This document shows positions 1-64,000 of a DNA stretch of 64,000 nt, piece by piece. The DNA is taken from the NCBI RefSeq assembly GCF_018860365.1, contig NZ_JAHKPO010000018.1, forward strand, positions 62,001 to 126,000. Reading direction: 5' to 3'. Position 1 is the stretch's first letter, and each line of letters begins with the position of its first letter. Below the pieces are notes generated by a model. The model was not told where the DNA came from, did no database searches, and was given only the letters and a program-made list of their open reading frames with translations. This stretch comes from Arenibacter algicola (GTDB lineage: Bacteria > Bacteroidota > Bacteroidia > Flavobacteriales > Flavobacteriaceae). A program made the translations under genes and the position numbers.

Positions 1-1178
1 GATAGACCATAGGCTTGTTTTGCAATTTCCAACTCTTCATTTGTGGGGACTACCAAAACTTTGACTTGAGCCTTGTCACTACCAATTTCCCTTATGTTGG
101 AAGATTTTAACTCATTTTTAGAAGGGTCCATTGTTATGCCCAAATAGTCCAATTCGTTGCACACGAGACTTCTGAGCGTGCTGGAATTTTCACCAATGCC
201 GGCGGTAAAGACCAGGGCATCCAAACCGTTCATGGCTGCTGTATAGGCACCTATATATTTTTTTATGCGGTAGGCGTTCATTTCCAAGGCCAATTCACAT
301 TCAGGATTTCCGGATTGTGCTTTGGCTTCAATATCCCTTAGATCCATATGCCCCGTAAGCCCTAACATACCACTTTTTTTGGTGAGTAAAGTATTTACTT
401 CTTCCAGACCATAACCTAAATTATTTACCAAATAGAAGATAATAGAATGATCCAGGTCGCCACTTCTAGAGCCCATGATAAGTCCGTTGGAAGGGGTAAA
501 TCCCATGGAATGATCTATACTTTTTCCATCCCTTACAGCAGTGATACTGCAACCATGGCCCAGATGTATGGTAATTATCTTGGAAGATTTTAATTTTAAG
601 AAGGAAATTGCCTTCTCGGATACATATTTGTGACTGGTACCATGAAAACCAAAGGCTTGGATACGATGATCTGTATATAATTCATTGGGCAAAGCGTATT
701 TCTTGGCCTTCACTGGCATGGTCTGGTGAAAAGCGGTATCAAAAACGGCAATTTGTTTGGCAGTAGGAAAAGCTTCCTCTGCCAATATAATGCCTTCCAA
801 ATTATGTGGGTTGTGTAAAGGGGCCAATACAGAAAGTTCCCTTATTTTATCCTTTACCTCCTGTGTAATCACGGTGGTTTCAGAAAAGGTATTACCGCCA
901 TGCACTACCCTATGGGCGACAATCGCGATATCATTAACGTCTGCAATAACACCTTGGACGGAATCCATCAGGAGTGTGGCCATTTTCTTGAATCCGGCAC
1001 TGTGATTGGGAATCACCATCACCTCCTCAATATCCACGGTATTGGTTTTATACTTTACAGTTGCATTTTTGGAGCCGATTCGTTCTATTAAACCCTTGCC
1101 TATTACAAGCTCCGAAGGCATTTGAATCAATTGATATTTAATGGAAGAACTTCCTGCGTTTATGATCAGTATGTTCAT
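1..1178 (-). CDS. ackA: Acetate kinase (3' end beyond the window)
   Basis: Makes ATP and acetate from acetyl phosphate and ADP in the cytoplasm, the last step of acetate fermentation. The protein starts MNILIINAGSSSIKYQ, the phosphate-1 motif of the ASKHA acetate kinase family. Further in are VAHRVVHGG, FDTAFHQTMP, GFHGTSHKYVS, IHLGHGCSITA and FTAGIGENS, all hallmarks of the family. About 392 codons are visible and the frame is still open at base 1. Since acetate kinases are about 395-400 residues, only a few C-terminal residues are missing. The ATG at 1178 is the only sensible start. The gene follows pta by 24 bp on the same strand, so the two are probably one operon driven from upstream of pta. 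Confidence 0.97.
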   Translation of the reverse strand, partial: MNILIINAGSSSIKYQLIQMPSELVIGKGLIERIGSKNATVKYKTNTVDIEEVMVIPNHSAGFKKMATLLMDSVQGVIADVNDIAIVAHRVVHGGNTFSETTVITQEVKDKIRELSVLAPLHNPHNLEGIILAEEAFPTAKQIAVFDTAFHQTMPVKAKKYALPNELYTDHRIQAFGFHGTSHKYVSEKAISFLKLKSSKIITIHLGHGCSITAVRDGKSIDHSMGFTPSNGLIMGSRSGDLDHSIIFYLVNNLGYGLEEVNTLLTKKSGMLGLTGHMDLRDIEAKAQSGNPECELALEMNAYRIKKYIGAYTAAMNGLDALVFTAGIGENSSTLRSLVCNELDYLGITMDPSKNELKSSNIREIGSDKAQVKVLVVPTNEELEIAKQAYGL

Positions 1179-1202
1179 AGTTTTTGTTTTATTGGATTAA
1201 AA

Positions 1203-3296
1203 TTATAGGCCTTGTGCCTGTATGGCGGTGATGACTACAGTGTTATAGATATCCTCCACTGTACAGCCACGGCTTAGGTCGTTAACAGGTTTGTTTAGAC
1301 CTTGTAACATGGGGCCAATGGCCAGGGCACCTGTTTCCCTTTGAACGGCCTTATAGGTGTTGTTTCCAGTATTGAGATCTGGAAAAATGAATACACTGGC
1401 CTGTCCGGCCACTTCCGAATCCGGCAATTTACTCTTACCTACATTTATATCCACGGCTGCATCGTACTGTATGGGGCCTTCTACTTTTAAACCAGGTCGT
1501 TTTCTTTTGATAATATCTGTGGCTTTGCGCACTCTATCCACGTCTTCGCCCACTCCTGAAGCCCCGGATGAATAGGATAGCATGGCAATTTTGGGTTCTA
1601 TGCCGAAGGCCGTGCTGGTTGCCGCAGAAGAAATGGCTATTTCCGCCAATTGTTCAGCGGTGGGATTGGGATTAATGGCGCAGTCCCCAAATATGGTGAC
1701 ACGGTTGGGGAGACACATAAAGAACACGGAGGACACAATGGAGACCTCTGGTTTGGTCTTAATAAATTGTAAAGCCGGTCTTATGGTATGTTGTGTAGTA
1801 TGTGCTGCACCGGAAACCATTCCATCGGCATGACCTTTGTAGACCATCATGGTGCCAAAATAGGAAACATCCTCCATTAGATCTTTCGCCATGGCAAGGT
1901 TAACATTTTTTTCTTTTCGCAGTTCGTATAGGGTGGTGGCATAATCCATAAAATTGGGCGAAGATTTGGGGTCTATAATATCGAAGCTATTGGAATCCAA
2001 ACTTATATCCAATTCTGAAATTTTTGCCATTATTTGCTCCTTATCCCCCAACAATGTAATGGTGACGGCATTGGTGTCCAGAAGTTTTTTGGTAGCCTTC
2101 AGAATGCGTTCGTCATTTCCTTCCGGGAGGACAATATGTTTCATGGCCGATTTTGCCCGTTTAAGAAGATTGTACTGGAACATTCTAGGGGTAATTCCCT
2201 CAGCCTTAAAAGTAATAAGTCGCTCGGCTAATTCATTTGTGGGGACATATTTTTCAAATTCCTGTATGGAGGTGGCTATTTTTTCCTTGTTTTCTGGATA
2301 TATCCTGGGTTTAATGGTTCCTATGCGGTTGGTTACCGAAAAAGTACCATCGGCAACTGAAATGATAGGAATAATATCGGAAAGGCCCTCAATAAGTTTA
2401 ATGATGGAATCCTCCGGTAATAGTCCGCCTGTTAGAACTATACCGGATAGATTGGGGTAATTTCTGGAGATGTTGGCCTGTAAAGCCCCTAGAATAATAT
2501 CTGCCCTATCTCCAGGGGTGATGACCAAGCTATCCTTTTTTAAATGGGTGATGTAATTGCGGAGCTGCATGGCGCCCACGCTAAATTCACCGGCCTGATT
2601 GTTTATAAAATCTTCTCCGAACAAAACCTTGGCCGAAAGGGCCTGTGCAATCTCCTTTACGGTCGGATTTCCCAAAACAGGGTTCAAAGGGATAGCAGCT
2701 ATCAATACTTTTTTTGGCAGTTTTGTCTTGAGACCCGATACTGCCTGTTCCAAATTTTCTGGCTGTACCTTATTGGCAACGGTCAGTAGTACTTCTACTC
2801 CCTTTTCCCTAAAGGAATCATAAGCCATGTATATATTTCCGACCAATTCTTGAAGGGATTTGCCCATGCCGTTGGCAATTATAATTGCCGGAATTCCTAA
2901 ATTTTTGGCGATAAGCACATTAATGTCCCATTCTATGATGGCGCCCTCACCTGAAAAATCTGTTCCTTCCACCACTACAATGTCGAACCTATCCTCAATG
3001 GCCTTGTACTTATTGATGATATTACTTATAATTTCGTCATCCTTGTCCATATTTTTAAGTTGTACCACTTGGCTACGGGTATAGGCATAGGAATCCTCAA
3101 ATTTCTGGTCTACTTCAAAATGCTTTAGTACAGTATCTATATGGTCATCGATCCTGCCCTTTTCAAAGTCATCTATAATGGGGCGGAAATAACCCACTTT
3201 CGCGGTTTTTCCCAATAATAACTGCATCATGCCCAAGGATACGATAGATTTTCCGCTATTGGGCTCTGTAGTGGCAAGGTATATGGCTTTGCTCAT
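1203..3296 (-). CDS. pta: Phosphate acetyltransferase, long form
   Basis: Converts acetyl-CoA and phosphate to acetyl phosphate and CoA, feeding ackA. At 697 residues it is the long form: an N-terminal P-loop domain related to BioD/CobQ (TTEPNSGKS at residues 9-17), a middle DRTGG domain (about 215-320), and the C-terminal catalytic PTA_PTB domain (about 380-697). Catalytic-domain motifs include VLPEGNDERIL, DGMVSGAAHTT, FGDCAINPNP and SYSSGASG. The ATG at 3296 gives the complete family N-terminus. A Crp/Fnr-type palindrome is centred 86 bp upstream and shared with the divergent usp gene, suggesting induction under oxygen limitation or energy stress (inference). Confidence 0.97.
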   Translation of the reverse strand: MSKAIYLATTEPNSGKSIVSLGMMQLLLGKTAKVGYFRPIIDDFEKGRIDDHIDTVLKHFEVDQKFEDSYAYTRSQVVQLKNMDKDDEIISNIINKYKAIEDRFDIVVVEGTDFSGEGAIIEWDINVLIAKNLGIPAIIIANGMGKSLQELVGNIYMAYDSFREKGVEVLLTVANKVQPENLEQAVSGLKTKLPKKVLIAAIPLNPVLGNPTVKEIAQALSAKVLFGEDFINNQAGEFSVGAMQLRNYITHLKKDSLVITPGDRADIILGALQANISRNYPNLSGIVLTGGLLPEDSIIKLIEGLSDIIPIISVADGTFSVTNRIGTIKPRIYPENKEKIATSIQEFEKYVPTNELAERLITFKAEGITPRMFQYNLLKRAKSAMKHIVLPEGNDERILKATKKLLDTNAVTITLLGDKEQIMAKISELDISLDSNSFDIIDPKSSPNFMDYATTLYELRKEKNVNLAMAKDLMEDVSYFGTMMVYKGHADGMVSGAAHTTQHTIRPALQFIKTKPEVSIVSSVFFMCLPNRVTIFGDCAINPNPTAEQLAEIAISSAATSTAFGIEPKIAMLSYSSGASGVGEDVDRVRKATDIIKRKRPGLKVEGPIQYDAAVDINVGKSKLPDSEVAGQASVFIFPDLNTGNNTYKAVQRETGALAIGPMLQGLNKPVNDLSRGCTVEDIYNTVVITAIQAQGL

Positions 3297-3376
3297 GAAC
3301 TATTAATATTCTTTGAATTTATATAAACGATTCTTTTTCCAGTTGCGAAGTTCGGGCATAGAAAGATTACCATATA

Positions 3377-3388
3377 TGATAGAAGTCA
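3377..3388. promoter_or_regulatory. Crp/Fnr-type palindrome between pta and usp
   Basis: TGATAGAAGTCA (half-sites TGAT and GTCA, 4-bp spacer). With the centre at 3382.5, an element with its own centre 33 bp away is found on both sides: TAATTTTA at 3412-3419 reading towards usp (5 of 6 fixed bases of TAnnTTTG), and GAACTTCG at 3346-3353 on the minus strand reading towards pta (4 of 6). This suits an activator bound near -41 of two divergent promoters. The regulator is inferred, not seen. Confidence 0.6.
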
Positions 3389-3537
3389 TTTATAGATACG
3401 ACAATAGGTTCTAATTTTAACCAATCAAATTTGTTCCATTAACAATTTAACTTCTTAAAATAGCAAGTATCTTAGGATGTACTCCAATCGGATCTGTTGC
3501 TTGCAAGTTTTGCTGATAAATTACAATACATCATAAA

Positions 3538-4398
3538 ATGAAAACATTGCTTTATGCCACGGATTATTCTAAAAACTCGGTCTCTGCTTTGCAGTTGGCC
3601 TATAATTTAAGTCAGGACCTGGGAACTCGACTGGTGGTCACCCACACATTTAATTTACCTACTGTTTTGGGTGTGGAGGGACAGGATGACCGGCCTGTCC
3701 TTGAAGGGAATCCGTTTAAAATTCACCGTGCCCAGCTGGAAAAATTTTGCACAGAACACCTTGGAAGCAAGTGGGACAATCCCAAAATACAATTAGAGCC
3801 TGTACAGAACAGTTCGGTAATCAAAGGAATTATATCAAAGGCAGAAGAGTATCACGCCCAACTGATTGTGGTGGGTACTAAAGGAGCAAGTGGTCTTGAG
3901 GAAATGATCATGGGCAGTACCACCAAGAAACTCATAGAGAAAGCACCTTGTCCCGTAATTGCAATTCCCAATGATATATTGCCTAGAAATATGGATACCA
4001 TGGTTTATGCCACAGATTTTGAAGAGGAAGATATACATGCCATTCAAAAACTTTCCGAAATAGCCAAACCTTTAAAAGCCAAAATTAAGGTAGTGCATAT
4101 TTCAACGAACGAGGAATATGCGGGAGACTTATTAATGGAGTGGTTCAAGGAGATGCTCAAATCCAAGGTAGATTATCCAGAAATTGAGTTCGAACTATTG
4201 TTTTCGGAAGATGTATTTGATACCCTCAGAATCTATCTTGGGGTCGTAAATGCGGATATGGTAGTGATGCTGGAAAGGGAAAAGAAAGGATTTTTAAAAA
4301 AATGGTTCCATAGGGATCTAGTAAAAAAAATGGAGGATAAGGGCGAGATAATATTGATGAGCTTTAATGAACACAACCATAAAACCTTATTTTTTTAA
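3538..4398 (+). CDS. Universal stress protein, tandem Usp domains
   Basis: A 286-residue protein with two UspA folds in tandem, about residues 1-143 and 150-280. The first domain carries the ATP-binding signature G-x2-G-x9-G-S (GTKGASG from residue 113, ending MGSTTKKL) and the usual PCPVIAIP strand. The second starts MVYATDFEEEDI but lacks a clear ATP signature, so it may be structural only. Cytoplasmic; no signal peptide or membrane segment. Usp proteins of this kind support survival under energy limitation; in Pseudomonas aeruginosa similar proteins are needed for anaerobic pyruvate survival. It is divergent from pta-ackA across a shared palindrome, which fits that role (inference). The predicted 5' leader is about 115 nt. 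Confidence 0.93.
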   Translation: MKTLLYATDYSKNSVSALQLAYNLSQDLGTRLVVTHTFNLPTVLGVEGQDDRPVLEGNPFKIHRAQLEKFCTEHLGSKWDNPKIQLEPVQNSSVIKGIISKAEEYHAQLIVVGTKGASGLEEMIMGSTTKKLIEKAPCPVIAIPNDILPRNMDTMVYATDFEEEDIHAIQKLSEIAKPLKAKIKVVHISTNEEYAGDLLMEWFKEMLKSKVDYPEIEFELLFSEDVFDTLRIYLGVVNADMVVMLEREKKGFLKKWFHRDLVKKMEDKGEIILMSFNEHNHKTLFF

Positions 4399-4444
4399 GG
4401 GTATTACATGCTAGTTTACTGGGATTAGTCAAAGAATTCTTTAT

Positions 4445-4495
4445 TGATGCCTTACAGCTAGCTTTTACTTTTATTTCTAAAGCCGTGAGGCATCA
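4445..4495. terminator. Hairpin between convergent usp and glk
   Basis: The arms 4445-4459 (TGATGCCTTACAGCT) and 4481-4495 (AGCCGTGAGGCATCA) pair over 15 positions with two G-T pairs, around a 21-nt loop. It sits between two convergent gene ends, as a bidirectional transcription stop would. No strong T-tract follows on either strand, so a true rho-independent terminator is uncertain. Confidence 0.45.
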
Positions 4496-4499
4496 GACC

Positions 4500-5576
4500 T
4501 TAGTCCCATTGCAGAGCCATAGCGCCGTAATAAGCGGCCCCAAGAAGCGCCGTTTTTTCATTAAGGATTACCTTTACCGGTATCATTTCCAAGAGTGCGT
4601 TTAATCGCCCCGATTGTACAAAGTTGTTGTAGAATACGTCCCTTTTAATACCTGTTATTATTTTTGGTAAGATGCCCCCGCCTATATAAATACCACCCGT
4701 AGCCTTGAATTTTAGGGCAAGCTGTGACGCTTCTATAGCCAAGAACCTAATAAAAATATCCAAGGTTTCAACACAAACGGAATCTTTTCCTTCCATTGCC
4801 GTCCCGGTAATTACAGCAGAAGGATTGCCTTTGGACATTTGATTGCTCAGCCATTGTGGCTCCTTTATGCCACTTATTTGCCTCAAGAACACATATAGTT
4901 CCAAGATTCCGGGACCTGACAACAACCTTTCCCAGCTGACATGTTCATATTTTTTTTGGAAGTGTTGCAGAATTTCTATGTCCAATTCATTACGAGGACT
5001 AAAATCGCAATGGCCACCCTCACAGGCAAAGGGGTGGTAGTGCGATCCGTCCCAGAACATTCCTGCTTCCCCAAGTCCCGTACCAGGAGATATAAGTGCG
5101 GCATTGCCAGGTATATTTGTTCCGGACTTAAGTGTTTCGAAGTCTTTTTCTTGGAGCGCTGCCAGTCCGTAGGCATTGGCCTCCATATCGTTGATCAATG
5201 AAACAGAACGTATATGAAGTTCCCTACTAATTTCTCCGCTGTCAATTGCCCAAGGAAAATTAGTGCCATATACCTTGCCCCGAATTACGGGTCCGGCAAC
5301 ACCTAGACATATTCCATTTATCCTAGGCATGTCGTCCGTATGGAAGGTAGATACCATCTCCAAAAAGGATTTATATTTTTTAGTGGGATATGATTTTTCC
5401 TTCAAAGGAACCAGGTCTCCGTCCTGGATTTGAAAAAGGGCCAAATTTGTTTTAGTGCCTCCAACATCGGCGGCCAAAATTACTCCCTTATCCCGGGATA
5501 TGTTGGTATTCATAAAAGCTAAGGGAATCTCCCCTTCATGGATGGCGGGTAATGAAAATCTTTGAATATTGTCCAT
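4500..5576 (-). CDS. glk: Glucokinase (Glk family)
   Basis: Phosphorylates glucose with ATP in the cytoplasm. The 358-residue protein has the phosphate-binding motif LAADVGGTKTNLALF near residue 34, LGVAGPV, SLINDMEANAYGL (catalytic Asp), SPGTGLGEAG, and the EGGHCDF segment of Pfam Glucokinase (PF02685). The N-terminus is about 20 residues longer than in E. coli Glk; an internal Met at residue 22 (MNTNISRDKG) is an alternative start. It is the last gene of the minus-strand run ldhA-gpmA-pfkB-glk, with gaps of 12 to 80 bp, so it is probably co-transcribed with the glycolytic genes. A sugar kinase of slightly different specificity cannot be excluded. Confidence 0.93.
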   Translation of the reverse strand: MDNIQRFSLPAIHEGEIPLAFMNTNISRDKGVILAADVGGTKTNLALFQIQDGDLVPLKEKSYPTKKYKSFLEMVSTFHTDDMPRINGICLGVAGPVIRGKVYGTNFPWAIDSGEISRELHIRSVSLINDMEANAYGLAALQEKDFETLKSGTNIPGNAALISPGTGLGEAGMFWDGSHYHPFACEGGHCDFSPRNELDIEILQHFQKKYEHVSWERLLSGPGILELYVFLRQISGIKEPQWLSNQMSKGNPSAVITGTAMEGKDSVCVETLDIFIRFLAIEASQLALKFKATGGIYIGGGILPKIITGIKRDVFYNNFVQSGRLNALLEMIPVKVILNEKTALLGAAYYGAMALQWD

Positions 5577-5656
5577 AAAGTCTATCTTTTATACAATGGT
5601 TATGTTCTATTCCTGTAGTTTATTCTGAATCAAATTAAGTAATCCAAGGTTTACTT

Positions 5657-6601
5657 TCAAGTGTTTTTTTGTTCTAGGATCCATTTGTACAAATTATCGG
5701 CGTCATCCTTGTTGCACAATTGGGTACCTTCATGCATGGTAGCCGCTGTACCACAAGCTACCCCGTATTTTGCCATTTCGCTATAGGATTTGCCATTAAG
5801 CAAACTAACTACCATACCTGCCACCATACTATCACCTGCCCCTATGGTGCTTTTTTGCAGCACTGTGGGCGCTGGTATATGTTCTATGAGATCCTTGGTG
5901 GCCAATAGGGCTCCTTTCGGGCCCAAGGATACGACAAGTATCTCACAATCATGTTCCTTCAAAAACTTTTTGGCAAGGGGTTCCAATTCCATAGCTGAAA
6001 TTGATGTAACACCACACAAAGTGCTTAGTTCCCCTAGGTTGGGCTTTAGCATAAATACTCTGGATTTGGTAGCCTTAGCCAATGCCTCCCCGGAGGTGTC
6101 CAAAATAAAGTGCACTTTTTTACTTTTGGCTATTTCGGCCACCAGAACGTAGAAATCATCCGGTATTCCCGGAGGTAATTTACCGCTGGCCACCAAGTAA
6201 TCTCCTTCTTCCAGATTCTTTTCCAATTTTATTAGTAGGGCTTCCCACTCTTCCTTTTCAACCAGTGGTCCCGGCACTCCAAAGCGGTATTGTAAGTTGG
6301 TAGTGGTATCGGTAACAGCAAGATTATCCCTTGTCCATCCCTTAATGGGCACTACCATTTGATCAATACCTGCCTTGTCCAAAATTTGACTTAAATGTTC
6401 TACTGTAGGTCCGCCTGCCAGATACATGCAGAGTGATTTCTCTCCCAATTTTTTAAGGGCACGGGATACATTGATGCCACCACCTCCGGCATCGTAAGTT
6501 GGTGAGGTACAGCGTAGTTTGGTATTGGGGCTGATGCCTGCTACGGAGACACTTTTATCTATTACAGGATTTAAGGTAAGTGTTACTATTTTTTTGAGCA
6601 T
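5657..6601 (-). CDS. pfkB: 6-phosphofructokinase, PfkB (ribokinase) type
   Basis: Phosphorylates a sugar phosphate, most likely fructose 6-phosphate, in glycolysis. The 314-residue protein belongs to the PfkB/ribokinase fold: TLTLNPVIDKS at the N-terminus, AGGGGINVSRAL near residue 40, KGWTRDNLAV, SGKLPPGIP, VVSLGPKGAL, and the ATP/anion-hole motif STIGAGDSMVAGM with the catalytic Asp. It resembles E. coli PfkB throughout, including KLRCTSP and the C-terminal EGTQLCNKDDA. That favours PfkB over 1-phosphofructokinase or tagatose-6-phosphate kinase, although these cannot be fully separated by eye. It lies between gpmA and glk in the predicted operon. Confidence 0.88.
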   Translation of the reverse strand: MLKKIVTLTLNPVIDKSVSVAGISPNTKLRCTSPTYDAGGGGINVSRALKKLGEKSLCMYLAGGPTVEHLSQILDKAGIDQMVVPIKGWTRDNLAVTDTTTNLQYRFGVPGPLVEKEEWEALLIKLEKNLEEGDYLVASGKLPPGIPDDFYVLVAEIAKSKKVHFILDTSGEALAKATKSRVFMLKPNLGELSTLCGVTSISAMELEPLAKKFLKEHDCEILVVSLGPKGALLATKDLIEHIPAPTVLQKSTIGAGDSMVAGMVVSLLNGKSYSEMAKYGVACGTAATMHEGTQLCNKDDADNLYKWILEQKNT

Positions 6602-6646
6602 GTTGATTGAATTTTATGTTTTCCCATTTATTCGACTTAAATGGTG

Positions 6647-7336
6647 TTATTCTAATTTGTGATGTTCCGTTAAATTTTGGTTGCCGTCAAATTCATATAT
6701 ATGTGGTACGCCAGTGGGTACTTCTAAACCGGCTATATCTATAGAAGGAATATTACAAATGTAGCCAATAAGGGCACGTAGGGAATTACCATGTGCCGAA
6801 ACCATGACCGTCTTACCTTGTACCAAATTGGGAACTATTGCTTCGAAATAATAATTGACGACTCTTTTTGAGCTGTCCTCTAGCGATTCCCCCGATGGCA
6901 AGACTGCCGGGTCTACATTTTTGTAGTTCGGGTCGAATTTAGGATGTAATTTGTTGTTGGGACCCAATTTCGGAGGAGACTCATAATATCCGCGCCTTAT
7001 GGCCCAATATTTTTTTTCGCCCACCTCTTTTAAGGTCTCGTCCTTATTTTTACCCTGCCAATCACCGTAGTGCCTTTCGTTTAGTTTCCAATGATAGTAG
7101 GTATCTACATGCATTTGTTCACAATTGTCCAAAACGATCCAGGCCGTGCGTATGGCCCTTTTAAGATAGGAAGCAAAACATATATCGATGTTTATTTTAT
7201 TGCGTTTAATGATTTCGCCAGCATTTTTAGCTTCCTCCTTTCCTTGTGGTGAAAGGTCAATATTGGTCCAACCTGTGAAGATGTTTTCCAAGTTCCAAAG
7301 ACTTTGTCCATGTCTTATAAGAATCAATTTTCCCAT
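6647..7336 (-). CDS. gpmA: 2,3-bisphosphoglycerate-dependent phosphoglycerate mutase
   Basis: Interconverts 3- and 2-phosphoglycerate in glycolysis. The 229 residues are usual for GpmA. The start MGKLILIRHGQSLWN holds the phosphohistidine motif (RHG). LNERHYGDWQGKNKDE carries the catalytic Glu, RRGYYESPP is the substrate loop, and VSAHGNSLRALIG carries the second catalytic His. The ATG at 7336 begins the family N-terminus directly. It is 11 bp downstream of ldhA and 45 bp upstream of pfkB. Confidence 0.96.
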   Translation of the reverse strand: MGKLILIRHGQSLWNLENIFTGWTNIDLSPQGKEEAKNAGEIIKRNKINIDICFASYLKRAIRTAWIVLDNCEQMHVDTYYHWKLNERHYGDWQGKNKDETLKEVGEKKYWAIRRGYYESPPKLGPNNKLHPKFDPNYKNVDPAVLPSGESLEDSSKRVVNYYFEAIVPNLVQGKTVMVSAHGNSLRALIGYICNIPSIDIAGLEVPTGVPHIYEFDGNQNLTEHHKLE

Positions 7337-7347
7337 TTATCATTAAT

Positions 7348-8337
7348 TTAAAGGACTTCATTTTTACAAGGAAGGCCTTGCTCCAGGGAATCCAGATTTT
7401 CAAAGGTGGTTTGTGCAATATTGCCTAGGGCGGTATCTGTTAAAAAAGCCTGGTGGCTGGTAATCATTACATTTCTGAGGGTCATTAAACGCGCTATCAT
7501 ATCGTCCTGAAGTATATCTTCGGAATGGTCTTCAAAAAATAAGCCTTCTTCCTCTTCATAAACATCCATTCCATAATAGCCAATTTGTTGGGATTTAAGG
7601 CCGTTAATAACATCTTGGGTATTTACCAATCCCCCTCTACCGGTATTGATTAGCATTACCCCCTTTTTCATTTTGCCGATCTGGGCTTCGTTTATTAGAT
7701 AATGTGTTTGTTCCATCAAAGGGACATGTAAGGAAATAATATCGGATTGGCTGCACAAGGTATCCAAATCGGTATAGGTGGCCTTGCATTCTTCTACCAG
7801 GCTTTGGTCTTTCATGTCATCGTAAGCCAGAATATGACATCCAAAACCATGTAGAATTTTAGCTACGATTCTTCCAATTTTTCCGGTACCGATAATTCCC
7901 ACGGTTTTTCCGTGCATATCAAAGCCTACCAAGCCGTCCAGCGAAAAATTCATTTCCATTATGCGGTAATGGCTTCGTATCAATTTACGGTTCAAGGCCA
8001 AAATTATGGCTACAGTAAATTCGGCGATGGCATTGGGGGAATAGTCCGGTACCCGGACAACCCTCAGACCTAAGGATTTAGCATGGGTTATATCTACGTT
8101 GTTATATCCAGCTGATCGTAATGCAATATATTTAACCCCCATTTCATGGAGCTTGTCCAAAACAGGAGCAGAACCATTGTCCTGTGTGAAGATGCAAATG
8201 CCTTCACAGTCTTCTGCCAAAACTGTAGTATCTAGGGTAAGATAGGAATCCAACAATTTTAAATCATGTTTATTTGCATTGGCCTTGATTAAATATTCCT
8301 TCTCAAATTTGTGTGTATTAAAAACTGCTACTTTCAT
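7348..8337 (-). CDS. ldhA: D-lactate dehydrogenase, 2-hydroxyacid dehydrogenase family
   Basis: Reduces pyruvate to D-lactate with NADH, a fermentative redox sink. At 329 residues it equals E. coli LdhA in length and has the same opening MKVAVFNTHKFEKEYL. Motifs: RSAGYNNVD (active-site Arg region), NAD-binding GIIGTGKIGRIVAKI, NTGRGGLVN, GMDVYEEE (catalytic Glu) and TSHQAFLTDTAL (catalytic His). It is the first gene of the predicted operon ldhA-gpmA-pfkB-glk. A near-perfect TGAT-N4-ATCA palindrome is centred about 80 bp upstream of the ATG, which suggests an oxygen- or redox-responsive promoter (inference). Confidence 0.94.
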   Translation of the reverse strand: MKVAVFNTHKFEKEYLIKANANKHDLKLLDSYLTLDTTVLAEDCEGICIFTQDNGSAPVLDKLHEMGVKYIALRSAGYNNVDITHAKSLGLRVVRVPDYSPNAIAEFTVAIILALNRKLIRSHYRIMEMNFSLDGLVGFDMHGKTVGIIGTGKIGRIVAKILHGFGCHILAYDDMKDQSLVEECKATYTDLDTLCSQSDIISLHVPLMEQTHYLINEAQIGKMKKGVMLINTGRGGLVNTQDVINGLKSQQIGYYGMDVYEEEEGLFFEDHSEDILQDDMIARLMTLRNVMITSHQAFLTDTALGNIAQTTFENLDSLEQGLPCKNEVL

Positions 8338-8410
8338 TATTTGGATTACAGACCACTAATAGGTGTTCTATTTCAATTTCAAAGGAAGTAATTAAGAGGC
8401 TTATCTAATA

Positions 8411-8422
8411 TGATATTAATCA
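8411..8422. promoter_or_regulatory. Crp/Fnr-type palindrome upstream of ldhA
   Basis: TGATATTAATCA, with perfect inverted half-sites TGAT/ATCA and a 4-bp spacer. The minus-strand box TTCCTTTG at 8380-8387 (5 of 6 fixed bases of TAnnTTTG) has its centre 33 bp downstream of the palindrome centre, and the ldhA ATG lies 80 bp from that centre. The layout matches that upstream of ppsA. Confidence 0.65.
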
Positions 8423-8548
8423 TTATACATGTGGCAATTACCACATTATTTCGGCACTGAAAGTATAATTTTAAGCCAGTATGGGCTAATGGGCCTAATA
8501 GCCACTAATCAGGTATTTAATATTTTTTAAAATACCCTGGTAGGTTGT

Positions 8549-9115
8549 TTATTCAACTTTAAGGGGTGGTCCAACTATCTTCATTTCATTATCCGCAAAT
8601 AAATGTTCCATTTCTTTGGGACTGGGTTCGTGGTCTAATTGGGACACGGCTACAAAAAAATTCTCCATTTTGCCAGCGGGTTGAAAGATGACAAGCATTT
8701 TACCTCTTTCCGAGACTTGGGTCCAAGCATGTGGCACTTTTTTGGGCAAAAATATGCTGTCCCCAACATTTAGATCAAAAGTTTCTTCCCCAACCTTAAA
8801 GTAGTAGGTACCCTCTAGGACATAAAACATTTCATCTTGGAAGTGGTGTACATGCAAAGGGGTCCCTTTTCCTGGTGTAAGTGAGGTTTGTTCAAAAATG
8901 GCCAGGTCCTTATCGGTATCACTACCGGATATTTTGACATCCAAAATATTGGCGTTTACTCCTTTCAAGGTTATGTGCCCGTGTATTCTGCCTTCGCCAG
9001 CCTTAACCTTAAAGCCTTTGACTTTTCTTCCAATAGCATCTTCTATGGATGAAAAAGATAACAAAGGCAATGTAGTCAGCGCAGATAGCGCTACGATAAA
9101 GCTATTTCTTTGCAT
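8549..9115 (-). CDS. Secreted cupin-domain protein
   Basis: A 188-residue protein with an N-terminal export signal (MQRNSFIVALSALTTLPLLSFSS) followed by one cupin barrel. The metal-binding cupin motif 1 is HVHHFQDEMFYVLEG, with G-x5-H-x-H-x(3-4)-E spacing, and motif 2 is GDSIFLPKKVPHAW. Such proteins bind a metal, but the reaction cannot be read from the sequence; quercetinase-like or purely sensory roles are both possible. It stands alone between ldhA and ppsA, with about 210 bp of non-coding DNA on each side. I found no Crp/Fnr palindrome upstream of it. Confidence 0.85.
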   Translation of the reverse strand: MQRNSFIVALSALTTLPLLSFSSIEDAIGRKVKGFKVKAGEGRIHGHITLKGVNANILDVKISGSDTDKDLAIFEQTSLTPGKGTPLHVHHFQDEMFYVLEGTYYFKVGEETFDLNVGDSIFLPKKVPHAWTQVSERGKMLVIFQPAGKMENFFVAVSQLDHEPSPKEMEHLFADNEMKIVGPPLKVE

Positions 9116-9331
9116 TTTCTAAAGAATAAAGGTTAAAAGGGGAAGTAAGAACATACCTTGTTGTTCCTATACCTAAGTTACGGAAAATGTAGATTGAACA
9201 TGAGGAAATTATGCAATCATAAAAATAAATTTTTGCTTAGCGCGATAAGTCATTAAATATTGAGATTTATTTCAAAAAAAACTGGTTTAGAACCTAAACT
9301 GGCGATCTAGGTCTTAATGGTTTTTATCACA

Positions 9332-11740
9332 TTAATTACTACTTTCCGCCATTCCAAAGCTGATTTTACTTTGCTCTGCCAAATTGATATTCTTGATACC
9401 ATCAATGAGCGCATCCGGACTAAAGGAGATGGAATTGATACCTTTTTCTACAAGAAATTGTGCAAACTCCGGATAATCACTGGGAGCCTGTCCGCAGAGT
9501 CCAATTTTTGTATTTGTTTTATGGGCCGAAGCAATGACCATAGCGATCATTTTTTTTACTCCCGGATCATTGGCATCAAAAATGTCGCTTAAGAGTTCCG
9601 AATCGCGATCCACACCCAAGGTCAATTGGGTAAGGTCGTTGGAACCAATGGAGAAGCCGTCAAAAAAATGTGCGAACTCTTCGGCGAGAATTACGTTGTT
9701 GGGAATTTCGGTCATCATATAGAGCTGCAGGCCGTTTTCGCTTCTTTTCAATCCGTAAGCTGCCATAAGATCTACTACTCTTTCTGCTTCCTTAAGGGTA
9801 CGACAAAAGGGAATCATAATCTTAACATTATTAAAACCCATTTCCTCCCGGACCATTTTCATGGCCTTGCACTCCAATTCAAAAGCTTCCTGATATTTGG
9901 GATGATAGTAGCGTGATGCTCCCCTAAAACCAATCATGGGGTTGGACTCCAATGGTTCAAATTCCTTACCACCTATTAAATTGGCATATTCATTGGATTT
10001 AAAATCACTGGTACGCACAATAACATCTTTGGGATAAAAGGCGGCTGCAATGGTGGCAATGCCCTCTGCCAGTTTATGCACAAAATAATCGGCCTTGTCA
10101 GGGTAGTGGTGGGTAAGTTTTTCAATAAGCGCTTTGGCCGAAGCATCTTTCAGGTGGTCAAAATGTTTTAAGGCCATCGGATGAATTTGTATGGAATTAT
10201 TGATAACAAATTCCAATCGCATAAGACCAACTCCGGAAGTGGGATAAAATGATAGTTTGAATGCCTGTTCCGGATCTGCCAAAATAAGCATGGGTTGGGT
10301 TGCGGGTTTTTTAAGTGATTTAATATCCACTGTTTTTTCATCCCATTTCAGTAATCCATCGTACACTACACCAGTATCCCCATCCGCACATGAAATGGTG
10401 ATATCTTGGCCATCCTTTATTGTTTTTGTAGCATTAAGAGTGCCAACAATGGCGGCAGCACCTACCTCACGGGCAACTATGGCTGCGTGACTTGTGCGTC
10501 CCCCTTGGTCCGTAATGATGCCGGCCGCTTTTTTAAGGATGGGATCCCAATCGGGATCTGTCTTTTCGGTGACAAGAATTTCTCCCGGTTGTAGTTTATC
10601 GGATTCTAATGGACTATGGATAATCCGTGCTTTCCCAGCCGATATTTTGTTGCCCAGACCCATTCCTCTAGTAATTTCCTTACCTTTTTCCAGTAAGGTA
10701 TAGGTACTGATTTTAAGTTTGTCCTTTTTTGCACTTTGTACCGTCTCCGGTCTGGCCTGGACTATAAACAATTCATTGGTCAGTCCGTCCTTTGCCCATT
10801 CTATATCCATTGGACGTCCATAATGCTCTTCAATGATCATGGACCATTGTGCAAGTTTTATCACTTCGGCATCGGTAAGTACAAATATTTCCTGTTTTTC
10901 TATTTTGGTATCTAGGTTAAGGGTACCACTGCCCGAGCTATCGTAAATCATGGTTTTTTCCTTGCTGCCCAATTTTCTGGAAATTATGGGTTGGCGAATG
11001 CTATTTTTCAAACTAGGTTTATACACAAAGTATTCGTCGGGATTTACACTTCCCTGAACTATATTTTCACCTAGGCCCCAAATACTGGAGACAAGAACTA
11101 CTTTATCAAAACCGGTGTCCGGATCTAAGGTGAAATTTACTCCGGAACAGGCCAGATCCGAGCGCACCATTAACTGAACGCCTATGGATAGCGCTACCTT
11201 TGTCTGGTCAAAATGATTGTCTTCGCGATATTTTATGGCCCTATCTGTAAACAGGGAAGCATAACATTTATGACAGGCGGCTATCAATTCATCAAACCCC
11301 TTTACATTGAGATAAGTTTCCTGTTGTCCGGCAAAACTGGCGTTGGGAAGGTCTTCTGCCGTAGCACTACTGCGGACCGCCAAGGAAATCTGGTTACCGT
11401 ATTTTTTAACTAGTACATTATATCCTTTTTCAAGGGAAGATTTGATGGCTTGTGGAAAATCCGCTTTGGCTATGCTTGTTCTTATAGCACTCCCTACTTC
11501 CCGTAAATTTGAAAAATCTTTCTTATCCAATTTTGCAATTTCGGCGAATATGGATTCCTTTAATTGCCCTTCTTTCAGGAAAAGCCAGTAGGCGTCAGAG
11601 GTGGTGGCAAATCCGTCAGGTACCTGTACACCCGTTAAGGTCAGTTTCTGGTACATTTCACCCAATGAGGCATTTTTGCCTCCTACTTCGGGCACATCGT
11701 TTATATCTATTTCGTTAAAGTGTTTTATGTAGTTTTTCAT
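9332..11740 (-). CDS. ppsA: Phosphoenolpyruvate synthase (pyruvate, water dikinase)
   Basis: Makes PEP from pyruvate and ATP, releasing AMP and phosphate; the gluconeogenic counterpart of pyruvate kinase. The 802-residue protein has the N-terminal PPDK ATP-grasp domain (GGKNASLGEM near residue 20, VAVRSSATAEDLPNASFAGQQ), the swivelling phosphohistidine domain (GGRTSHAAIVAREVG, catalytic His418), and the C-terminal PEP-binding barrel (GLMRLEFV, PMIGFRGASRY, GSNDLTQLTLGVDRDS, GLCGQAPSDYPEF with the catalytic Cys). It begins MKNYIKHFNEIDINDVPEVGGK, as usual for the family. A perfect TGAT-N4-ATCA palindrome is centred about 78 bp upstream, linking it to the fermentation genes. Confidence 0.96.
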   Translation of the reverse strand: MKNYIKHFNEIDINDVPEVGGKNASLGEMYQKLTLTGVQVPDGFATTSDAYWLFLKEGQLKESIFAEIAKLDKKDFSNLREVGSAIRTSIAKADFPQAIKSSLEKGYNVLVKKYGNQISLAVRSSATAEDLPNASFAGQQETYLNVKGFDELIAACHKCYASLFTDRAIKYREDNHFDQTKVALSIGVQLMVRSDLACSGVNFTLDPDTGFDKVVLVSSIWGLGENIVQGSVNPDEYFVYKPSLKNSIRQPIISRKLGSKEKTMIYDSSGSGTLNLDTKIEKQEIFVLTDAEVIKLAQWSMIIEEHYGRPMDIEWAKDGLTNELFIVQARPETVQSAKKDKLKISTYTLLEKGKEITRGMGLGNKISAGKARIIHSPLESDKLQPGEILVTEKTDPDWDPILKKAAGIITDQGGRTSHAAIVAREVGAAAIVGTLNATKTIKDGQDITISCADGDTGVVYDGLLKWDEKTVDIKSLKKPATQPMLILADPEQAFKLSFYPTSGVGLMRLEFVINNSIQIHPMALKHFDHLKDASAKALIEKLTHHYPDKADYFVHKLAEGIATIAAAFYPKDVIVRTSDFKSNEYANLIGGKEFEPLESNPMIGFRGASRYYHPKYQEAFELECKAMKMVREEMGFNNVKIMIPFCRTLKEAERVVDLMAAYGLKRSENGLQLYMMTEIPNNVILAEEFAHFFDGFSIGSNDLTQLTLGVDRDSELLSDIFDANDPGVKKMIAMVIASAHKTNTKIGLCGQAPSDYPEFAQFLVEKGINSISFSPDALIDGIKNINLAEQSKISFGMAESSN

Positions 11741-11812
11741 CTGCTAGATTATTGCGTTTTTTGAACATATCAATTCGATAACCAATATCACCCAATCCTG
11801 CGTGGTATAAAA

Positions 11813-11824
11813 TGATATTGATCA
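11813..11824. promoter_or_regulatory. Crp/Fnr-type palindrome upstream of ppsA
   Basis: TGATATTGATCA, with perfect TGAT/ATCA half-sites. The minus-strand element GATATTGG at 11782-11789 (4 of 6 fixed bases of TAnnTTTG) has its centre 33 bp from the palindrome centre. The ppsA ATG is 78 bp from the centre, nearly the same as for ldhA (80). Confidence 0.65.
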
Positions 11825-12010
11825 GTTCCTAACAGTATGCGATTGGAGATATTTTTGTTAAAGAATTTAAAAGGAAAAGCTGTCGATAAATATATGAATT
11901 ACGTAGTTGTAGGGCACTTTAACTGTAAATAGCTGACCACTTTAAATTGAAGTTAAGTTTGTTTTGGTAAACCTTCCCATTTAGGTTTGCAGAGTAGTAT
12001 TAAGAACATC

Positions 12011-12613
12011 TCACTTTGACAACCACTTACTTACTAAAACACTAATTATAACAGCCATGAGGAGTATAATGCCGCCAAAAACGGAATGGCGAACAATATC
12101 GACCTGATTTATTAGTTTTTCCATGGCACTGTGGAAGAAAAAACCCAAGCAAATATAAACTGAAACATATGCTAAGGAACCCATCATGTTTACGAGAAAA
12201 AAATTACGGTAATGCATTTTACCAAGTCCGGCAAGGATGGGGCCAAAAAATCGTACTTTGGGAATAAAGGCAATAATTAGCAAAGTGCGGACCTGATGCT
12301 TTTTCAATTTATCCTGAAATTTTTTTAAGATTTGCGCCCTCTTCTTTTGTTGTAATTTTTGTGTCCATTTATTTCCTGTGAAGGCCAAATAAAAATAAAT
12401 GTTGTCTACTACCATTAGTCCCAGGAGGGCCGCTATTCCCGCAAAGATTGGGTTAGCTATGTCTGTATGCGTGAGATAACCAACGGTTACCAAAACCAAT
12501 TCTTCTGGAATTGGGGTTAGTTGGTCGATTATAAAGAACCAAATAAAGATTCCTAGATAGGAGTAATGTGCAACGTAGTAGGTTATATCGTGTGTCTCCA
12601 TAATCGCCTTCAA
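12011..12613 (-). CDS. DedA-family inner-membrane protein (VTT domain)
   Basis: A 200-residue multi-spanning membrane protein of the DedA/SNARE-associated (VTT) family. Visible features are an N-terminal hydrophobic segment (YLGIFIWFFIIDQLTPIPEELVLV, where the Pro/Glu pair is typical), a second hydrophobic block (FAGIAALLGLMVVDNIYFYLAF), the amphipathic basic region KLKKHQVRTLLIIAFIPKVRFFGPILAGLGKM with the family's F-x-P-x-x-R motif, and two C-terminal helices. DedA proteins are linked to lipid scrambling and membrane-potential homeostasis. It overlaps the 3' end of mgtA by 4 bp, so the two are translationally coupled. Confidence 0.88.
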   Translation of the reverse strand: MKAIMETHDITYYVAHYSYLGIFIWFFIIDQLTPIPEELVLVTVGYLTHTDIANPIFAGIAALLGLMVVDNIYFYLAFTGNKWTQKLQQKKRAQILKKFQDKLKKHQVRTLLIIAFIPKVRFFGPILAGLGKMHYRNFFLVNMMGSLAYVSVYICLGFFFHSAMEKLINQVDIVRHSVFGGIILLMAVIISVLVSKWLSK

Positions 12614-15129
12614 AAGTGAATCGTCCTATAAAAATATTTTTTTAGGATTTCATTTGCTATACCATATAATACCACCACACCCATAAGCATGAGCACGGTT
12701 TGAAGTGGTAATACCGAAAGTTCCAATATTTTCCCCAAAGGAGTGTAGGGCAATCCTATTCCCAGGATAAACATGCCTAAGGTGGTAAACAATAAGAATT
12801 TTCCAGGTTTACTTTTATAGAATACTTTTTTGGAACGTAGCACCCATAAAACCACAAATTCTGTTAGAATGGTTACCATAAACCAGCCAGATCTAAAATG
12901 TTCCTGATCACTTTTGGTGATATATATTAAAATAGCAAATGTCAGAAAGTCGAAACATGAGCTTAGCAAACCAAAACGAATCATAAATTTTTTAATGAAC
13001 TTAAGGTTCCATTTTTTTGGCATAGCTATCCAGTCTTCATCCACATTATCTGATGGTATGGTCATTGCTGGAAAATCCGATATAAAATTTGTTGCCAAAA
13101 TTTGTTTCGGAAGCAAGGGCAGGAATGGCAAAAACATGGAGATTATGGCCATGCTAGTAATATTGCCAAAATTGGCACTGGTGGTCATGAAAATATATTT
13201 GATGGTGTTGACAAAAGTTTTCCTACCGGTTATAATACCATTTATCAAGACTTTAAGTTCTTTTTCCAGCAATATAAAGTCTGCGGTGTTTTTGGCTACA
13301 TCAACCGCGTTCTCAACGGAAATTCCTACATCAGCAGCCTGAATGGCAGACACATCATTGACCCCATCGCCAATATAACCTACCACATTACCGGATTTTG
13401 AAAGTAGATTTACAATTCTTTCCTTATGACTTGGTTCCAGTTCAGCAAAAATGTCTATTTCATTTACCTTTTTTATTAAAGCGATATCATCCAATTTATT
13501 TAGATCGGCCCCGGTCAATACCTTTTTTTCGCTGATGCCCAACTGTTTTCCTACGAAGAGACTTACATTTTTATTATCGCCGGTAAGGATCTTGAGAGTA
13601 ATGCCCAGGGTTCTCATTTGTTTTACTGAGTCAACCACTCCGGCCTTTACCGGGTCATCCAAGAAAATCATGCCTAAAAAGGTCATTTCTTTCTCCATGG
13701 AACGATCTATAATTTTTTCCTCCAAAGGTTTATAGGCCAAAGCAATAATTCGAAGTCCCTTTTTAGTGGATTCTTCGAAAAGGGTATTAATTTTTTTTCG
13801 GTAGGATTCAATAGCTTCTATGCTGCCATTGTTATCCACATAGGTGCAGACTTCCATTACTTTTTTAAAAGTTCCCTTTGTAATTATGAATTGGGAACCA
13901 TTTTGTTCCACAAGAATACTAAGCCGTTTACGCGTAAAGTCGAAGGGGACTTCATCCAATTTTTTGTAGTTGGTCAAATCCAACTTGTGTTGTTGTTTTA
14001 TAGCTTTATCTATTGGGTTGGCATAGCCTGTTTGGTAGATGGCATTTAAATAGGCCATATCCATAATCTTTTCATTTTTTATGCCATTGGTATCCAAATA
14101 GTCATGTATGTGAATTTCACCAGAAGTAAGGGTCCCGGTTTTATCGGAACAGAAGATATTCATGCTGCCAAAATTTTCAATGGACACCAATCGCTTGACG
14201 ATTACTTTTTGTGAGGCCATATGTCTGGCACCATAGGCTAAATTTATACTTACAATGGCGGGTAATAAAAAAGGAGTAACCCCTATGGCCAGGGTTAGGG
14301 AGAAAAGGAGGGAATCTATAAACGGCTTCTCGAAATAGACATTGACTGCAAAAATAATAAGGGCAAGCATAAGAGCAATCTCCATAAGCATATAGCCAAA
14401 CTTTCGCAATCCTCTTTCGAATTCTGTTTCTACTTTATTGGATTTTATCTTTTCTGCAATTTTGCCAAATTCCGTGTCTTTTCCCGTCAATACGGCAATA
14501 GCTTTAGCAAAACCACTGGTTATATGGGTTCCTTTGAATAAGCAATTGTAGCGATCTTTTAAGCTGGTGTCCACAGGCAATTTTCCTAACTTTTTTTCCT
14601 CCGGATAGGGCTCCCCTGTCAACATTGCTTCATTCACGAAGAGGTCATTGGCTTCAATGATTAGGCAGTCGGCAGGCACAACATCACCAGCGGATAGAAT
14701 AACTATATCTCCGGGAACTACTTTTTCCAAATCGATGGATTGTTGGGTGCCATCCCGTAATACTTTGGCGGTCACTTTTACCATTGCCAATAATTCTCTG
14801 ACTATGTTTTGTGCCCCTCTTTCTTGCCAAAAGCTTAGTACCCCACTTAAAATAATGATGCAGAATATAATGATGGCATCCACATGTTCTCCTAAAAAAA
14901 AGGAAAGGATATCTGCAAATAATAGCAGTGCCATAAAAGGACTTCTAAACTGATTGAATAGAAGCCAAAAATCTGATACATGTGAATTAGGGGCGAGGGT
15001 AATAGCGCCCGCCTTCTCCGTACGTATTTTTATTTCCTCTTGGGTAAGTCCCTTTACAGGATTTGAATTCAGCTCCTCGACCACTTCATCACTATATTTG
15101 GTCCAAAAAGGTGCTATTGACTTGGCCAT
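12610..15129 (-). CDS. mgtA: Magnesium-translocating-type P-type ATPase
   Basis: An 839-residue P-type ATPase of the MgtA/P3B kind, probably importing Mg2+ at the inner membrane. It has the N-terminal cation-ATPase segment, the actuator motif LTGEPYPEEK, phosphorylation motif CSDKTGTLTSG with Asp329, nucleotide-domain motifs (KRLSILVE, TKGTFKKVMEVC), hinge LTGDNKNVSLFVGKQLGI, and GYIGDGVNDVSAIQAADVGISV. The C-terminal membrane helices include the MgtA-like FISDFPAMTIPSDNVD segment. The family match is strong, but transport of another divalent ion cannot be ruled out. It follows the PNPOx-like gene by 92 bp and overlaps the dedA-like gene, so a three-gene operon is likely. Confidence 0.9.
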   Translation of the reverse strand: MAKSIAPFWTKYSDEVVEELNSNPVKGLTQEEIKIRTEKAGAITLAPNSHVSDFWLLFNQFRSPFMALLLFADILSFFLGEHVDAIIIFCIIILSGVLSFWQERGAQNIVRELLAMVKVTAKVLRDGTQQSIDLEKVVPGDIVILSAGDVVPADCLIIEANDLFVNEAMLTGEPYPEEKKLGKLPVDTSLKDRYNCLFKGTHITSGFAKAIAVLTGKDTEFGKIAEKIKSNKVETEFERGLRKFGYMLMEIALMLALIIFAVNVYFEKPFIDSLLFSLTLAIGVTPFLLPAIVSINLAYGARHMASQKVIVKRLVSIENFGSMNIFCSDKTGTLTSGEIHIHDYLDTNGIKNEKIMDMAYLNAIYQTGYANPIDKAIKQQHKLDLTNYKKLDEVPFDFTRKRLSILVEQNGSQFIITKGTFKKVMEVCTYVDNNGSIEAIESYRKKINTLFEESTKKGLRIIALAYKPLEEKIIDRSMEKEMTFLGMIFLDDPVKAGVVDSVKQMRTLGITLKILTGDNKNVSLFVGKQLGISEKKVLTGADLNKLDDIALIKKVNEIDIFAELEPSHKERIVNLLSKSGNVVGYIGDGVNDVSAIQAADVGISVENAVDVAKNTADFILLEKELKVLINGIITGRKTFVNTIKYIFMTTSANFGNITSMAIISMFLPFLPLLPKQILATNFISDFPAMTIPSDNVDEDWIAMPKKWNLKFIKKFMIRFGLLSSCFDFLTFAILIYITKSDQEHFRSGWFMVTILTEFVVLWVLRSKKVFYKSKPGKFLLFTTLGMFILGIGLPYTPLGKILELSVLPLQTVLMLMGVVVLYGIANEILKKYFYRTIHF

Positions 15130-15221
15130 GGGCTGTGAATTGAGTGGTTCAAAAAAATGGAAGTTTCACATTTTGGGAAATGGCTGGAAAATTGGGGGAA
15201 CTAACCTTGTCGATTACTTAT

Positions 15222-15674
15222 CTAGGTCTCTTTTCTTTTTCCAGTAATCTCTACTATTTTGATGCGATATACCGTTGGAGTTCCACGAGAGTACAATTTG
15301 CTGGAAAATTCACTAATAAATTCGGTTTCCCTATGCTCTTTCTCTAGGATAAGACCTTTTACCCCTTCTGTAAATTGATGCAACTTAAATTTGGCATCGG
15401 TACCTTGGAGTTCTTCGAAAGTGCCATGGGCCATTACCGATTGCCAATTGTTGGATGATTTTATTTCCTCTACCAATAATGTCACCGCAGTATTCTTGCG
15501 CATGGCATCTATCTTATGTCCGTCCGCCGAATAACTTATTAAAGAATGATCATCCTTATCATAATAATAGGTAATAGGGAGAACATAAGGCTTGTCCAGA
15601 TATATATACCCAAGGTGTCCGGTATAATTGCCTTTTAATAAACGTAAACTTTCGCTGGTGGTCAAATTTGTCAT
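15222..15674 (-). CDS. PNPOx-like flavin-binding split-barrel protein
   Basis: A protein of about 150 residues of the pyridoxamine-5'-phosphate-oxidase-like superfamily, related to NimA-type proteins. Visible features are GHLGYIYLDKPYVLPITYYYD, then HSLISYSADGHKIDAMRKN and VTLLVEEIKSSNNWQSVMAHGTFEEL, which form the usual FMN/haem-binding split barrel. The substrate is unknown. The frame is open back to a TTG at 15761, but that codon overlaps a perfect -7 box (TAGATTTG, 15759-15766). I therefore start at the internal ATG 15674 (MTNLTTSESLRLL), where the domain begins. A palindrome centred 33 bp upstream of the box centre suggests regulation with the fermentation genes. Confidence 0.85.
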   Translation of the reverse strand: MTNLTTSESLRLLKGNYTGHLGYIYLDKPYVLPITYYYDKDDHSLISYSADGHKIDAMRKNTAVTLLVEEIKSSNNWQSVMAHGTFEELQGTDAKFKLHQFTEGVKGLILEKEHRETEFISEFSSKLYSRGTPTVYRIKIVEITGKRKET

Positions 15675-15758
15675 ATTCTTTTCTGTAATCTTTAAACTAT
15701 ACTGTAACAGTTCTATGTTATACTCTAAAAGGCATTTCGTATGAATCCTTGATAGGAT

Positions 15759-15766
15759 CAAATCTA
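15759..15766 (-). promoter_or_regulatory. Bacteroidota -7 box of the PNPOx-mgtA-dedA operon
   Basis: TAGATTTG on the minus strand matches TAnnTTTG at all six fixed bases. Its centre is 33 bp from the centre of the palindrome at 15790-15801. The transcription start would fall near 15755, giving a leader of about 80 nt to the ATG at 15674. Confidence 0.6.
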
Positions 15767-15789
15767 ATTCCTTCTTTTTTGGTAAAATA

Positions 15790-15801
15790 TGATATTGGTC
15801 A
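15790..15801. promoter_or_regulatory. Crp/Fnr-type palindrome upstream of the PNPOx gene
   Basis: TGATATTGGTCA (TGAT/GTCA half-sites, 4-bp spacer). It is placed about 41 bp upstream of the start point predicted from the perfect TAGATTTG box, the classical class II activator position. Confidence 0.65.
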
Positions 15802-15848
15802 GTTCTGACTTCTGTATGTCAGGGTTTTCCTTATTAAATGTACCTGAA

Positions 15849-15860
15849 TGACTTAGGTCA
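15849..15860. promoter_or_regulatory. Crp/Fnr-type palindrome upstream of the PepSY-like gene
   Basis: TGACTTAGGTCA, with perfect TGAC/GTCA inverted half-sites. On the plus strand TAATTTGT at 15884-15891 (4 of 6 fixed bases; one base out of phase with an ATTTG) has its centre 33 bp downstream. The ATG at 15944 is about 89 bp from the palindrome centre. It lies 59 bp from the neighbouring site that faces the other way, so this intergenic region appears to hold one site per divergent promoter. Confidence 0.5.
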
Positions 15861-15943
15861 TTGTAGAAGCCTTAAGAATAGGATAATTTGTTATCAATGG
15901 ATCACAAACATCCATATTAACACTAATTAATAATTAAAACTTA

Positions 15944-16459
15944 ATGATCATGAAAAAAATTCTATTTGGTTTATTAGCCTTTGGACTAACCACCCAAGCC
16001 TTTTCTCAAATTATCCCTACGGTGGAGCTATCGGAGGTAACGGTATACGCCACGAACTATAAGTACCTTAACGATATAAACACGGGGGAGCTGGCCTCCA
16101 TACCGGTGAAGCTTCTGCAGCAAAAGGTGGCGACCTATGATATTAAAAGCTCCGAATTCTATCAGGATGATTATGACCTTTACAACATTACGTTCTTTAT
16201 TCCCGAGGGTAAAATTCTTGCCGCGTATGATGGCGAAGGGAAATTATTGCGTACTGCTGAAAAGTTTAAGGATATAAATCTGCCAACCTCTGTAAGGAAG
16301 TCCATTGCAGATCGTTTTCCTGAATGGGTTGTTACTAAAGATATTTATTTGGTCTCCTTTACCGATGCCGCAGGTGCCAAGAAAACCTACAAGGTTAAAT
16401 TGGAGAACGGGGATAAGATGTTAAGGGTAAAACTGGATGAAACAGGTAAATTTCTTTAG
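15944..16459 (+). CDS. Secreted PepSY-like protein
   Basis: A 171-residue protein with a Sec signal peptide (MKKILFGLLAFGLTTQAFSQ) and no lipobox. The mature part ends with a segment typical of periplasmic PepSY-like (PF11396-type) proteins: a strand ILAAYDGEGKLLRTAEKF, a helix LPTSVRKSIADRFPEW, then VTKDIYLVSFTDAAGAKKTYKVKLENGDKMLRVKLDETGKFL. The role is unknown; these domains are often inhibitory or binding modules. The start may be the ATG at 15944 or the one at 15950 (MKK). It is divergent from the PNPOx operon and has its own palindrome upstream, so it may belong to the same regulon. Confidence 0.75.
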   Translation: MIMKKILFGLLAFGLTTQAFSQIIPTVELSEVTVYATNYKYLNDINTGELASIPVKLLQQKVATYDIKSSEFYQDDYDLYNITFFIPEGKILAAYDGEGKLLRTAEKFKDINLPTSVRKSIADRFPEWVVTKDIYLVSFTDAAGAKKTYKVKLENGDKMLRVKLDETGKFL

Positions 16460-16840
16460 GATTTTTAATAGGTCTTACCTTTTACAAAACAATGGGTAGG
16501 AACTGATCCTAAATTCTGGTAAAGGACATTTCCATAGCGTTGGGATTAATAAGGCGCTTTGGAGATGTCCTTTCTCTATGGATTTATTTCAATCCCTTTA
16601 AGCGGGGAGTAATTGGGTGTACTAGTAGGGAATTGCTGGTAATTTGGATTATTGCGGAGAGATGTAGTTAAACCAAGAAGCCCAATACAACTGTATTCAT
16701 TTTTTAACAAACATAAAACTCTTGTTTTAAGCTGGCTTGATTAATAAAGAATACCTTATGCCTAAACACTTATATGATTTTTCTCATATTCTTTAACGTA
16801 TATTTCCCTTTATTTTGGGCTATCATATTTTATATTATCC
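16460..16840. other. 381-bp intergenic region with one large hairpin
   Basis: No credible coding frame was seen here. The notable element is the inverted repeat at 16521-16573, described separately. The last 100 bp before 16841 are very AT-rich and should hold the promoter of the ABC exporter genes, but I see no clean TAnnTTTG box. Confidence 0.6.
16521..16573. terminator. Long stem-loop after the PepSY-like gene
   Basis: The arms 16521-16534 (AAAGGACATTTCCA) and 16560-16573 (TGGAGATGTCCTTT) pair over 14 positions with a single A-G mismatch on the plus strand. Inside, 16536-16539 (AGCG) pairs with 16555-16558 (CGCT), leaving a 15-nt loop. It lies 61 bp after the stop codon of the PepSY-like gene. 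Only a short T-run follows, so it may be a terminator or a stabilising 3' hairpin. Confidence 0.5.
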
Positions 16841-17923
16841 ATGAGGAATTTTATATTGATCTATTGTCTTTTTCTTTTGTTATCCTGTGGAGACAAACAA
16901 GAAAAGATTTTTCCCACTAAAATCCATTTAACCGAATCGGTCTATGCTTCCGTAACCGTGCAGCCAGATAGTCTGTATCAGGCTTATGCCCCTGTAGCGG
17001 GCATTTTGGATCGTAATTTATTGGAAGAAGGGGATTTGGTAAGTCAGGGTACACCAATAATTCAAATCGTGAACAGTACCCCAAAGCTTAATACGGAGAA
17101 TGCCCGATTGACCCTAGAATTAGCACAGGCAAATTATAATGGAAGTTCGGCGGTTTTAAGTTCGTTGGAAGATGAGATCCAATCGGCAACCTTATCCTTT
17201 AAAAACGATTCCATGAATTATTTAAGGCAAAAGAGGCTCTGGGATCAAAATATTGGTTCAAAAGTGGAGTTCGAGAATCGCAAACTAGCCTATGAAATTT
17301 CAGGGAATAGTTTAAAGCAACTTAAAAATAAGTATGTACAGACCAAGAACGAACTTTCTACCCAAGTTCAGCAAGCGCTCAACAATTATAATACCTCACA
17401 GATTTCAACCAAAGATTTTACCGTTAGCAGTAAGATCAATGGAAAGGTTTATGCCTTATACAAAAACCCAGGGGAAATAGTCAATACTATGGAGCCTTTG
17501 GCATCCGTTGGCAGTGCTACGGATTTTATTATTGAATTGTTGATAGACGAGGTCGATATAGTAAAACTTCAGTTGGGCCAAAAGGCCCTTATTACGTTGG
17601 ATGCTTATGGGGATGAGGTCTTTGATGCCAAAGTAAGTAAAATATATCCCAAAAAGGATGAGCGCTCACAGACGTTTAAGGCGGAGGCCATTTTTAACAA
17701 TCCACCTAAAGCGCTTTACCCGGGTTTGGCAGGGGAGGGAAATATAATTATTTCTGAAAAGGAAAGCGTCTTGACGATTCCCAAAGAATTTTTGTTGGAG
17801 GGGAACAAAGTAAAGACCCCGGACGGACTTGTTGAAGTTGTTCCCGGGTTGCAAAATTTGGACCGTGTAGAAATTATAAAAGGCATTAATGAGTCTACGG
17901 AAATTCTAAAACCTGAAGAATGA
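16841..17923 (+). CDS. HlyD/MacA-type membrane-fusion lipoprotein of an ABC exporter
   Basis: A 360-residue periplasmic adaptor subunit. The N-terminus is a lipoprotein signal (FLLLSCGDKQEK, lipobox LLSC), so it is probably lipid-anchored rather than membrane-spanning. Next come the first lipoyl half-motif (YAPVAGILDRNLLEEGDLVSQGTPIIQI), a coiled-coil hairpin (about residues 85-185), the second lipoyl half (SSKINGKVYALYKNPGEIVNTMEPLASVG), and a beta-barrel domain (IIELLIDEVDIVKLQLGQKALITLDAYG). It overlaps the permease gene by 4 bp. Together with the next two genes it forms a MacAB-like tripartite export system. The cargo is unknown and no outer-membrane factor is encoded nearby. Confidence 0.9.
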   Translation: MRNFILIYCLFLLLSCGDKQEKIFPTKIHLTESVYASVTVQPDSLYQAYAPVAGILDRNLLEEGDLVSQGTPIIQIVNSTPKLNTENARLTLELAQANYNGSSAVLSSLEDEIQSATLSFKNDSMNYLRQKRLWDQNIGSKVEFENRKLAYEISGNSLKQLKNKYVQTKNELSTQVQQALNNYNTSQISTKDFTVSSKINGKVYALYKNPGEIVNTMEPLASVGSATDFIIELLIDEVDIVKLQLGQKALITLDAYGDEVFDAKVSKIYPKKDERSQTFKAEAIFNNPPKALYPGLAGEGNIIISEKESVLTIPKEFLLEGNKVKTPDGLVEVVPGLQNLDRVEIIKGINESTEILKPEE

Positions 17924-19182
17924 TCAATTGGAGGGTCATATTGAACATCGCCAAAACCCATCTGCTCACCAAGATGAAATCTACGGTCACCGCCTCCCTA
18001 GGCGTTACCTTTGGTATCGGGGCCTATATTACTTTGATTAGTTTTATGACAGGGCTCAATGAAATGCTGGACAGCCTTATTTTGAACCAAACACCCCATA
18101 TCCATATCTACAATGAGATAGAGCCCTCGGATAAACAGCCCATTGCCCTTTACCAGGAATTTGAGGATGCCTTTAATGTGGTTAATTCCATTAAGCCAAA
18201 ACAAAGTCAAAAGAAAATTCACAATGGTCTGCCTATCCTGAATTATTTAAAAAAGGACAAAAAGGTTTATGGTGCCACACCCCAACTAAGAGCACAGATT
18301 TTTTATCTCTCGGGGTCCATAGAATTAGGGGGAAACTTGGTAGGAGTGGATATTATGGAGGAGGCAAGGCTCTCCAACATTGGTGATTATATTGTAGAAG
18401 GAACACCACAAGATCTAAAAAATAGTGAAAATGGAATACTTTTAGGGGCAGGCCTTGCCAAAAAAATGTCGCTTAAGGAGGGGGATCGTGTACAGGTCAG
18501 CACCATAAAGGGAGATGTTTTTCCACTAAAAATTGTGGGGATATACCAAAGTGGTATTGCTGATATAGACAATATTCAAAGTTATGCCAATCTCAAGACG
18601 GTTCAACGTATTTTGGGGGAGGCCCAGAACTATGTCACGGATATCAATGTAAAACTGTACGATATTAACGAAGCCACGGCCATGGCAAGCAGTTTGGGAA
18701 AACAGTTTCAAGTAAAGGCGACAAGTATCAACGAGGCCAATGCCCAATTTGAGACGGGATCCAATATCCGTAACCTGATTACCTATGCCGTGTCCATTAC
18801 ATTATTGATTGTCGCCGGTTTTGGAATCTACAATATCCTCAACATGCTCATTTATGAAAAAATGAAGGATATCGCCATTTTAAAAGCTACGGGATTCTCG
18901 GGCAATGACGTGCAGCTTATTTTTATGAGTCAAGCCATGATCATTGGCGCATTAGGTGGGATTCTTGGGCTTATTGTTGGGTTCGTTCTTTCCAAACTAA
19001 TAGATAATGTGGCCTTTCAAACCGAAGCATTGCCAACCATTACCACCTATCCCATAAACTATAATATATGGTATTATGTAATAGGATTTTCCTTTGCCCT
19101 GATTTCGACCTTCGTAGCCGGTTGGTTGCCATCCAACAAAGCAAGGCGTATAGACCCTGTGCGTATTATTAGGGGAACATAA
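17920..19182 (+). CDS. ABC exporter permease (FtsX/MacB type)
   Basis: A 420-residue inner-membrane permease with the MacB/LolC layout. It has an N-terminal helix (ASLGVTFGIGAYITLISFMTGL), a periplasmic MacB core domain (about residues 50-265), and a C-terminal FtsX domain with three helices: TYAVSITLLIVAGFGIYNIL, MIIGALGGILGLIVGFVL and YYVIGFSFALISTFVAGWLP. The motif YEKMKDIAILKATGFSGNDV is the coupling helix that contacts the ATPase, and the end ARRIDPVRIIRGT is typical. It is translated from an ATG overlapping the adaptor stop codon. LolC/E-like lipoprotein release is an alternative to efflux. Confidence 0.9.
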   Translation: MINWRVILNIAKTHLLTKMKSTVTASLGVTFGIGAYITLISFMTGLNEMLDSLILNQTPHIHIYNEIEPSDKQPIALYQEFEDAFNVVNSIKPKQSQKKIHNGLPILNYLKKDKKVYGATPQLRAQIFYLSGSIELGGNLVGVDIMEEARLSNIGDYIVEGTPQDLKNSENGILLGAGLAKKMSLKEGDRVQVSTIKGDVFPLKIVGIYQSGIADIDNIQSYANLKTVQRILGEAQNYVTDINVKLYDINEATAMASSLGKQFQVKATSINEANAQFETGSNIRNLITYAVSITLLIVAGFGIYNILNMLIYEKMKDIAILKATGFSGNDVQLIFMSQAMIIGALGGILGLIVGFVLSKLIDNVAFQTEALPTITTYPINYNIWYYVIGFSFALISTFVAGWLPSNKARRIDPVRIIRGT

Positions 19183-19191
19183 TCAAGAAAA

Positions 19192-19866
19192 ATGGAGTTC
19201 GTTTTAGAGACAAAAAACATCAATAAATACTTTGAAAAGCCCGTGAAATTTCATGTGCTCAAAGATATTTCATTCGGAATAAAAAAGGGGGAATTTGCCT
19301 CTATCATGGGTAAATCGGGATCAGGGAAGTCTACCCTGCTTTATATTCTGTCTACCATGGATACGGATTATACCGGTGAACTATATTTGAACAATGAATT
19401 GATTACGGGTCAAAAACACAACAAACTGTCCCAGATCCGAAATAAGAATATAGGATTCGTGTTCCAGTTCCATTATTTATTGTCGGAGTTTAGCGTATTG
19501 GAAAATGTGATGCTGCCTGCCAAAAAATTGGCAGAGAAGTCCCTAGCGGAAATAGAACATGATGCCATGGAGAAGCTAAGAATGTTGGACATAGAAAAGT
19601 TGGCCCACCAACGTGCCTCAAGGATATCGGGTGGGGAAAAACAACGGGTGGCAATCGCCAGGGCTTTGATAAACAATCCTGCTATTCTGATGGGAGATGA
19701 ACCTACAGGGAATTTGGACAGTCACAATTCCGAAAATGTCTTCAGTATATTTAAGCGGCTTAAAGAGGAGGAAGGTCTTTCCCTTTTAATCGTTACCCAT
19801 GACGAGGACTTTGCAAAACGTACCGATCGCATCATCCAGATGGAGGATGGGCGTATTCTGGATTAA
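19192..19866 (+). CDS. ABC exporter ATP-binding protein (MacB/LolD type)
   Basis: A 224-residue nucleotide-binding subunit. Walker A is GKSGSGKSTLL near residue 42, the Q-loop is FVFQFHYLLSEFSVLENV, the signature is ISGGEKQRVAIARAL, Walker B is AILMGDEPTGNLD, and the switch His lies in IVTHDEDFAKRTDR. The length and Q-loop context match the LolD/MacB/FtsE class. It begins 9 bp after the permease and closes the three-gene exporter operon. Confidence 0.94.
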   Translation: MEFVLETKNINKYFEKPVKFHVLKDISFGIKKGEFASIMGKSGSGKSTLLYILSTMDTDYTGELYLNNELITGQKHNKLSQIRNKNIGFVFQFHYLLSEFSVLENVMLPAKKLAEKSLAEIEHDAMEKLRMLDIEKLAHQRASRISGGEKQRVAIARALINNPAILMGDEPTGNLDSHNSENVFSIFKRLKEEEGLSLLIVTHDEDFAKRTDRIIQMEDGRILD

Positions 19867-19905
19867 ACATGTATTGGTTATAACTCGTCCTTAACCAGCT
19901 TAGCT

Positions 19906-21282
19906 CTATTTAAAATCATTGGGATGTGGATGATTCCAAGGGGCTCGATAATCCCTTTGTAAAAGCGCCGTTGCCTCTGCATCATTTACCACCACAATAT
20001 TTTTAGGGTCATAGATCAACGGTCTTCCGGTGGCCATAGCCATATTGGCCAAAATACAGCTAGCTGTGGATACATGTCCTTCCCGGATATCGGCAATAGG
20101 CAAAGTTCCTTTATCAATAGCGGCAAGGAAATCCAACATATGTAATCTGGTGGCCGGTGCTGCGTTCAATTCTATATCTTTTTCGGTGAGGTCCTCCGGA
20201 TATTTTTCTTTTTCATAAATAACGTCCATATGGATCTTTTCCCCATCCCCATGCGGAACAAAGTCAGCCCTCATGGTGCTTCCGGACAATGTGCCTTTCT
20301 CCCCATATAATTTAAAGGACCATGGGTAATCCGGGTCTGCAGGGGTTCCCCAACTTCTATGCTGCCATACGCAGTTGAGTTCCTCATATTCAAAGATGGC
20401 GGTTTGGGTATCGGCAATATTGGATTTCCCGTCTTTTTGTACATAGATTCCCCCTGTAGAACTTATTCTTTTTGGCCAATCCAACTCTAGCATCCACCTT
20501 ACGGTATCCAACATATGCACGCACATATCGCCCATAATGCCATTGCCGTATTCCATAAAGGTTCGCCACCATCGTCTGTGGGGAATTCCATCATAAGGAC
20601 GCAGGGGAGCGGGTCCGGTCCACATTTCATAATCCAAAAAATCAGGAACCTTTTCTATAGGAGGATTGCCATTGGCCCTCATATGGTAATAGCAACACAT
20701 TTCCACATGGGAAATTTTTCCCAATAAGCCTGCGTCCACTATATTTTTTTTCGCATCTATAAGATGCGGGGTACTCTTACGCTGGGTTCCTACCTGAACT
20801 ACCCTGTTATATTTTCTGGCGGCAGCTACCATGGCCTCGCCTTCAATGACATCAACACTTATTGGCTTCTGTACATAAACGTGGGCCCCGGATTTTAAGG
20901 CCTCAATGGCCTGCAGTGCATGCCAATGATCAGGGGTACCTATAAGCACAATATCCAAATCTTTTTCGGCGAGCATTTTTCTATAATCCCTATAAGTTCT
21001 CGGGGTTTTTCCCGATGGCTGCCTAAGACTGATGAGGTTTGCTGCTTCTTTTAGTAAATTGTCGTCCACATCACAGATAGATACCACATCCACTTTGGTG
21101 ACTTGCATAAGCCTAAAAAGATCGCTTTTTCCATACCAACCCGTACCAATTAGCCCAACACGAAGTGGTTTATCCCGGTAAATGAGTTCCATGCCATAGG
21201 ATCCAAAGGAGGAAAGTGCCAAGGATGCCGCAGCCCCTTTTATAAAATGTCTTCTGTTGATGTTAAAAATCTTGGTGTCCAT
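19906..21282 (-). CDS. Tat-exported Gfo/Idh/MocA-family oxidoreductase
   Basis: A protein of about 458 residues with a twin-arginine signal (INRRHFIKGAAASLALS) and a Rossmann domain (RVGLIGTGWYGKSDLFRLM), followed by VSICDVDDNLL and the family's nucleotide/active-site strand HVYVQKPISVDV, where K-P is the dehydrogenase signature. A C-terminal alpha/beta domain with EYGNGIMGDMCVHMLDTVRWML follows. The substrate is probably a sugar or cyclitol, but the sequence does not name it. Tat export suggests that the NAD(P)-loaded protein acts in the periplasm. I start at the ATG 21282 (MDTKIFNINRR); the longer frame to 21321 adds a lysine-rich stretch before the signal. It has the EKP/QKP loop of dehydrogenases and not the GH109 signature. 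Confidence 0.85.
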   Translation of the reverse strand: MDTKIFNINRRHFIKGAAASLALSSFGSYGMELIYRDKPLRVGLIGTGWYGKSDLFRLMQVTKVDVVSICDVDDNLLKEAANLISLRQPSGKTPRTYRDYRKMLAEKDLDIVLIGTPDHWHALQAIEALKSGAHVYVQKPISVDVIEGEAMVAAARKYNRVVQVGTQRKSTPHLIDAKKNIVDAGLLGKISHVEMCCYYHMRANGNPPIEKVPDFLDYEMWTGPAPLRPYDGIPHRRWWRTFMEYGNGIMGDMCVHMLDTVRWMLELDWPKRISSTGGIYVQKDGKSNIADTQTAIFEYEELNCVWQHRSWGTPADPDYPWSFKLYGEKGTLSGSTMRADFVPHGDGEKIHMDVIYEKEKYPEDLTEKDIELNAAPATRLHMLDFLAAIDKGTLPIADIREGHVSTASCILANMAMATGRPLIYDPKNIVVVNDAEATALLQRDYRAPWNHPHPNDFK

Positions 21283-21388
21283 GGTTGATTTCGGTTTTTT
21301 TTTGGTTTTTAAAAAATACAAAATAACTTCAATCCTTGACGTAAATTCTGTGTAAAATTTTGAGATGTGATTATAGCACCTTTAACAC

Positions 21389-22099
21389 CTAGCTTTTCTG
21401 TTGTCCTTTTATTTGCCTCATGATGTCTTCCATCATTTCGACCTGAACTTGCTGAATGTTCAATAACTCTTGTTGTTGATGCATGATAAGGTGGTCCAAC
21501 TTTTCGTGCAGGATGCGAATTTCCAGTTCTGCTTTTAAATTAACCATATAATCTTGTTTGGCACGCTCCCTATCCTTTTCCTCCTGCCTATTTTGACTCA
21601 TCATGATTACCGGAGCCTGTAATGCCGCCAAACAGGATAGAATTAAATTCAGAAGTATAAAAGGGTAGGGGTCAAATCCTTTATCCAATAGGAAAACAAT
21701 ATTGATGACCATCCAGATAATTATAAAAATGCCAAATAGAATTATGAATCTCCAGCTTCCACCAAAGCTGGCAACCTTGTCTGCCAATCGCTGACCAAAG
21801 GAATAGTCTGTTGCAGCATTCAACCCTTCCCTCTGGGTGGTGATTATTTTTTGTTGCTCTATCGTTTTAAGTACATCCTCTTCCAAAGTGGATAATTCAC
21901 CTACCTCATGGCTGAGATAGTCGGACAGGTATTTTTGCCGGTATAGATTAAGTTCGGAAACAGAAATGGATTTTTTCGAATTTATTTCTGGATGTTCCTT
22001 GTGGATAAGATCCATTATGGATTTTCGAATTGTTTTTACAGGAACCTGTTCGCTGATCGGATATTCCTTTAAGGAAATGGCGCTTACAAAGGTCTTCAT
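21389..22099 (-). CDS. DUF1003 membrane protein
   Basis: A 236-residue protein of the DUF1003 family. The conserved core comprises FGQRLADKVASFGGSWRFIILFGIFIIIWMVIN (first membrane helix), DPYPFILLNLILSCLAALQAPVIMMSQNRQEEKDR (second helix followed by the signature QNRQ-x2-KDR), and a C-terminal coiled-coil-like region (LHEKLDHLIMHQQQELLNIQQVQVEMMEDIMRQIKG). The N-terminal 100 residues are a cytoplasmic extension. The function is unknown; homologues are often found with Mg2+ transport and stress genes, but that link is only contextual. It is transcribed away from the APC permease gene. Confidence 0.88.
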   Translation of the reverse strand: MKTFVSAISLKEYPISEQVPVKTIRKSIMDLIHKEHPEINSKKSISVSELNLYRQKYLSDYLSHEVGELSTLEEDVLKTIEQQKIITTQREGLNAATDYSFGQRLADKVASFGGSWRFIILFGIFIIIWMVINIVFLLDKGFDPYPFILLNLILSCLAALQAPVIMMSQNRQEEKDRERAKQDYMVNLKAELEIRILHEKLDHLIMHQQQELLNIQQVQVEMMEDIMRQIKGQQKS

Positions 22100-22209
22100 G
22101 TCTATAGCGTTTTATCTAATAAATGTAAGTTATTTTCTTTCCTTATGAAGATAAAGTTGTGTTATTACCCTTATCTTTAAATAAGAATTCATTCCTTAAT
22201 AATTTTTGG

Positions 22210-23940
22210 ATGAAAAAAAAATTGAATCAGCTGGAGGCAACGGCTATATGTGGTAACGACATAAGTTCATCCTGTTTATATGTTTCCGCATTGGCCATCG
22301 TTTACTCCGGTCAGTATGCCTGGATTTCCCTTTTGGTAGTGGCCTTTGTCCTGTTTCTCTTTAGGAAAATTTATGGCGAGGTAGTGGGAGCACTACCATT
22401 GAACGGAGGGGCATATAATGCATTGTTGAATACTACTAAAAAGTCGACCGCATCCCTAGCGGCCGCATTGACTGTTTTGTCATATATGGCAACGGCCGTG
22501 ATATCGGCTAGTGAGGCAGTAAAATATGCATATAGTATATGGAGCTTTATTCCTGTTTTGCCGGTAACAATAGGCTTGATGTTTTGTTTTATGGCCTTGG
22601 TTATCATCGGAATTGGTGAATCTTCCAAGGTGGCAATAGTTATTTTTTTATTTCATCTTCTTTCCTTGTCCTTATTATGTACTTTTTGTATCGTCTTTTT
22701 TGCTCAGAATGGTTTTGAAACCCTAATATTAAATTATAAGGTTCCGGTGGAGGGTAGTGTTTTTAATGCTTTGTTTTTAGGGTTTTCTGCTGCGATGTTG
22801 GGGATAAGTGGCTTTGAAAGTTCGGCCAATTATGTTGAGGAGCAAGAGGCAGGTATTTTTCCAAAGACCTTGCGCAATATGTGGGTGGTGGTTACTGTTT
22901 TTAATCCATTGATTGCATTTCTGGCTCTCGCCATTATCCCACTTCATACCATTGAATCCAATCAAGATGCTCTGCTTTCCCACATGGCCAATGTATCCGG
23001 GGGTAATTGGCTTTCCATTCTTGTGGGTATTGATGCGGCATTGGTGTTGAGTGGAGCCGTACTTACCTCTTTCGTTGGAGTGGGAGGACTTATGGAGCGC
23101 ATGGCATTGGACAGGATTCTGCCCAAATTTTTATTGAAGAAAAACAAGTCGGGCAGTTCCTATATGATCTACACGCTTTTCTTTATACTTTGTGTTTCCA
23201 TATTATTGGCCACTAAAGGTAATCTGGCAAAATTGGCCGGAGTTTATACCATAGCCTTTTTATCGGTTATGGTATTGTTCGGATTGGGAAACATGATGCT
23301 TAAAATAAATAGGGCCAAATTGCCACGCCCGGAAAAATCAAGTTGGTTGGGCCTAACGGTGGCCATCCTGGCGGTGATGGTAGCTATGGCAGGGAACATT
23401 TTTCTTAATCCCTCTTATTTGGCCATATTTACGGAGTATTTAATCCCAACGCTTATTGTCATATTTTTTATGCTGTACCGCACTTATATTTTTAAAGGCT
23501 TTCTTGATGTTTTGAGCTATGTATTTCCGGATAGGGGACACCTTTTTAAAACTTTGAATCGACATACCAAGGAATTACTGGCTGCAATTAATAGACAACA
23601 GTTTGTTTTTTTTACCAATCATGATGATGTGGCCACCTTGAATAAGGTGATGCTTTATATTAAAAATAATGAACCAACGAGAATCCTTAAAATTGTTGCC
23701 GTAATAAATGAGGAACATACCATAACACCCAATCTAAAGAAGGATATAGAGGTTTTGGATAGGGCCTATCCAGACATTCATATCCAATTTATTGAAGAAG
23801 TGGGTGTGTTTGGTCCAGATAAAATAAAGGAACTTTCAAAACGATGGGGAATTCCCACTAATTTTATGTTTATTGGCTCCCCTGGGGATAAATTTCCCTA
23901 TAAAATCCAGGAATTGGGTGATGTAAGACTCATTATCTAA
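22210..23940 (+). CDS. APC-superfamily amino-acid permease
   Basis: A membrane transporter of about 576 residues in the amino acid-polyamine-organocation superfamily. About twelve hydrophobic segments are visible, starting with SSSCLYVSALAIVYSGQYAWI and including the APC motif RKIYGEVVGALPLNGGAYNALLN and FLGFSAAMLGISGFESSANYVEEQ. The last 130 residues form a soluble domain (RHTKELLAAINRQQFVFFTNHDDVATL to the end), resembling the Usp-like cytoplasmic tails of some APC permeases. The frame opens with a GTG at 22159, but the ATG at 22210 (MKKKLNQLEAT) is a better start. Substrate unknown. Confidence 0.85.
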   Translation: MKKKLNQLEATAICGNDISSSCLYVSALAIVYSGQYAWISLLVVAFVLFLFRKIYGEVVGALPLNGGAYNALLNTTKKSTASLAAALTVLSYMATAVISASEAVKYAYSIWSFIPVLPVTIGLMFCFMALVIIGIGESSKVAIVIFLFHLLSLSLLCTFCIVFFAQNGFETLILNYKVPVEGSVFNALFLGFSAAMLGISGFESSANYVEEQEAGIFPKTLRNMWVVVTVFNPLIAFLALAIIPLHTIESNQDALLSHMANVSGGNWLSILVGIDAALVLSGAVLTSFVGVGGLMERMALDRILPKFLLKKNKSGSSYMIYTLFFILCVSILLATKGNLAKLAGVYTIAFLSVMVLFGLGNMMLKINRAKLPRPEKSSWLGLTVAILAVMVAMAGNIFLNPSYLAIFTEYLIPTLIVIFFMLYRTYIFKGFLDVLSYVFPDRGHLFKTLNRHTKELLAAINRQQFVFFTNHDDVATLNKVMLYIKNNEPTRILKIVAVINEEHTITPNLKKDIEVLDRAYPDIHIQFIEEVGVFGPDKIKELSKRWGIPTNFMFIGSPGDKFPYKIQELGDVRLII

Positions 23941-24087
23941 TGATTGTTGCTTTTAAAGTTATGATAATTATGACCTTTGTCTATCCTTGTTTTTGTAAAT
24001 TTATAGGAGGCTTACCCATTATGATAAAATCTAGGTTTAGGAGATGTGTAGGTCAATTAATTATTTATAGATAAACAGAAATTTATT

Positions 24088-24345
24088 ATGAGTATTCTAT
24101 CAGAAAATGTAATTCCCGGCAATCATGGAAAAGTTTTTGGAACCAATGCCAAAGAGGCCAATGACCTACGGAGAATTAAGGAGAACCTATTAAAAATCGA
24201 AGGTGTAAAAAATGTAATTTTTAATGATGATTTCCCAGTAGAGTTCACGGTACATACTACTAAAATGGTTGAAATAAAAGATATTGAAAAGATGGTCAAG
24301 GGAGTTGGGTTTCATGCCATACCCAAAGGGCTGTTTTCTTTGTAG
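24088..24345 (+). CDS. Small HMA-fold-like protein lacking CxxC
   Basis: An 85-residue cytoplasmic protein with the layout of a heavy-metal-associated domain: strand HGKVFGTNA, a helix LRRIKENLLKIEGVKNVIFN, strand VEFTVHTTKM, and a helix IEKMVKGVGFHAIPKG that ends with the usual G-F/Y. The metal-binding CxxC that normally precedes helix 1 is absent, as is any cysteine. It is therefore not expected to carry copper like CopZ. It might bind a protein partner or be a degenerate relative. It lies between the APC permease and the glycogen-debranching-like gene, with 8 bp to the convergent stop of the latter. Confidence 0.7.
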   Translation: MSILSENVIPGNHGKVFGTNAKEANDLRRIKENLLKIEGVKNVIFNDDFPVEFTVHTTKMVEIKDIEKMVKGVGFHAIPKGLFSL

Positions 24346-24353
24346 GGGAATAT

Positions 24354-26342
24354 CTAAATTTCCCTTTGGGCCTTTTTAGGGTTTTGTTCTGGTTCTGATG
24401 TTATTTCCTGTTCAATTTTGTCCAGCCCAAAATCGATATATAATTTAATAATGGCCGCTACCGACCAAGCTTGGTGAATACAACCTTTTCCCTCTTGCGG
24501 GTCGCTACCGTTAAAAATCTCGGAAATACAATGAATGCCATTGTCCTTATAAAAATGTTCGCGTAAAGGCTCCAATTCCAACATTACTTTTTTCTTATTA
24601 TTTAGGGTGGTTCCATATATTTTGAAATAGGCCTGAAAATATTCATGAAGTAGAAAAGGCCATACCGTTCCTTGGTGGTAAGCATGGTCCCGTGACCATT
24701 GGTTACCTTCATAGTTAGGTTTATATTCAGGACTAGCCGGATCCAAGGTACGAAGTCCAAAGGGGGTATAAAGTTTGTTTTCCACAGCCTCAAAGATGGA
24801 CTTTTGTTGGTTGATGTCCAAAACGCCGAAAGGTAGACTCAGACAGTATATTTGATTGGGCCGTAGAGTATCGTCCTGTGAGACACCAGGGATGATCACA
24901 TCATATAAGGTTCCTTGTGGATTGGTAAAAAACTTGGTAAAATTGGATTCAAACTTGGCAATTAAGTCAAGGTAACGGGATTCAATTTCAACTTCAAGAA
25001 TTTCGCAGAAATTTTCGTAAATCTTAAGGGCATTATACCAAAGCGCATTGACTTCCACAGGGCAGCCTATTCTTGGGGTAATGACCTTGCCCCCTACAAT
25101 GGCGTCCATCCATGTCAGCTGTACCGTGCATTCCCCGCCGTAGATAAATCCTTCCTTCGTAACGTGAATATTGTAGCGGGCACCCGCAATATGCTGGTCC
25201 AATATATTCTTTAATATTTCAATATGATCTTTTAGGAATGCAATATCCTCGAATTTTTTTTGGTAGTCATAGCTGGCCACGAAAAGCCAAAGCGTGGCGT
25301 CCATAGTATTGTAATGTACCGGGTCTTTGGAATTATCTGGAAATCTGTCCGGGATCATCCCCTGATCCACACTTTTAAAAAAAGTATTCAAAATGGATTT
25401 GGACAGCTCTTTTTTACCAGTGGCTATGGTTAATCCGCGCATGGCGATCATAGTGTCCCTTCCCCAATCCGTAAACCAGTGATAGCCGGCAATTATGGAC
25501 ATGCTATTGGTAGACTTTCTTTGGACCATAAATTGTTCACCGGATAACATGAGGTCTTTAAAAAACCCAGGTGCCAGCATTTCTTTGTTCATTGTACGTT
25601 TTTTGCCGTCTAGGGATTGAATTTTTTTTATTCCTTCCGCTATTATGTTCTCCTCAATAGTGAAGTATAATATTAGATCTTCCCCAGGCTGCAGTTCATG
25701 TACTAGATATCCGATTCTATAATAGTCGCAGACCGAACCCAGGCCACGGGCTTTACCCTTGGAGAGGATAATATTTTTAAACCAACAACGGGCCTCAAAA
25801 TAATGTCCAGCTGTCCACCCGGTAAAAACCGGATTACTTCCATACTTGGGGTATGTTTTTAAATGGTCATTATTGAACTCGGTAAAGAAATTATAGCAGG
25901 AAGCTTCTTGAAAGGTAGTATGAAAGTCGTTATAGGCATAAAGGGGATGTAACTCCAGGACCAATGGTCTTTTTCCATTGTTGGTATAGGTAAGTACAGT
26001 GGTGTTGGATCCGGATATCATTTGTACATTTTTCCGCAAATCCCAATCACTATCGGCAAACTGCCAGGTAGGAGAGGGGGCAACATCAAAATTCTTTAAA
26101 TATTTACTTCCATCCGGAAAAACTACTTTTGGATATTGATTGGTGGAAATATTATGATATTGGCCATCTATTAGAACCCGTTCTTCAATTTTTGCCACCA
26201 CCACAGTGCGGTCGGTAGGAGGCTCTAGGGCAGCGACCAATAGACCGTGGTACTGTCTTGTATTGGCACCGTTGACGGCTCCTGAGGCATAACCGCCCAG
26301 TCCGTTGGTAGCCAACCATTCTTTTCTAAACAAATTTTCCAA
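24354..26342 (-). CDS. Amylo-alpha-1,6-glucosidase / glycogen-debranching-type protein
   Basis: A 662-residue cytoplasmic protein with two domains. The N-terminal GDE_N-like beta-sandwich (about 1-235) includes EWLATNGLGGYASGAVNGANTRQYHGLLVA, a signature of bacterial debranching enzymes. The C-terminal (alpha/alpha)6 domain (about 270-645) has IAGYHWFTDWGRDTMIAMRGL with the catalytic-type Asp region, NTMDATLWLF, and NYEGNQWSRDHAYHQGTVWPFLLHEYF. It likely removes alpha-1,6-linked glucose from branched glucans (GH133-like). It begins 7 bp after the GH63-like gene, so the two are probably co-transcribed and act on the same glucan. Confidence 0.9.
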   Translation of the reverse strand: MENLFRKEWLATNGLGGYASGAVNGANTRQYHGLLVAALEPPTDRTVVVAKIEERVLIDGQYHNISTNQYPKVVFPDGSKYLKNFDVAPSPTWQFADSDWDLRKNVQMISGSNTTVLTYTNNGKRPLVLELHPLYAYNDFHTTFQEASCYNFFTEFNNDHLKTYPKYGSNPVFTGWTAGHYFEARCWFKNIILSKGKARGLGSVCDYYRIGYLVHELQPGEDLILYFTIEENIIAEGIKKIQSLDGKKRTMNKEMLAPGFFKDLMLSGEQFMVQRKSTNSMSIIAGYHWFTDWGRDTMIAMRGLTIATGKKELSKSILNTFFKSVDQGMIPDRFPDNSKDPVHYNTMDATLWLFVASYDYQKKFEDIAFLKDHIEILKNILDQHIAGARYNIHVTKEGFIYGGECTVQLTWMDAIVGGKVITPRIGCPVEVNALWYNALKIYENFCEILEVEIESRYLDLIAKFESNFTKFFTNPQGTLYDVIIPGVSQDDTLRPNQIYCLSLPFGVLDINQQKSIFEAVENKLYTPFGLRTLDPASPEYKPNYEGNQWSRDHAYHQGTVWPFLLHEYFQAYFKIYGTTLNNKKKVMLELEPLREHFYKDNGIHCISEIFNGSDPQEGKGCIHQAWSVAAIIKLYIDFGLDKIEQEITSEPEQNPKKAQREI

Positions 26343-26349
26343 ATTACTA

Positions 26350-28986
26350 TTATATTTCTTCCATTAAATTAGCCACCAAAGCGGTCCATCCGGTTTGATG
26401 TGAAGCTCCAACACCTCTACCACTGTCCCCGTGAAAATACTCATAAAATAAGATAAGGTCGTTAAAATGTGGGCTTTGGTATTTTTCTTCGTGTAATTGG
26501 TGAATGGGTCTATTACCGTCAGCATCCTTTTCAAAAAGTAGTATCAGTCTTTTGCCAATTTCATCACTAATATCCTTTAAATTCATCATATTGCCATTAC
26601 CAGTGGGATAAGGGAATTTTAGTTTATTCCCAAAATAGCTATGATACTCCCTTAGGGAATTAATAAATAAATAGTTCATGGGCATCCAAATAGGCCCCCT
26701 CCAATTGGAGTTTCCTCCAAAAAGTCCAGTGGTAGACTCCGCAGGTTCATAATTAATCCCATAGGTTTTTCCATCTATGTGGATGGTGTAGGGATTTTCA
26801 TGTATTTTGGACAGTGATCTAATGCCGAATTGCGAAAGAAATTCCTTTTCGTCCAAAATACTTCCTATCAGCTTCTGCAAACGCTCTTTTGGCACCAACG
26901 ATAATAGAACATCCTTATTTTCGGAGTATTCTTCCATTACCTGATATTTTGCGTTTTCTATACGGTGTCTACGAAACCATTCCATACTTTTTCTAAACCT
27001 GGGTAGTTTGTCCAAATATTCCTTCTTGATATTCAATACCGCTGTAAGGGATAACAATCCCGAAATGGAACGCACTTTAATGGGCATAGATTCCCCATTA
27101 GGGAATATCAACTTATCATAGAAAAAACCTTCGCTTTCATCCCATGACCCGTTATAATCCTGACTTATGTTATTCAATGCTTCTGCAATAAAGACAAAAT
27201 GGCCAAAGTACTTCATGGTCATATCCTCAAAAGATATGTCTTCCAATGCTATTTCAAGGGCCATCTCCAACATATTTAGGCAGTATAAGGCCATCCATGA
27301 GGTTCCATCAACCTGTTCCAAAACCCCTCCCCCTGGAATATCGCGACTACGATCAAAGACCCCAATATTATCCAGGCCTAAAAATCCTCCTTCAAAAACG
27401 TTGTTTTCAAGACTATCTTCCCTGTTTACCCACCAGGTAAAATTTAGGGCCAATTTGTTGAACATCCGTTTTAAAAAGATAAGGTCCCCTTTACCGGTCC
27501 TCTTTTTTTCCATTTGATAAACTTGTAGGGAGGCCCAAGCTTGTACGGGTGGATTAACATCGCTGAAATTCCATTCGTATGCCGGTATTTGTCCGTTTGG
27601 TGCCATATACCATTCCTTGGTAAATAACAACAATTGATCCTTGGCGAAACTGGAATCTACCAAGGCTAGGCTAACACAATGGAAGGCGGTGTCCCAGGCC
27701 GCGAACCAGGGATATTCCCATTTGTCCGGCATAGCAAGGATATCATGGTTCCTCAGTGTTTTCCATTCCTTGTTTCTGCCGTTAAATCTATTTTGTGGCG
27801 GGGGCATCTCCTTATGGTCTCCGTTAAGCCACCTTTCTACTTCGTAATTGTAATATTGCTTGGACCATAACAGTCCGGCAATAGCCTGTTTCTGTATTTC
27901 TTTGGCTTCTTTGGAAGTAGTTTTAAAAGTAGCATCCAGAAATTCTTGGGATTCTTGGATTCTTTTGGTAAAGGCAGTTTCAAAACTCTTATCGAACGGG
28001 GTTTCCAAAGAAGAGGCGGTCAATCTTAATTTAATCGATTTTGTTTCCCCAGCTTTAAGATATATCTCGTACAAGGGTGCAAATTTGGTGCCTTGATTAT
28101 TTTTAGAAATAATGGAATAATCGTTGTTCACTACGGAATTGTGAAAGAGATCCTTTTTGAAGGGATGATCGTTCGGCTGCGCATAGACCTTCTCCATATT
28201 GGTCTCGTTCTCGGTAAACAACAATCGGGTTGGTTCTTCAAAATATAGGTTGTATTTGCCAACATAAATATGGTCTATGGAGACAAAGGTTTGGTCTTTA
28301 AGGGTTTGTTTTTTTATGATCGGTTTTTCGGGCATGCCTACGAAACTCCACAGATTTCTGGTCCAAAGAGTGGGTAGAACATGTATGGGAGCAGACTTGG
28401 AACTTCTATTGCTAATAGATATTTTTATGAGAATATCCTCGTTGTCCGCCTTTGCATATTCTGTAACAACATCAAAATATTCATTGTTATCGAAGATGCC
28501 GGTATCCAAAAGCTCGTACTCGAAATCATACTTGCCCCGCTTCCTGTTTTCTTCCACCAATTCTATATAGGGAAATTCGTTCTGTGGATATTTGTACAGA
28601 TGCTTCATATAGGAATGGGTGGGGGTATTCTCCAAATAGTAATAGAGCTCCTTAACATCCTCGCCGTGGTTCCCTTGAGGCCCTGTTAGGCCAAATAGTC
28701 GCTCCTTTAAAATACTATCTTTACCGTTCCATAGGGCTATTCCGAAGCATATATTACAATATCGGTCAGATATACCGGCAATCCCATCTTCTCCCCATCT
28801 ATAAGCCCTACTTCGGGAGTCTTCGTGCGAAAAGTAGTTCCAGGCATCTCCATCCGGACTGTAATCTTCCCTAACCGTCCCCCATTGCCGCTCACTTAAA
28901 TATGGACCCCATTTATGCCAATCCTTCGTTTTGGATCGGGAATCTTCCAATCGCTTTTGTTCTTGAGCTATTTTTTCTTTAGTCAT
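26350..28986 (-). CDS. GH63/MGH1-like glucosidase
   Basis: An 878-residue protein of the (alpha/alpha)6 glucosidase superfamily (GH63-like, also annotated as mannosylglycerate-hydrolase-like). No signal peptide is present, so it is cytoplasmic. Visible motifs: LSERQWGTVREDYSPDGDAWNYFSH at the N-terminus, KWEYPWFAAWDTAFHCVSLAL (catalytic-acid region), GQIPAYEWNFSDVNPPVQAWA, and GGNSNWRGPIWMPMNYLFI near the C-terminus. Substrate candidates are alpha-glucosides or glucosylated compatible solutes. It forms a tight pair with the debranching-type gene. The ATG at 28986 lies just before the conserved N-terminal region. Confidence 0.87.
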   Translation of the reverse strand: MTKEKIAQEQKRLEDSRSKTKDWHKWGPYLSERQWGTVREDYSPDGDAWNYFSHEDSRSRAYRWGEDGIAGISDRYCNICFGIALWNGKDSILKERLFGLTGPQGNHGEDVKELYYYLENTPTHSYMKHLYKYPQNEFPYIELVEENRKRGKYDFEYELLDTGIFDNNEYFDVVTEYAKADNEDILIKISISNRSSKSAPIHVLPTLWTRNLWSFVGMPEKPIIKKQTLKDQTFVSIDHIYVGKYNLYFEEPTRLLFTENETNMEKVYAQPNDHPFKKDLFHNSVVNNDYSIISKNNQGTKFAPLYEIYLKAGETKSIKLRLTASSLETPFDKSFETAFTKRIQESQEFLDATFKTTSKEAKEIQKQAIAGLLWSKQYYNYEVERWLNGDHKEMPPPQNRFNGRNKEWKTLRNHDILAMPDKWEYPWFAAWDTAFHCVSLALVDSSFAKDQLLLFTKEWYMAPNGQIPAYEWNFSDVNPPVQAWASLQVYQMEKKRTGKGDLIFLKRMFNKLALNFTWWVNREDSLENNVFEGGFLGLDNIGVFDRSRDIPGGGVLEQVDGTSWMALYCLNMLEMALEIALEDISFEDMTMKYFGHFVFIAEALNNISQDYNGSWDESEGFFYDKLIFPNGESMPIKVRSISGLLSLTAVLNIKKEYLDKLPRFRKSMEWFRRHRIENAKYQVMEEYSENKDVLLSLVPKERLQKLIGSILDEKEFLSQFGIRSLSKIHENPYTIHIDGKTYGINYEPAESTTGLFGGNSNWRGPIWMPMNYLFINSLREYHSYFGNKLKFPYPTGNGNMMNLKDISDEIGKRLILLFEKDADGNRPIHQLHEEKYQSPHFNDLILFYEYFHGDSGRGVGASHQTGWTALVANLMEEI

Positions 28987-29178
28987 TCAATTAAGATCAC
29001 ATAAAAAGGCCCATGCGGTTGACCATTGTCTTGCGCTATCGGCACTTTTGAATTCTATAATTAAAGATAGCATATGTTTAACACATTTTTAACCTGTCAA
29101 CTGTATAAATAATAACTTGGATGGCATTTTTTTTGAGGCCAATGATGAAAAACGGAGGTTTAATTAAAATTTTTTAAA

Positions 29179-29688
29179 ATGAAAAAATTTGTGTTTTCCC
29201 TTTTGTCGGGTCTGATTTTGGTTGCATGCCAGGCACAGGACGACCGCAGTAAATCCAAGGTTGATCTGGCCGAAAAAAATACGGACAGTATTTCTGTGAA
29301 TAAACCGAAAATTAGCTGGAAGGTTGATAAAAAATACGATGAGAAAGGAAATGTAATAGGATATGACTCCATTTACTCCTATTCCTACAGCAATCTAAAG
29401 AACTTGCCAAAGGAAATGAATCTGGACAGTATTATGAATTCAATGAAGTTTTTTTCACAGGGTAATTTATCCTCTTTTATGGAGGGCCATAATTTGGGGC
29501 AGTTTATGGATATGGATTCCATTATGAACGGAAGTCAATATTTTAAGGATTTCTTTGAAAGACAACGTAGCAATAACTTTTCGGACATGCGGGAACTATT
29601 CCAACAAATGGATTCCCTTCAAAATATGATGATGGAAAGGCATCGGAATTTTAAACCGGAAGCTATTGAAGAAAAGTCCAAACTATAA
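29179..29688 (+). CDS. Hypothetical lipoprotein
   Basis: A 169-residue protein with a lipoprotein signal peptide (MKKFVFSLLSGLILVACQAQ, lipobox LVAC). The residues after the Cys, QAQDD, are close to but not the same as the lipoprotein surface-export signal known in Bacteroidota. The mature part has repeated short motifs built on DSIMN/MDSI (MNLDSIMNSM, MDMDSIMNGS, QQMDSLQNMM) and is rich in Met, Asn, Gln and Ser, so it may be elongated or helical. I recognise no family. It is divergent from the GH63-like gene and stands alone. Confidence 0.7.
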   Translation: MKKFVFSLLSGLILVACQAQDDRSKSKVDLAEKNTDSISVNKPKISWKVDKKYDEKGNVIGYDSIYSYSYSNLKNLPKEMNLDSIMNSMKFFSQGNLSSFMEGHNLGQFMDMDSIMNGSQYFKDFFERQRSNNFSDMRELFQQMDSLQNMMMERHRNFKPEAIEEKSKL

Positions 29689-29938
29689 GGAAATTGTCCT
29701 TTTAGTGTTAGCTGCTAAATATGGTCGGATTTTTGGTGTTAGGTAAATTTACTTTCGGTTTTTTGGGATAACATAGAATATTTAACATAATCGATGCTAT
29801 TCTGTAAAAATGTACATTGTACGTTTCCAAATAAATCTCTATCTTGACAACCCATTCTTGTCCTCCAATTTTTTATGAGGCAATGATTAGGTATTTTTTT
29901 AATTTAAAACATAAAAAACTAAACAAACAAGTAACACC

Positions 29939-31255
29939 ATGACCAATATTAAAAACAGTAGAAGAGATTTTGTTAAGAGCAGTGCTCTAGTAACAGGAGC
30001 AATGATTTTACCTACCATGCAGATGAATGCTATGGTAAATGTCGCTAATGACAAGAAATTAAAGATAGCCTTGATTGGTTGTGGTGGTCGTGGTACAGGT
30101 GCGGCGCAACAGGCCTTGAAGGCGGATCCCAATGTTGAATTGGTGGCTATGGCCGATGCTTTTGAGGATAGGTTGCAGGGAAGTTTAATGAATTTGCAGA
30201 AGGAGTTTAAGGATAGCAAGAAGGTAAATGTTCCCAAGGCCAATCAGTTTGTTGGTTTTGATGGCGCTGAAAAGGCCATAAACATGGCAGACGTGGTTAT
30301 TTTGGCGACTCCTCCAGGATTTAGACCCCAGCATTTTGAATATGCCGTTAATGCAGGAAAGCATGTATTTATGGAAAAGCCGGTTGCCACGGACATACCT
30401 GGAGTACGAAAGGTATTGGCAGCGGCGCAAGTGGCAAAGGATAAAAAACTGAACGTGGTTGTTGGTCTTCAAAGACATTATCAGGACAACTATTTGGCAG
30501 GGATAAAACATATTAAAGACAATAAGATCGGAAAAATTGTTTCCGGACAAGTGTATTGGAACAGTGGTGGTGTTTGGGTAAGGGAAAGACAGCCTGGACA
30601 ATCCGAGTTGGAATACCAGATGCGCAATTGGTATTATTTCAACTGGTTGTGCGGAGACCATATTTTGGAACAGCACATCCACAATATAGATGTTGCCAAC
30701 TGGTTTATTGGGGAATACCCAATATCGGCACAAGGATTTGGTGGAAGGCAAGTAAGGACGGGAAAGGACCATGGGGAGATTTTTGATCACCATTTTGTAG
30801 AATATACCTACCCAAGCGGTGCGGTAATCGCTAGTCAGTGCCGCCATATGCCAGAAACTATGAGTAGGGTAGCGGAAACATTCCAAGGTACCAAGGGTAC
30901 TATTGAGACCTATGGTGATAACACCTTTATTAAGGATTATGCCGGTGGGGAAATATTTACCCATAGAGGAAAGGATGATCCAAACCCTTATCAGGTAGAG
31001 CATATTAAACTTTTTGAATCTATTAGGAACAAAGGAGTTATTGCCGATGCGGAGAATGGGGCTATGAGTACAATGAGTGCAATTATTGGTAGAATGGCAA
31101 CTTATTCTGGAAAGGTAATTAAGTGGGAGGAAGCCATGACTTCCAACATTGACTTGGCTCCGGACAATTTAACATGGGATTCACCAGCACCGGTGCAACC
31201 TAATGCCGATGGTACTTATAATATTCCAATCCCAGGAAAGACGGTAGTGATTTAA
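29939..31255 (+). CDS. Tat-exported Gfo/Idh/MocA-family oxidoreductase
   Basis: A 438-residue protein with a twin-arginine signal (NSRRDFVKSSALVTGAMIL), a Rossmann motif IALIGCGGRGTGAAQQAL, VVILATPPGFRPQHFEYAV, and the dehydrogenase strand HVFMEKPVATDIPG. In the C-terminal domain, YYFNWLCGDHILEQHIHNIDVANWF and GEIFDHHFVEYTYPSGAVIASQCRH carry likely substrate-binding His residues. It acts on an unknown sugar-like substrate in the periplasm (inference). The EKP motif argues for a redox enzyme rather than a GH109 glycosidase. It is a single-gene unit, closed by the strong terminator at 31280-31322. Confidence 0.88.
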   Translation: MTNIKNSRRDFVKSSALVTGAMILPTMQMNAMVNVANDKKLKIALIGCGGRGTGAAQQALKADPNVELVAMADAFEDRLQGSLMNLQKEFKDSKKVNVPKANQFVGFDGAEKAINMADVVILATPPGFRPQHFEYAVNAGKHVFMEKPVATDIPGVRKVLAAAQVAKDKKLNVVVGLQRHYQDNYLAGIKHIKDNKIGKIVSGQVYWNSGGVWVRERQPGQSELEYQMRNWYYFNWLCGDHILEQHIHNIDVANWFIGEYPISAQGFGGRQVRTGKDHGEIFDHHFVEYTYPSGAVIASQCRHMPETMSRVAETFQGTKGTIETYGDNTFIKDYAGGEIFTHRGKDDPNPYQVEHIKLFESIRNKGVIADAENGAMSTMSAIIGRMATYSGKVIKWEEAMTSNIDLAPDNLTWDSPAPVQPNADGTYNIPIPGKTVVI

Positions 31256-31279
31256 GTTTTTAAATACTTATGATAATTA

Positions 31280-31322
31280 ATCCCAAACTTTCTATAATCG
31301 TAGAAAGTTTGGGATTTTTTTA
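31280..31322 (+). terminator. Rho-independent terminator
   Basis: A perfect 15-bp stem (31280-31294 with 31301-31315), a 6-nt loop TAATCG, then a run of T residues. It follows the Gfo/Idh gene by 24 bp. The hairpin can also form on the opposite strand, where the convergent PhoD-like gene ends at 31360. Confidence 0.9.
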
Positions 31323-31359
31323 TTGGTCCATATAGCGTTAAAAGAAATACCGAGCCATT

Positions 31360-33978
31360 TTATACAAGACTAACCTCCAATATTCGTTTGTTGATTGTTT
31401 TGGCCCTAATATTTTTTAGTGTCTTTTTTCTTTTGTTTTGCGTATCCAGGATTACGATGGTATATTTTCCTTCATCGAAGACTTTGGGGGCAAAGGTGTT
31501 GGTTGCCATACGAATGGAATAAACTAACTGATGGTTTTTATCGAAAATTGAAATAACCGGTTTATTTCCGTCGACAACCTTAATGGTAGGCAACCAGGCT
31601 ACAGCCTTTTTGCCATAATTGTCCTCTTGTTTTATGGTGATTGGCCATCCTGGGAATTGTTCATTTTTATTGCTGCTAGGGTCGGCATATCTAGGCCAAC
31701 AGGCCGTGGTTATGGTTCTTTCTTTCTTATTGAAGGTTACCAATCCGTATCCTGTGGCCCTATTGTGAACAATGGCAGGCTCAATCCCGGTATTGAAAGG
31801 ATTGCCTACGGCACGGACAGATATTTTATTCCCAAATCCGTCCACATGATTACCCACATAGGCGGGATTTTCATAAGTATGTTCATCGCTTTTCACTTCC
31901 GGCCAGAATCTTCTGGGCCAAATATTGTTCAAGGCAGGACCGGCAAAGGCATAACCGCTATCTCCGTGCTCATCGGTGCCATATTGGATAAAACTTCCCA
32001 AATGTTGGTCACCGGCAATATGAAATGCATAACATTTTCTGATGGCCTCAACGGCCTTATCCCTTTCATTTGCAGGCCAGCCGTTGGAATCCATATCTAC
32101 GGTAGGGACATCCCCAAGTACGTATTCTCCCTTTTCAGGAATAGGTAAGGAGGGAACCACATCATCGTTAAGGGCCGTTTTTGGTAAGGTGGCTACTGTG
32201 GCAAAATTGGTCTGGGATAGCACTACTTTCATTTCTATACCATTGTTCCAATCCTGGGTCCAATGATCTATAAATTTGTGCTGCCTCTTTCCTAAAAGTA
32301 CGGCATCCAGATCCCGGTGTTGTTTTATATTAAATTCTTTGTTCTGTATCCAACCATTTCTAACCTGGGCTTCCGGAGGTAATACATGCTTTGGGGCCGA
32401 TTTAAACTTTCTGTCCTCCAAGATGGCAAAACTAAGTCCAGCATAATTCCAAGTCGTATAATAAACGCCGATATTCTGTTGTACGGGAGTAGGGTCGTAG
32501 GGATCCGGTAAATGGCTGGTTTGGGTAAATTGTACCATGTTGACCCATTCGGCAGGCATTTTATATCCGCCAGAATCCTGTGCCAGCATGCCATGTCCTT
32601 CACTGGTATCGGCCTTTTTTCCACTCTCGCCCCATACATTACCGTGGTATACATCATGATCATCTGGGATTATGGCGCAGGGTTTGTGCCTAAACAATTC
32701 CCTGTAAGACCAACCGAACATCATCCATTTTCTAAGGTAATCCAGACATAGATTGTCCAGGTCACCACTGCGTTCTGCTCCATATCCACCGGTACCCTCG
32801 TAAAATTGGTCACCCAGGAAAAGAATAATATCAGGATTTAATTTGGACATATTTTCGTAAACGTCGTTATCTGGAAAACCATAGTGGAAATTACAGCTAA
32901 AAACAGCTGCTGAAACCGATACCTTATCCATTGGTTCTTGGGCTATGGTTCCGTCGTAGGTGTATTGGTGGGTTGCGTTTTTTAAAGGAATTTCTACCAA
33001 AATACGGTACGGAACATCCGTGCTGGCACTCCAGTTTTCAACAATGAAGCTTATTGCTCTTCCTATATGTTCCAACTTGGTATTATTGGCGGTTTTCCAA
33101 ATGCCTTGCTCCTTGAATTGCAGAATTACGGTATGACCCTCAATTTCTTCAATGGGAGCTAACTGTGCTGTTAGTTTTAGCTTTTGGTCTTGAAGGGTGT
33201 ATTGGGCAAAGCAAATAGGTCCATATAATTGGTCCTTGTTTGAAATAAGATTATCTGCGGATATATTCCAATTGGAAAATGAGGCAGAAGGTTGGGATGC
33301 GTTACTCTTAGCCGTTTTTAAATCGGCGAGCAGGGCAAAATTGCCTTCAACACTTTTACCATCAACGGCTATGTTTTCCTGGGTATGAATTAGTTGATCG
33401 GTTATGGAGTCCAGTATCAAAACCTTTAATTGGTATTTATTTTCTGAAGGCCTAAACTCTGCTGCCAATTTGAAGTTATTTGGAATTTGTGAAAGCTTGG
33501 TTTCGAAGGATTCATCCCCTACCTGTAGCGTACCATTAGGGTTAAGTCCTATATTGAGCCCTTTACCAAAAACGGCAGCGGATCGGTAATCCTCGAAGGG
33601 ACCTTTACATCCCAGTCTTATTCCCAAACAGCCTTTATCAGTAGGTGATATATTATTATTTAATAAGTTTATTTCCACATTCACCTGTAATGGGGACAGA
33701 TATTCCGTTTTTTGAACGGTCAATAACTGAAGGTTTCTATTTTCAGCACTAATATTGCAAACGACCGTTCCATTTTTAAGTCGCCAATCCTGCAATCGGT
33801 TTCCCCAATATTCGGGACCTACCCATTTCATATCGGGCCAGTTGTGCCAATTGCTTTTAAATTGTATTGTTTCAAGTATTTTATTTTGGCCTACTAATCC
33901 AAATGGGAACGCCGAAGCGGAAAAGCTGGGCAATAGGGTTCCCAGTGCAATGGTCTTGATGTATTTTCTTCTGTTCAT
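31360..33978 (-). CDS. PhoD-like (alkaline phosphatase D) metallophosphatase, Tat-exported
   Basis: An 872-residue protein with a twin-arginine signal (MNRRKYIKTIALGTLLPSFS). The N-terminal half (about 30-400) is a beta-rich region whose start resembles a LamG/concanavalin-like module. The catalytic PhoD domain follows, with DIILFLGDQFYEGTGGYG, AIIPDDHDVYHGNVWGE, VVLSQTNF and FHIAGDQHLGSFIQYG, all metal-binding motifs of the family. PhoD enzymes are phosphodiesterase/monoesterases that use Ca2+ and Fe3+. The longer frame to 34077 adds a hydrophobic stretch that would disrupt the Tat signal, so the ATG at 33978 is chosen. It ends the SusC-SusD-fasciclin-lipoprotein row, suggesting a phosphorylated substrate (inference). 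Confidence 0.87.
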   Translation of the reverse strand: MNRRKYIKTIALGTLLPSFSASAFPFGLVGQNKILETIQFKSNWHNWPDMKWVGPEYWGNRLQDWRLKNGTVVCNISAENRNLQLLTVQKTEYLSPLQVNVEINLLNNNISPTDKGCLGIRLGCKGPFEDYRSAAVFGKGLNIGLNPNGTLQVGDESFETKLSQIPNNFKLAAEFRPSENKYQLKVLILDSITDQLIHTQENIAVDGKSVEGNFALLADLKTAKSNASQPSASFSNWNISADNLISNKDQLYGPICFAQYTLQDQKLKLTAQLAPIEEIEGHTVILQFKEQGIWKTANNTKLEHIGRAISFIVENWSASTDVPYRILVEIPLKNATHQYTYDGTIAQEPMDKVSVSAAVFSCNFHYGFPDNDVYENMSKLNPDIILFLGDQFYEGTGGYGAERSGDLDNLCLDYLRKWMMFGWSYRELFRHKPCAIIPDDHDVYHGNVWGESGKKADTSEGHGMLAQDSGGYKMPAEWVNMVQFTQTSHLPDPYDPTPVQQNIGVYYTTWNYAGLSFAILEDRKFKSAPKHVLPPEAQVRNGWIQNKEFNIKQHRDLDAVLLGKRQHKFIDHWTQDWNNGIEMKVVLSQTNFATVATLPKTALNDDVVPSLPIPEKGEYVLGDVPTVDMDSNGWPANERDKAVEAIRKCYAFHIAGDQHLGSFIQYGTDEHGDSGYAFAGPALNNIWPRRFWPEVKSDEHTYENPAYVGNHVDGFGNKISVRAVGNPFNTGIEPAIVHNRATGYGLVTFNKKERTITTACWPRYADPSSNKNEQFPGWPITIKQEDNYGKKAVAWLPTIKVVDGNKPVISIFDKNHQLVYSIRMATNTFAPKVFDEGKYTIVILDTQNKRKKTLKNIRAKTINKRILEVSLV

Positions 33979-34114
33979 GCTTGTTGACTTCAAGTTGTAT
34001 AAAGTAGTATAATTGTTGTCATTATGGCTAAAAATAAATAAAAAAATGGTTTGAAATGGGAACCAAAGTTGCGCCAAAACAAACCATTTATAAGGTATAC
34101 TAAACTAGTTTATA

Positions 34115-35206
34115 TTATTCCTTTATCTTGGTATATGGTATTTTCATTTTTATCTCCCAGGTACCGGAATCATTTATTTTGATTCCCCAGCGTATATAGG
34201 CCCTGTTTCTAATTTCTCCAGTGTCTGGATCTATATATGGTGTCCAATCTTTAGGTCCATTATCTGCTTCAAAGGCTGCAGTGTCCACTGTAAAGGCATC
34301 ATCTGTGGTTAGGTAATACATTAAATAGGAGTTGGTCCCGGTAGCATAAGTTCTTCCGTACTGAGGGAACGGTGGTGCCGGTAGCGAGAATGTGGAACCA
34401 GTTGCATCAACTTCCGTATCTACAGAATTGTCATGATAGTTTTGTAAGAAGGTTGACCCGGATGGATAGAAGACAACCTTTTCTGGATTTAATGGTTTAT
34501 CATAACTGTCCGCGATGATCATTTTCACTTTAACCCCCAAAGCTGGTTCTTCACTTACCTTGGTTACTGTTATATAAGGATGGGTACCATCCAAAACACT
34601 GGGAACACCGTTGTCAAAATCGTTCATAATGGTAGAGGTATAGGCTATGTCATAAGCGCCGCCACCTTTGCCCAATTGCAGTCTTGAACGCATTTCTGTT
34701 GGGAATTCAACCGGTTGAAAATCATCCAATTTTACTATTACAAAGTCATCCAATTGACGCTCCCCCCTTACGTTGGTAGCTTTAACGTTTACCTTGTAAA
34801 TGTTATTATTGGTTACAAACTTACTCGCCTGGGTAAAGGCCAATTGTCCGCTTACTTCATTGATCATGATGGTGGGGTAATCTCCCAGTTCCAACTTTTC
34901 TTCCACTAATGCCAAGGTAGTATCGGTTTCGGCATTAAAGGCGGACTTCCAAGTTAACAGCTCATATTCGTCGAACAAATCGTTGGTAGGGTTGCCTTGG
35001 GCATCCGTGATACTTGTAATCTCCCATTTTAAGGGGTAGGTTGATCCTTCTATGGCCGGTGCGGCCCCAACTTTAAACACCCCACGTGGAACGGCTATGG
35101 TGTCTTCCAAAGCATGGATATTGTCACTGATGTAACCCACTTCCGGTGGTTGACAAGATGCAACCATTACGATAATGATCAGTATGGAATAAATTATATT
35201 TTTCAT
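34115..35206 (-). CDS. PUL lipoprotein, probable DUF5007 family
   Basis: A 363-residue lipoprotein with signal MKNIIYSILIIIVMVASC followed by QPPEVGYISDNIHALED. The remainder is beta-rich: a region with REVPRG-like and YPLKWEITSITDAQGNPT segments, a middle Ig/cadherin-like part (VNVKATNVRGERQLDDFVIVKL), and a C-terminal domain ending WGIKINDSGTWEIKMKIPYTKI. I believe it matches DUF5007, a family often found beside fasciclin and SusC/SusD genes, but this needs a profile search. The frame extends to 35287 across the fasciclin gene end. The ATG at 35206 removes that overlap and starts directly at the signal peptide. Probably a surface glycan-binding or accessory protein. Confidence 0.7.
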   Translation of the reverse strand: MKNIIYSILIIIVMVASCQPPEVGYISDNIHALEDTIAVPRGVFKVGAAPAIEGSTYPLKWEITSITDAQGNPTNDLFDEYELLTWKSAFNAETDTTLALVEEKLELGDYPTIMINEVSGQLAFTQASKFVTNNNIYKVNVKATNVRGERQLDDFVIVKLDDFQPVEFPTEMRSRLQLGKGGGAYDIAYTSTIMNDFDNGVPSVLDGTHPYITVTKVSEEPALGVKVKMIIADSYDKPLNPEKVVFYPSGSTFLQNYHDNSVDTEVDATGSTFSLPAPPFPQYGRTYATGTNSYLMYYLTTDDAFTVDTAAFEADNGPKDWTPYIDPDTGEIRNRAYIRWGIKINDSGTWEIKMKIPYTKIKE

Positions 35207-35228
35207 CTTTTTGTTTTTATGATTTTTA

Positions 35229-35873
35229 TTAGTCCCTTTCAAAATTGAACAAAGTATGGTTTCCCTGTAGGACATGAATAACTCCATTGGTAGAGATTAA
35301 ATTGGAGGTTTTTACTACCACCTTATCATCATCATCTATGTTATCCCATTCGTCCCAGTCATCACCTTGTTTATAAGTGAAGTACACATATTCGGGTTTG
35401 GAATCCAACTCATTATTATATTGATCTGTTGGTTCCAAGGAAATTCTTTTTTCTTCACCGTTTACGGCAGTATAGATTTTTCCTTGGTCCTTGGTCATGT
35501 TTTCCCTTCTTATTTTTCCGGAAAAAATATAACCCCCCATATATTTGGTAAGGGTATCCAAAGGAATATCGTTTACGGTAAACTGGGCTTGTGGATCTAC
35601 TTCCCTCATATCTGCCAGTACAGCGTTCACATAATTCTTAATGGAAAGATTATTGGGAGCAAAGATGGTGTTGTTTCCGTTCACCAAATCGGCCATTCCT
35701 GCTTTTTCAATTAATAGGGCCAAAGTATCCAACTGACTATGGGCTTTAAAAAATTCCATGGTGGTAGTTCCCACCTCTGGACTACTAATACCTCCATCTA
35801 CAAGGTAGTTTCCATCCTTATCACAGGAATAAAGGACTACAACGGCTGTTAGTATGATTATTATTTTTTTCAT
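35229..35873 (-). CDS. Fasciclin-domain lipoprotein of the PUL
   Basis: A 214-residue lipoprotein (MKKIIIILTAVVVLYSCDKDGNYL) with one fasciclin (FAS1/beta-Ig-H3) domain. The FAS1 H1 box is seen as NTIFAPNNLSIKNYVNAVL, preceded by LDTLALLIEKAGMADLVNG, and the domain ends with VVKTSNLISTNGVIHVLQGNHTLF, the H2-like segment. Fasciclin domains mediate adhesion or carbohydrate/protein binding. It sits between SusD (31 bp gap) and the DUF5007-like gene (22 bp gap), so it is in the same transcript and probably part of the outer-membrane uptake complex. Confidence 0.9.
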   Translation of the reverse strand: MKKIIIILTAVVVLYSCDKDGNYLVDGGISSPEVGTTTMEFFKAHSQLDTLALLIEKAGMADLVNGNNTIFAPNNLSIKNYVNAVLADMREVDPQAQFTVNDIPLDTLTKYMGGYIFSGKIRRENMTKDQGKIYTAVNGEEKRISLEPTDQYNNELDSKPEYVYFTYKQGDDWDEWDNIDDDDKVVVKTSNLISTNGVIHVLQGNHTLFNFERD

Positions 35874-35904
35874 CGTGATTGTTTTCTTTAGTTCTAAAAT
35901 TAGT

Positions 35905-37449
35905 CTACAATTTACCTCTCCAGTATTCTGTTTGTAGAATGGAAGGATTCCTCGATATCACTGAAGGAAGGACAGGCCAGAAATATCCTTTTTTGGCATT
36001 TCTTGCTTGGTTTACCCATGGCACTCCATCGTAATAATCCATACGTATTCTATCATAACCAGATTGGGCTTCACCAACAAATTCAATGGCGCGCTCATCA
36101 AATATGGCCTTCATTAGGGATTCGCGGTCTGTTCCTCCCGTATAATCCGGAACATTGGCTTTGCTTCTAATCTCATTTAAATCAGAAATAGCAGGACCCG
36201 ATAGATCTTTTCTGGCATTGGCCTCTGCTCTTAATAAATACATATCTGCCAACCTGAATATTAAGATATTGGATTCAGAAAATTGGGCATAGGCATCTTC
36301 GGAAGCTTCATCCTGTGCAGAATGCGAGTATTTCTGTAGGTAGGAGTAGTCTGCATTGGTTCCATATTCATAAAAGAAAAGATCCTTACGCACGTCATTA
36401 GCTCTATCGGCATCTGTGGCCATCATCTCATTACCATAGAAATCTGGATCCATATAAGGACTTATACCGGTATTGACACTTTGCCAAACAGGGTAATTTA
36501 ATGTAAGTCCAGTATGGTTATCATCATATTGAAGCAACCTAAAGGATTCGTTCATATCCGCGCTGATATTGATTTCGAACAAGCCGGTCTTGGATTGACC
36601 GATGCACATTTCATCAAACCCCTCTTTTCCTTCGTTTACATAATCGATTAAACTGGCACCACTATTATTGATAACTGATGTAGTTGCGTCAATGGCTTGC
36701 TGTAACATCTCGGGATTGTCATTGTCCCTTCCTGCATACCAAAGTGTAATGTGGGCCTTTAAGGCTTCTGCGCTTGCCTTGTTGGCAGTAATAGCCCAAT
36801 TGGAGGCTCCTGGAGTGGAATACTGCAATAATCCAATAGATTTATTAGCGGCTTCCAGAGCATAATCCAACACTTGCAATTCATCAACCCTTGCATTTTC
36901 AACAATGTATCCGTCCTCAGAAATAAGCTGATCGGAGCTTTCTATGGATTGCTCTACAATAGGCACATCTCCCCAGATACGGGCCATATAAAAATAGGTC
37001 AGTGATCTAATAAAGGCAGCTTCTCCCAAAAGGCGATCTTTTTCAGACTGGGAATCGAACATATCTACGGGCATATCCGCTATATATTGTTCAATGGTAT
37101 AGGCCCAGTTGGCGGCTCTATAGAAGTTTTTCCAGTTCATGGAAGCATCTCGGTAAGCCAATACGTAATTGCCACTACCTTCAATGTAGTTAACGATCCA
37201 GTTGCGACTGTTCATAAAGGTCATTCCGGTCCATTCACCCCAATATAGAAAATTGGATTGTGTCATAATAGCTTCCTTAAAAAGACCATAGGCACCAGCA
37301 ACGGCCTGTTCGGCGTTTGCCTGACTATCCCAAAAGACATCGGGATGGGTAATGCTGATAGGCTCCTGGTCCAATAAATCGGAACAGCTGGCTGCACCTA
37401 GTAAGCCCAGGACCATGATATATATTTTAAAACTTTTTATCTGTTTCAT
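35905..37449 (-). CDS. RagB/SusD-family substrate-binding lipoprotein
   Basis: A 514-residue outer-membrane lipoprotein (signal ending LLGAASCSDLLDQEPIS, typical of SusD). The N-terminal SusD-like domain includes PDVFWDSQANAEQAVAGAYGLFKEAI and GEAAFIRSLTYFYMARIWGDVPIV; the C-terminal RagB domain includes SNILIFRLADMYLLRAEANARK and ERAIEFVGEAQSGYDRIRM. It binds glycan at the surface and forms the lid of the neighbouring SusC barrel. It is separated from SusC by 10 bp. Confidence 0.95.
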   Translation of the reverse strand: MKQIKSFKIYIMVLGLLGAASCSDLLDQEPISITHPDVFWDSQANAEQAVAGAYGLFKEAIMTQSNFLYWGEWTGMTFMNSRNWIVNYIEGSGNYVLAYRDASMNWKNFYRAANWAYTIEQYIADMPVDMFDSQSEKDRLLGEAAFIRSLTYFYMARIWGDVPIVEQSIESSDQLISEDGYIVENARVDELQVLDYALEAANKSIGLLQYSTPGASNWAITANKASAEALKAHITLWYAGRDNDNPEMLQQAIDATTSVINNSGASLIDYVNEGKEGFDEMCIGQSKTGLFEINISADMNESFRLLQYDDNHTGLTLNYPVWQSVNTGISPYMDPDFYGNEMMATDADRANDVRKDLFFYEYGTNADYSYLQKYSHSAQDEASEDAYAQFSESNILIFRLADMYLLRAEANARKDLSGPAISDLNEIRSKANVPDYTGGTDRESLMKAIFDERAIEFVGEAQSGYDRIRMDYYDGVPWVNQARNAKKGYFWPVLPSVISRNPSILQTEYWRGKL

Positions 37450-37459
37450 CGTTTATAAT

Positions 37460-40400
37460 TTAAAATTTTGTATCAATTCCAATGGTAATTGTCCTAGCTT
37501 GTGGATATCCGTTTCCATAAGTATGTCCTTTGGCATCCACCATGGAGGCATCTACTACCTTCTTGGATCTCTGCCATTGGTAAGGGTTCAACATTGCTCC
37601 GTAGATTCTTAAACGGGATAGGCCAATGTTCTTCATAAAGTTATCGTTCTGATCAAAAGTGTATCCAATGGAAGCATTGTTAACTTTCCAATAATCACCA
37701 CTTTCTATCCAAAGGGTCTGATTGCCCCTGAAGCCGTAAAATGCTCCAAGTGTTGGACTCTGTGGGTACATGGCAGGAAAGTCTACACCGGCAGCACCAT
37801 CACCAGGCTGTTGCCAAAATGTATATTCACTTAGGTCGGCAAGTCCTCTTCTGGCCCAATCATCACCACCCCTATCGTAGCTATCCATATAACTGTTTAA
37901 CACGGTATTCTTTATATCGGCACCAAAGGAGAATTGACTATAGGCTTGGAAGTACCATTTTTTGTACTGCAGGTTTATATTGAATGAACCTGTAATATCG
38001 GGGATAGGAGAGTAGTCTGTAGTTAATTTTAGATCGTGCTCCTCATTAAGTAAGTAATCCCCGTTAAGATCTTGCCATATTGGAAAACCTGGGCGGATAT
38101 TGGCCCAAGCGGATTTTCCTTGCAAAGGTTCTCCAGTAAATGGATTTACAGGCAATTGATCTAGATCATCAATGATATAATCATTAATGAACATCTTGTA
38201 CAGGTTAAGCGGACGCCCAACAACATATCCATAATCACCTCCTATGTAATCCTGGTTGCCATTTGGCAATTTGGAAACGTAGTTTTTGTTTTGAGCAAAA
38301 CCAACGGACAATTCCATTCGAAGGTCGTTCTCCCTAGGGAAAACGTGGTAACGTAGCATGGATTCCCAACCGTAGTTTAATACCCCGGCTACGTTTGTAG
38401 GAGCGGAGTTATAACCGGAATAGGCGGGGAAAGCAACATCAAAAAATAACTTGTCCGTACTCTTGTTATAGGCATCAAATGCCAAACTTACCCTTCTGTT
38501 GAACATATCCAGGTCAAACCCAACATTCCATTGTTCGGTTTCTTCCCATGAAAGGGATGCATTCCCAATTTGGTCGTAATTTGGAATAACCCCGGTAACA
38601 CCACCGTAACTGGAAACATTCATTTGGTTGGCCCAATAAGGGTTTCCACCATAACCTAAATTGTATTTTCCGAAACGTAGGTAGTTTTCTGGGAATTGCT
38701 TCCCGTTGATACCCCAGCTACCCCTAATTTTTAAATAATCTATAAAACTGGAAATATGGGGCTTAAGGAAGGGCTCATCCGAAATAACCCAACCTGCATT
38801 TAGGGAAGGGAACTTGGCCCAGCGTACATCTTTACCAAATCTGGAGGAACCATCAATACTGAAGTTTCCACCCACCATATAACGATTTTTGTACTTATAG
38901 CTCACACGCCCAAAATAGGATACCAATGCATTGGCACTTATATCGGTATATCCACTTATTTGGTCTTGGGTGTACCTGTTGTTAATTGTTTGAATAGCAT
39001 CACTACCAAAACCAAAGGCGGTCATGGCCATGTCTTCATATTTGTTATAATCTACCCTATTTCCCAATACTCCAGTAACTTCATGATCGTTATTGGCACC
39101 AATGTTTTTAAATAGGCTTAAATAGGTTTCAGCGGTCAAGTTTTTTCTGTTGTACAAAGCATAACTTGCAAAACCATCTCCTTCTGTCCTTATGGTAGAC
39201 GGCTCATAAAAGTTCTTCTTATTGCTGTCATAAACAAAGCTTAGTTGGGAGTTTAGGCTAAGGCTTGGTAAAAGGTCAAAGGTGGCAAAGTTGGAAATGG
39301 TAAAGTTAACTGTCCTATCCTCATTTAATTTGCCTTCCAGCTCCCCACTTAAGGACTGTTTTCTTTCGTCAGTGATATAAAATAGGGAAGATTGTAGTCC
39401 GGCCGGATCTACAGGTAGGGAAGAGTTAAGGTTAAAACTTCCTTGGTAAGGGTTTCCTTGTCCAGTTTGTAGATCGGTATGGGTAAATCTTGTAATTAAT
39501 TGGTTGCGAAACTTTTCCCCAGCAGTAAAATTAAGATTGGAGGAAAAAGTAACCCTATCAACACCAGTACCTTTTATAACACCTTCCTGGTTGTCATAAC
39601 CTAGGGAAACCCTATAGTTGGTTTTCTCACTACCACCACGAACACTAAAATCGTACTGCTGATCAATCCCGGTTTTATAAAATAAACCTTGATAATCTAC
39701 ATTATTATTAAATGCAGGGTTTATACTGTCGGTCAAGACCATTGGTGTTTGTCCGGATTGTAATTCGTCCGTATGCCACCATCTTTGGATCATCCCCATT
39801 TTGGCTTGCCTTTCAGCGCTTCCTGCCAACATTGGTACCAAGTTGGGTTTGGGTTGCAACCCTAAACTGGTGGAAAACGAAAATTCCGGTTTGTCAAGGG
39901 CTACACCTTTTTTGGTTTCAATGATGATAACCCCATTGGCTCCCCTGGATCCGTAAATGGCCGCTGCTGAAGCATCTTTAAGTACATCTATACTCGCTAT
40001 GTCGTTAGGGTTCAGTGAGGCCAAAAAGTCAACGTTGGAGACACCATAACCGGCTAAATCCTCTAAACTGGTCTGTACCCCATCAATTACGTATAACGGA
40101 CTACTGTAGGCCAAATCGGCATCGATATCCCCGCCTATACTGGTGTTACCACGAATAATTAGTGCACCCCTACCTGCAGGTGCTCCTGTCATATTCACAC
40201 TCTGGATACCAGTGGCTTGGGTAGCGATCAATCCTGATACGTCCAATACCGGAATTCCTTCAATATCGTCGCTCTTAATACTGGAGACAGCACTGGTAAC
40301 ATCCCTTTTAAATACCTTTTGGTAACCAATTAAGACTACATCGTCCAATTGGGTAGCATCCGGAGCCAAGGTGATGTTTATCTGTGTTTGGTTTCCCACA

Positions 40401-40651
40401 AGGATTTCCTGTGGTTTAAAACCAAGATAGGAAACTGTTAAAATGGATTGTGGACCTTGTACGTCAATATAAAAATTACCATCAAAGTCGGATTGTGTTC
40501 CGGTAGAGGTTCCTTTAACTACGACAGAAGCTCCTGGTAATGGAACTCCATTGTCATCGAAAACGGTTCCTTGGACCGTTTTATTTTGAGCGTGGGCTAA
40601 ATGGCCTACACTCAAAATTAGAATTAGTAAATAAAAAAATGGTTTTTTCAT
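37460..40651 (-). CDS. SusC/RagA-family TonB-dependent receptor
   Basis: A 1063-residue outer-membrane receptor that imports oligosaccharides using TonB energy. After the signal peptide (FFYLLILILSVGHLAHAQ) comes a carboxypeptidase-regulatory-like domain (VQGTVFDDNGVPLPGASVVVKGT), then the TonB box region DDVVLIGYQ, the plug with IRGNTS and the SusC signature KDASAAAIYGSRGANGVIIIETKKG, and a beta-barrel to the C-terminal strand TITIGIDTKF. Its partner SusD follows immediately. The 206-bp leader up to the GH109-like gene holds a hairpin, and a separate start of transcription is possible there. Confidence 0.96.
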   Translation of the reverse strand: MKKPFFYLLILILSVGHLAHAQNKTVQGTVFDDNGVPLPGASVVVKGTSTGTQSDFDGNFYIDVQGPQSILTVSYLGFKPQEILVGNQTQINITLAPDATQLDDVVLIGYQKVFKRDVTSAVSSIKSDDIEGIPVLDVSGLIATQATGIQSVNMTGAPAGRGALIIRGNTSIGGDIDADLAYSSPLYVIDGVQTSLEDLAGYGVSNVDFLASLNPNDIASIDVLKDASAAAIYGSRGANGVIIIETKKGVALDKPEFSFSTSLGLQPKPNLVPMLAGSAERQAKMGMIQRWWHTDELQSGQTPMVLTDSINPAFNNNVDYQGLFYKTGIDQQYDFSVRGGSEKTNYRVSLGYDNQEGVIKGTGVDRVTFSSNLNFTAGEKFRNQLITRFTHTDLQTGQGNPYQGSFNLNSSLPVDPAGLQSSLFYITDERKQSLSGELEGKLNEDRTVNFTISNFATFDLLPSLSLNSQLSFVYDSNKKNFYEPSTIRTEGDGFASYALYNRKNLTAETYLSLFKNIGANNDHEVTGVLGNRVDYNKYEDMAMTAFGFGSDAIQTINNRYTQDQISGYTDISANALVSYFGRVSYKYKNRYMVGGNFSIDGSSRFGKDVRWAKFPSLNAGWVISDEPFLKPHISSFIDYLKIRGSWGINGKQFPENYLRFGKYNLGYGGNPYWANQMNVSSYGGVTGVIPNYDQIGNASLSWEETEQWNVGFDLDMFNRRVSLAFDAYNKSTDKLFFDVAFPAYSGYNSAPTNVAGVLNYGWESMLRYHVFPRENDLRMELSVGFAQNKNYVSKLPNGNQDYIGGDYGYVVGRPLNLYKMFINDYIIDDLDQLPVNPFTGEPLQGKSAWANIRPGFPIWQDLNGDYLLNEEHDLKLTTDYSPIPDITGSFNINLQYKKWYFQAYSQFSFGADIKNTVLNSYMDSYDRGGDDWARRGLADLSEYTFWQQPGDGAAGVDFPAMYPQSPTLGAFYGFRGNQTLWIESGDYWKVNNASIGYTFDQNDNFMKNIGLSRLRIYGAMLNPYQWQRSKKVVDASMVDAKGHTYGNGYPQARTITIGIDTKF

Positions 40652-40778
40652 TGATCTAGTTTAAATTAATAATCGGTTGATGTTAAAATTTGAAAAATTC
40701 TTGTCGAGCTAATTTTTTTAAATGTTTCTGTTCATATTCTATTTGGGTTTTACTTTTGTGTAGTGTCTGTTACTTTTT

Positions 40779-40808
40779 AAACCCATTCCATTTTCATGAA
40801 ATGGGTTT
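40779..40808. other. Hairpin in the leader upstream of susC
   Basis: AAACCCATT (40779-40787) pairs with AATGGGTTT (40800-40808); after one mismatch, CAT/ATG extends the stem around a short loop. On the minus strand it is followed by AAAAAG rather than T residues, so it is not a classical terminator for the GH109-like gene. It could be an RNA-processing or stabilising element between two genes of unequal expression. Confidence 0.4.
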
Positions 40809-40857
40809 TGAAAAACAACTAACTCAAACAACTCAATAAGCAATTCTATATTTACAA

Positions 40858-42222
40858 CTAGTATGTGTCCTTAATCCAGTTATAAGGTTTTCTTTTGATC
40901 CAAGTACCTCTGGTGAAATCAGGGAAATCCTGTGGTTCCCCATTATTTTCTATAGATAGTTCGGAAAGTGGTGTAACGGCACTCCATGCGGCAGCATCAT
41001 AGGCATCCATAGGAGGTGCAATATTTTCTTTGGCCGACTCTATAAAGGCATTTATCACATAAAAATCTATACCGCCATGACCAGCTTCCGTAGCACTGCT
41101 TCCGAATTTTTTCCAAAGCGGATGATCATATTTTTCGAACCAGGAATCCATATTCTCCCATCCATGTCCTTCTGTAGTTCCCTCAATATGGATTCGTTGG
41201 GTGTGGTAATCGAAGTCCGTAAGTCCCTGTGCCCCCTGAACTTTAAAACCTAAGGAGTAGGGGTGGGGGTTGTTTACATTATGGGTAACTATGATAGTTT
41301 CCCCGTTGGAAGTTTCTATGGTAGAGGTAATGATATCACCTTGTTTAAACTTTAATTTGGCATTGGGATGATCTTCACCAGCGGTATCCACAATATATTT
41401 ATGTAGACCAACACCTTTGGTAGCATGTGAAGTAAGTGATAAAAATCTATTTCCCCTGTTTATATCTGCCATAACCGCTATAGGTCCAAGACCATGGGTA
41501 GGGTAGACATCTGCATTTCTCAACAGGGAATGCTGTGTTCTCCAAGCCGATTCGGAGATACCTTTGGCGCCGAATTCGGCACCCTTTCCGTAGGCAGTTT
41601 TTCCGTCATTGAATTTTACCCCGCGCAGATCGTGCTGATATCCACATCTAAAATGTAATAATTCCCCAAAAACATTCTGTTTAACCATATTTAATACGGC
41701 AAGCACATCACGTCTATAGTTTACGTTTTCCAAAATCATGAGGTGGGAACCGGTTTCCTCATGGGTGTTGACCAAATCCCAACATTCCTCAAGGGTATTG
41801 GCTGCGGATACTTCAAGGCCGGTATATTTACCAGCTTTCATGGAGTCTACCGCCATCTTTGTATGCCATAACCAAGGAGTGGCAATGACCACTGCATCTA
41901 TGTCTGCCAGTGCCAATAGGTTTTTATAATCGTGCTCATTTTTTCCAAAGGCTTTGGCCTTCTTTTGGCCAGCTTTTATTATATGATCCTGTGCAATATC
42001 AATACGGTTTTGGTCTATGTCACATATGGCCGTAACCAAAACATCCGTTCTTTTTAAAAGGTTATCCAAATGATTGGTTCCCCTTAATCCAACACCAATT
42101 ACACCTACTCTTATTTTTTGGGCGTCTTTTGCAAAACCATTTCCTAAACTTAGATTAGGCAATAGGGCTATACCAGCTCCTGTAATGGCGGTCTTCTTAA
42201 TAAAATTTCTTCTTTGGTTCAT
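40858..42222 (-). CDS. GH109-type Gfo/Idh glycosidase (alpha-N-acetylgalactosaminidase-like), Tat-exported
   Basis: A 454-residue protein with a Tat signal (MNQRRNFIKKTAITGAG) and Rossmann motif VGVIGVGLRGTNHLDNLL. Unlike the two other Gfo/Idh proteins here, it lacks the EKP motif and has GLEVSAANTLEECWDLV. Further segments ENVNYRRDVLAVLNMV, GYQHDLRGVKF, YPTHGLGPIAVMADINRGNR, GLHKYIVDTAGEDHPNAK and AGHGGIDFYV match, from memory, the Elizabethkingia GH109 alpha-N-acetylgalactosaminidase almost segment for segment. Tyr240 and His243 (Y-P-T-H) fit the catalytic Tyr/His pair with the same spacing. GH109 cleaves GalNAc linkages by a transient NAD+ oxidation. Tat export lets NAD be loaded before transport. 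It is first in the minus-strand PUL row, divergent from the regulator. Confidence 0.88.
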   Translation of the reverse strand: MNQRRNFIKKTAITGAGIALLPNLSLGNGFAKDAQKIRVGVIGVGLRGTNHLDNLLKRTDVLVTAICDIDQNRIDIAQDHIIKAGQKKAKAFGKNEHDYKNLLALADIDAVVIATPWLWHTKMAVDSMKAGKYTGLEVSAANTLEECWDLVNTHEETGSHLMILENVNYRRDVLAVLNMVKQNVFGELLHFRCGYQHDLRGVKFNDGKTAYGKGAEFGAKGISESAWRTQHSLLRNADVYPTHGLGPIAVMADINRGNRFLSLTSHATKGVGLHKYIVDTAGEDHPNAKLKFKQGDIITSTIETSNGETIIVTHNVNNPHPYSLGFKVQGAQGLTDFDYHTQRIHIEGTTEGHGWENMDSWFEKYDHPLWKKFGSSATEAGHGGIDFYVINAFIESAKENIAPPMDAYDAAAWSAVTPLSELSIENNGEPQDFPDFTRGTWIKRKPYNWIKDTY

Positions 42223-42398
42223 ATTTTCCTTAATACAGATACTTGTTGTTAATGTTCCACAAATATTAATATTGTGTTAATTATTTAGGTGTTCTTTTTT
42301 TGCGTTCTAGGGGTAAATTTTCGGATTATTTCGATATTTGAAGTTTTTTTCCACCTTTTTGCAAAAAATACCTCCTTTAGGTTGACACCAATTATAGG

Positions 42399-42406
42399 TA
42401 CATTTG
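42399..42406 (+). promoter_or_regulatory. Bacteroidota -7 box of the hybrid regulator gene
   Basis: TACATTTG matches TAnnTTTG at all fixed bases. A TTG lies 14 nt upstream (42382-42384), somewhat close for a -33 element. The box overlaps the TTG codon at 42404 that would give the longest reading frame, which argues that translation starts further downstream. Confidence 0.5.
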
Positions 42407-42448
42407 TTTCGGACAGAATTAGGAAGGATTAATTGTAATTGTTGCAGT

Positions 42449-45400
42449 TTGAACAAGAAAATAAATAGGAATAAAATTTACGCTCTATATGTACTGGGGC
42501 TGTTTTGTTGGTCCTATTTGTCAGGACAGCATTCTTCTAATTTTATCCACCTTCCCAGTAAACTGGATAACCGTAATGTAAAGGTTACCCATACCGTACA
42601 GGATAGCCTGGGTTTTGTTTGGTTGGCCCATGCAGAAGGTATATCCAAATACGATGGTTATAATTTTGAATTTACTCCCAAAGAGTCAATTTTTAAGGAG
42701 GATACTGCTTCAGATGAATTAAAAAAAATATTTAGGGATGCCAAGGGGGTAATTTGGGCTTTATCCATGAATGGGCAAATATCCTATTTGGAGAAAAATG
42801 GAAGGTTTTTGTCCATAGACAATTCCATAGAGGGGTTTCAGAAGAAGCACAAGGTTAATATTGTCAACGAGGATAATGGTATTATTTGGTTGGCCACGGA
42901 CAAGGGAGTTATATATTCCTATGACCACGGCAAGGGAATTGTGGATAGTATTACCACCATTCCCGGTAATTCTTCAGGTCTAAATGAAGTGAATTCCTTG
43001 GTGGTTAGGAAATCCGATCAACTTATTGTAAGCACCTATAAGGGACCTATGTATATTTATTATTTGGGAACCAAACGTCTAGAGACATTGGAGGTGCCCT
43101 ATGACTATACCCTGGCAGACAACAGCCTACTGCTGCTGGATAAAAAAAATAGATTATGGATCGGTTCGTCCTATGTGGGGCATGGGATAATGGTTTATGA
43201 TTTTGACAAAGAATCCTTTGTTCAGGATGAGATTATAAATGAGCAATGGCGTAGTCAGTTAAATGAATTGTTTATATCAATGTATTGCGATGTAAATGGT
43301 TTTATTTGGTTGGGAACCGATGGGGATGGTCTGTACAGGTTGGATACTGAGTCTGGCGAATTGACAATTTATAAGCACAATTATCTTAATGGGTTTTCCT
43401 TGAGTACCAATACAGTAATTGGTATAAACGAAGATTTAAAGGGCAACTTGTGGGTACTTACCAATTATGGGGATATAAACATACTGCGCAATAAGAATAA
43501 TCAGATAAATTTTCATTCTGGAGCGGTGCAGGGAAGCCCTGCACGGGTGTTGTCTTCCTACAGGGCAAAGGATGGAACACTTTGGATAGGGACGGACGGG
43601 GACGGAATTACCAAGGTTGACGAAAATGGAGTTGAAAAGCAATTTTTTAACAACTCGGCCCAAAGTAAAGGGTTTTATATTCACTCTATCAATGAGGACA
43701 ATAGTGGCAATATTTGGATAGGGACCTATAAAAATGGATTGTGGGTTTATAATACGAATAAAGGCCGGTTCTCTAAGGTGCCTTTGAACAATTCCAAGAA
43801 TAATATGGTTTTGGACGTTCGATTTATTTTTAAGGACTCCAAAAGTAGATTATGGGTGACGACCGACATGGGAATTTATTTGTTTTCGGAAAGAAACAAA
43901 TTGTTGGCGCGTTTTGAAAATGGCACAGCCGGATTGGTGGGATCCATTTCCCAATCTGTTGTTGAAGATTCTTCAGGGACCGTTTGGCTTGCGTGTAATG
44001 GAGGTGGGGTATTTAGGTTCAACGAAGATGGTAGCGATATTGCTAAATCCAATTTTACCCGGTTCCAACATGTCAACGATACTCTCATTTCCAATAAGAA
44101 TTATGATATCTGGTCCATGGCCGCCAGTAATGCAGATGCCATATGGTTGGTTATGGTAAGTGGGGAATTGATTAAATTTAATATTGCTGACCAACAAGTT
44201 GAAAAAATAAAGATAAACGGGACTTATGACAATACCATCTTTAGATCCGTAATATTGGAGAACAACGATAATTTATGGTTGGGTTCAACCAAGGGCATCT
44301 GGCATATAAATGTAAAGGATTCCATATCTAGGGTGTTTCAAAAAATAGATGGACTGCAGGATGATTCCTTTATGCAGCGCAGTGCGCATGTGGGATGGGA
44401 TGGGAATATTTATTTTGGGGGGTTAAATGGAGTAAGCTACTTTAAGCCCAATCAACTTAAAAAAGAAGAAACAGTAGCCAAGTTATTTATTGAAGATATT
44501 GCTATCCTAAACCAGCCCGCCATAAACGTCATTCCGGAACAAATTACCGAGGGGGTTGAAAAATTGGAGGCACTGGAACTGGACCATGACCAATCATCAT
44601 TTGCCTTTCGATTTTTGGCAATAGACAATGTGCTGTTTTCCAATTATAATTATGCCTATAGACTTAAAGGGTTTAATGACAATTGGATAAATTCCGAAAA
44701 GGAACGTTTGGCAACTTATACCAACATACCTCCCGGGAATTACCTTTTTGAAGTCAAGGCCAGTACCGGGAACGGGGAATGGGACATAAAAGAAACATCT
44801 GTTGCTATAACCATTTTACGGCCGTTTTGGCGATCAAATCTGGCTCAGTTGATTTATTTGTTTTTAATTATTGGCCTACTTTATGGAACGGTCATCTGGA
44901 TCAGACTTAGGAACAGGGTAATTGCAGATGAACTGGAACATAAACATGAAAGGGAACTTTACGCCCTAAAAATGGATTTCTTTGCCAAGATGTCCCACGA
45001 AATTCAAACCCCTTTGACCTTGATTTTGATTCCTTTGGAAAACATGTTGCAACGTGCTATGAAAAGTGGTAATGTGCTGTTGCAACAGCGCCTCAAGCTA
45101 ATTTCCAACAATGCTAATCGATTATCCCGAATTGTATTTGAATTAACTTCTTTAAGGGACAAGGAATTGGAGAAACTGGTATTAAGGGCGGCAGAACACA
45201 ATATTGTTGCCGATCTAAAGGAAATAACCAGCTCCTTTGAGGAGCAAGCCATGTTCAAGGGAATCCATTTTAAATGTAGCTACCCCAGTGATGAGTTGAA
45301 AATGTGGTACGATAAAGATAAAATGGAACATATTTTCTTTAACCTTCTATCCAATGCCTTCAAATTTACACCTAAAGGAGGGGCTATTTCATTAGATGTA

Positions 45401-46540
45401 ATTGTGGAGGACTGGGAAAGAAATGTTAAAATATCCGTTACCGATTCCGGACCGGGTATTCCAAATGAGGAGTTGGAAAATATTTTCCAATTGTTCTATC
45501 AGGCAGATACAGGGAAACAAAAAATAGGGACGGGCATAGGGCTGGCCCTAACCAAGGAATTGGTGGATCTGCACCATGGGAAGATCGATGTAAAGTCGGA
45601 CCCGGTCAAGGGAACCTGTTTTAGTGTAAGTTTTCCTATGGATAAAAATAGGAATGAGAGTGTACAAAATGAGGTAACCTTGGAAGAGGCTATTATGGAA
45701 GTTGAGGAGGTTGAATATGAAATGAAGGAGGAAAATATAGTCACAGCTTCAGCTAAATTGGCGAAGACCATTTTAGTGGTAGAGGATAATTATGAACTAC
45801 AAATATCATTAAAAGATATCTTTTCCGATTACTACAATGTTCTGCTGGCGGAAAATGGGGAAGAAGGCTATGCCTTGGCCTTGGAGCACAATCCGGACCT
45901 GATAATAAGTGATATTATGATGCCGAAATTGGATGGTATTGAAATGAGCAAAATGCTTCAAAGAAATGAGCTCACTACCCATATCCCAATTATACTTCTC
46001 ACCGCCAAAAAAGCAGCAAAAAACAAAATTTTGGGGTTGCGGACAGGGGCGGTCGAATACATAAACAAACCCTTTAATATTAATGAACTGGTTCTAAAGG
46101 TGAATAATATTATTACCCGTAGTGACCGGTTAATTATGAAATATAAGAACGACCTAATTACGACTCCCAAAAATGGAGGAAGTAGGTCCCAAGATGAAGT
46201 TTTTCTTGAAAATCTGGTAAATCTTGTGGAAAATCAGATTAGTAATCCAGATTTTAAAACCGAGGATCTGTCACAGGATCTAAATATGAGCTATTCTGCT
46301 ATTTATAGAAAATTTCAGGGGCTAACGGGGAAGAAAATAGTAGATTTTGTTAGGACCATGCGTCTTAAAAAGGCAGCGGTTTTAATTGGCGATTGCAATT
46401 ACTCGGTATCCGAGGCAGCGTTCCTGGTGGGCTTTAATGATCCCAAATATTTTTCGAAATGCTTTAAAAAAGAGTTTGGTAAGAGTCCTCGAAAGTTAAA
46501 GGGAAAAGTAGCTCATCTAGAGGGTTTTAAATTAAAGTGA
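42449..46540 (+). CDS. Hybrid two-component system regulator (HTCS) of the PUL
   Basis: A one-protein sensor and transcription factor of about 1363 residues. It has a signal anchor (YALYVLGLFCWSYLSGQ) and periplasmic Reg_prop propeller repeats (many copies like GFVWLAHAEGISKYDGY, GNIWIGTYKNGLWVYN). A Y_Y_Y domain (about 690-770) and a membrane helix (LAQLIYLFLIIGLLYGTVIWI) follow. Next are HisKA with MSHEIQTP (His850), HATPase (NLLSNAFKFTPKGG, GTGIGLALTKELV), a receiver domain (SDIMMPKLDG, Asp1155), and an AraC HTH (about 1255-1355). It should sense an oligosaccharide in the periplasm and activate the PUL. No ATG lies near the front; I use the TTG at 42449 (reads MNKKINRNK before the helix), since the TTG at 42404 overlaps the -7 box. 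Confidence 0.93.
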   Translation: MNKKINRNKIYALYVLGLFCWSYLSGQHSSNFIHLPSKLDNRNVKVTHTVQDSLGFVWLAHAEGISKYDGYNFEFTPKESIFKEDTASDELKKIFRDAKGVIWALSMNGQISYLEKNGRFLSIDNSIEGFQKKHKVNIVNEDNGIIWLATDKGVIYSYDHGKGIVDSITTIPGNSSGLNEVNSLVVRKSDQLIVSTYKGPMYIYYLGTKRLETLEVPYDYTLADNSLLLLDKKNRLWIGSSYVGHGIMVYDFDKESFVQDEIINEQWRSQLNELFISMYCDVNGFIWLGTDGDGLYRLDTESGELTIYKHNYLNGFSLSTNTVIGINEDLKGNLWVLTNYGDINILRNKNNQINFHSGAVQGSPARVLSSYRAKDGTLWIGTDGDGITKVDENGVEKQFFNNSAQSKGFYIHSINEDNSGNIWIGTYKNGLWVYNTNKGRFSKVPLNNSKNNMVLDVRFIFKDSKSRLWVTTDMGIYLFSERNKLLARFENGTAGLVGSISQSVVEDSSGTVWLACNGGGVFRFNEDGSDIAKSNFTRFQHVNDTLISNKNYDIWSMAASNADAIWLVMVSGELIKFNIADQQVEKIKINGTYDNTIFRSVILENNDNLWLGSTKGIWHINVKDSISRVFQKIDGLQDDSFMQRSAHVGWDGNIYFGGLNGVSYFKPNQLKKEETVAKLFIEDIAILNQPAINVIPEQITEGVEKLEALELDHDQSSFAFRFLAIDNVLFSNYNYAYRLKGFNDNWINSEKERLATYTNIPPGNYLFEVKASTGNGEWDIKETSVAITILRPFWRSNLAQLIYLFLIIGLLYGTVIWIRLRNRVIADELEHKHERELYALKMDFFAKMSHEIQTPLTLILIPLENMLQRAMKSGNVLLQQRLKLISNNANRLSRIVFELTSLRDKELEKLVLRAAEHNIVADLKEITSSFEEQAMFKGIHFKCSYPSDELKMWYDKDKMEHIFFNLLSNAFKFTPKGGAISLDVIVEDWERNVKISVTDSGPGIPNEELENIFQLFYQADTGKQKIGTGIGLALTKELVDLHHGKIDVKSDPVKGTCFSVSFPMDKNRNESVQNEVTLEEAIMEVEEVEYEMKEENIVTASAKLAKTILVVEDNYELQISLKDIFSDYYNVLLAENGEEGYALALEHNPDLIISDIMMPKLDGIEMSKMLQRNELTTHIPIILLTAKKAAKNKILGLRTGAVEYINKPFNINELVLKVNNIITRSDRLIMKYKNDLITTPKNGGSRSQDEVFLENLVNLVENQISNPDFKTEDLSQDLNMSYSAIYRKFQGLTGKKIVDFVRTMRLKKAAVLIGDCNYSVSEAAFLVGFNDPKYFSKCFKKEFGKSPRKLKGKVAHLEGFKLK

Positions 46541-46577
46541 ACAGGACAAAATATTCAAAAAAAACGATAATAATACA

Positions 46578-47984
46578 ATGATTAAAATGATAGCAATAAC
46601 GAATGTTGGCCCCAGGTTTTTTAAAGTGGCTACTAAAAGCATTAAAGCAAGTACTAAAGGATACAAAAATGTAATTGGACTAGGTTTACTATTAGTAGTG
46701 GGCTCTTGTACAACTTTGGCCAAGCAGGATAATCCTGAAGAAATATCCTTGGAAAAATTAAGCTTAACCGATAGCATAAAACCGGGAGGCAATAGCTGGG
46801 TGGTAAATGAGGTAAGGGATAATCGACATCTTATTTCTGATGAGGGGATAAGGAATTGGAATGATGCGAATACGGTTATAAGAACCTATTTTAAAACCGA
46901 TCAAGTAGGACAATTAAATGTGGGACTAAATCTTAAAGTGAGCGAAGGTTTTTCCAAAATCAGAGTTACCTTGGACGGAACCACAAAGGAGATCGAAGTC
47001 TCCAATCAAGATTTTGAAACAGTGGATGTAGGCGTTTTCAAAATTGCCACACCTGGTTATCACTTTGTGGAACTTCAAGGATTGGAAAAAACAGCAAGCA
47101 ATTTTGTGGAGGTCAATGAGGTACTTATAGGTGGACAGGCAGCCAATGGTAAGCTTACTTACGTAAAGGAAGACTTTTATTGGGGTAGAAGGGGGCCATC
47201 TGTACATTTAAGCTATACCACTCCCGAAAACACCGACATACTTTGGTTTTATAATGAAATTACGGTTCCTGAAAACGAGGATGTTATTGGATCCTATTAT
47301 ATGGCCAATGGCTTCGGCGAGGGCTATTTTGGAATGCAGGTGAATTCTGAGACTGAAAGGAGAATCCTGTTTTCTGTCTGGAGTCCGTTTGAAACCCAGG
47401 ACCCAAAAAGTATTCCGGAGGAATATAGAATAATTTTGCTAGGTAAAGGGGAAGGAGTAACCACAGGCGAATTTGGTAACGAAGGCTCAGGTGGACAAAG
47501 TTATAAAGTGTTCAATTGGAAAGCTGGCAATACCTATAAATTTTTACTAAAAGGTGAACCTTCTGTAAATAATTCTACTGATTATACCGCCTATTTCTAT
47601 GATTCGGAATCTGAAGAATGGAATTTAATAGCCAGTTTTAGAAGACCACATACCTCGACCTATTTAAAAAGACCACATTCCTTTCTAGAAAACTTTAGGA
47701 CAGAAGTAGGCCATATTTCCAGAATGGGAGAATATACCAACCAATGGATTTACGATACCAACGGGCAGTGGCATGAACTTACCAAAGCCAAATTTACGGC
47801 AGATGCTACCGCCAGGAAGGGATCTAGGGAAGATTATGCCGGAGGGGCCGTTGGCAACAAATTTTTTATGAAGAATTGTGGATTTTTTAATGAAAAGACC
47901 TCTATAGATACCTTTCATGAAAGGACTGCTAACGGAGTAGCTCCAGTGATAGATTTTTCACTACTTCAGAAACCAATACAATAG
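46578..47984 (+). CDS. DUF5077/DUF3472 lipoprotein of the PUL
   Basis: A 468-residue lipoprotein. Its signal (NVIGLGLLLVVGSCTTLAKQ, lipobox VGSC) is preceded by an unusual basic stretch of about 30 residues (FFKVATKSIKASTKGYK). The part around residues 70-180 resembles DUF5077 (VIRTYFKTDQVGQLNVGLNL, GYHFVELQGLEKT). The C-terminal part (about 190-460) matches DUF3472 by its pattern: RRGPSVHLSYTTPENTDILWFYNEITVPENEDVIGSYYMANGF, GYFGMQVNSETERRILFSVWSPFETQDP and EGSGGQSYKVFNWKAGNTYKFLLK. The function is not established; such proteins are frequent in PULs and may bind or modify sugars. It starts 37 bp after the regulator and may be partly co-transcribed with it. Confidence 0.78.
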   Translation: MIKMIAITNVGPRFFKVATKSIKASTKGYKNVIGLGLLLVVGSCTTLAKQDNPEEISLEKLSLTDSIKPGGNSWVVNEVRDNRHLISDEGIRNWNDANTVIRTYFKTDQVGQLNVGLNLKVSEGFSKIRVTLDGTTKEIEVSNQDFETVDVGVFKIATPGYHFVELQGLEKTASNFVEVNEVLIGGQAANGKLTYVKEDFYWGRRGPSVHLSYTTPENTDILWFYNEITVPENEDVIGSYYMANGFGEGYFGMQVNSETERRILFSVWSPFETQDPKSIPEEYRIILLGKGEGVTTGEFGNEGSGGQSYKVFNWKAGNTYKFLLKGEPSVNNSTDYTAYFYDSESEEWNLIASFRRPHTSTYLKRPHSFLENFRTEVGHISRMGEYTNQWIYDTNGQWHELTKAKFTADATARKGSREDYAGGAVGNKFFMKNCGFFNEKTSIDTFHERTANGVAPVIDFSLLQKPIQ

Positions 47985-48170
47985 CAATTTATTAATTTGG
48001 AAATGCGTTAGTTTGAGAATTAGTAAATGAGCAAAAGGAATGGAAGCGTGCAATTGATGTTAAAAAAAATATTGATTGCTTAGTGGCCATAAAAAAGAGA
48101 AAAGAAAATAGAATTAAGACTTTAGTTATTAGATAAAACAGGCGCCAAGCTAGAAACAAGAAAAAAACTT

Positions 48171-49727
48171 ATGAATAAATTAATTGCTCTAATTTTAATT
48201 CCATTCACCTTATTAAGCTGTAAGGATGAAGGTAAAAAAGAAGATAGTGTAATTCCAGCATCAAGACCAAATATAATCTACATTTTGGCCGATGATCTTG
48301 GATATGCCGAACTGGGTGCCTATGGTCAGGAGAAAATTGAGACCCCCAATATTGATGCCCTGGCAAAGGAAGGGATGTTGTTTACACAACACTATACAAG
48401 TGCTCCAGTCTGTGCCCCTGCACGTTATATGTTGTTAACGGGTACTCATTCCGGGCATGCCCATATTCGTGGTAATGAGGAATGGGGAGAACGCGGGGAG
48501 GTATGGAATTACAAAGCAATGGCCAAAGACTCCGTATTGGAAGGGCAGCGCCCCATGCCGGACAGCACCATTACAATTGCCAAAAAATTAAAGGAGGTAG
48601 GGTATAGCACCGCTATGTTCGGTAAATGGGGATTGGGTGCGCCCCATACCAATTCTATTCCCACAACAATGGGATTCGATTTCTTTTTCGGATATAACTG
48701 TCAGCGACAAGCCCACACCTACTATCCGTTGCACCTTTACAAAAACGAAAAAAGGGTACATTTAAATAACGATACTATAGCGCCAAGTACTAAGTTGGCC
48801 AAAGGGGCAGATATTAATGAACCAGCAAGTTATGCGCCTTATACATTAAACGATTATGCTCCCGATCTTATGTTTAAGGAGTTACAAGGTTTTGTAGATA
48901 GGAACAAGGAAAATCCATTTTTTATTTATTGGGCCACGCCCATTCCCCATGCGGCTATCCAAGCTCCCCAAAAATGGGTGGATTATTATAAAAATAAGTT
49001 TGGGAAAGAGGAACCCTATTTGGGTGAAAGAGGATATTTTCCACATCAAAACCCCCATGCCGGTTACGCTGCAATGGTTTCTTATTTGGATGAAAATGTT
49101 GGGAAACTAGTAGCGAAGTTAAAAGCAGACGGGTTGTACGAGAATACTTTGATCATTTTTACCTCGGACAATGGCCCCACTTTTAATGGAGGTACGGACT
49201 CACCATGGTTTGATAGTGCCAAACCATTTAGGAGCGAGCTTGGTCGTGGAAAAGGCTTCGTTTATGAAGGGGGGATTAGGGTACCAATGATTGCCACATG
49301 GCCCGGCAGTATAAAACCTGGTACCACAACCGATCATATTTCCGTACACTATGATGTTATGGCCACATTGGCAAATGTTGCAGGTTATGAGGCGCCAAAG
49401 TATACCGACGGAATCAGCTTTTTGCCCACTCTAATTGCTGGGGATCAAGAGAAGAAACACGACTTCCTGTACTGGGAGTTTCCGGAATATGGTGGGCAAT
49501 TGGCGATCAGAATGGGCGATTGGAAAGTTGTGAAATCTCATTTGAAGGACAAAAAAAATGAACCAAAACTGGAACTGTTCAACCTGAAGACAGATTTAAA
49601 AGAAACTACAAACGTCGCGGATCAACACCCCGAGATACTGGAAAAAGCGGCCAAGATTTTGGAAAGTCAGCATACGGAACCCACTATTGAAAAATTTAGG
49701 ATTCCGGCCCTTAGTGACGGTCTGTGA
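48171..49727 (+). CDS. S1-family sulfatase (Cys type), predicted surface lipoprotein
   Basis: A 518-residue type I sulfatase that removes sulfate esters from the glycan. The catalytic signature is PVCAPARYMLLTG, with Cys81 in C-x-P-x-R as the residue converted to formylglycine. Metal-binding motifs are IYILADDLGYAELGAYG near the N-terminus and FTSDNGPTFNGG later; FGKWGLG and ATPIPHAAIQAP are also typical. The signal MNKLIALILIPFTLLSC is followed by KDEGKK, which fits the K-(D/E)2 surface-export rule for Bacteroidota lipoproteins. The S1 subfamily and the regiochemistry cannot be told by eye. A matching formylglycine-generating enzyme is encoded three genes downstream. Confidence 0.94.
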   Translation: MNKLIALILIPFTLLSCKDEGKKEDSVIPASRPNIIYILADDLGYAELGAYGQEKIETPNIDALAKEGMLFTQHYTSAPVCAPARYMLLTGTHSGHAHIRGNEEWGERGEVWNYKAMAKDSVLEGQRPMPDSTITIAKKLKEVGYSTAMFGKWGLGAPHTNSIPTTMGFDFFFGYNCQRQAHTYYPLHLYKNEKRVHLNNDTIAPSTKLAKGADINEPASYAPYTLNDYAPDLMFKELQGFVDRNKENPFFIYWATPIPHAAIQAPQKWVDYYKNKFGKEEPYLGERGYFPHQNPHAGYAAMVSYLDENVGKLVAKLKADGLYENTLIIFTSDNGPTFNGGTDSPWFDSAKPFRSELGRGKGFVYEGGIRVPMIATWPGSIKPGTTTDHISVHYDVMATLANVAGYEAPKYTDGISFLPTLIAGDQEKKHDFLYWEFPEYGGQLAIRMGDWKVVKSHLKDKKNEPKLELFNLKTDLKETTNVADQHPEILEKAAKILESQHTEPTIEKFRIPALSDGL

Positions 49728-49796
49728 AGAAATGGAATTATATTATCTGCAAAGAACTTCCTGTTAAATGATTTTAATTAGCAATTATTGAAAAAA

Positions 49797-51419
49797 ATGA
49801 AGAACATTAGAATTGTTTTGCCTTTGGTTTTATTTTGGGCTTTATCTAGTATTGGACAAAACACTGGAATAATTCCACAACCTTTGAGTGCGGATTTGAA
49901 AGAAGGGAAGTATATTATTACTTCCAATACGCCTATAATAGCTGACAGCCCCAACCAACAAAATGCAAGCTATCTCCAAGAATTATTGAAAGTTGAATAT
50001 CAGAAAGAACTGAAAATCAAAAGAAAAGGGGGAAAAGGAATCATCCTTACCCTCGACCCTGGATTAGCCCAGAAATTAGGGGAAGAGGGATATGTCTTAA
50101 AGGTTGTTAATAGTGCCATATCAATTTCAGCTGGAACATCTGCTGGTGTTTTTTATGGTATAATGTCCCTTAGGCAGTTAATTGGGGAGGATAGTGATAA
50201 TGGGAACCTTTCAATTTCCGGGATCAGCATCGAAGATGGTCCAAGATTTAGCTGGCGTGCATTTATGTTGGATGAAGGCCGATATTTTAAAGGAACTGAA
50301 CAGGTGAAAAAACTATTAGATCAGATGGCACTTCTAAAGATGAATGTGTTCCACTGGCATTTGACTGATGATCAAGGATGGCGATTGGAAATAAAAAAGT
50401 ATCCCAAATTGACGGAAATTGGATCTTTCAGGAACAATTCCCAAATAGGGGGTTGGGATAGTGCAGAAAGGTCTAACACCCCTCATTCCGGATATTATAC
50501 CCAGGAAGAGATTAAGGACATTATTGCATACGCCAACGAAAGACAAATTACTATTATTCCTGAAATCGAAATGCCCGGTCATGCATCTGCAGCTATTGCC
50601 GCATATCCTTATTTGGGAACTATTGGGGAACTCAAGGAGGTACCTACCATTTTTGGGAAGCTCCCAGATTCCTTTAATGTGTCCGATCCACGGGTGTACG
50701 AGTTTCTTGAAAATGTACTTTCAGAGGTTATGGAATTATTTCCTAGTAATATAATCCATATTGGCGGTGATGAAGTAAAATTTGATGCATGGAAATCTTC
50801 AGTGGAAATTCAAAATTTCATTAAAGAAAACGGATTGACATCTCCAGCAGACTTGCATATTTTTTTTACAAACAAAATCTCGAATTATTTAAATCAGAAT
50901 GGGCACCGAATGATGGGCTGGAATGAAATTCTTGGAGAAAATGTACATGAATGGCAGGAAGCTACGGACATGGAGGTCAAAAAAAGCTTAGCCAAAAATA
51001 CCTTGGTACATTTTTGGAAAGGGAATTTGGATTTGGTATCTAAAGCGGTTCACGACGGATATGATATAGTAAATTCATATCATGAATATACCTATTTGGA
51101 CTATTCCTATAAATTTATCCCACTGGAAAAGTCCTATAGTTTTGACCCCATTCCTGAAGGATTGGAAGAAAGATTTCACGACAAAGTTATTGGGAGCGGT
51201 TGCCAAATGTGGGGAGAATGGATTCCTGAAGCCATTGACATGGACAAAATGATTTTCCCTAGAATAGCTGCTTATGCAGAGGTAGGTTGGACATCCAAAA
51301 CTAGAAAAGATTATAGTGTTTTCCGTTCCAATTTAGACCGATTGTTGATTAGATGGAGAGGTCAAGGCATAAGTTTGCCGATGAATTTTGAAAAGGCAAA
51401 ATTTGAAGAAAAGAAGTAA
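49797..51419 (+). CDS. GH20 beta-N-acetylhexosaminidase
   Basis: A 540-residue secreted enzyme that cuts terminal beta-GlcNAc or beta-GalNAc. The Sec signal is MKNIRIVLPLVLFWALSSIGQ. The N-terminal GH20b domain (IIPQPLSADLKEGKYIITSNT, about 23-140) is followed by the catalytic barrel with FMLDEGRYFKGTEQVKKLL, VFHWHLTDDQGWRLEIKKYP, IPEIEMPGHASAAIAAYP and IIHIGGDEVKFDAW. Asp325-Glu326 are the substrate-assisted catalytic pair. The C-terminal WTSKTRKDYSVFRSNL is also typical. The frame opens with a TTG at 49788; the ATG at 49797 is the natural start. It sits 69 bp after the sulfatase and 13 bp before the peptidase, so they are probably one operon. Confidence 0.95.
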   Translation: MKNIRIVLPLVLFWALSSIGQNTGIIPQPLSADLKEGKYIITSNTPIIADSPNQQNASYLQELLKVEYQKELKIKRKGGKGIILTLDPGLAQKLGEEGYVLKVVNSAISISAGTSAGVFYGIMSLRQLIGEDSDNGNLSISGISIEDGPRFSWRAFMLDEGRYFKGTEQVKKLLDQMALLKMNVFHWHLTDDQGWRLEIKKYPKLTEIGSFRNNSQIGGWDSAERSNTPHSGYYTQEEIKDIIAYANERQITIIPEIEMPGHASAAIAAYPYLGTIGELKEVPTIFGKLPDSFNVSDPRVYEFLENVLSEVMELFPSNIIHIGGDEVKFDAWKSSVEIQNFIKENGLTSPADLHIFFTNKISNYLNQNGHRMMGWNEILGENVHEWQEATDMEVKKSLAKNTLVHFWKGNLDLVSKAVHDGYDIVNSYHEYTYLDYSYKFIPLEKSYSFDPIPEGLEERFHDKVIGSGCQMWGEWIPEAIDMDKMIFPRIAAYAEVGWTSKTRKDYSVFRSNLDRLLIRWRGQGISLPMNFEKAKFEEKK

Positions 51420-51432
51420 AGAACATCGATAT

Positions 51433-52392
51433 ATGAAATTAATTATTGCAATTTTCTTGTTGGGCAGTTGGTTCAATATTTGCATCGCACAGGAAGATAT
51501 TACTACCGTTGAACTTAAGGAACATATTTCTTATTTAACGGCCGACAAAAATTCTGGAAGATATCCCGGAGGAAAAATCAATAAAAGGATTGTCAGATAT
51601 ATATCCAAGGATTTTAAAAAGTCGGGAATACCTCCCTTCAAGACATCCTATAAGCAGCCTTTTGTGGCCCAATTAAGGGTAAAGAAAGGGGAGGTTCCTA
51701 AAAATACCGTTGAGACATGGAACGTAATAGGCTTTATAGAGGGTAATGATCCATTATTAAAGTATGAATACATTGTTTTGGGCGCCCATTACGATCATTT
51801 GGGAATGGGGGGCGGACCATCATCAAAGTCCGATAAAATTGGGATACACCATGGCGCGGATGATAATGCAAGTGGTACTTCGGCATTATTGGAAATAGGG
51901 GAGAAGCTAATGGCCCACAGGTCAGAATTAAAAAGAAGTATTTTGTTGATCGCTTTTGGGGCAGAGGAACAAGGGCTGTTGGGCAGTAAATATTTTGCGG
52001 ACAATCCTGTTGTTCCGTTGTCACAGATTAAATTAATGATCAACATGGATATGGTAGGCAGGTTAAACGATGCCAAGCAGGTCTATATGGGTGGAGCCGG
52101 AACCTTTCCGGGTGGTGTGGAGTTGATGAAGGAATTAGGCCCGCCCTTGGGCTTGTCGCCGGTAGTTCATGCGGGATCGGTAGGAGGTTCGGATCATGTT
52201 TCCTTTTATAAAAAAAATATTTCCGTACTGGGGATCCATACTGGGGGTCATCCACAGTATCACACCCCAGAAGATACGGTAGAGCTGATTAACTTTGAGG
52301 GACAAAAACAGGTTTGCCATTATATATTCAATGCTATTATGAAAGTGGCTTCAACATCTTATGACATGAAATTTATTCCGCAAGGGGAATAG
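51433..52392 (+). CDS. M28-family zinc aminopeptidase, secreted
   Basis: A 319-residue peptidase with a Sec signal (MKLIIAIFLLGSWFNICIAQ). Zinc ligands of family M28 are visible in VLGAHYDHLGMGGG, HHGADDNASGTSALLEI, FGAEEQGLLGSKY (general-base Glu region), INMDMVGRL and GGHPQYHTPEDTVELIN. The frame extends back to 51388 inside the GH20 gene, but the ATG at 51433 begins directly at the signal peptide. A peptidase in a PUL with GH20 and GH109 enzymes suggests the natural substrate may be a glycoprotein or proteoglycan (inference). Confidence 0.92.
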   Translation: MKLIIAIFLLGSWFNICIAQEDITTVELKEHISYLTADKNSGRYPGGKINKRIVRYISKDFKKSGIPPFKTSYKQPFVAQLRVKKGEVPKNTVETWNVIGFIEGNDPLLKYEYIVLGAHYDHLGMGGGPSSKSDKIGIHHGADDNASGTSALLEIGEKLMAHRSELKRSILLIAFGAEEQGLLGSKYFADNPVVPLSQIKLMINMDMVGRLNDAKQVYMGGAGTFPGGVELMKELGPPLGLSPVVHAGSVGGSDHVSFYKKNISVLGIHTGGHPQYHTPEDTVELINFEGQKQVCHYIFNAIMKVASTSYDMKFIPQGE

Positions 52393-52436
52393 AATCATTT
52401 TCGTTCTTTACATTTGTAAGGATTAAAAACTATAGA

Positions 52437-53576
52437 ATGCAAAAAATTAATGTTATAAGTGCCCTTTTTGTTATGGCTTTGATGGTTCAATGCAAGGAGG
52501 AAAAGAAGTCGACCAATAATGTTGAAACTAGTGACGCAATATCGGAGGTTGCGGAATCAGTGGTCGACACAACTCCTATCTTGGTAGAAAAACCAGAAAA
52601 TATTAATGCACCGGATGGTATGGTGTGGATTCCAGGTGGTGAATTCATCCAAGGTGCCGTACCCCAGGACAAAATGGCAATGGACCATGAGAAACCTGCG
52701 CATAAGGTAAAGGTAAATGGTTTTTTTATGGATGTAACAGAGGTGACCAATGCCCAATTCGCAAAGTTTGTTAAGGAAACAGGTTACATTACTGTGGCCG
52801 AACGGGCAATAGATTGGGAGGAGATGAAAACTCAAGTTCCAGAAGGAACTCCAAAACCCCATGATTCCATTTTGCAACCAGGCTCTTTGACCTTTAAGAA
52901 AACCAAAACTTCCGTGCCCAACCTTTACGATTTTTCACAATGGTGGAACTGGACCATTGGGGCCAATTGGAAACAACCCAACGGGCCAGGAAGCACCATT
53001 AAGGGAAAAGATAACGAACCTGTTGTACAAGTGGCCTATGAGGATGCACTGGCCTATTGCCAATGGGCCGGTAGAAGATTGCCTACCGAAGCTGAGTGGG
53101 AAAGAGCTGCCAGAGGCAATAAAACTGAAAGTATTTATTTCTGGGGTGATGACGATTCTGTTTTGTCCCAAATGGCAAATACCTGGGAAGGAGAATTTCC
53201 GGTAACCAATAGCAAAGCGGATGGTTTTGAACAGCGCGCAAAAGTTAAATCCTATCCTCCCAATGATTTTGGCCTGTACGATATGGCCGGTAATGTATGG
53301 GAATGGACCAGTGATTGGTACAATACCAATTATTATAACGAATTGGGTGCCCTGAATGCTCCAGTGGTAAATCCCCAAGGAGCAGCCACTGCATATAATC
53401 CCAATATGCCCTATGCAAAAGAGAAGGTAATGAGAGGAGGATCTTTTTTATGTAATGCTTCCTATTGTGCCAGTTACAGGATATCTTCCAGGATGGCTTC
53501 CAGTTTGGATTCTTCCTTGGAGCATCTGGGATTTAGGACCGTGGCTACTGTGGACATGCTTACAGAGGAAAAGTAG
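52437..53576 (+). CDS. Formylglycine-generating enzyme, predicted surface lipoprotein
   Basis: A 379-residue FGE-sulfatase-domain protein that oxidises the sulfatase Cys to formylglycine. It has MVWIPGGEFIQGAVPQD, VKVNGFFMDVTEVTNAQFAKFVKETGYIT, RRLPTEAEWERAARG, FGLYDMAGNVWEWTSDWY and MRGGSFLCNASYCASYRISSR. Cys339 and Cys344 have the same spacing as the catalytic Cys pair of human FGE, followed by DSSLEHLGFRTV, so it looks like an active enzyme rather than a GldK-like relative. The signal peptide ends MVQ-Cys19 (unusual Gln before the Cys), followed by KEEKK, a K-(D/E)2 surface-export pattern like that of the sulfatase. A TACATTTG box at 52409-52416 may give it its own promoter. Confidence 0.93.
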   Translation: MQKINVISALFVMALMVQCKEEKKSTNNVETSDAISEVAESVVDTTPILVEKPENINAPDGMVWIPGGEFIQGAVPQDKMAMDHEKPAHKVKVNGFFMDVTEVTNAQFAKFVKETGYITVAERAIDWEEMKTQVPEGTPKPHDSILQPGSLTFKKTKTSVPNLYDFSQWWNWTIGANWKQPNGPGSTIKGKDNEPVVQVAYEDALAYCQWAGRRLPTEAEWERAARGNKTESIYFWGDDDSVLSQMANTWEGEFPVTNSKADGFEQRAKVKSYPPNDFGLYDMAGNVWEWTSDWYNTNYYNELGALNAPVVNPQGAATAYNPNMPYAKEKVMRGGSFLCNASYCASYRISSRMASSLDSSLEHLGFRTVATVDMLTEEK

Positions 53577-53601
53577 TATTTTCTAGAATATTTTAAATTT
53601 T

Positions 53602-53638
53602 AAATCCCCTTTGGCTTGCCAAGGGGATTTTTTTTTGC
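53602..53638 (+). terminator. Rho-independent terminator after the FGE gene
   Basis: AAATCCCCTT (53602-53611) pairs with AAGGGGATTT (53621-53630), followed by a run of T. It ends the sulfatase-GH20-peptidase-FGE transcript 25 bp after the stop codon and separates it from galK. Confidence 0.9.
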
Positions 53639-53718
53639 CAAGATGTTTTAAGTGTAAGTTTTGACGGAATAAGCAGCTACTATAAACGTAAATTATACAT
53701 TTATAAAAGATATTTTTT

Positions 53719-53726
53719 TATATTTG
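53719..53726 (+). promoter_or_regulatory. -7 box of galKT
   Basis: TATATTTG, a perfect TAnnTTTG match, 23 bp before the galK ATG. It lies after the terminator, so galKT has its own promoter. No clear -33 TTG was seen at normal spacing. Confidence 0.5.
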
Positions 53727-53749
53727 CGCTCTAACACACTTTAAAGTAT

Positions 53750-54880
53750 ATGTCGTTTCCGGAAAATTTCACCCCTGAACTAGTTGTTGAATCCCCAGGA
53801 AGGATCAATTTGATCGGGGAACACACAGATTATAATCTTGGTTATGTAGTGCCTACGGCCATAGAGAAGAAAATTACTTTTAAATTCAAAAGGAACCATA
53901 CGGATAAGGAGTGTAACTTGTATAGTTTGGGTTACAATACCGGGTTCACCTTTCAATTGGATAAAATTGCCAAGAGCAATGTGGAATGGGAAAACTATAT
54001 TCTGGGCGTTTTAAATGAGATATTATTAAGGACCGATAAATTAAGGGGTTTTGACTGTACCATTGAAAGTAAATTACCAATGGGTTCTGGTCTAAGTTCT
54101 TCTGCAGCCTTGGAATGTGGACTGGCTTTTGGACTCAATGAACTGTTTGATCTTGGGCTTTCCAAAATGGATATTGTGCTGCTTTCGCAAAAGGCGGAAC
54201 ATACCTTTGTAGGAACTCAATGTGGAATCATGGACCAATTTGCTTCCGTAATGAGCGAAAAAGGGCACGTAATCTTGTTGGATTGCCAGTCTTTGGAACA
54301 TCAACAAATACCTATCCAAATAGATCCATATAAGATGATAATGCTGAATACAAAAGTGTCGCACAACTTGGCCTCCAGTGAGTACAACACTAGGAAAAGG
54401 GAATGCGAGGAGGGTGTTGCAATTCTACAAGGACACTATCCAGAAGTAACTTCCTTAAGAAATGCCAATAACGAAATGCTGGAAGTTTGTAAAAGTGAAA
54501 TGAGTGCCACTATTTTTAAAAGATGTTCTTTTATCATCAATGAAAATGATAGGGTGTTGAAAACGGCAAATGCTCTAAAGTCTAATGATTTAAACCTCTT
54601 TGGAGCCTTACTATACGAGGCACACGAAGGAATAAGCAAATTATATGAAGTGAGCTGTCCGGAATCTGATTTTTTGGTCGATTTTTCCAAACAGTACGAT
54701 GCCGTGTTGGGGGCTAGACAAACCGGTGGTGGATTTGGAGGTTGTACCTTAAATATTGTACATAAGGACAAGGTAGATGATTTTGTGGAAGCGGCCAGCA
54801 AGGCATACAAGGCAGCTTTTAATATTGAATTGGATGCATTTGAGGTAAAACCCAGTGCAGGAACCTACATACAAAATTAA
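53750..54880 (+). CDS. galK: Galactokinase
   Basis: Phosphorylates galactose (possibly also galactosamine-type sugars) at C1. The 376-residue GHMP kinase has the galactokinase signature GRINLIGEHTDYNLGYV near residue 18, the ATP loop LPMGSGLSSSAALECGLAFG, the catalytic Asp region FVGTQCGIMDQFASVM, and the C-terminal GARQTGGGFGGCTLNIV. It is followed by galT after 5 bp. Its position behind the PUL suggests it channels released galactose into central metabolism (inference). Confidence 0.96.
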   Translation: MSFPENFTPELVVESPGRINLIGEHTDYNLGYVVPTAIEKKITFKFKRNHTDKECNLYSLGYNTGFTFQLDKIAKSNVEWENYILGVLNEILLRTDKLRGFDCTIESKLPMGSGLSSSAALECGLAFGLNELFDLGLSKMDIVLLSQKAEHTFVGTQCGIMDQFASVMSEKGHVILLDCQSLEHQQIPIQIDPYKMIMLNTKVSHNLASSEYNTRKRECEEGVAILQGHYPEVTSLRNANNEMLEVCKSEMSATIFKRCSFIINENDRVLKTANALKSNDLNLFGALLYEAHEGISKLYEVSCPESDFLVDFSKQYDAVLGARQTGGGFGGCTLNIVHKDKVDDFVEAASKAYKAAFNIELDAFEVKPSAGTYIQN

Positions 54881-54885
54881 GCGCA

Positions 54886-55929
54886 ATGACAAATAGTTTC
54901 AATGATAATCCGCATAGAAGGTTAAATATTCTAACGGGAGAATGGATTTTAGTTTCTCCCCATAGGACCAAAAGGCCATGGCAGGGAAAGACCGAAAAAA
55001 GTGCTACTACGGACTTACCAGTGTATGACCCTTCATGCTACCTTTGCCCTACGAACGAAAGAATGGGAGGGGAGTTCAATCCCAGTTACGAAAAGCCATA
55101 TTCCTTTGTCAACGATTTTTCTGCCCTACTACCGGATGTTAAAGAAGAGACATACGAAAATGGTCTTTTATATGCGGAAGCCGAATCCGGTATTTGCAAG
55201 GTGGTTTGTTTTTCGCCTAACCATGCCCTTACATTACCATTAATGTCTGTATCCGATATCACAAAGGTTATTTCACTTTGGCAGAAAGAATATATGGAAT
55301 TGGGTGCCAAGGAAGGCATTAATCATGTTCAGATTTTTGAGAATAAAGGGGGGATAATGGGGTGTAGCAACCCACACCCACATGGACAAATTTGGGCACA
55401 GAATAAAATCCCACAGGAAGTCCATAAGAAAATAGGAAATCTACAAGCTTATTGGGAAAAGCATGGCAGAAGTATTTTGGAGGATTATATAGAACAGGAA
55501 TTAAAGTTGGACGAGCGTATTATTGTAGAAAACGAGCATTTTGTAGCGCTTATACCCTATTGGGCAGTATGGCCTTATGAAACTATGATCCTTCCTAAAA
55601 GAAAATTGGCACATATTGGTTTACTTTCGGAGTCCGAAAAGATATCCTACGCTGATATCCTGAAACAACTTACCATAAAGTACGATAATATATTCAACAC
55701 GTCCTTTCCATATTCTGCAGGAATACATCAGGCACCTACAGATGGGAAGGAGCATCCCGAATGGCATTTTCATATGTCTTTTTACCCACCCTTGTTGCGG
55801 TCGGCTACAGTAAAAAAGTTTATGGTAGGTTATGAAATGTTTGCCAATCCACAGCGCGATATCACGGCCGAACAGGCAGCAGAAACCATGAAGTCACTAT
55901 CCGATGTTCACTATAGTCACTTGGGCTAA
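54886..55929 (+). CDS. galT: Galactose-1-phosphate uridylyltransferase
   Basis: Swaps UMP between UDP-glucose and galactose 1-phosphate in the Leloir pathway. The 347-residue HIT-superfamily protein has PHRRLNILTGEWILVSPHRTKRPWQG at the N-terminus, zinc-site CYLCPTNERMGG, and the catalytic SNPHPHGQIWAQ with the uridylylated His in H-P-H. The C-terminal part has AGIHQAPTDGKEHPEWHFHMSFYPPLLR. It is coupled to galK. No galE or galM is in the window. Confidence 0.96.
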   Translation: MTNSFNDNPHRRLNILTGEWILVSPHRTKRPWQGKTEKSATTDLPVYDPSCYLCPTNERMGGEFNPSYEKPYSFVNDFSALLPDVKEETYENGLLYAEAESGICKVVCFSPNHALTLPLMSVSDITKVISLWQKEYMELGAKEGINHVQIFENKGGIMGCSNPHPHGQIWAQNKIPQEVHKKIGNLQAYWEKHGRSILEDYIEQELKLDERIIVENEHFVALIPYWAVWPYETMILPKRKLAHIGLLSESEKISYADILKQLTIKYDNIFNTSFPYSAGIHQAPTDGKEHPEWHFHMSFYPPLLRSATVKKFMVGYEMFANPQRDITAEQAAETMKSLSDVHYSHLG

Positions 55930-55992
55930 AGGAAGTAAATTATAATATTTGGAAATTGTGATAATCCCCAAAGGGAACAGTTACAATGGAGA

Positions 55993-56208
55993 CTAAATAG
56001 GGTATTGGGTCTGTAGGGAATAACCTACTCGGCCCAATTCCTTTTTTGCCTTGTCCAATACAAATGGGTTATTGTAGACCAACGATATTGTCTTATTGAT
56101 AACATCAATATCCAATATTCTCAAATCCAAAATCCGACTTAGGTTTCTGGAAATAATGTTTTTACTTTCTTCGGAAATAAGCTGTTCAACTTTAAGCAAT
56201 GTCGTCAT
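55993..56208 (-). CDS. Small HMA-fold-like protein lacking CxxC
   Basis: A protein of about 71 residues, MTTLLKVEQLISEESKNIIS and so on. The part DLRILDIDVINKTISLVYNNPFVLDKAKKELGRVGYSL has the beta-alpha-beta pattern and final G-Y of heavy-metal-associated domains, but no cysteine. No family is recognised with confidence. The frame runs back to a TTG at 56232, but the predicted transcription start falls near 56231, so the ATG at 56208 is preferred. A Crp/Fnr-type palindrome and a TAATTTCG box lie upstream, so it probably belongs to the stress regulon together with the genes around it. Confidence 0.62.
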   Translation of the reverse strand: MTTLLKVEQLISEESKNIISRNLSRILDLRILDIDVINKTISLVYNNPFVLDKAKKELGRVGYSLQTQYPI

Positions 56209-56265
56209 GGAATCAAGGTTTTTATTAATCAAGACGAAATTAGGTATTTAGGACCTTGTCCAAAA

Positions 56266-56277
56266 TGACATAAATCA
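56266..56277. promoter_or_regulatory. Crp/Fnr-type palindrome upstream of the small HMA-like gene
   Basis: TGACATAAATCA (TGAC/ATCA half-sites, 4-bp spacer). The minus-strand box TAATTTCG at 56235-56242 matches 5 of 6 fixed bases of TAnnTTTG, with its centre 33 bp from the palindrome centre. The leader to the ATG at 56208 would be about 23 nt. Confidence 0.55.
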
Positions 56278-56420
56278 GTTTTGGTAATTATATGCTAATT
56301 CAATTCTCAAAAGTCCTAAGAATATGTATTTAATCCTAATAGGTGATATCCAAATATTTGGAAAATCCCTTGATCTTTGTTAGTGGAATGGGGAAATACA
56401 AATCCTATGGAAATGCGCCC

Positions 56421-56708
56421 CTATTTGTATAGATCCAATTTATTTTTTAACTGGGTAATTTCATTTTGCATTTTTTCCATCCTATTTAGAAGTCGTGTTA
56501 TGACCGCTATACCTTCCAAATTGATGTCGAGATCGGAATGAAGTCTCAGTATTTTTTCCGCTTTTGGCAATTGCTGAATAGGGAGATAATGTATATTTTC
56601 TTTAACCACAACATCTACCAGTCCATACTCGTAAAGCTCCATTACAAAATGGGTTTCTATATTGTGACTCGTACAAAAGTCGGTAATCAGTATATATTCC
56701 TGTTCCAT
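56421..56708 (-). CDS. cbpM: Chaperone-modulator protein, CbpM-like (MerR-type)
   Basis: A 95-residue protein of the CbpM kind: a MerR-like helical domain (YILITDFCTSHNIETHFVMELYEYGLVDVV), the typical IHYLPIQQLPKAEKILRLHSDLDINLEGIAVI, and a coiled-coil tail (LLNRMEKMQNEITQLKNKLDLY). In E. coli CbpM binds the J-domain of CbpA and inhibits it. It follows the cbpA-like gene by 67 bp on the same strand, the conserved order of this pair. Confidence 0.88.
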   Translation of the reverse strand: MEQEYILITDFCTSHNIETHFVMELYEYGLVDVVVKENIHYLPIQQLPKAEKILRLHSDLDINLEGIAVITRLLNRMEKMQNEITQLKNKLDLYK

Positions 56709-56775
56709 AAGGATTAAATTAGTTGAAGGTGATTGTTTGATGCCCTAGTGCAGGTTCCTCTTTTCATAGATAAAA

Positions 56776-57669
56776 TTATTTTCGCTGGTTAGCCAATTCC
56801 TTAAGAAGTTCTTTCTCTTTGGCGGTTAAATTGGTAGGGGTAACAATATTGTAGGTAATATACAAATCCCCGTAAGCGTCTGTTTTTTTATAAACAGGGA
56901 AGCCCTTGCCTTTTAATTTAATTTTGGTACCGTTCTGCGTTTCTGGTTTAACTTTCAATTTTACCTGTCCATCAAAAGTATTCACCATTATTTCTCCGCC
57001 TAAGAGGGCAGTATACAAGTCCAGGTCTACAGAGGTATAAAGGTTGTTGCCATCCCTTTTAAAATCTGTATCATTTATGATACCAAAGGTAATATAAAGG
57101 TCGCCCTTCGGCCCACCTTGATGTCCTGGGCCGCCATGACCGCTAATTTTAATGGTTTGCCCATTTTCAATTCCGGCAGGAACGGTAATTCTGATATTTT
57201 TACCGTTTACATTAAGTGTTTGCTTATGTGCCGTATATACATCCCTAAGGTGCAATTTTAACTCGGCGTTTAGATCCTGGCCTCGAAAACGAGCCTTGCC
57301 ACTTTGTGAAAAGCCACCGGAACCTCCAAACATGGATTCGAAAAAATCCGAGAAATCATGTTCCCCATAATTTTGGGAATAACTTTGCCCGCCACCTCCG
57401 TAGGCCGATTGTTGGGACGCCCTGGCTTTTTCAAACTCCTCGGCATGCTCCCAATCCTTTCCGTATTTGTCGTATTTTTTACGTTTTTCCGGATCGCTAA
57501 GTACCTCATTGGCTTCATTGATTTCCTTAAACTTTTTTTCGGCCTCCTTATCATTGGGGTTAACATCTGGATGATGTTTTCTGGCCAATTTCCGATAGGC
57601 CTTTTTAATTTCGCTTTGACTGGCGCTTTTGTCCAATCCCAAGATTTTGTAGTAGTCTATAAATTTCAC
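56776..57669 (-). CDS. cbpA: CbpA-like DnaJ co-chaperone
   Basis: A 297-residue J-protein that would stimulate DnaK. It has an N-terminal J-domain with HPD ([19 protein letters not shown], residues 1-70), a Gly/Ser/Phe-rich linker (about 85-125), and two C-terminal substrate-binding domains ([43 protein letters not shown]). There is no cysteine zinc-finger region, so it is CbpA/DnaJ type B rather than housekeeping DnaJ. The neighbouring cbpM supports this. It is divergent from a usp gene across a shared palindrome, repeating the arrangement of pta and usp at 3.4 kb. Confidence 0.93.
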
Positions 57670-57994
57670 TTAGCAGTTATTTATTTTCTTTATTCTTATC
57701 GATTGTCGAACCAAATGTAATGGATACTGGTAATGGGTATTTGAGCAATACAAATTGCAAAAATATTGGCAACCCTAATAAATACCATTGTAAAATTATA
57801 AAAAACCATAGTGTGTGAAACTGATTAAAATCATGAATTAATCGTTTTGTTCTTATTAAATTTAATGGAAAATAGTTAAGAATGGGACTTGAAACCTATT
57901 TTGTTATGCATAGTCCCTTCAAGGTAAATATTATAAGTACTGTTTGTTACCGTCTTACTTTTACCATTATTTATGATAAATAAAGCACGAAGAG
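57670..57994. other. 325-bp divergent regulatory region between cbpA and usp
   Basis: AT-rich non-coding DNA. It holds the palindrome at 57822-57833 with box-like sequences on either side. The stretch from about 57870 to 57994 would be the 5' leader of usp. I saw no reading frame or strong hairpin in it. Confidence 0.6.
57822..57833. promoter_or_regulatory. Crp/Fnr-type palindrome between cbpA and usp
   Basis: TGATTAAAATCA, with perfect TGAT/ATCA half-sites. TAAATTTA at 57857-57864 (plus strand, towards usp) and TAATTTTA at 57791-57798 (read on the minus strand, towards cbpA) each match 5 of 6 fixed bases of TAnnTTTG, and each has its centre 33 bp from the palindrome centre. The region is AT-rich, so each box alone is weak evidence; the repeated exact spacing is the stronger point. 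Confidence 0.6.
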
Positions 57995-58843
57995 ATGAAA
58001 AATATTTTAATACCCACGGATTTTTCCGATAATGCCTATAAAGCGATCTCCTATGCAGTTCTTTTGCTCAAAGACGAGAATTGTACCTTTTATTTGTTGC
58101 ACACCTATACTCCTGCTATTTATCAGTCCGAGTACTTATTGCACAGTCCGGGACAATTGGGGCTGGGGGATATTTATCGTACAGATTCCGAAAAAAAATT
58201 GGAAGATTTAAAACTAAAGGTCATTTCAGAATTCGATAACCCGAAACATCTTTTTAAAACCTATAGTGCCTTCAGTGTTTTAATGGAAGCAATTGATGAA
58301 CTGGTAGAAAGTAAAAACATGGACCTTTTAATTATGGGAACCCAAGGGGCTACTGGAGCAAAAGAAATATTTTTGGGCAGTAGTACCGTGCATACCATAC
58401 AAAGGGCCAAATGTCCTGTACTGGCCATACCCTTTGATTTCGATGTTAAGATGCCCACGAAAATTCTATTTCCAACCGACTATGAAATAGAATATAATTT
58501 TGAATTGATAAAACAGGTGTTGTTTATAGCCAAGGTGCATAAATCAACTTTGGATATTATGCATGTACGATCTGGTTATGAGCTCAATGAAGAGCAAAAA
58601 AAGAACAAAAGCAAATTGGACCATTTACTTGCGGGAACTAAACATAAGTTTCATGAATTACCGGATCAAGGAATCATTGAGGCTATCAATAGTATTCATT
58701 CCGAGTTGCATCCCCAAATGTTGGTTATGGTAAAGAACAAGCACAGTTTTTTGGAGAATCTTTTTCTAAAACCGGTAATAAATCAAATTGGTTTTCATTC
58801 AAGCATCCCCTTTATGGTCTTGCCTTATAATTTGTTGGGATAG
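57995..58843 (+). CDS. Universal stress protein, tandem Usp domains
   Basis: A 282-residue protein of two UspA folds. Domain 1 (1-147) begins MKNILIPTDFSDNAYKAI and carries the ATP signature GTQGATGAKEIFLGSSTVHTI, then KCPVLAIPFD. Domain 2 (about 150-280) starts KILFPTDYEIEYNFELIKQ and lacks the glycine signature. It is paralogous to the usp gene at 3538, with the same domain order and similar length. Its predicted leader is about 127 nt, close to the 115 nt of the other. Both share a palindrome with a divergent partner gene. Confidence 0.93.
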   Translation: MKNILIPTDFSDNAYKAISYAVLLLKDENCTFYLLHTYTPAIYQSEYLLHSPGQLGLGDIYRTDSEKKLEDLKLKVISEFDNPKHLFKTYSAFSVLMEAIDELVESKNMDLLIMGTQGATGAKEIFLGSSTVHTIQRAKCPVLAIPFDFDVKMPTKILFPTDYEIEYNFELIKQVLFIAKVHKSTLDIMHVRSGYELNEEQKKNKSKLDHLLAGTKHKFHELPDQGIIEAINSIHSELHPQMLVMVKNKHSFLENLFLKPVINQIGFHSSIPFMVLPYNLLG

Positions 58844-59035
58844 CTAAATTAAGAACTACCAAAAAGCTTTTATATTTCCCCTAGAGCAATGAAGAGGTTT
58901 TCTTCTGGCAGAAGTATTTCCAATTTTACAACAAAATGGAACATTTCCGTTAAAAGGGCTAGCATCCATAATTTATACAACTAGTTTTATAATAACTTTT
59001 TATAACTTTTGACGTAAGTTTTTTATTGAAAATCC

Positions 59036-59043
59036 TACTTTTG
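59036..59043 (+). promoter_or_regulatory. -7 box of trxB
   Basis: TACTTTTG, a perfect TAnnTTTG match 32 bp before the trxB ATG. A TTG at 59009-59011 lies 24 nt upstream of it, slightly long for the -33 element. Confidence 0.55.
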
Positions 59044-59075
59044 CTTTCTAACAAGTATAATAGAAGTTTTTTATT

Positions 59076-60044
59076 ATGGCAGATAAAGTAGAGCGTTTAA
59101 AAACGTTGATTATTGGTTCGGGACCTGCAGGCTATACTGCAGCTATATACGCCTCTAGGGCAGATCTACATCCGGTGTTGTATACCGGGATGGAACCTGG
59201 TGGACAATTGACAACGACAACAGAGGTGGATAACTTTCCCGGATACCCAGAAGGAATTGACGGACCTACCATGATGATGCAATTGCAGAAGCAGGCCGAA
59301 AGATTTGGTACCGAGGTTCGTATAGGTATGGCTACCGCTGTTGATTTCAGTGATGAAGTAGGTGGTATACACAAGGTTACTATAGATGACAGTAAGGTTA
59401 TTGAAGCGGAAACCGTAATTATTTCCACTGGGGCTACGGCGAAGTATTTAGGCATCCCTAGTGAGCAAAAGCTTCGTGGGGGCGGCGTATCGGCCTGTGC
59501 CGTATGTGATGGTTTCTTTTATAAAGGACAGGAAGTAGCAATTGTAGGGGCAGGGGATACTGCTGCTGAGGAGGCTTCCTATTTGGCCAATATTTGTAAA
59601 AAAGTGACTATGTTGGTACGAAGGGACGAAATGCGTGCTTCAAAGGCTATGCAACATAGGGTAAATAGCTTGGATAATATTGAAATCCGTTATAATACGG
59701 AAGTGGATACTGTTTTGGGCGATCAGGTTGTGGAAGGTTTAAGAATGGTGAATAATGTTACCGGAGAAAAAGAGGACATTGCCATTACAGGATTGTTCAT
59801 TGCTATTGGTCATAAACCAAATACCGATATTTTTAAGGGACAACTGGAAATGGATGAAACCGGTTATTTAATTACCCAAGGTAAAACTACCAAAACTAGT
59901 AAGCCCGGAGTTTTTGCAAGCGGTGATGTACAGGATAAAGAATATAGGCAGGCTGTTACAGCTGCTGGTACCGGCTGTATGGCAGCACTTGATGCGGAGC
60001 GATATTTGGCGACCATTGAAAGCCATGAAGAAGTTTCGTCTTAA
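59076..60044 (+). CDS. trxB: Thioredoxin reductase (NADPH)
   Basis: Reduces thioredoxin with NADPH through FAD. The 322-residue protein has the FAD-binding motif LIIGSGPAGYTAAIYASRADL near residue 11, GGQLTTTTEVDNFPGYPEGIDGP, the redox pair SACAVCDGFFYKGQEV (Cys141, Cys144), the NADPH-binding motif VAIVGAGDTAAEEASYLA, and the C-terminal GVFASGDVQDKEYRQAVTAAGTGCMAALDAERYL. It is transcribed alone, with its own promoter box and terminator. Confidence 0.97.
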   Translation: MADKVERLKTLIIGSGPAGYTAAIYASRADLHPVLYTGMEPGGQLTTTTEVDNFPGYPEGIDGPTMMMQLQKQAERFGTEVRIGMATAVDFSDEVGGIHKVTIDDSKVIEAETVIISTGATAKYLGIPSEQKLRGGGVSACAVCDGFFYKGQEVAIVGAGDTAAEEASYLANICKKVTMLVRRDEMRASKAMQHRVNSLDNIEIRYNTEVDTVLGDQVVEGLRMVNNVTGEKEDIAITGLFIAIGHKPNTDIFKGQLEMDETGYLITQGKTTKTSKPGVFASGDVQDKEYRQAVTAAGTGCMAALDAERYLATIESHEEVSS

Positions 60045-60099
60045 ACGATATTATAGTAGTTCCCAAAATTTAGATAATATTTAAATTAAGGGCAATTTG

Positions 60100-60148
60100 A
60101 AACGATCTGTACTCGGAACCTATGTTCAAGGTACAGATCGTTTTTTTT
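60100..60148 (+). terminator. Rho-independent terminator after trxB
   Basis: AAACGATCTGTAC (60100-60112) pairs perfectly with GTACAGATCGTTT (60131-60143), followed by a run of T. It lies 56 bp after the trxB stop codon. Confidence 0.92.
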
Positions 60149-60204
60149 AGTCATGGGGTGTAAACTTGTTATACCTCAATGGAAAGTCTTACTAGAACCT
60201 AAAT

Positions 60205-60651
60205 CTAGTTTAGACGTTTGTAGTTTTCAGAATTTATTCGGTTCCCATCCGCATCAATAAAGATTTGGCTGAATTTATCCCCTTCCAATTTAAGTTCCAT
60301 ATGCCATTCCATATTTTCATTGGCAACTTTTTTCATGGAAGCGGACATATATTCCAATTTTTCGGTTAATGTGCTATCGGTAGCTTTATAAGACCCGTAG
60401 CCAAACCATTCAATGGAATCTGTGGGTACATATCGGGTCCACATTACCTTTCCGTTATAATACATTTTAATTTGACGGTAGCCATCTGTAGGAGGTATGG
60501 TCTTTACAACATCGTTACCATCGTAATTGTTAAAGCTTACTAATTCCCAAGTACCTTCAAGGGTTTTGGGGTTTTGAATTTTTGTAGATGCAATTTCGGT
60601 CGCGGATACCAAAAACAACATCAAGAAAACTATTCCAAGTATTTTTTTCAT
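60205..60651 (-). CDS. Secreted lipocalin-like protein
   Basis: A 148-residue protein with a Sec signal peptide (MKKILGIVFLMLFLVSATEIA). The mature part begins LEGTWELVSFNNYDG, the G-x-W motif of lipocalin-like domains, and continues with a beta-barrel-like series of strands (QIKMYYNGKVMWTRY, YGSYKATDSTLTEKLEY, WHMELKLEGDKFSQIFID). It resembles the DUF4488/lipocalin-like group of Bacteroidota, but the exact family is not certain. Function unknown. It is convergent with trxB and lies about 250 bp from the SusC gene. Confidence 0.75.
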   Translation of the reverse strand: MKKILGIVFLMLFLVSATEIASTKIQNPKTLEGTWELVSFNNYDGNDVVKTIPPTDGYRQIKMYYNGKVMWTRYVPTDSIEWFGYGSYKATDSTLTEKLEYMSASMKKVANENMEWHMELKLEGDKFSQIFIDADGNRINSENYKRLN

Positions 60652-60901
60652 GACGATTTCATTTATGAGTTTAGATACTAATAAGTTACGACTTTTTTAG
60701 AATATTAACATATGAAACTGAGAATATGTTAAAAAAATCTTATCAAAAAGAATTAAATAATAGCAGTATATATCCTGAATTTTGTGATAAAAGCTTTGAG
60801 AACTAGTGCTATTATTGTATAAATCACATTTCGTGCGATCAATGTTTGATTTTTATGATTTTTTTATGACTTTTAGCTCAGATTAATAAAAACAAACTAA
60901 T

Positions 60902-63900
60902 ATGATACAAAAACTATTGTTATTGTGCACCTTCATGCTTACTTGGCATGGCTTTGCGCAAAATGTTTCCGGTAACGTAAAAGATGAAAGTGGTATGCCA
61001 CTTCCAGGGGTTACCGTTTTAATTGTTGGGACCAATACAGGAACCACCACTGACTTTGATGGTAATTTTGTTATTGCCGCCAAGCAAGGCGACCTTGTGC
61101 GATTCTCATACTTGGGAATGAAATCGCAGGATGTCAAGGTTACATCAAATGCTGAATTAAGTATTGTTCTTTCCGAAGATGCCAGTGCATTGGACGAAGT
61201 TGTGGTCACGGCCTTTGGTGTGGAGAAGAAACAAAAATCCCTGGGGTACTCCGTAACCCAAGTTAACACTGAAGACCTAAACCTTGCTGGGCAATCAAAC
61301 CCCATGGAGAGTTTGCAAGGTAGGGTTGCAGGGGTACAGATCAATAGAACATCTGGATCCTCAGGTGGCGGTGTGGATATCTTGATAAGGGGTATTACTT
61401 CCGTTAACCCAAGTAGGAGCAATCAACCGTTAATTGTTGTTGATGGGATTGCCTTGAACAACGATACCTTTTCTGGAGAGGTAAGACCAAGTGCAGGGTC
61501 CAACTCCGCCAGCAGTTCCGAACAATTTGCCTTTTCCAATAGGGCAGGGGATATCAACCCTGAGGACATTGAAAGTTTCAACGTACTTAAAGGAGCTGCC
61601 GCAACCGCATTGTACGGTGTAAGGGCATCCAATGGGGCCATTATCATTACAACAAAAAAAGGAAAACAAGGGAAGGCCAAAATTAATCTAACGGCTTCAA
61701 CCACCTTTAGGGATATACAAACAACACCTTCTTTACAAACTACATACAGGGAAGGATTTAGTGGCGCTCCCAGGACACTATACGATCCAGATTCCGAAAC
61801 CGGTTTCAATAGGGTGCAAAATGCCACCTCTTTTTATAGCTGGGGACCCAAATATTCTGATGATTCCTATACCCTGGGCAATGGCACAGTGGTCGATTTA
61901 ACAGGAGATCAATTTTACAGTCCTTACGATATATTTAGAACGGGCTTTAATTCCCAAGTAAACCTAAGTATTAGTGGAGCCAATGAAAAATTGGATTATT
62001 TCTTTTCTATGGGGAAAGACCAAGAGGACGGGGTTCTTCCAAACACCGATTACGCCAAGAATAATTTTAGGTTAAAGGCGGGTTATAAGATTTCTGATAA
62101 ATTGACATTAAATTCCTCTATATCCTACACTAAATCTGGCGGACGTAGGGCCAATGGTGGGGATAAATCCGTTATGAGTGCTCTTTCCTATTATTCAGGG
62201 ACATTTCCAATAAACGACTATATGAATGCCGATGGTACCGAAAGGGATTATTCTTTTGGGATAATTGACAACCCTAGGTATTTAATGGAAACAAGTAGCC
62301 TTATGGATAATGTAAATAGATGGATAGGTAATGCCACTCTGAACTGGAGTCCTAAGGAATGGGTAAATGTTACTTACGCTGCCCAAATAGATAATTATTC
62401 CGATCAAAGAAATAGATATGTTGGTGCAGATTTGGATGGAGGTTCACAGGTTGGTGGATTTGTCTTAAATCAAAACATCAATTTTACCGGTTTGGAATCC
62501 AACCTTTTGGTTGCATTTACCAAGGATTGGTCGGACGATTTTACCACAGACCTTACATTGGGACATCAGATTTCCGATTCCAAAAGGGATTATGCCCAAG
62601 CTAGGGGTGAAGGTTTGAACGTTCCTGGAATTAATGAAATAGGAAATACCATTAATTATTTTGTGGATAACAGTGTTACACAACTACGTAACGTTGGTGC
62701 CTTTGGAGAATTGAAATTGGGTTACAAAGACAAATTGTTCTTGACGGTAACCGGTAGAAATGACTGGTTGTCTACCTTGCCCAAAGAAAATAGATCGTTC
62801 TTTTATCCATCTGCAAGTTTGGCCTATGATGTTTCCGATGTATTTGGAGATAATGATGTCTTTACTTTTGGTAAACTTAGGGCTTCTTGGGCCGAGGTAG
62901 GTAAAGGACCCGGTTTTGGGGATGTTGGACAGTATTTTGTGGTAGATGGGGATTTCCCTTTCGGCGGTGCCGGTGGATATAGAAGAAGTACCTTATTGGG
63001 AGATTTGGATATAGTTCCGGAACGTAACCAATCCACAGAATTTGGTGCGGATCTTAGATTTATGAAAGATAGGATCAGATTGGATTATGCCTACTACAAG
63101 ACACGTGTTAAAGATCAAATATTTACCGTTGGAACCGCTTATTCTTCCGGACTTTCAGGAATTACAAGAAATGCAGGGGATTACGAGGTATTTGGACATG
63201 AATTGTTGATTAGTGCGGACATTATTAGAAGCAACGATTTTAGATGGGAGTTGATTCTAAACTGGTCCACTAGTGAAGGAAAGGTATTGGAAATTCCAGA
63301 GGATATTGAGTCCATCATTTTTGCTGATTCTGGATTTGCCGGAATTACTTCGGAAATTAGGGCCGGTGACAACATGGGAAATCTTTATGGATATAAATGG
63401 AGATACGAAAATGGTGAACGTTATTTGGACGCCAATGGTTATCCGGAAATTGTATTGGATGAGAGGGTAAAGGTTGGTAATGCCTTTCCAGACTTCATAT
63501 CTTCCTTGGGCAGTAATTTTAAATGGAAGGGAATAGGATTCAATTTCTTATTGGAATATAAGGAAGGTGGAGATCTTTATGATTCCGGACTTAGAAATTC
63601 TATCAGGAACGGTAATCCTTTGAGTACTTTGGTTAGGGATGAAGAAGTGGTCCTGTCCGGAGTAATGGACAATGGAAGCGGAGGTTTTACCACCAACACT
63701 ACGCCAGCTTTGATAGATCAAGATTACTATAGAAATTCAAATGTCTACAATAGGGCGTCAGAAATACTGGTACAGGATGCATCTTGGGTTAAATTGCGCA
63801 ATGTTAGTCTGTCTTATGACATGGACAATAAATTTACCAGGGATCTTAAAATGGAGAAACTAAGCCTTTCTGTTAGTGCATCCAATATTCTTGTATGGAC

Positions 63901-64000
63901 TCCATTTGATGGTTTCGATCCAGAAGGTAACCAGTATAGTGCTGGTAGTAACGTTTACGGTTTTACAGGACTTAGTGTTCCGTTGAGCCAAAGCTACTCC
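60902..64000 (+). CDS. SusC/RagA-family TonB-dependent receptor (C-terminus beyond the window)
   Basis: An outer-membrane receptor with 1033 codons visible and the frame open at 64000. After the signal peptide (MIQKLLLLCTFMLTWHGFAQ) come a carboxypeptidase-regulatory-like domain (VSGNVKDESGMPLPGVTVLIVGT), the TonB box region LDEVVVTAFG, the plug (MESLQGRVAGVQINRTSGSSGG, LIRGITS), and the SusC signature VLKGAAATALYGVRASNGAIIITTKKG. The barrel runs on to SASNILVWTPFDGFDPEGNQ, normally about 35-45 residues before the end, so only a few residues are missing. A SusD partner is expected just downstream. It appears to begin a second PUL or nutrient-uptake locus of unknown substrate. Confidence 0.94.
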   Translation, partial: MIQKLLLLCTFMLTWHGFAQNVSGNVKDESGMPLPGVTVLIVGTNTGTTTDFDGNFVIAAKQGDLVRFSYLGMKSQDVKVTSNAELSIVLSEDASALDEVVVTAFGVEKKQKSLGYSVTQVNTEDLNLAGQSNPMESLQGRVAGVQINRTSGSSGGGVDILIRGITSVNPSRSNQPLIVVDGIALNNDTFSGEVRPSAGSNSASSSEQFAFSNRAGDINPEDIESFNVLKGAAATALYGVRASNGAIIITTKKGKQGKAKINLTASTTFRDIQTTPSLQTTYREGFSGAPRTLYDPDSETGFNRVQNATSFYSWGPKYSDDSYTLGNGTVVDLTGDQFYSPYDIFRTGFNSQVNLSISGANEKLDYFFSMGKDQEDGVLPNTDYAKNNFRLKAGYKISDKLTLNSSISYTKSGGRRANGGDKSVMSALSYYSGTFPINDYMNADGTERDYSFGIIDNPRYLMETSSLMDNVNRWIGNATLNWSPKEWVNVTYAAQIDNYSDQRNRYVGADLDGGSQVGGFVLNQNINFTGLESNLLVAFTKDWSDDFTTDLTLGHQISDSKRDYAQARGEGLNVPGINEIGNTINYFVDNSVTQLRNVGAFGELKLGYKDKLFLTVTGRNDWLSTLPKENRSFFYPSASLAYDVSDVFGDNDVFTFGKLRASWAEVGKGPGFGDVGQYFVVDGDFPFGGAGGYRRSTLLGDLDIVPERNQSTEFGADLRFMKDRIRLDYAYYKTRVKDQIFTVGTAYSSGLSGITRNAGDYEVFGHELLISADIIRSNDFRWELILNWSTSEGKVLEIPEDIESIIFADSGFAGITSEIRAGDNMGNLYGYKWRYENGERYLDANGYPEIVLDERVKVGNAFPDFISSLGSNFKWKGIGFNFLLEYKEGGDLYDSGLRNSIRNGNPLSTLVRDEEVVLSGVMDNGSGGFTTNTTPALIDQDYYRNSNVYNRASEILVQDASWVKLRNVSLSYDMDNKFTRDLKMEKLSLSVSASNILVWTPFDGFDPEGNQYSAGSNVYGFTGLSVPLSQSYS

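Follow-up and report, generated by a model that had tools for sequence, protein, structure and literature searches.

Palindromes and promoter boxes in the window

The window analysed here is a stretch of 64,000 nucleotides from Arenibacter algicola, in which exact matches to TGAYNNNNRTCA occur eight times, at seven intergenic sites and within coding sequence at 38157. The first palindrome, TGATAGAAGTCA (3377..3388, + strand), lies upstream of a usp gene (3538-4398, +; Pfam Usp, 9.4e-25) on one side and of pta (1203-3296, -) and ack (3-1178, -) on the other. A box matching TAnnTTTG at 5 of 6 fixed bases, TAATTTTA (3412-3419), faces usp, and the matrix score of the site is 28.3 on the + strand and 9.5 towards pta. 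The palindrome at 8411..8422 (-; box TTCCTTTG, 5 of 6) is upstream of a row of genes (8337 down to 4500), those for D-2-hydroxyacid dehydrogenase, phosphatase, PfkB, and glucokinase, in that order; the dehydrogenase reached no NCBIfam cut-off, and lactate is a candidate substrate. At 11813..11824 (-; box GATATTGG, 4 of 6) the palindrome stands 78 bp before a PEP synthase gene (9332-11740, -), whose product scored above the NCBIfam PEP synthase cut-off.

Two palindromes lie close together. That at 15790..15801 (-) has a complete box (TAGATTTG, 6 of 6) and is upstream of a PNPOx-like flavoprotein gene (15222-15674/15761), as well as of P-type ATPase and VTT-domain genes, while that at 15849..15860 (+; box TAATTTGT, 4 of 6) is upstream of a 171-aa gene (15944-16459) whose product gave no Pfam match. 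The site at 56266..56277 (-; box TAATTTCG, 5 of 6) precedes a small ORF within 55993-56232, ~71 aa from its first Met. Finally, the palindrome at 57822..57833 faces a usp gene (57995-58843, +; Pfam Usp, 2.5e-28) and, in the other direction, a DnaJ/CbpA-like gene (56776-57669, -) with a MerR-type neighbour (56421-56708, -). A possible further site, TGATTTTTCTCA (16775..16786, +), is a one-mismatch palindrome with a weak score (13.7) upstream of an HlyD-family gene at 16841/16877.

The preliminary description of this DNA had reported seven TGAY-N4-RTCA palindromes, all intergenic, with a TAnnTTTG-like box at a constant distance, and both observations were borne out. Seven of the eight exact matches fall in the 8.8% of the window that is intergenic (5638 bp by the gene calls of the present analysis; binomial P 3e-7). 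Summed over the seven sites, 34 of the 42 fixed bases agree with the box when it is placed at the noted offset (5, 5, 4, 6, 4, 5, and 5 of 6 in order of position, in the orientation first described), compared with a mean of 12.6 (sd 3.0, highest 22) at 61 other offsets. Some details of that description need correcting: weak boxes, with 4 of 6 matches, are found at 11813 and 15849; that at 3377 is good towards usp but matches only 4 of 6 towards pta, and that at 57822 is not one-directional, since 5 of 6 boxes lie at equal distance on either side. The number of palindromes alone was rejected as support: eight were found where shuffling of the window predicted 4.0, a count that is not significant because eight or more were reached in 7 of 100 shuffles.

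Tests on independent data

Since the palindrome and the spacing had been chosen after looking, the tests were moved to other data. Across the A. algicola genome, 38 of 89 palindrome-box pairs have a gap of exactly 23 bp, the next best gap having 6, and outside C27:1-180000 (the island that includes the window) the corresponding numbers are 19 of 64 and 6. Eighteen of these 19 gap-23 matches outside the C27 island are intergenic, vs. 9 of 19 examined matches at other gaps. The intergenic enrichment expected of a regulon was thus seen genome-wide; as the 20-kb genome stretches were partly chosen at known sites, no enrichment figure is drawn from them beyond the C27 run. We also searched 31 loci (L074-L104; 30 from Flavobacteriaceae and one from Kaistella, Weeksellaceae) that carry a gene for a response-regulator/Crp fusion (RR-Crp; see below). 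Here, 127 pairs occurred at gap 23, vs. a mean of 1.05 (highest 9) at 60 other gaps and none at gap 23 in reversed sequence. A matrix was also trained on sites from other genera only (73 sites) and applied to the window: eight strand-positions scored above 15, whereas the null gave a mean of 0.17 and a maximum of 1 (40 simulations). Lastly, 120 sampled genomes of the family contained 1684 sites vs. 62 control matches.

Motif and promoter geometry

The sites have the consensus MTGAYnnnnRTCAK, of which the TGAY-N4-RTCA core was fixed by the search pattern itself. Among 126 unique sites, the base before TGA is A in 69%, C in 29%, and T in 1%. The half-sites had been likened to those of FNR (TTGAT-N4-ATCAA); the TGAY core and the 4-bp spacer agree with this, but the preceding base does not, being A or C in 98% of sites rather than T.

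Box offsets from the palindrome are 30-37. If the box occupies -12 to -5, the span given for the flavobacterial -7 box (PMC9723704), the centre of the palindrome is calculated to lie at -41.5, and the predicted +1, at offset 42, is A in 59% of the 126 sites. Among FNR-activated promoters with a known start, 19 of 23 are reported to have the site at -41.5 within 4 nt (PMC3688515). By this calculation, the palindrome would occupy the position of a class II activator, centred at about -41.5.

Targets and conservation of the promoters

The preliminary description had pointed to usp, hemN, ccoN, and a crp/fnr gene as places to look for sites, and sites were indeed found upstream of hemN (above the NCBIfam hemN cut-off), ccoS-ccoNO, an fnr-like gene, and several usp genes; nirK is also among the targets. 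Conservation at related promoters came out positive as well. With the A. algicola genome left out, a site scoring above 12 was present in 6 of 10 PEP synthase promoters (56-81 bp from the match start), 17 of 28 PNPOx-like promoters, and 11 of 28 pta promoters, vs. 4 of 1380 shuffles and 0 of 69 coding stretches of the same genes. Many related promoters accordingly had no site above 12 (PEP synthase, 4 of 10; PNPOx-like, 11 of 28; pta, 17 of 28). The relatives are best matches rather than proven orthologues; three cut loci were skipped and a fragment (L182) was left out. Autoregulation of fnr does not appear to be general, because, of 20 fnr-like loci fetched from other genomes, only one scores above 12 upstream.

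Candidate regulators

The preliminary description had left the sites without a named regulator. We found three candidates in the A. algicola genome, with a near-identical recognition helix, G[T/I]ATE[S/T]xIRxxSxFK: an FNR-like protein (C8:210940-211623), whose gene adjoins cbb3 oxidase genes, and two fusions of a response regulator, a cNMP fold, and a Crp domain (C27:35029-36081 and C27:53435-54508), encoded 26 and 7.5 kb upstream of the window.

The FNR-like protein has four conserved cysteines (C4, C7, C53, and C106), which may hold an oxygen-labile Fe-S cluster. The set differs from that of E. coli FNR (cysteines 20, 23, 29, and 122): C20, C23, and C122 have equivalents in C4, C7, and C106, where FNR has C29, 25 of 27 rows of the main subfamily have N or S and two have a gap, and C53 is an addition present in 27 of 27 rows (with our own protein counted twice). 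Alignment with an FNR type regulator (9qlt) showed that Glu209 and Arg213 of the FNR recognition helix are kept and that Ser212 is replaced by Ile (E. coli numbering). Among NCBIfam models, that of the Fnr subfamily matched the FNR-like protein best, with 95 bits vs. a cut-off of 228 (211 of 228 residues).

Both fusions matched Pfam Response_reg (1.2e-28 and 2.9e-29), and the receiver residues E8, D9, D52, and K104 are invariant in 30 sequences, as in response regulators. Beside each fusion in the A. algicola genome is a histidine kinase with PAS domains (Pfam HisKA/HATPase_c), which suggests that the fusions are controlled by phosphorylation and not by cAMP. Of the 31 flavobacterial loci, 26 exceed 15 kb, and in all 26 a same-strand ORF of at least 300 aa lies directly upstream, stopping no more than 60 bp from where RR-Crp starts; Pfam identified the kinases in our own genome, and in the relatives these ORFs are putative kinase genes.

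Co-occurrence of regulators and sites

In the 120 genomes, the median number of sites was 25 where both kinds of regulator were present (27 genomes), 14 with RR-Crp only (27 genomes), 11.5 with the FNR-like protein only (42 genomes), and 1 with neither (24 genomes). Each regulator group differed from the last (Mann-Whitney P below 1e-8), although these P values overstate independence because the genomes are related. The genomes with neither regulator are mostly small; the six of 24 that are at least 95% complete and at least 2.5 Mb have 0, 0, 0, 1, 1, and 2 sites. Seventeen genomes without a match to the FNR-like protein had 9 sites vs. 8 control matches. One genome (G048; 82% complete, 6% contaminated) has 29 sites and no close regulator was found in it, and four FNR-only genomes (G026, G100, G045, and G085) have only 2-4 sites.

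These data bear on the possibility that only the FNR-like protein binds the palindromes, and that RR-Crp binds elsewhere and co-occurs by lineage. The FNR-like gene does stand with ccoS-ccoNO and usp, both of which bear sites, and many sites occur in FNR-only genomes. However, the 27 RR-Crp genomes without a close FNR-like protein keep their sites, including those at hemN and ccoS promoters, none of the 31 loci (L074-L104) lacks a gap-23 site, and the recognition helix of RR-Crp is near-identical. We therefore consider binding by the FNR-like protein alone unlikely.

Shared use of the sites by both kinds of regulator is consistent with what the sites look like and where they lie. A sequence comparison that covered 64 of the 72 sites in five FNR-only genomes and, in two RR-only genomes, 22 of the 33 showed no difference beyond spacer composition; in the remaining 8 and 11 sites, T follows the palindrome in 6 and 10, respectively. 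Targets were compared in 7 of 42 FNR-only and 7 of 27 RR-only genomes (30 loci per group). Sites were intergenic in 25 of 30 (FNR-only; five coding) and 27 of 30 cases (RR-only; one coding and two without a called downstream gene). Downstream genes matched reference proteins in 4 FNR-only and 10 RR-only cases, and ten more per group were scanned with Pfam. The groups have hemN, FTHFS, and CBS protein targets in common, and ccoS and cytochrome c targets were seen in RR-only genomes.

Proposed function of the sites

The enrichment, the targets found, and the conserved promoters support the original reading of a Crp/Fnr-type regulon. We propose that the palindromes are, very probably, class II Crp/Fnr-type activator sites at -41.5, shared by the three same-helix regulators, which would be activated by low oxygen, redox, or energy signals. 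The motif, its spacing, its intergenic placement, its conservation, its co-occurrence with the regulators, and their shared helix can be read directly from the DNA; binding, promoter activation, the Fe-S cluster, control by phosphorylation, and oxygen limitation as the signal are what we infer. The palindromes of the window are part of a large, family-wide set of promoters, probably switched on at low oxygen or energy, and the sites seem to receive input from a two-component system as well as from the FNR-like protein. In the proposed mechanism, a low oxygen, redox, or energy signal would activate the FNR-like protein and the two RR-Crp fusions, which are expected to share the same sites, and the bound dimer would replace a good -33 element and recruit sigma-A RNA polymerase. 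The genes switched on in this way would be those for cbb3 oxidase, for haem synthesis by HemN, for nitrite reduction, and for fermentation and glycolysis, together with PEP synthase, Usp, and chaperone genes and part of the regulators' own loci.

It is very unlikely that the sites mainly serve repression, an FNR or RR-Crp dimer blocking a constitutive promoter. Crp-family proteins can repress, and nine of 20 fnr-like loci have their highest-scoring upstream position, for the most part with a low score, 42-48 bp before the match start; however, class II activators normally bind at -41.5 (PMC3688515), and cbb3 and haem genes are reported to be up under oxygen limitation in Flavobacterium psychrophilum (PMC9723704).

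Marginally less likely again is that the sites belong to a cAMP-CRP-type or other Crp-family regulator (CRP, HcpR, DNR, or NnrR), all of which are of one superfamily and bind related palindromes. CRP needs G before TGA together with R180, whereas these sites have A or C before TGA and Thr aligns with R180. Residues E72 and R82 of CRP belong to the cAMP pocket; in an alignment of the second RR-Crp with CRP structures, Q stands at E72 and there is no Arg at R82. The fourth Crp-HTH protein of the genome (C28) has a different recognition helix. Nor do the sites fit the consensuses given for the other families in PMC1274295: that of HcpR2 has no TGA core, NnrR has TTGCG, T precedes TGA in DNR and in HcpR of delta-proteobacteria other than Desulfovibrio, and G does so in Desulfovibrio HcpR. 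Chance, or a base-composition artefact of AT-rich promoters, would explain a palindrome count only ~2x expectation in the window and a pattern chosen after looking, but is practically negligible given the out-of-sample matrix, the spacing peak, the reversed-pattern controls, and the near absence of sites from regulator-less genomes.

In what we regard as an evenly balanced proposal, a promoter code particular to Bacteroidota would exist in which an FNR-like protein with a rearranged cysteine set (CxxC...C53...C106) and a phospho-receiver/Crp fusion are interchangeable on -41.5 sites, species keeping one, the other, or both, and in which, outside Flavobacteriaceae, the same regulators read palindromes paired exactly 22 bp apart (-41.5 and -63.5). 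Tandem palindromes were found as 53 distinct pairs in loci L105-L153, with six loci labelled Flavobacteriales set apart. If the same regulators read them, the single sites of Flavobacteriaceae and the double sites of other Bacteroidia would be two versions of one code.

Flavobacteriaceae are described as a major, understudied family of marine, freshwater, and soil habitats (PMC9723704). If our reading is true, it would provide a rule by which a large regulon of this family can be read from DNA, make its oxygen and stress control directly testable, and reveal a natural experiment in regulator replacement, in which like promoters are served by an FNR-like protein or a two-component Crp fusion depending on genus. 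Both the A/C specificity and the set of cysteines would form a new entry among the known Crp/Fnr protein-DNA correspondences (PMC1274295). We found no description of the motif, the fusion regulators, or the cysteine set in the open-licence literature, and one may exist elsewhere.

Comparison with known systems

Several Crp/Fnr proteins per cell, some differing in oxygen sensitivity, have been reported in Herbaspirillum (PMC5934665) and Pseudomonas putida (PMC4505428); unlike those paralogues, the two kinds here include one that is fused to a phospho-receiver. HcpR, which is known from Bacteroidota and other groups, is of the same family and occurs in the same phylum, but is described as having another consensus, a role in nitrosative stress and, among HcpR2 proteins, Pro, Ser, or Gln at the Glu-181 position (PMC1274295, PMC13370916).

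The regulon of E. coli FNR, with class II sites at -41.5, is alike in its TGAY core, 4-bp spacer, and calculated centre, in the Glu and Arg kept in the helix, and in its low-oxygen-type targets. It is unlike in that here A or C rather than T precedes TGA, the promoter has a Bacteroidota -7 box, only three of four cysteine positions are kept (with Cys 53 added and the C29 position not Cys), and the FNR-like protein falls below the NCBIfam Fnr cut-off.

In rhizobia, the FixLJ-FixK2 system, i.e., a two-component system and an FNR/FixK-type protein, controls cbb3 and denitrification genes. The pairing of a two-component system with an FNR-type protein is the same here. However, it is the response regulator that has the Crp-type DNA-binding domain here, and its sites seem to be the same as those of the FNR-like protein; the two inputs would therefore meet at the promoter instead of forming a cascade.

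Palindromes and -7 boxes in the window and the genome

An exact pattern search of the window recovered all seven intergenic TGAY-N4-RTCA palindromes (12 bp) named in the preliminary description (3377, 8411, 11813, 15790, 15849, 56266, and 57822), which together with a coding copy at 38157 make eight matches to TGAYNNNNRTCA. Since shuffled windows gave a mean of 4.0 matches and 7 of 100 shuffles contained at least eight, palindrome number is by itself weak evidence. Placement and geometry say more than the count: seven of the eight fall in intergenic DNA, i.e., 8.8% of the window by our own gene calls, and the claimed TAnnTTTG-like flavobacterial -7 box was indeed present, with 34 of 42 fixed bases fitting at the reported offset (mean at 61 other offsets, 12.6; sd, 3.0). 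A matrix built from 73 sites of other genera only (loci L084-L104) scored above 15 at 8 strand-positions in the window vs. 0.17 expected. A one-mismatch palindrome at 16775-16786, before an HlyD-family gene, is a possible further regulatory site, and a small ORF (~71 aa; 55993-56232) lies behind the 56266 site.

The whole genome contained 330 palindromes vs. 202 reversed-pattern matches. With the distance between palindrome and TAnnTTTR free to vary over 8-38 bp, we obtained 89 pairs; gap 23 accounted for 38, and the next most frequent gap for 6; outside positions 1-180000 of C27, the contig carrying the window, gap 23 accounted for 19 of 64 pairs. The expected genome-wide enrichment in intergenic DNA was seen, as 18 of these 19 hits were intergenic vs. 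9 of 19 examined at other gaps. Among 31 loci around the regulator RR-Crp 2 (L074-L104; 30 Flavobacteriaceae and one Kaistella), 127 pairs had gap 23, while 60 other gaps averaged 1.05 (highest, 9).

Predicted target genes

Taking the gene following each site as its target, we found hemN (TIGR00538, above cut-off), ccoS-ccoNO, the fnr-like gene and usp genes directly after sites in the Arenibacter genome, as had been anticipated. Further targets included copper nitrite reductase nirK (TIGR02376, above cut-off), DeoC, FAD oxidoreductases, an L,D-transpeptidase-family protein, a sulphate-permease-family protein, an ArsR-type regulator and cytochrome c. Those in the window were pta-ack/usp, a hydroxyacid dehydrogenase-phosphatase-PfkB-glucokinase run, PEP synthase, and PNPOx-like, DnaJ/CbpA-like and usp genes. 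Conservation at related promoters, counted in other genomes only, was found for PEP synthase (6/10), the PNPOx-like gene (17/28) and pta (11/28; distance between site and match start, 88-260 bp), and 0 of 69 control coding stretches contained a site.

The window (from C27:62001) starts inside a regulon-rich stretch, C27 19-78 kb, where 22 of 23 palindromes are intergenic. Nine Usp-like genes, recognised by a common N-terminal sequence (the two tested by Pfam were Usp), occupy 8.6 kb at C27:26360-34928, and five of them are each preceded by a separate palindrome, 59-93 bp ahead of the start. HSP20, a P-type ATPase, a carbohydrate phosphorylase and two sensor kinase/regulator pairs are also encoded in this island. 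Each of the single palindromes at window 57822 and C27:29014 is flanked on either side by a -7-like box at the full distance; judging from this arrangement, one palindrome, and one dimer, may serve two divergent promoters.

Candidate regulators

Four Crp-HTH proteins scored above cut-off in the genome. Two, RR-Crp 1 and RR-Crp 2 on C27 (350 and 357 aa), carry a receiver domain fused to a cNMP-binding fold and a Crp HTH, and each is adjoined by a PAS histidine kinase. The third is FNR-like (contig C8, 210940-211623) and lies beside ccoS-ccoNO (NCBIfam), a usp gene and a heavy-metal ATPase that we read as CcoI. The fourth (contig C28) has a recognition helix differing from those of the other three, which read GTATESAIRIISDFK (FNR-like protein), GIATESLIRTLSGFK (RR-Crp 1) and GTATETAIRTLSDFK (RR-Crp 2). 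The helix pattern was matched by 63 loci, a number to be read knowing that the pattern itself selects for that helix.

Alignment to the FNR/CRP structures showed that the helix Glu and Arg are kept, with Thr at the CRP R180 position and Ile at the FNR S212 position (residue roles in part from PMC1274295). Such a helix fits a TGA core without CRP's G or FNR's T. The proposed FNR likeness of the half-sites stood for the TGA core but not for a preceding T, this base being A in 69% and C in 29% of 126 sites.

The FNR-like protein did not reach the cut-off of the NCBIfam Fnr model. In an alignment of 29 rows (own protein twice), C4, C7, C53 and C106 were kept in all 27 rows of the main subfamily. 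FNR C20, C23 and C122 align with C4, C7 and C106, whereas Cys is absent at the position of C29. An extra Cys close to position 29 occurs in some rows; C53 probably takes the place of C29 as ligand. A second FNR-like subfamily (L278 and L279, from genomes G051 and G084) has differently spaced N-terminal cysteines, no C53 and the helix GTTEEQVIR.

Distribution of sites and regulators

In 120 genomes of the family, taken as Flavobacteriaceae from an RR-Crp 2 identity of 95% (Arenibacter kinship), the fixed-gap pattern gave 1684 matches vs. 62 for the reversed control, with at least one in 110 genomes. Regulators were called present at E <=1e-60, with a full-length match for RR-Crp. Median site numbers were 25 with both regulators (27 genomes), 11.5 with the FNR-like protein only (42), 14 with RR-Crp only (27) and 1 with neither (24). 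The last group includes the outlier G048 (29 sites, no close regulator found; 82% complete, 6% contaminated), and part of it (G051, G020, G043, and G010) has distant FNR relatives. The 17 genomes without any match to the FNR-like protein totalled 9 sites vs. 8 control matches. The motif was similar in FNR-only and RR-only genomes, which had hemN, FTHFS and a CBS protein as common targets; ccoS and cytochrome c targets were seen in RR-only genomes.

Palindromes also occur in pairs (one exact, the other with at most one mismatch). L105-L153 comprises six loci labelled Flavobacteriales and 43 without that label; some record titles in the whole set name other phyla, and we regard these records as mislabelled MAGs. 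The 43 loci held 49 distinct pairs exactly 22 bp apart, and 58 other distances averaged 0.66 (next highest, 5). Such pairs were present in 22 of these 43 loci, 4 of the 6 labelled Flavobacteriales and 2 of the 31 in L074-L104, and boxes in L105-L153 peaked also at gaps 45 (12) and 46 (7). The exact double pattern occurred at 64 places in 22 of the 30 genomes that share the class but not the order; genomes with the pattern numbered 3 of 26 in the same family, 1 of 3 in the order's other family and 5 of 179 among the rest. Its control had 0 matches in 238 phylum genomes. Outside Flavobacteriaceae, the paired palindromes are predicted to sit at -41.5 and -63.5.

Promoter geometry compared with known systems

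The sigma-A TAnnTTTG box of F. psychrophilum spans -12 to -5 (PMC9723704), which, with the box at offsets 30-37, places the palindrome centre at -41.5 and the predicted +1 at offset 42, where A occurs in 59% of sites. Of the 23 E. coli promoters that FNR activates directly and whose start is known, 19 have the site at -41.5, within 4 nt (PMC3688515). Since the centre is placed as in FNR-activated promoters, the palindrome-box architecture predicts class II activation. We infer activation, an Fe-S cluster and a low-oxygen signal, the last of which fits the finding that F. psychrophilum raises its haem and cbb3 genes when oxygen is limiting (PMC9723704).
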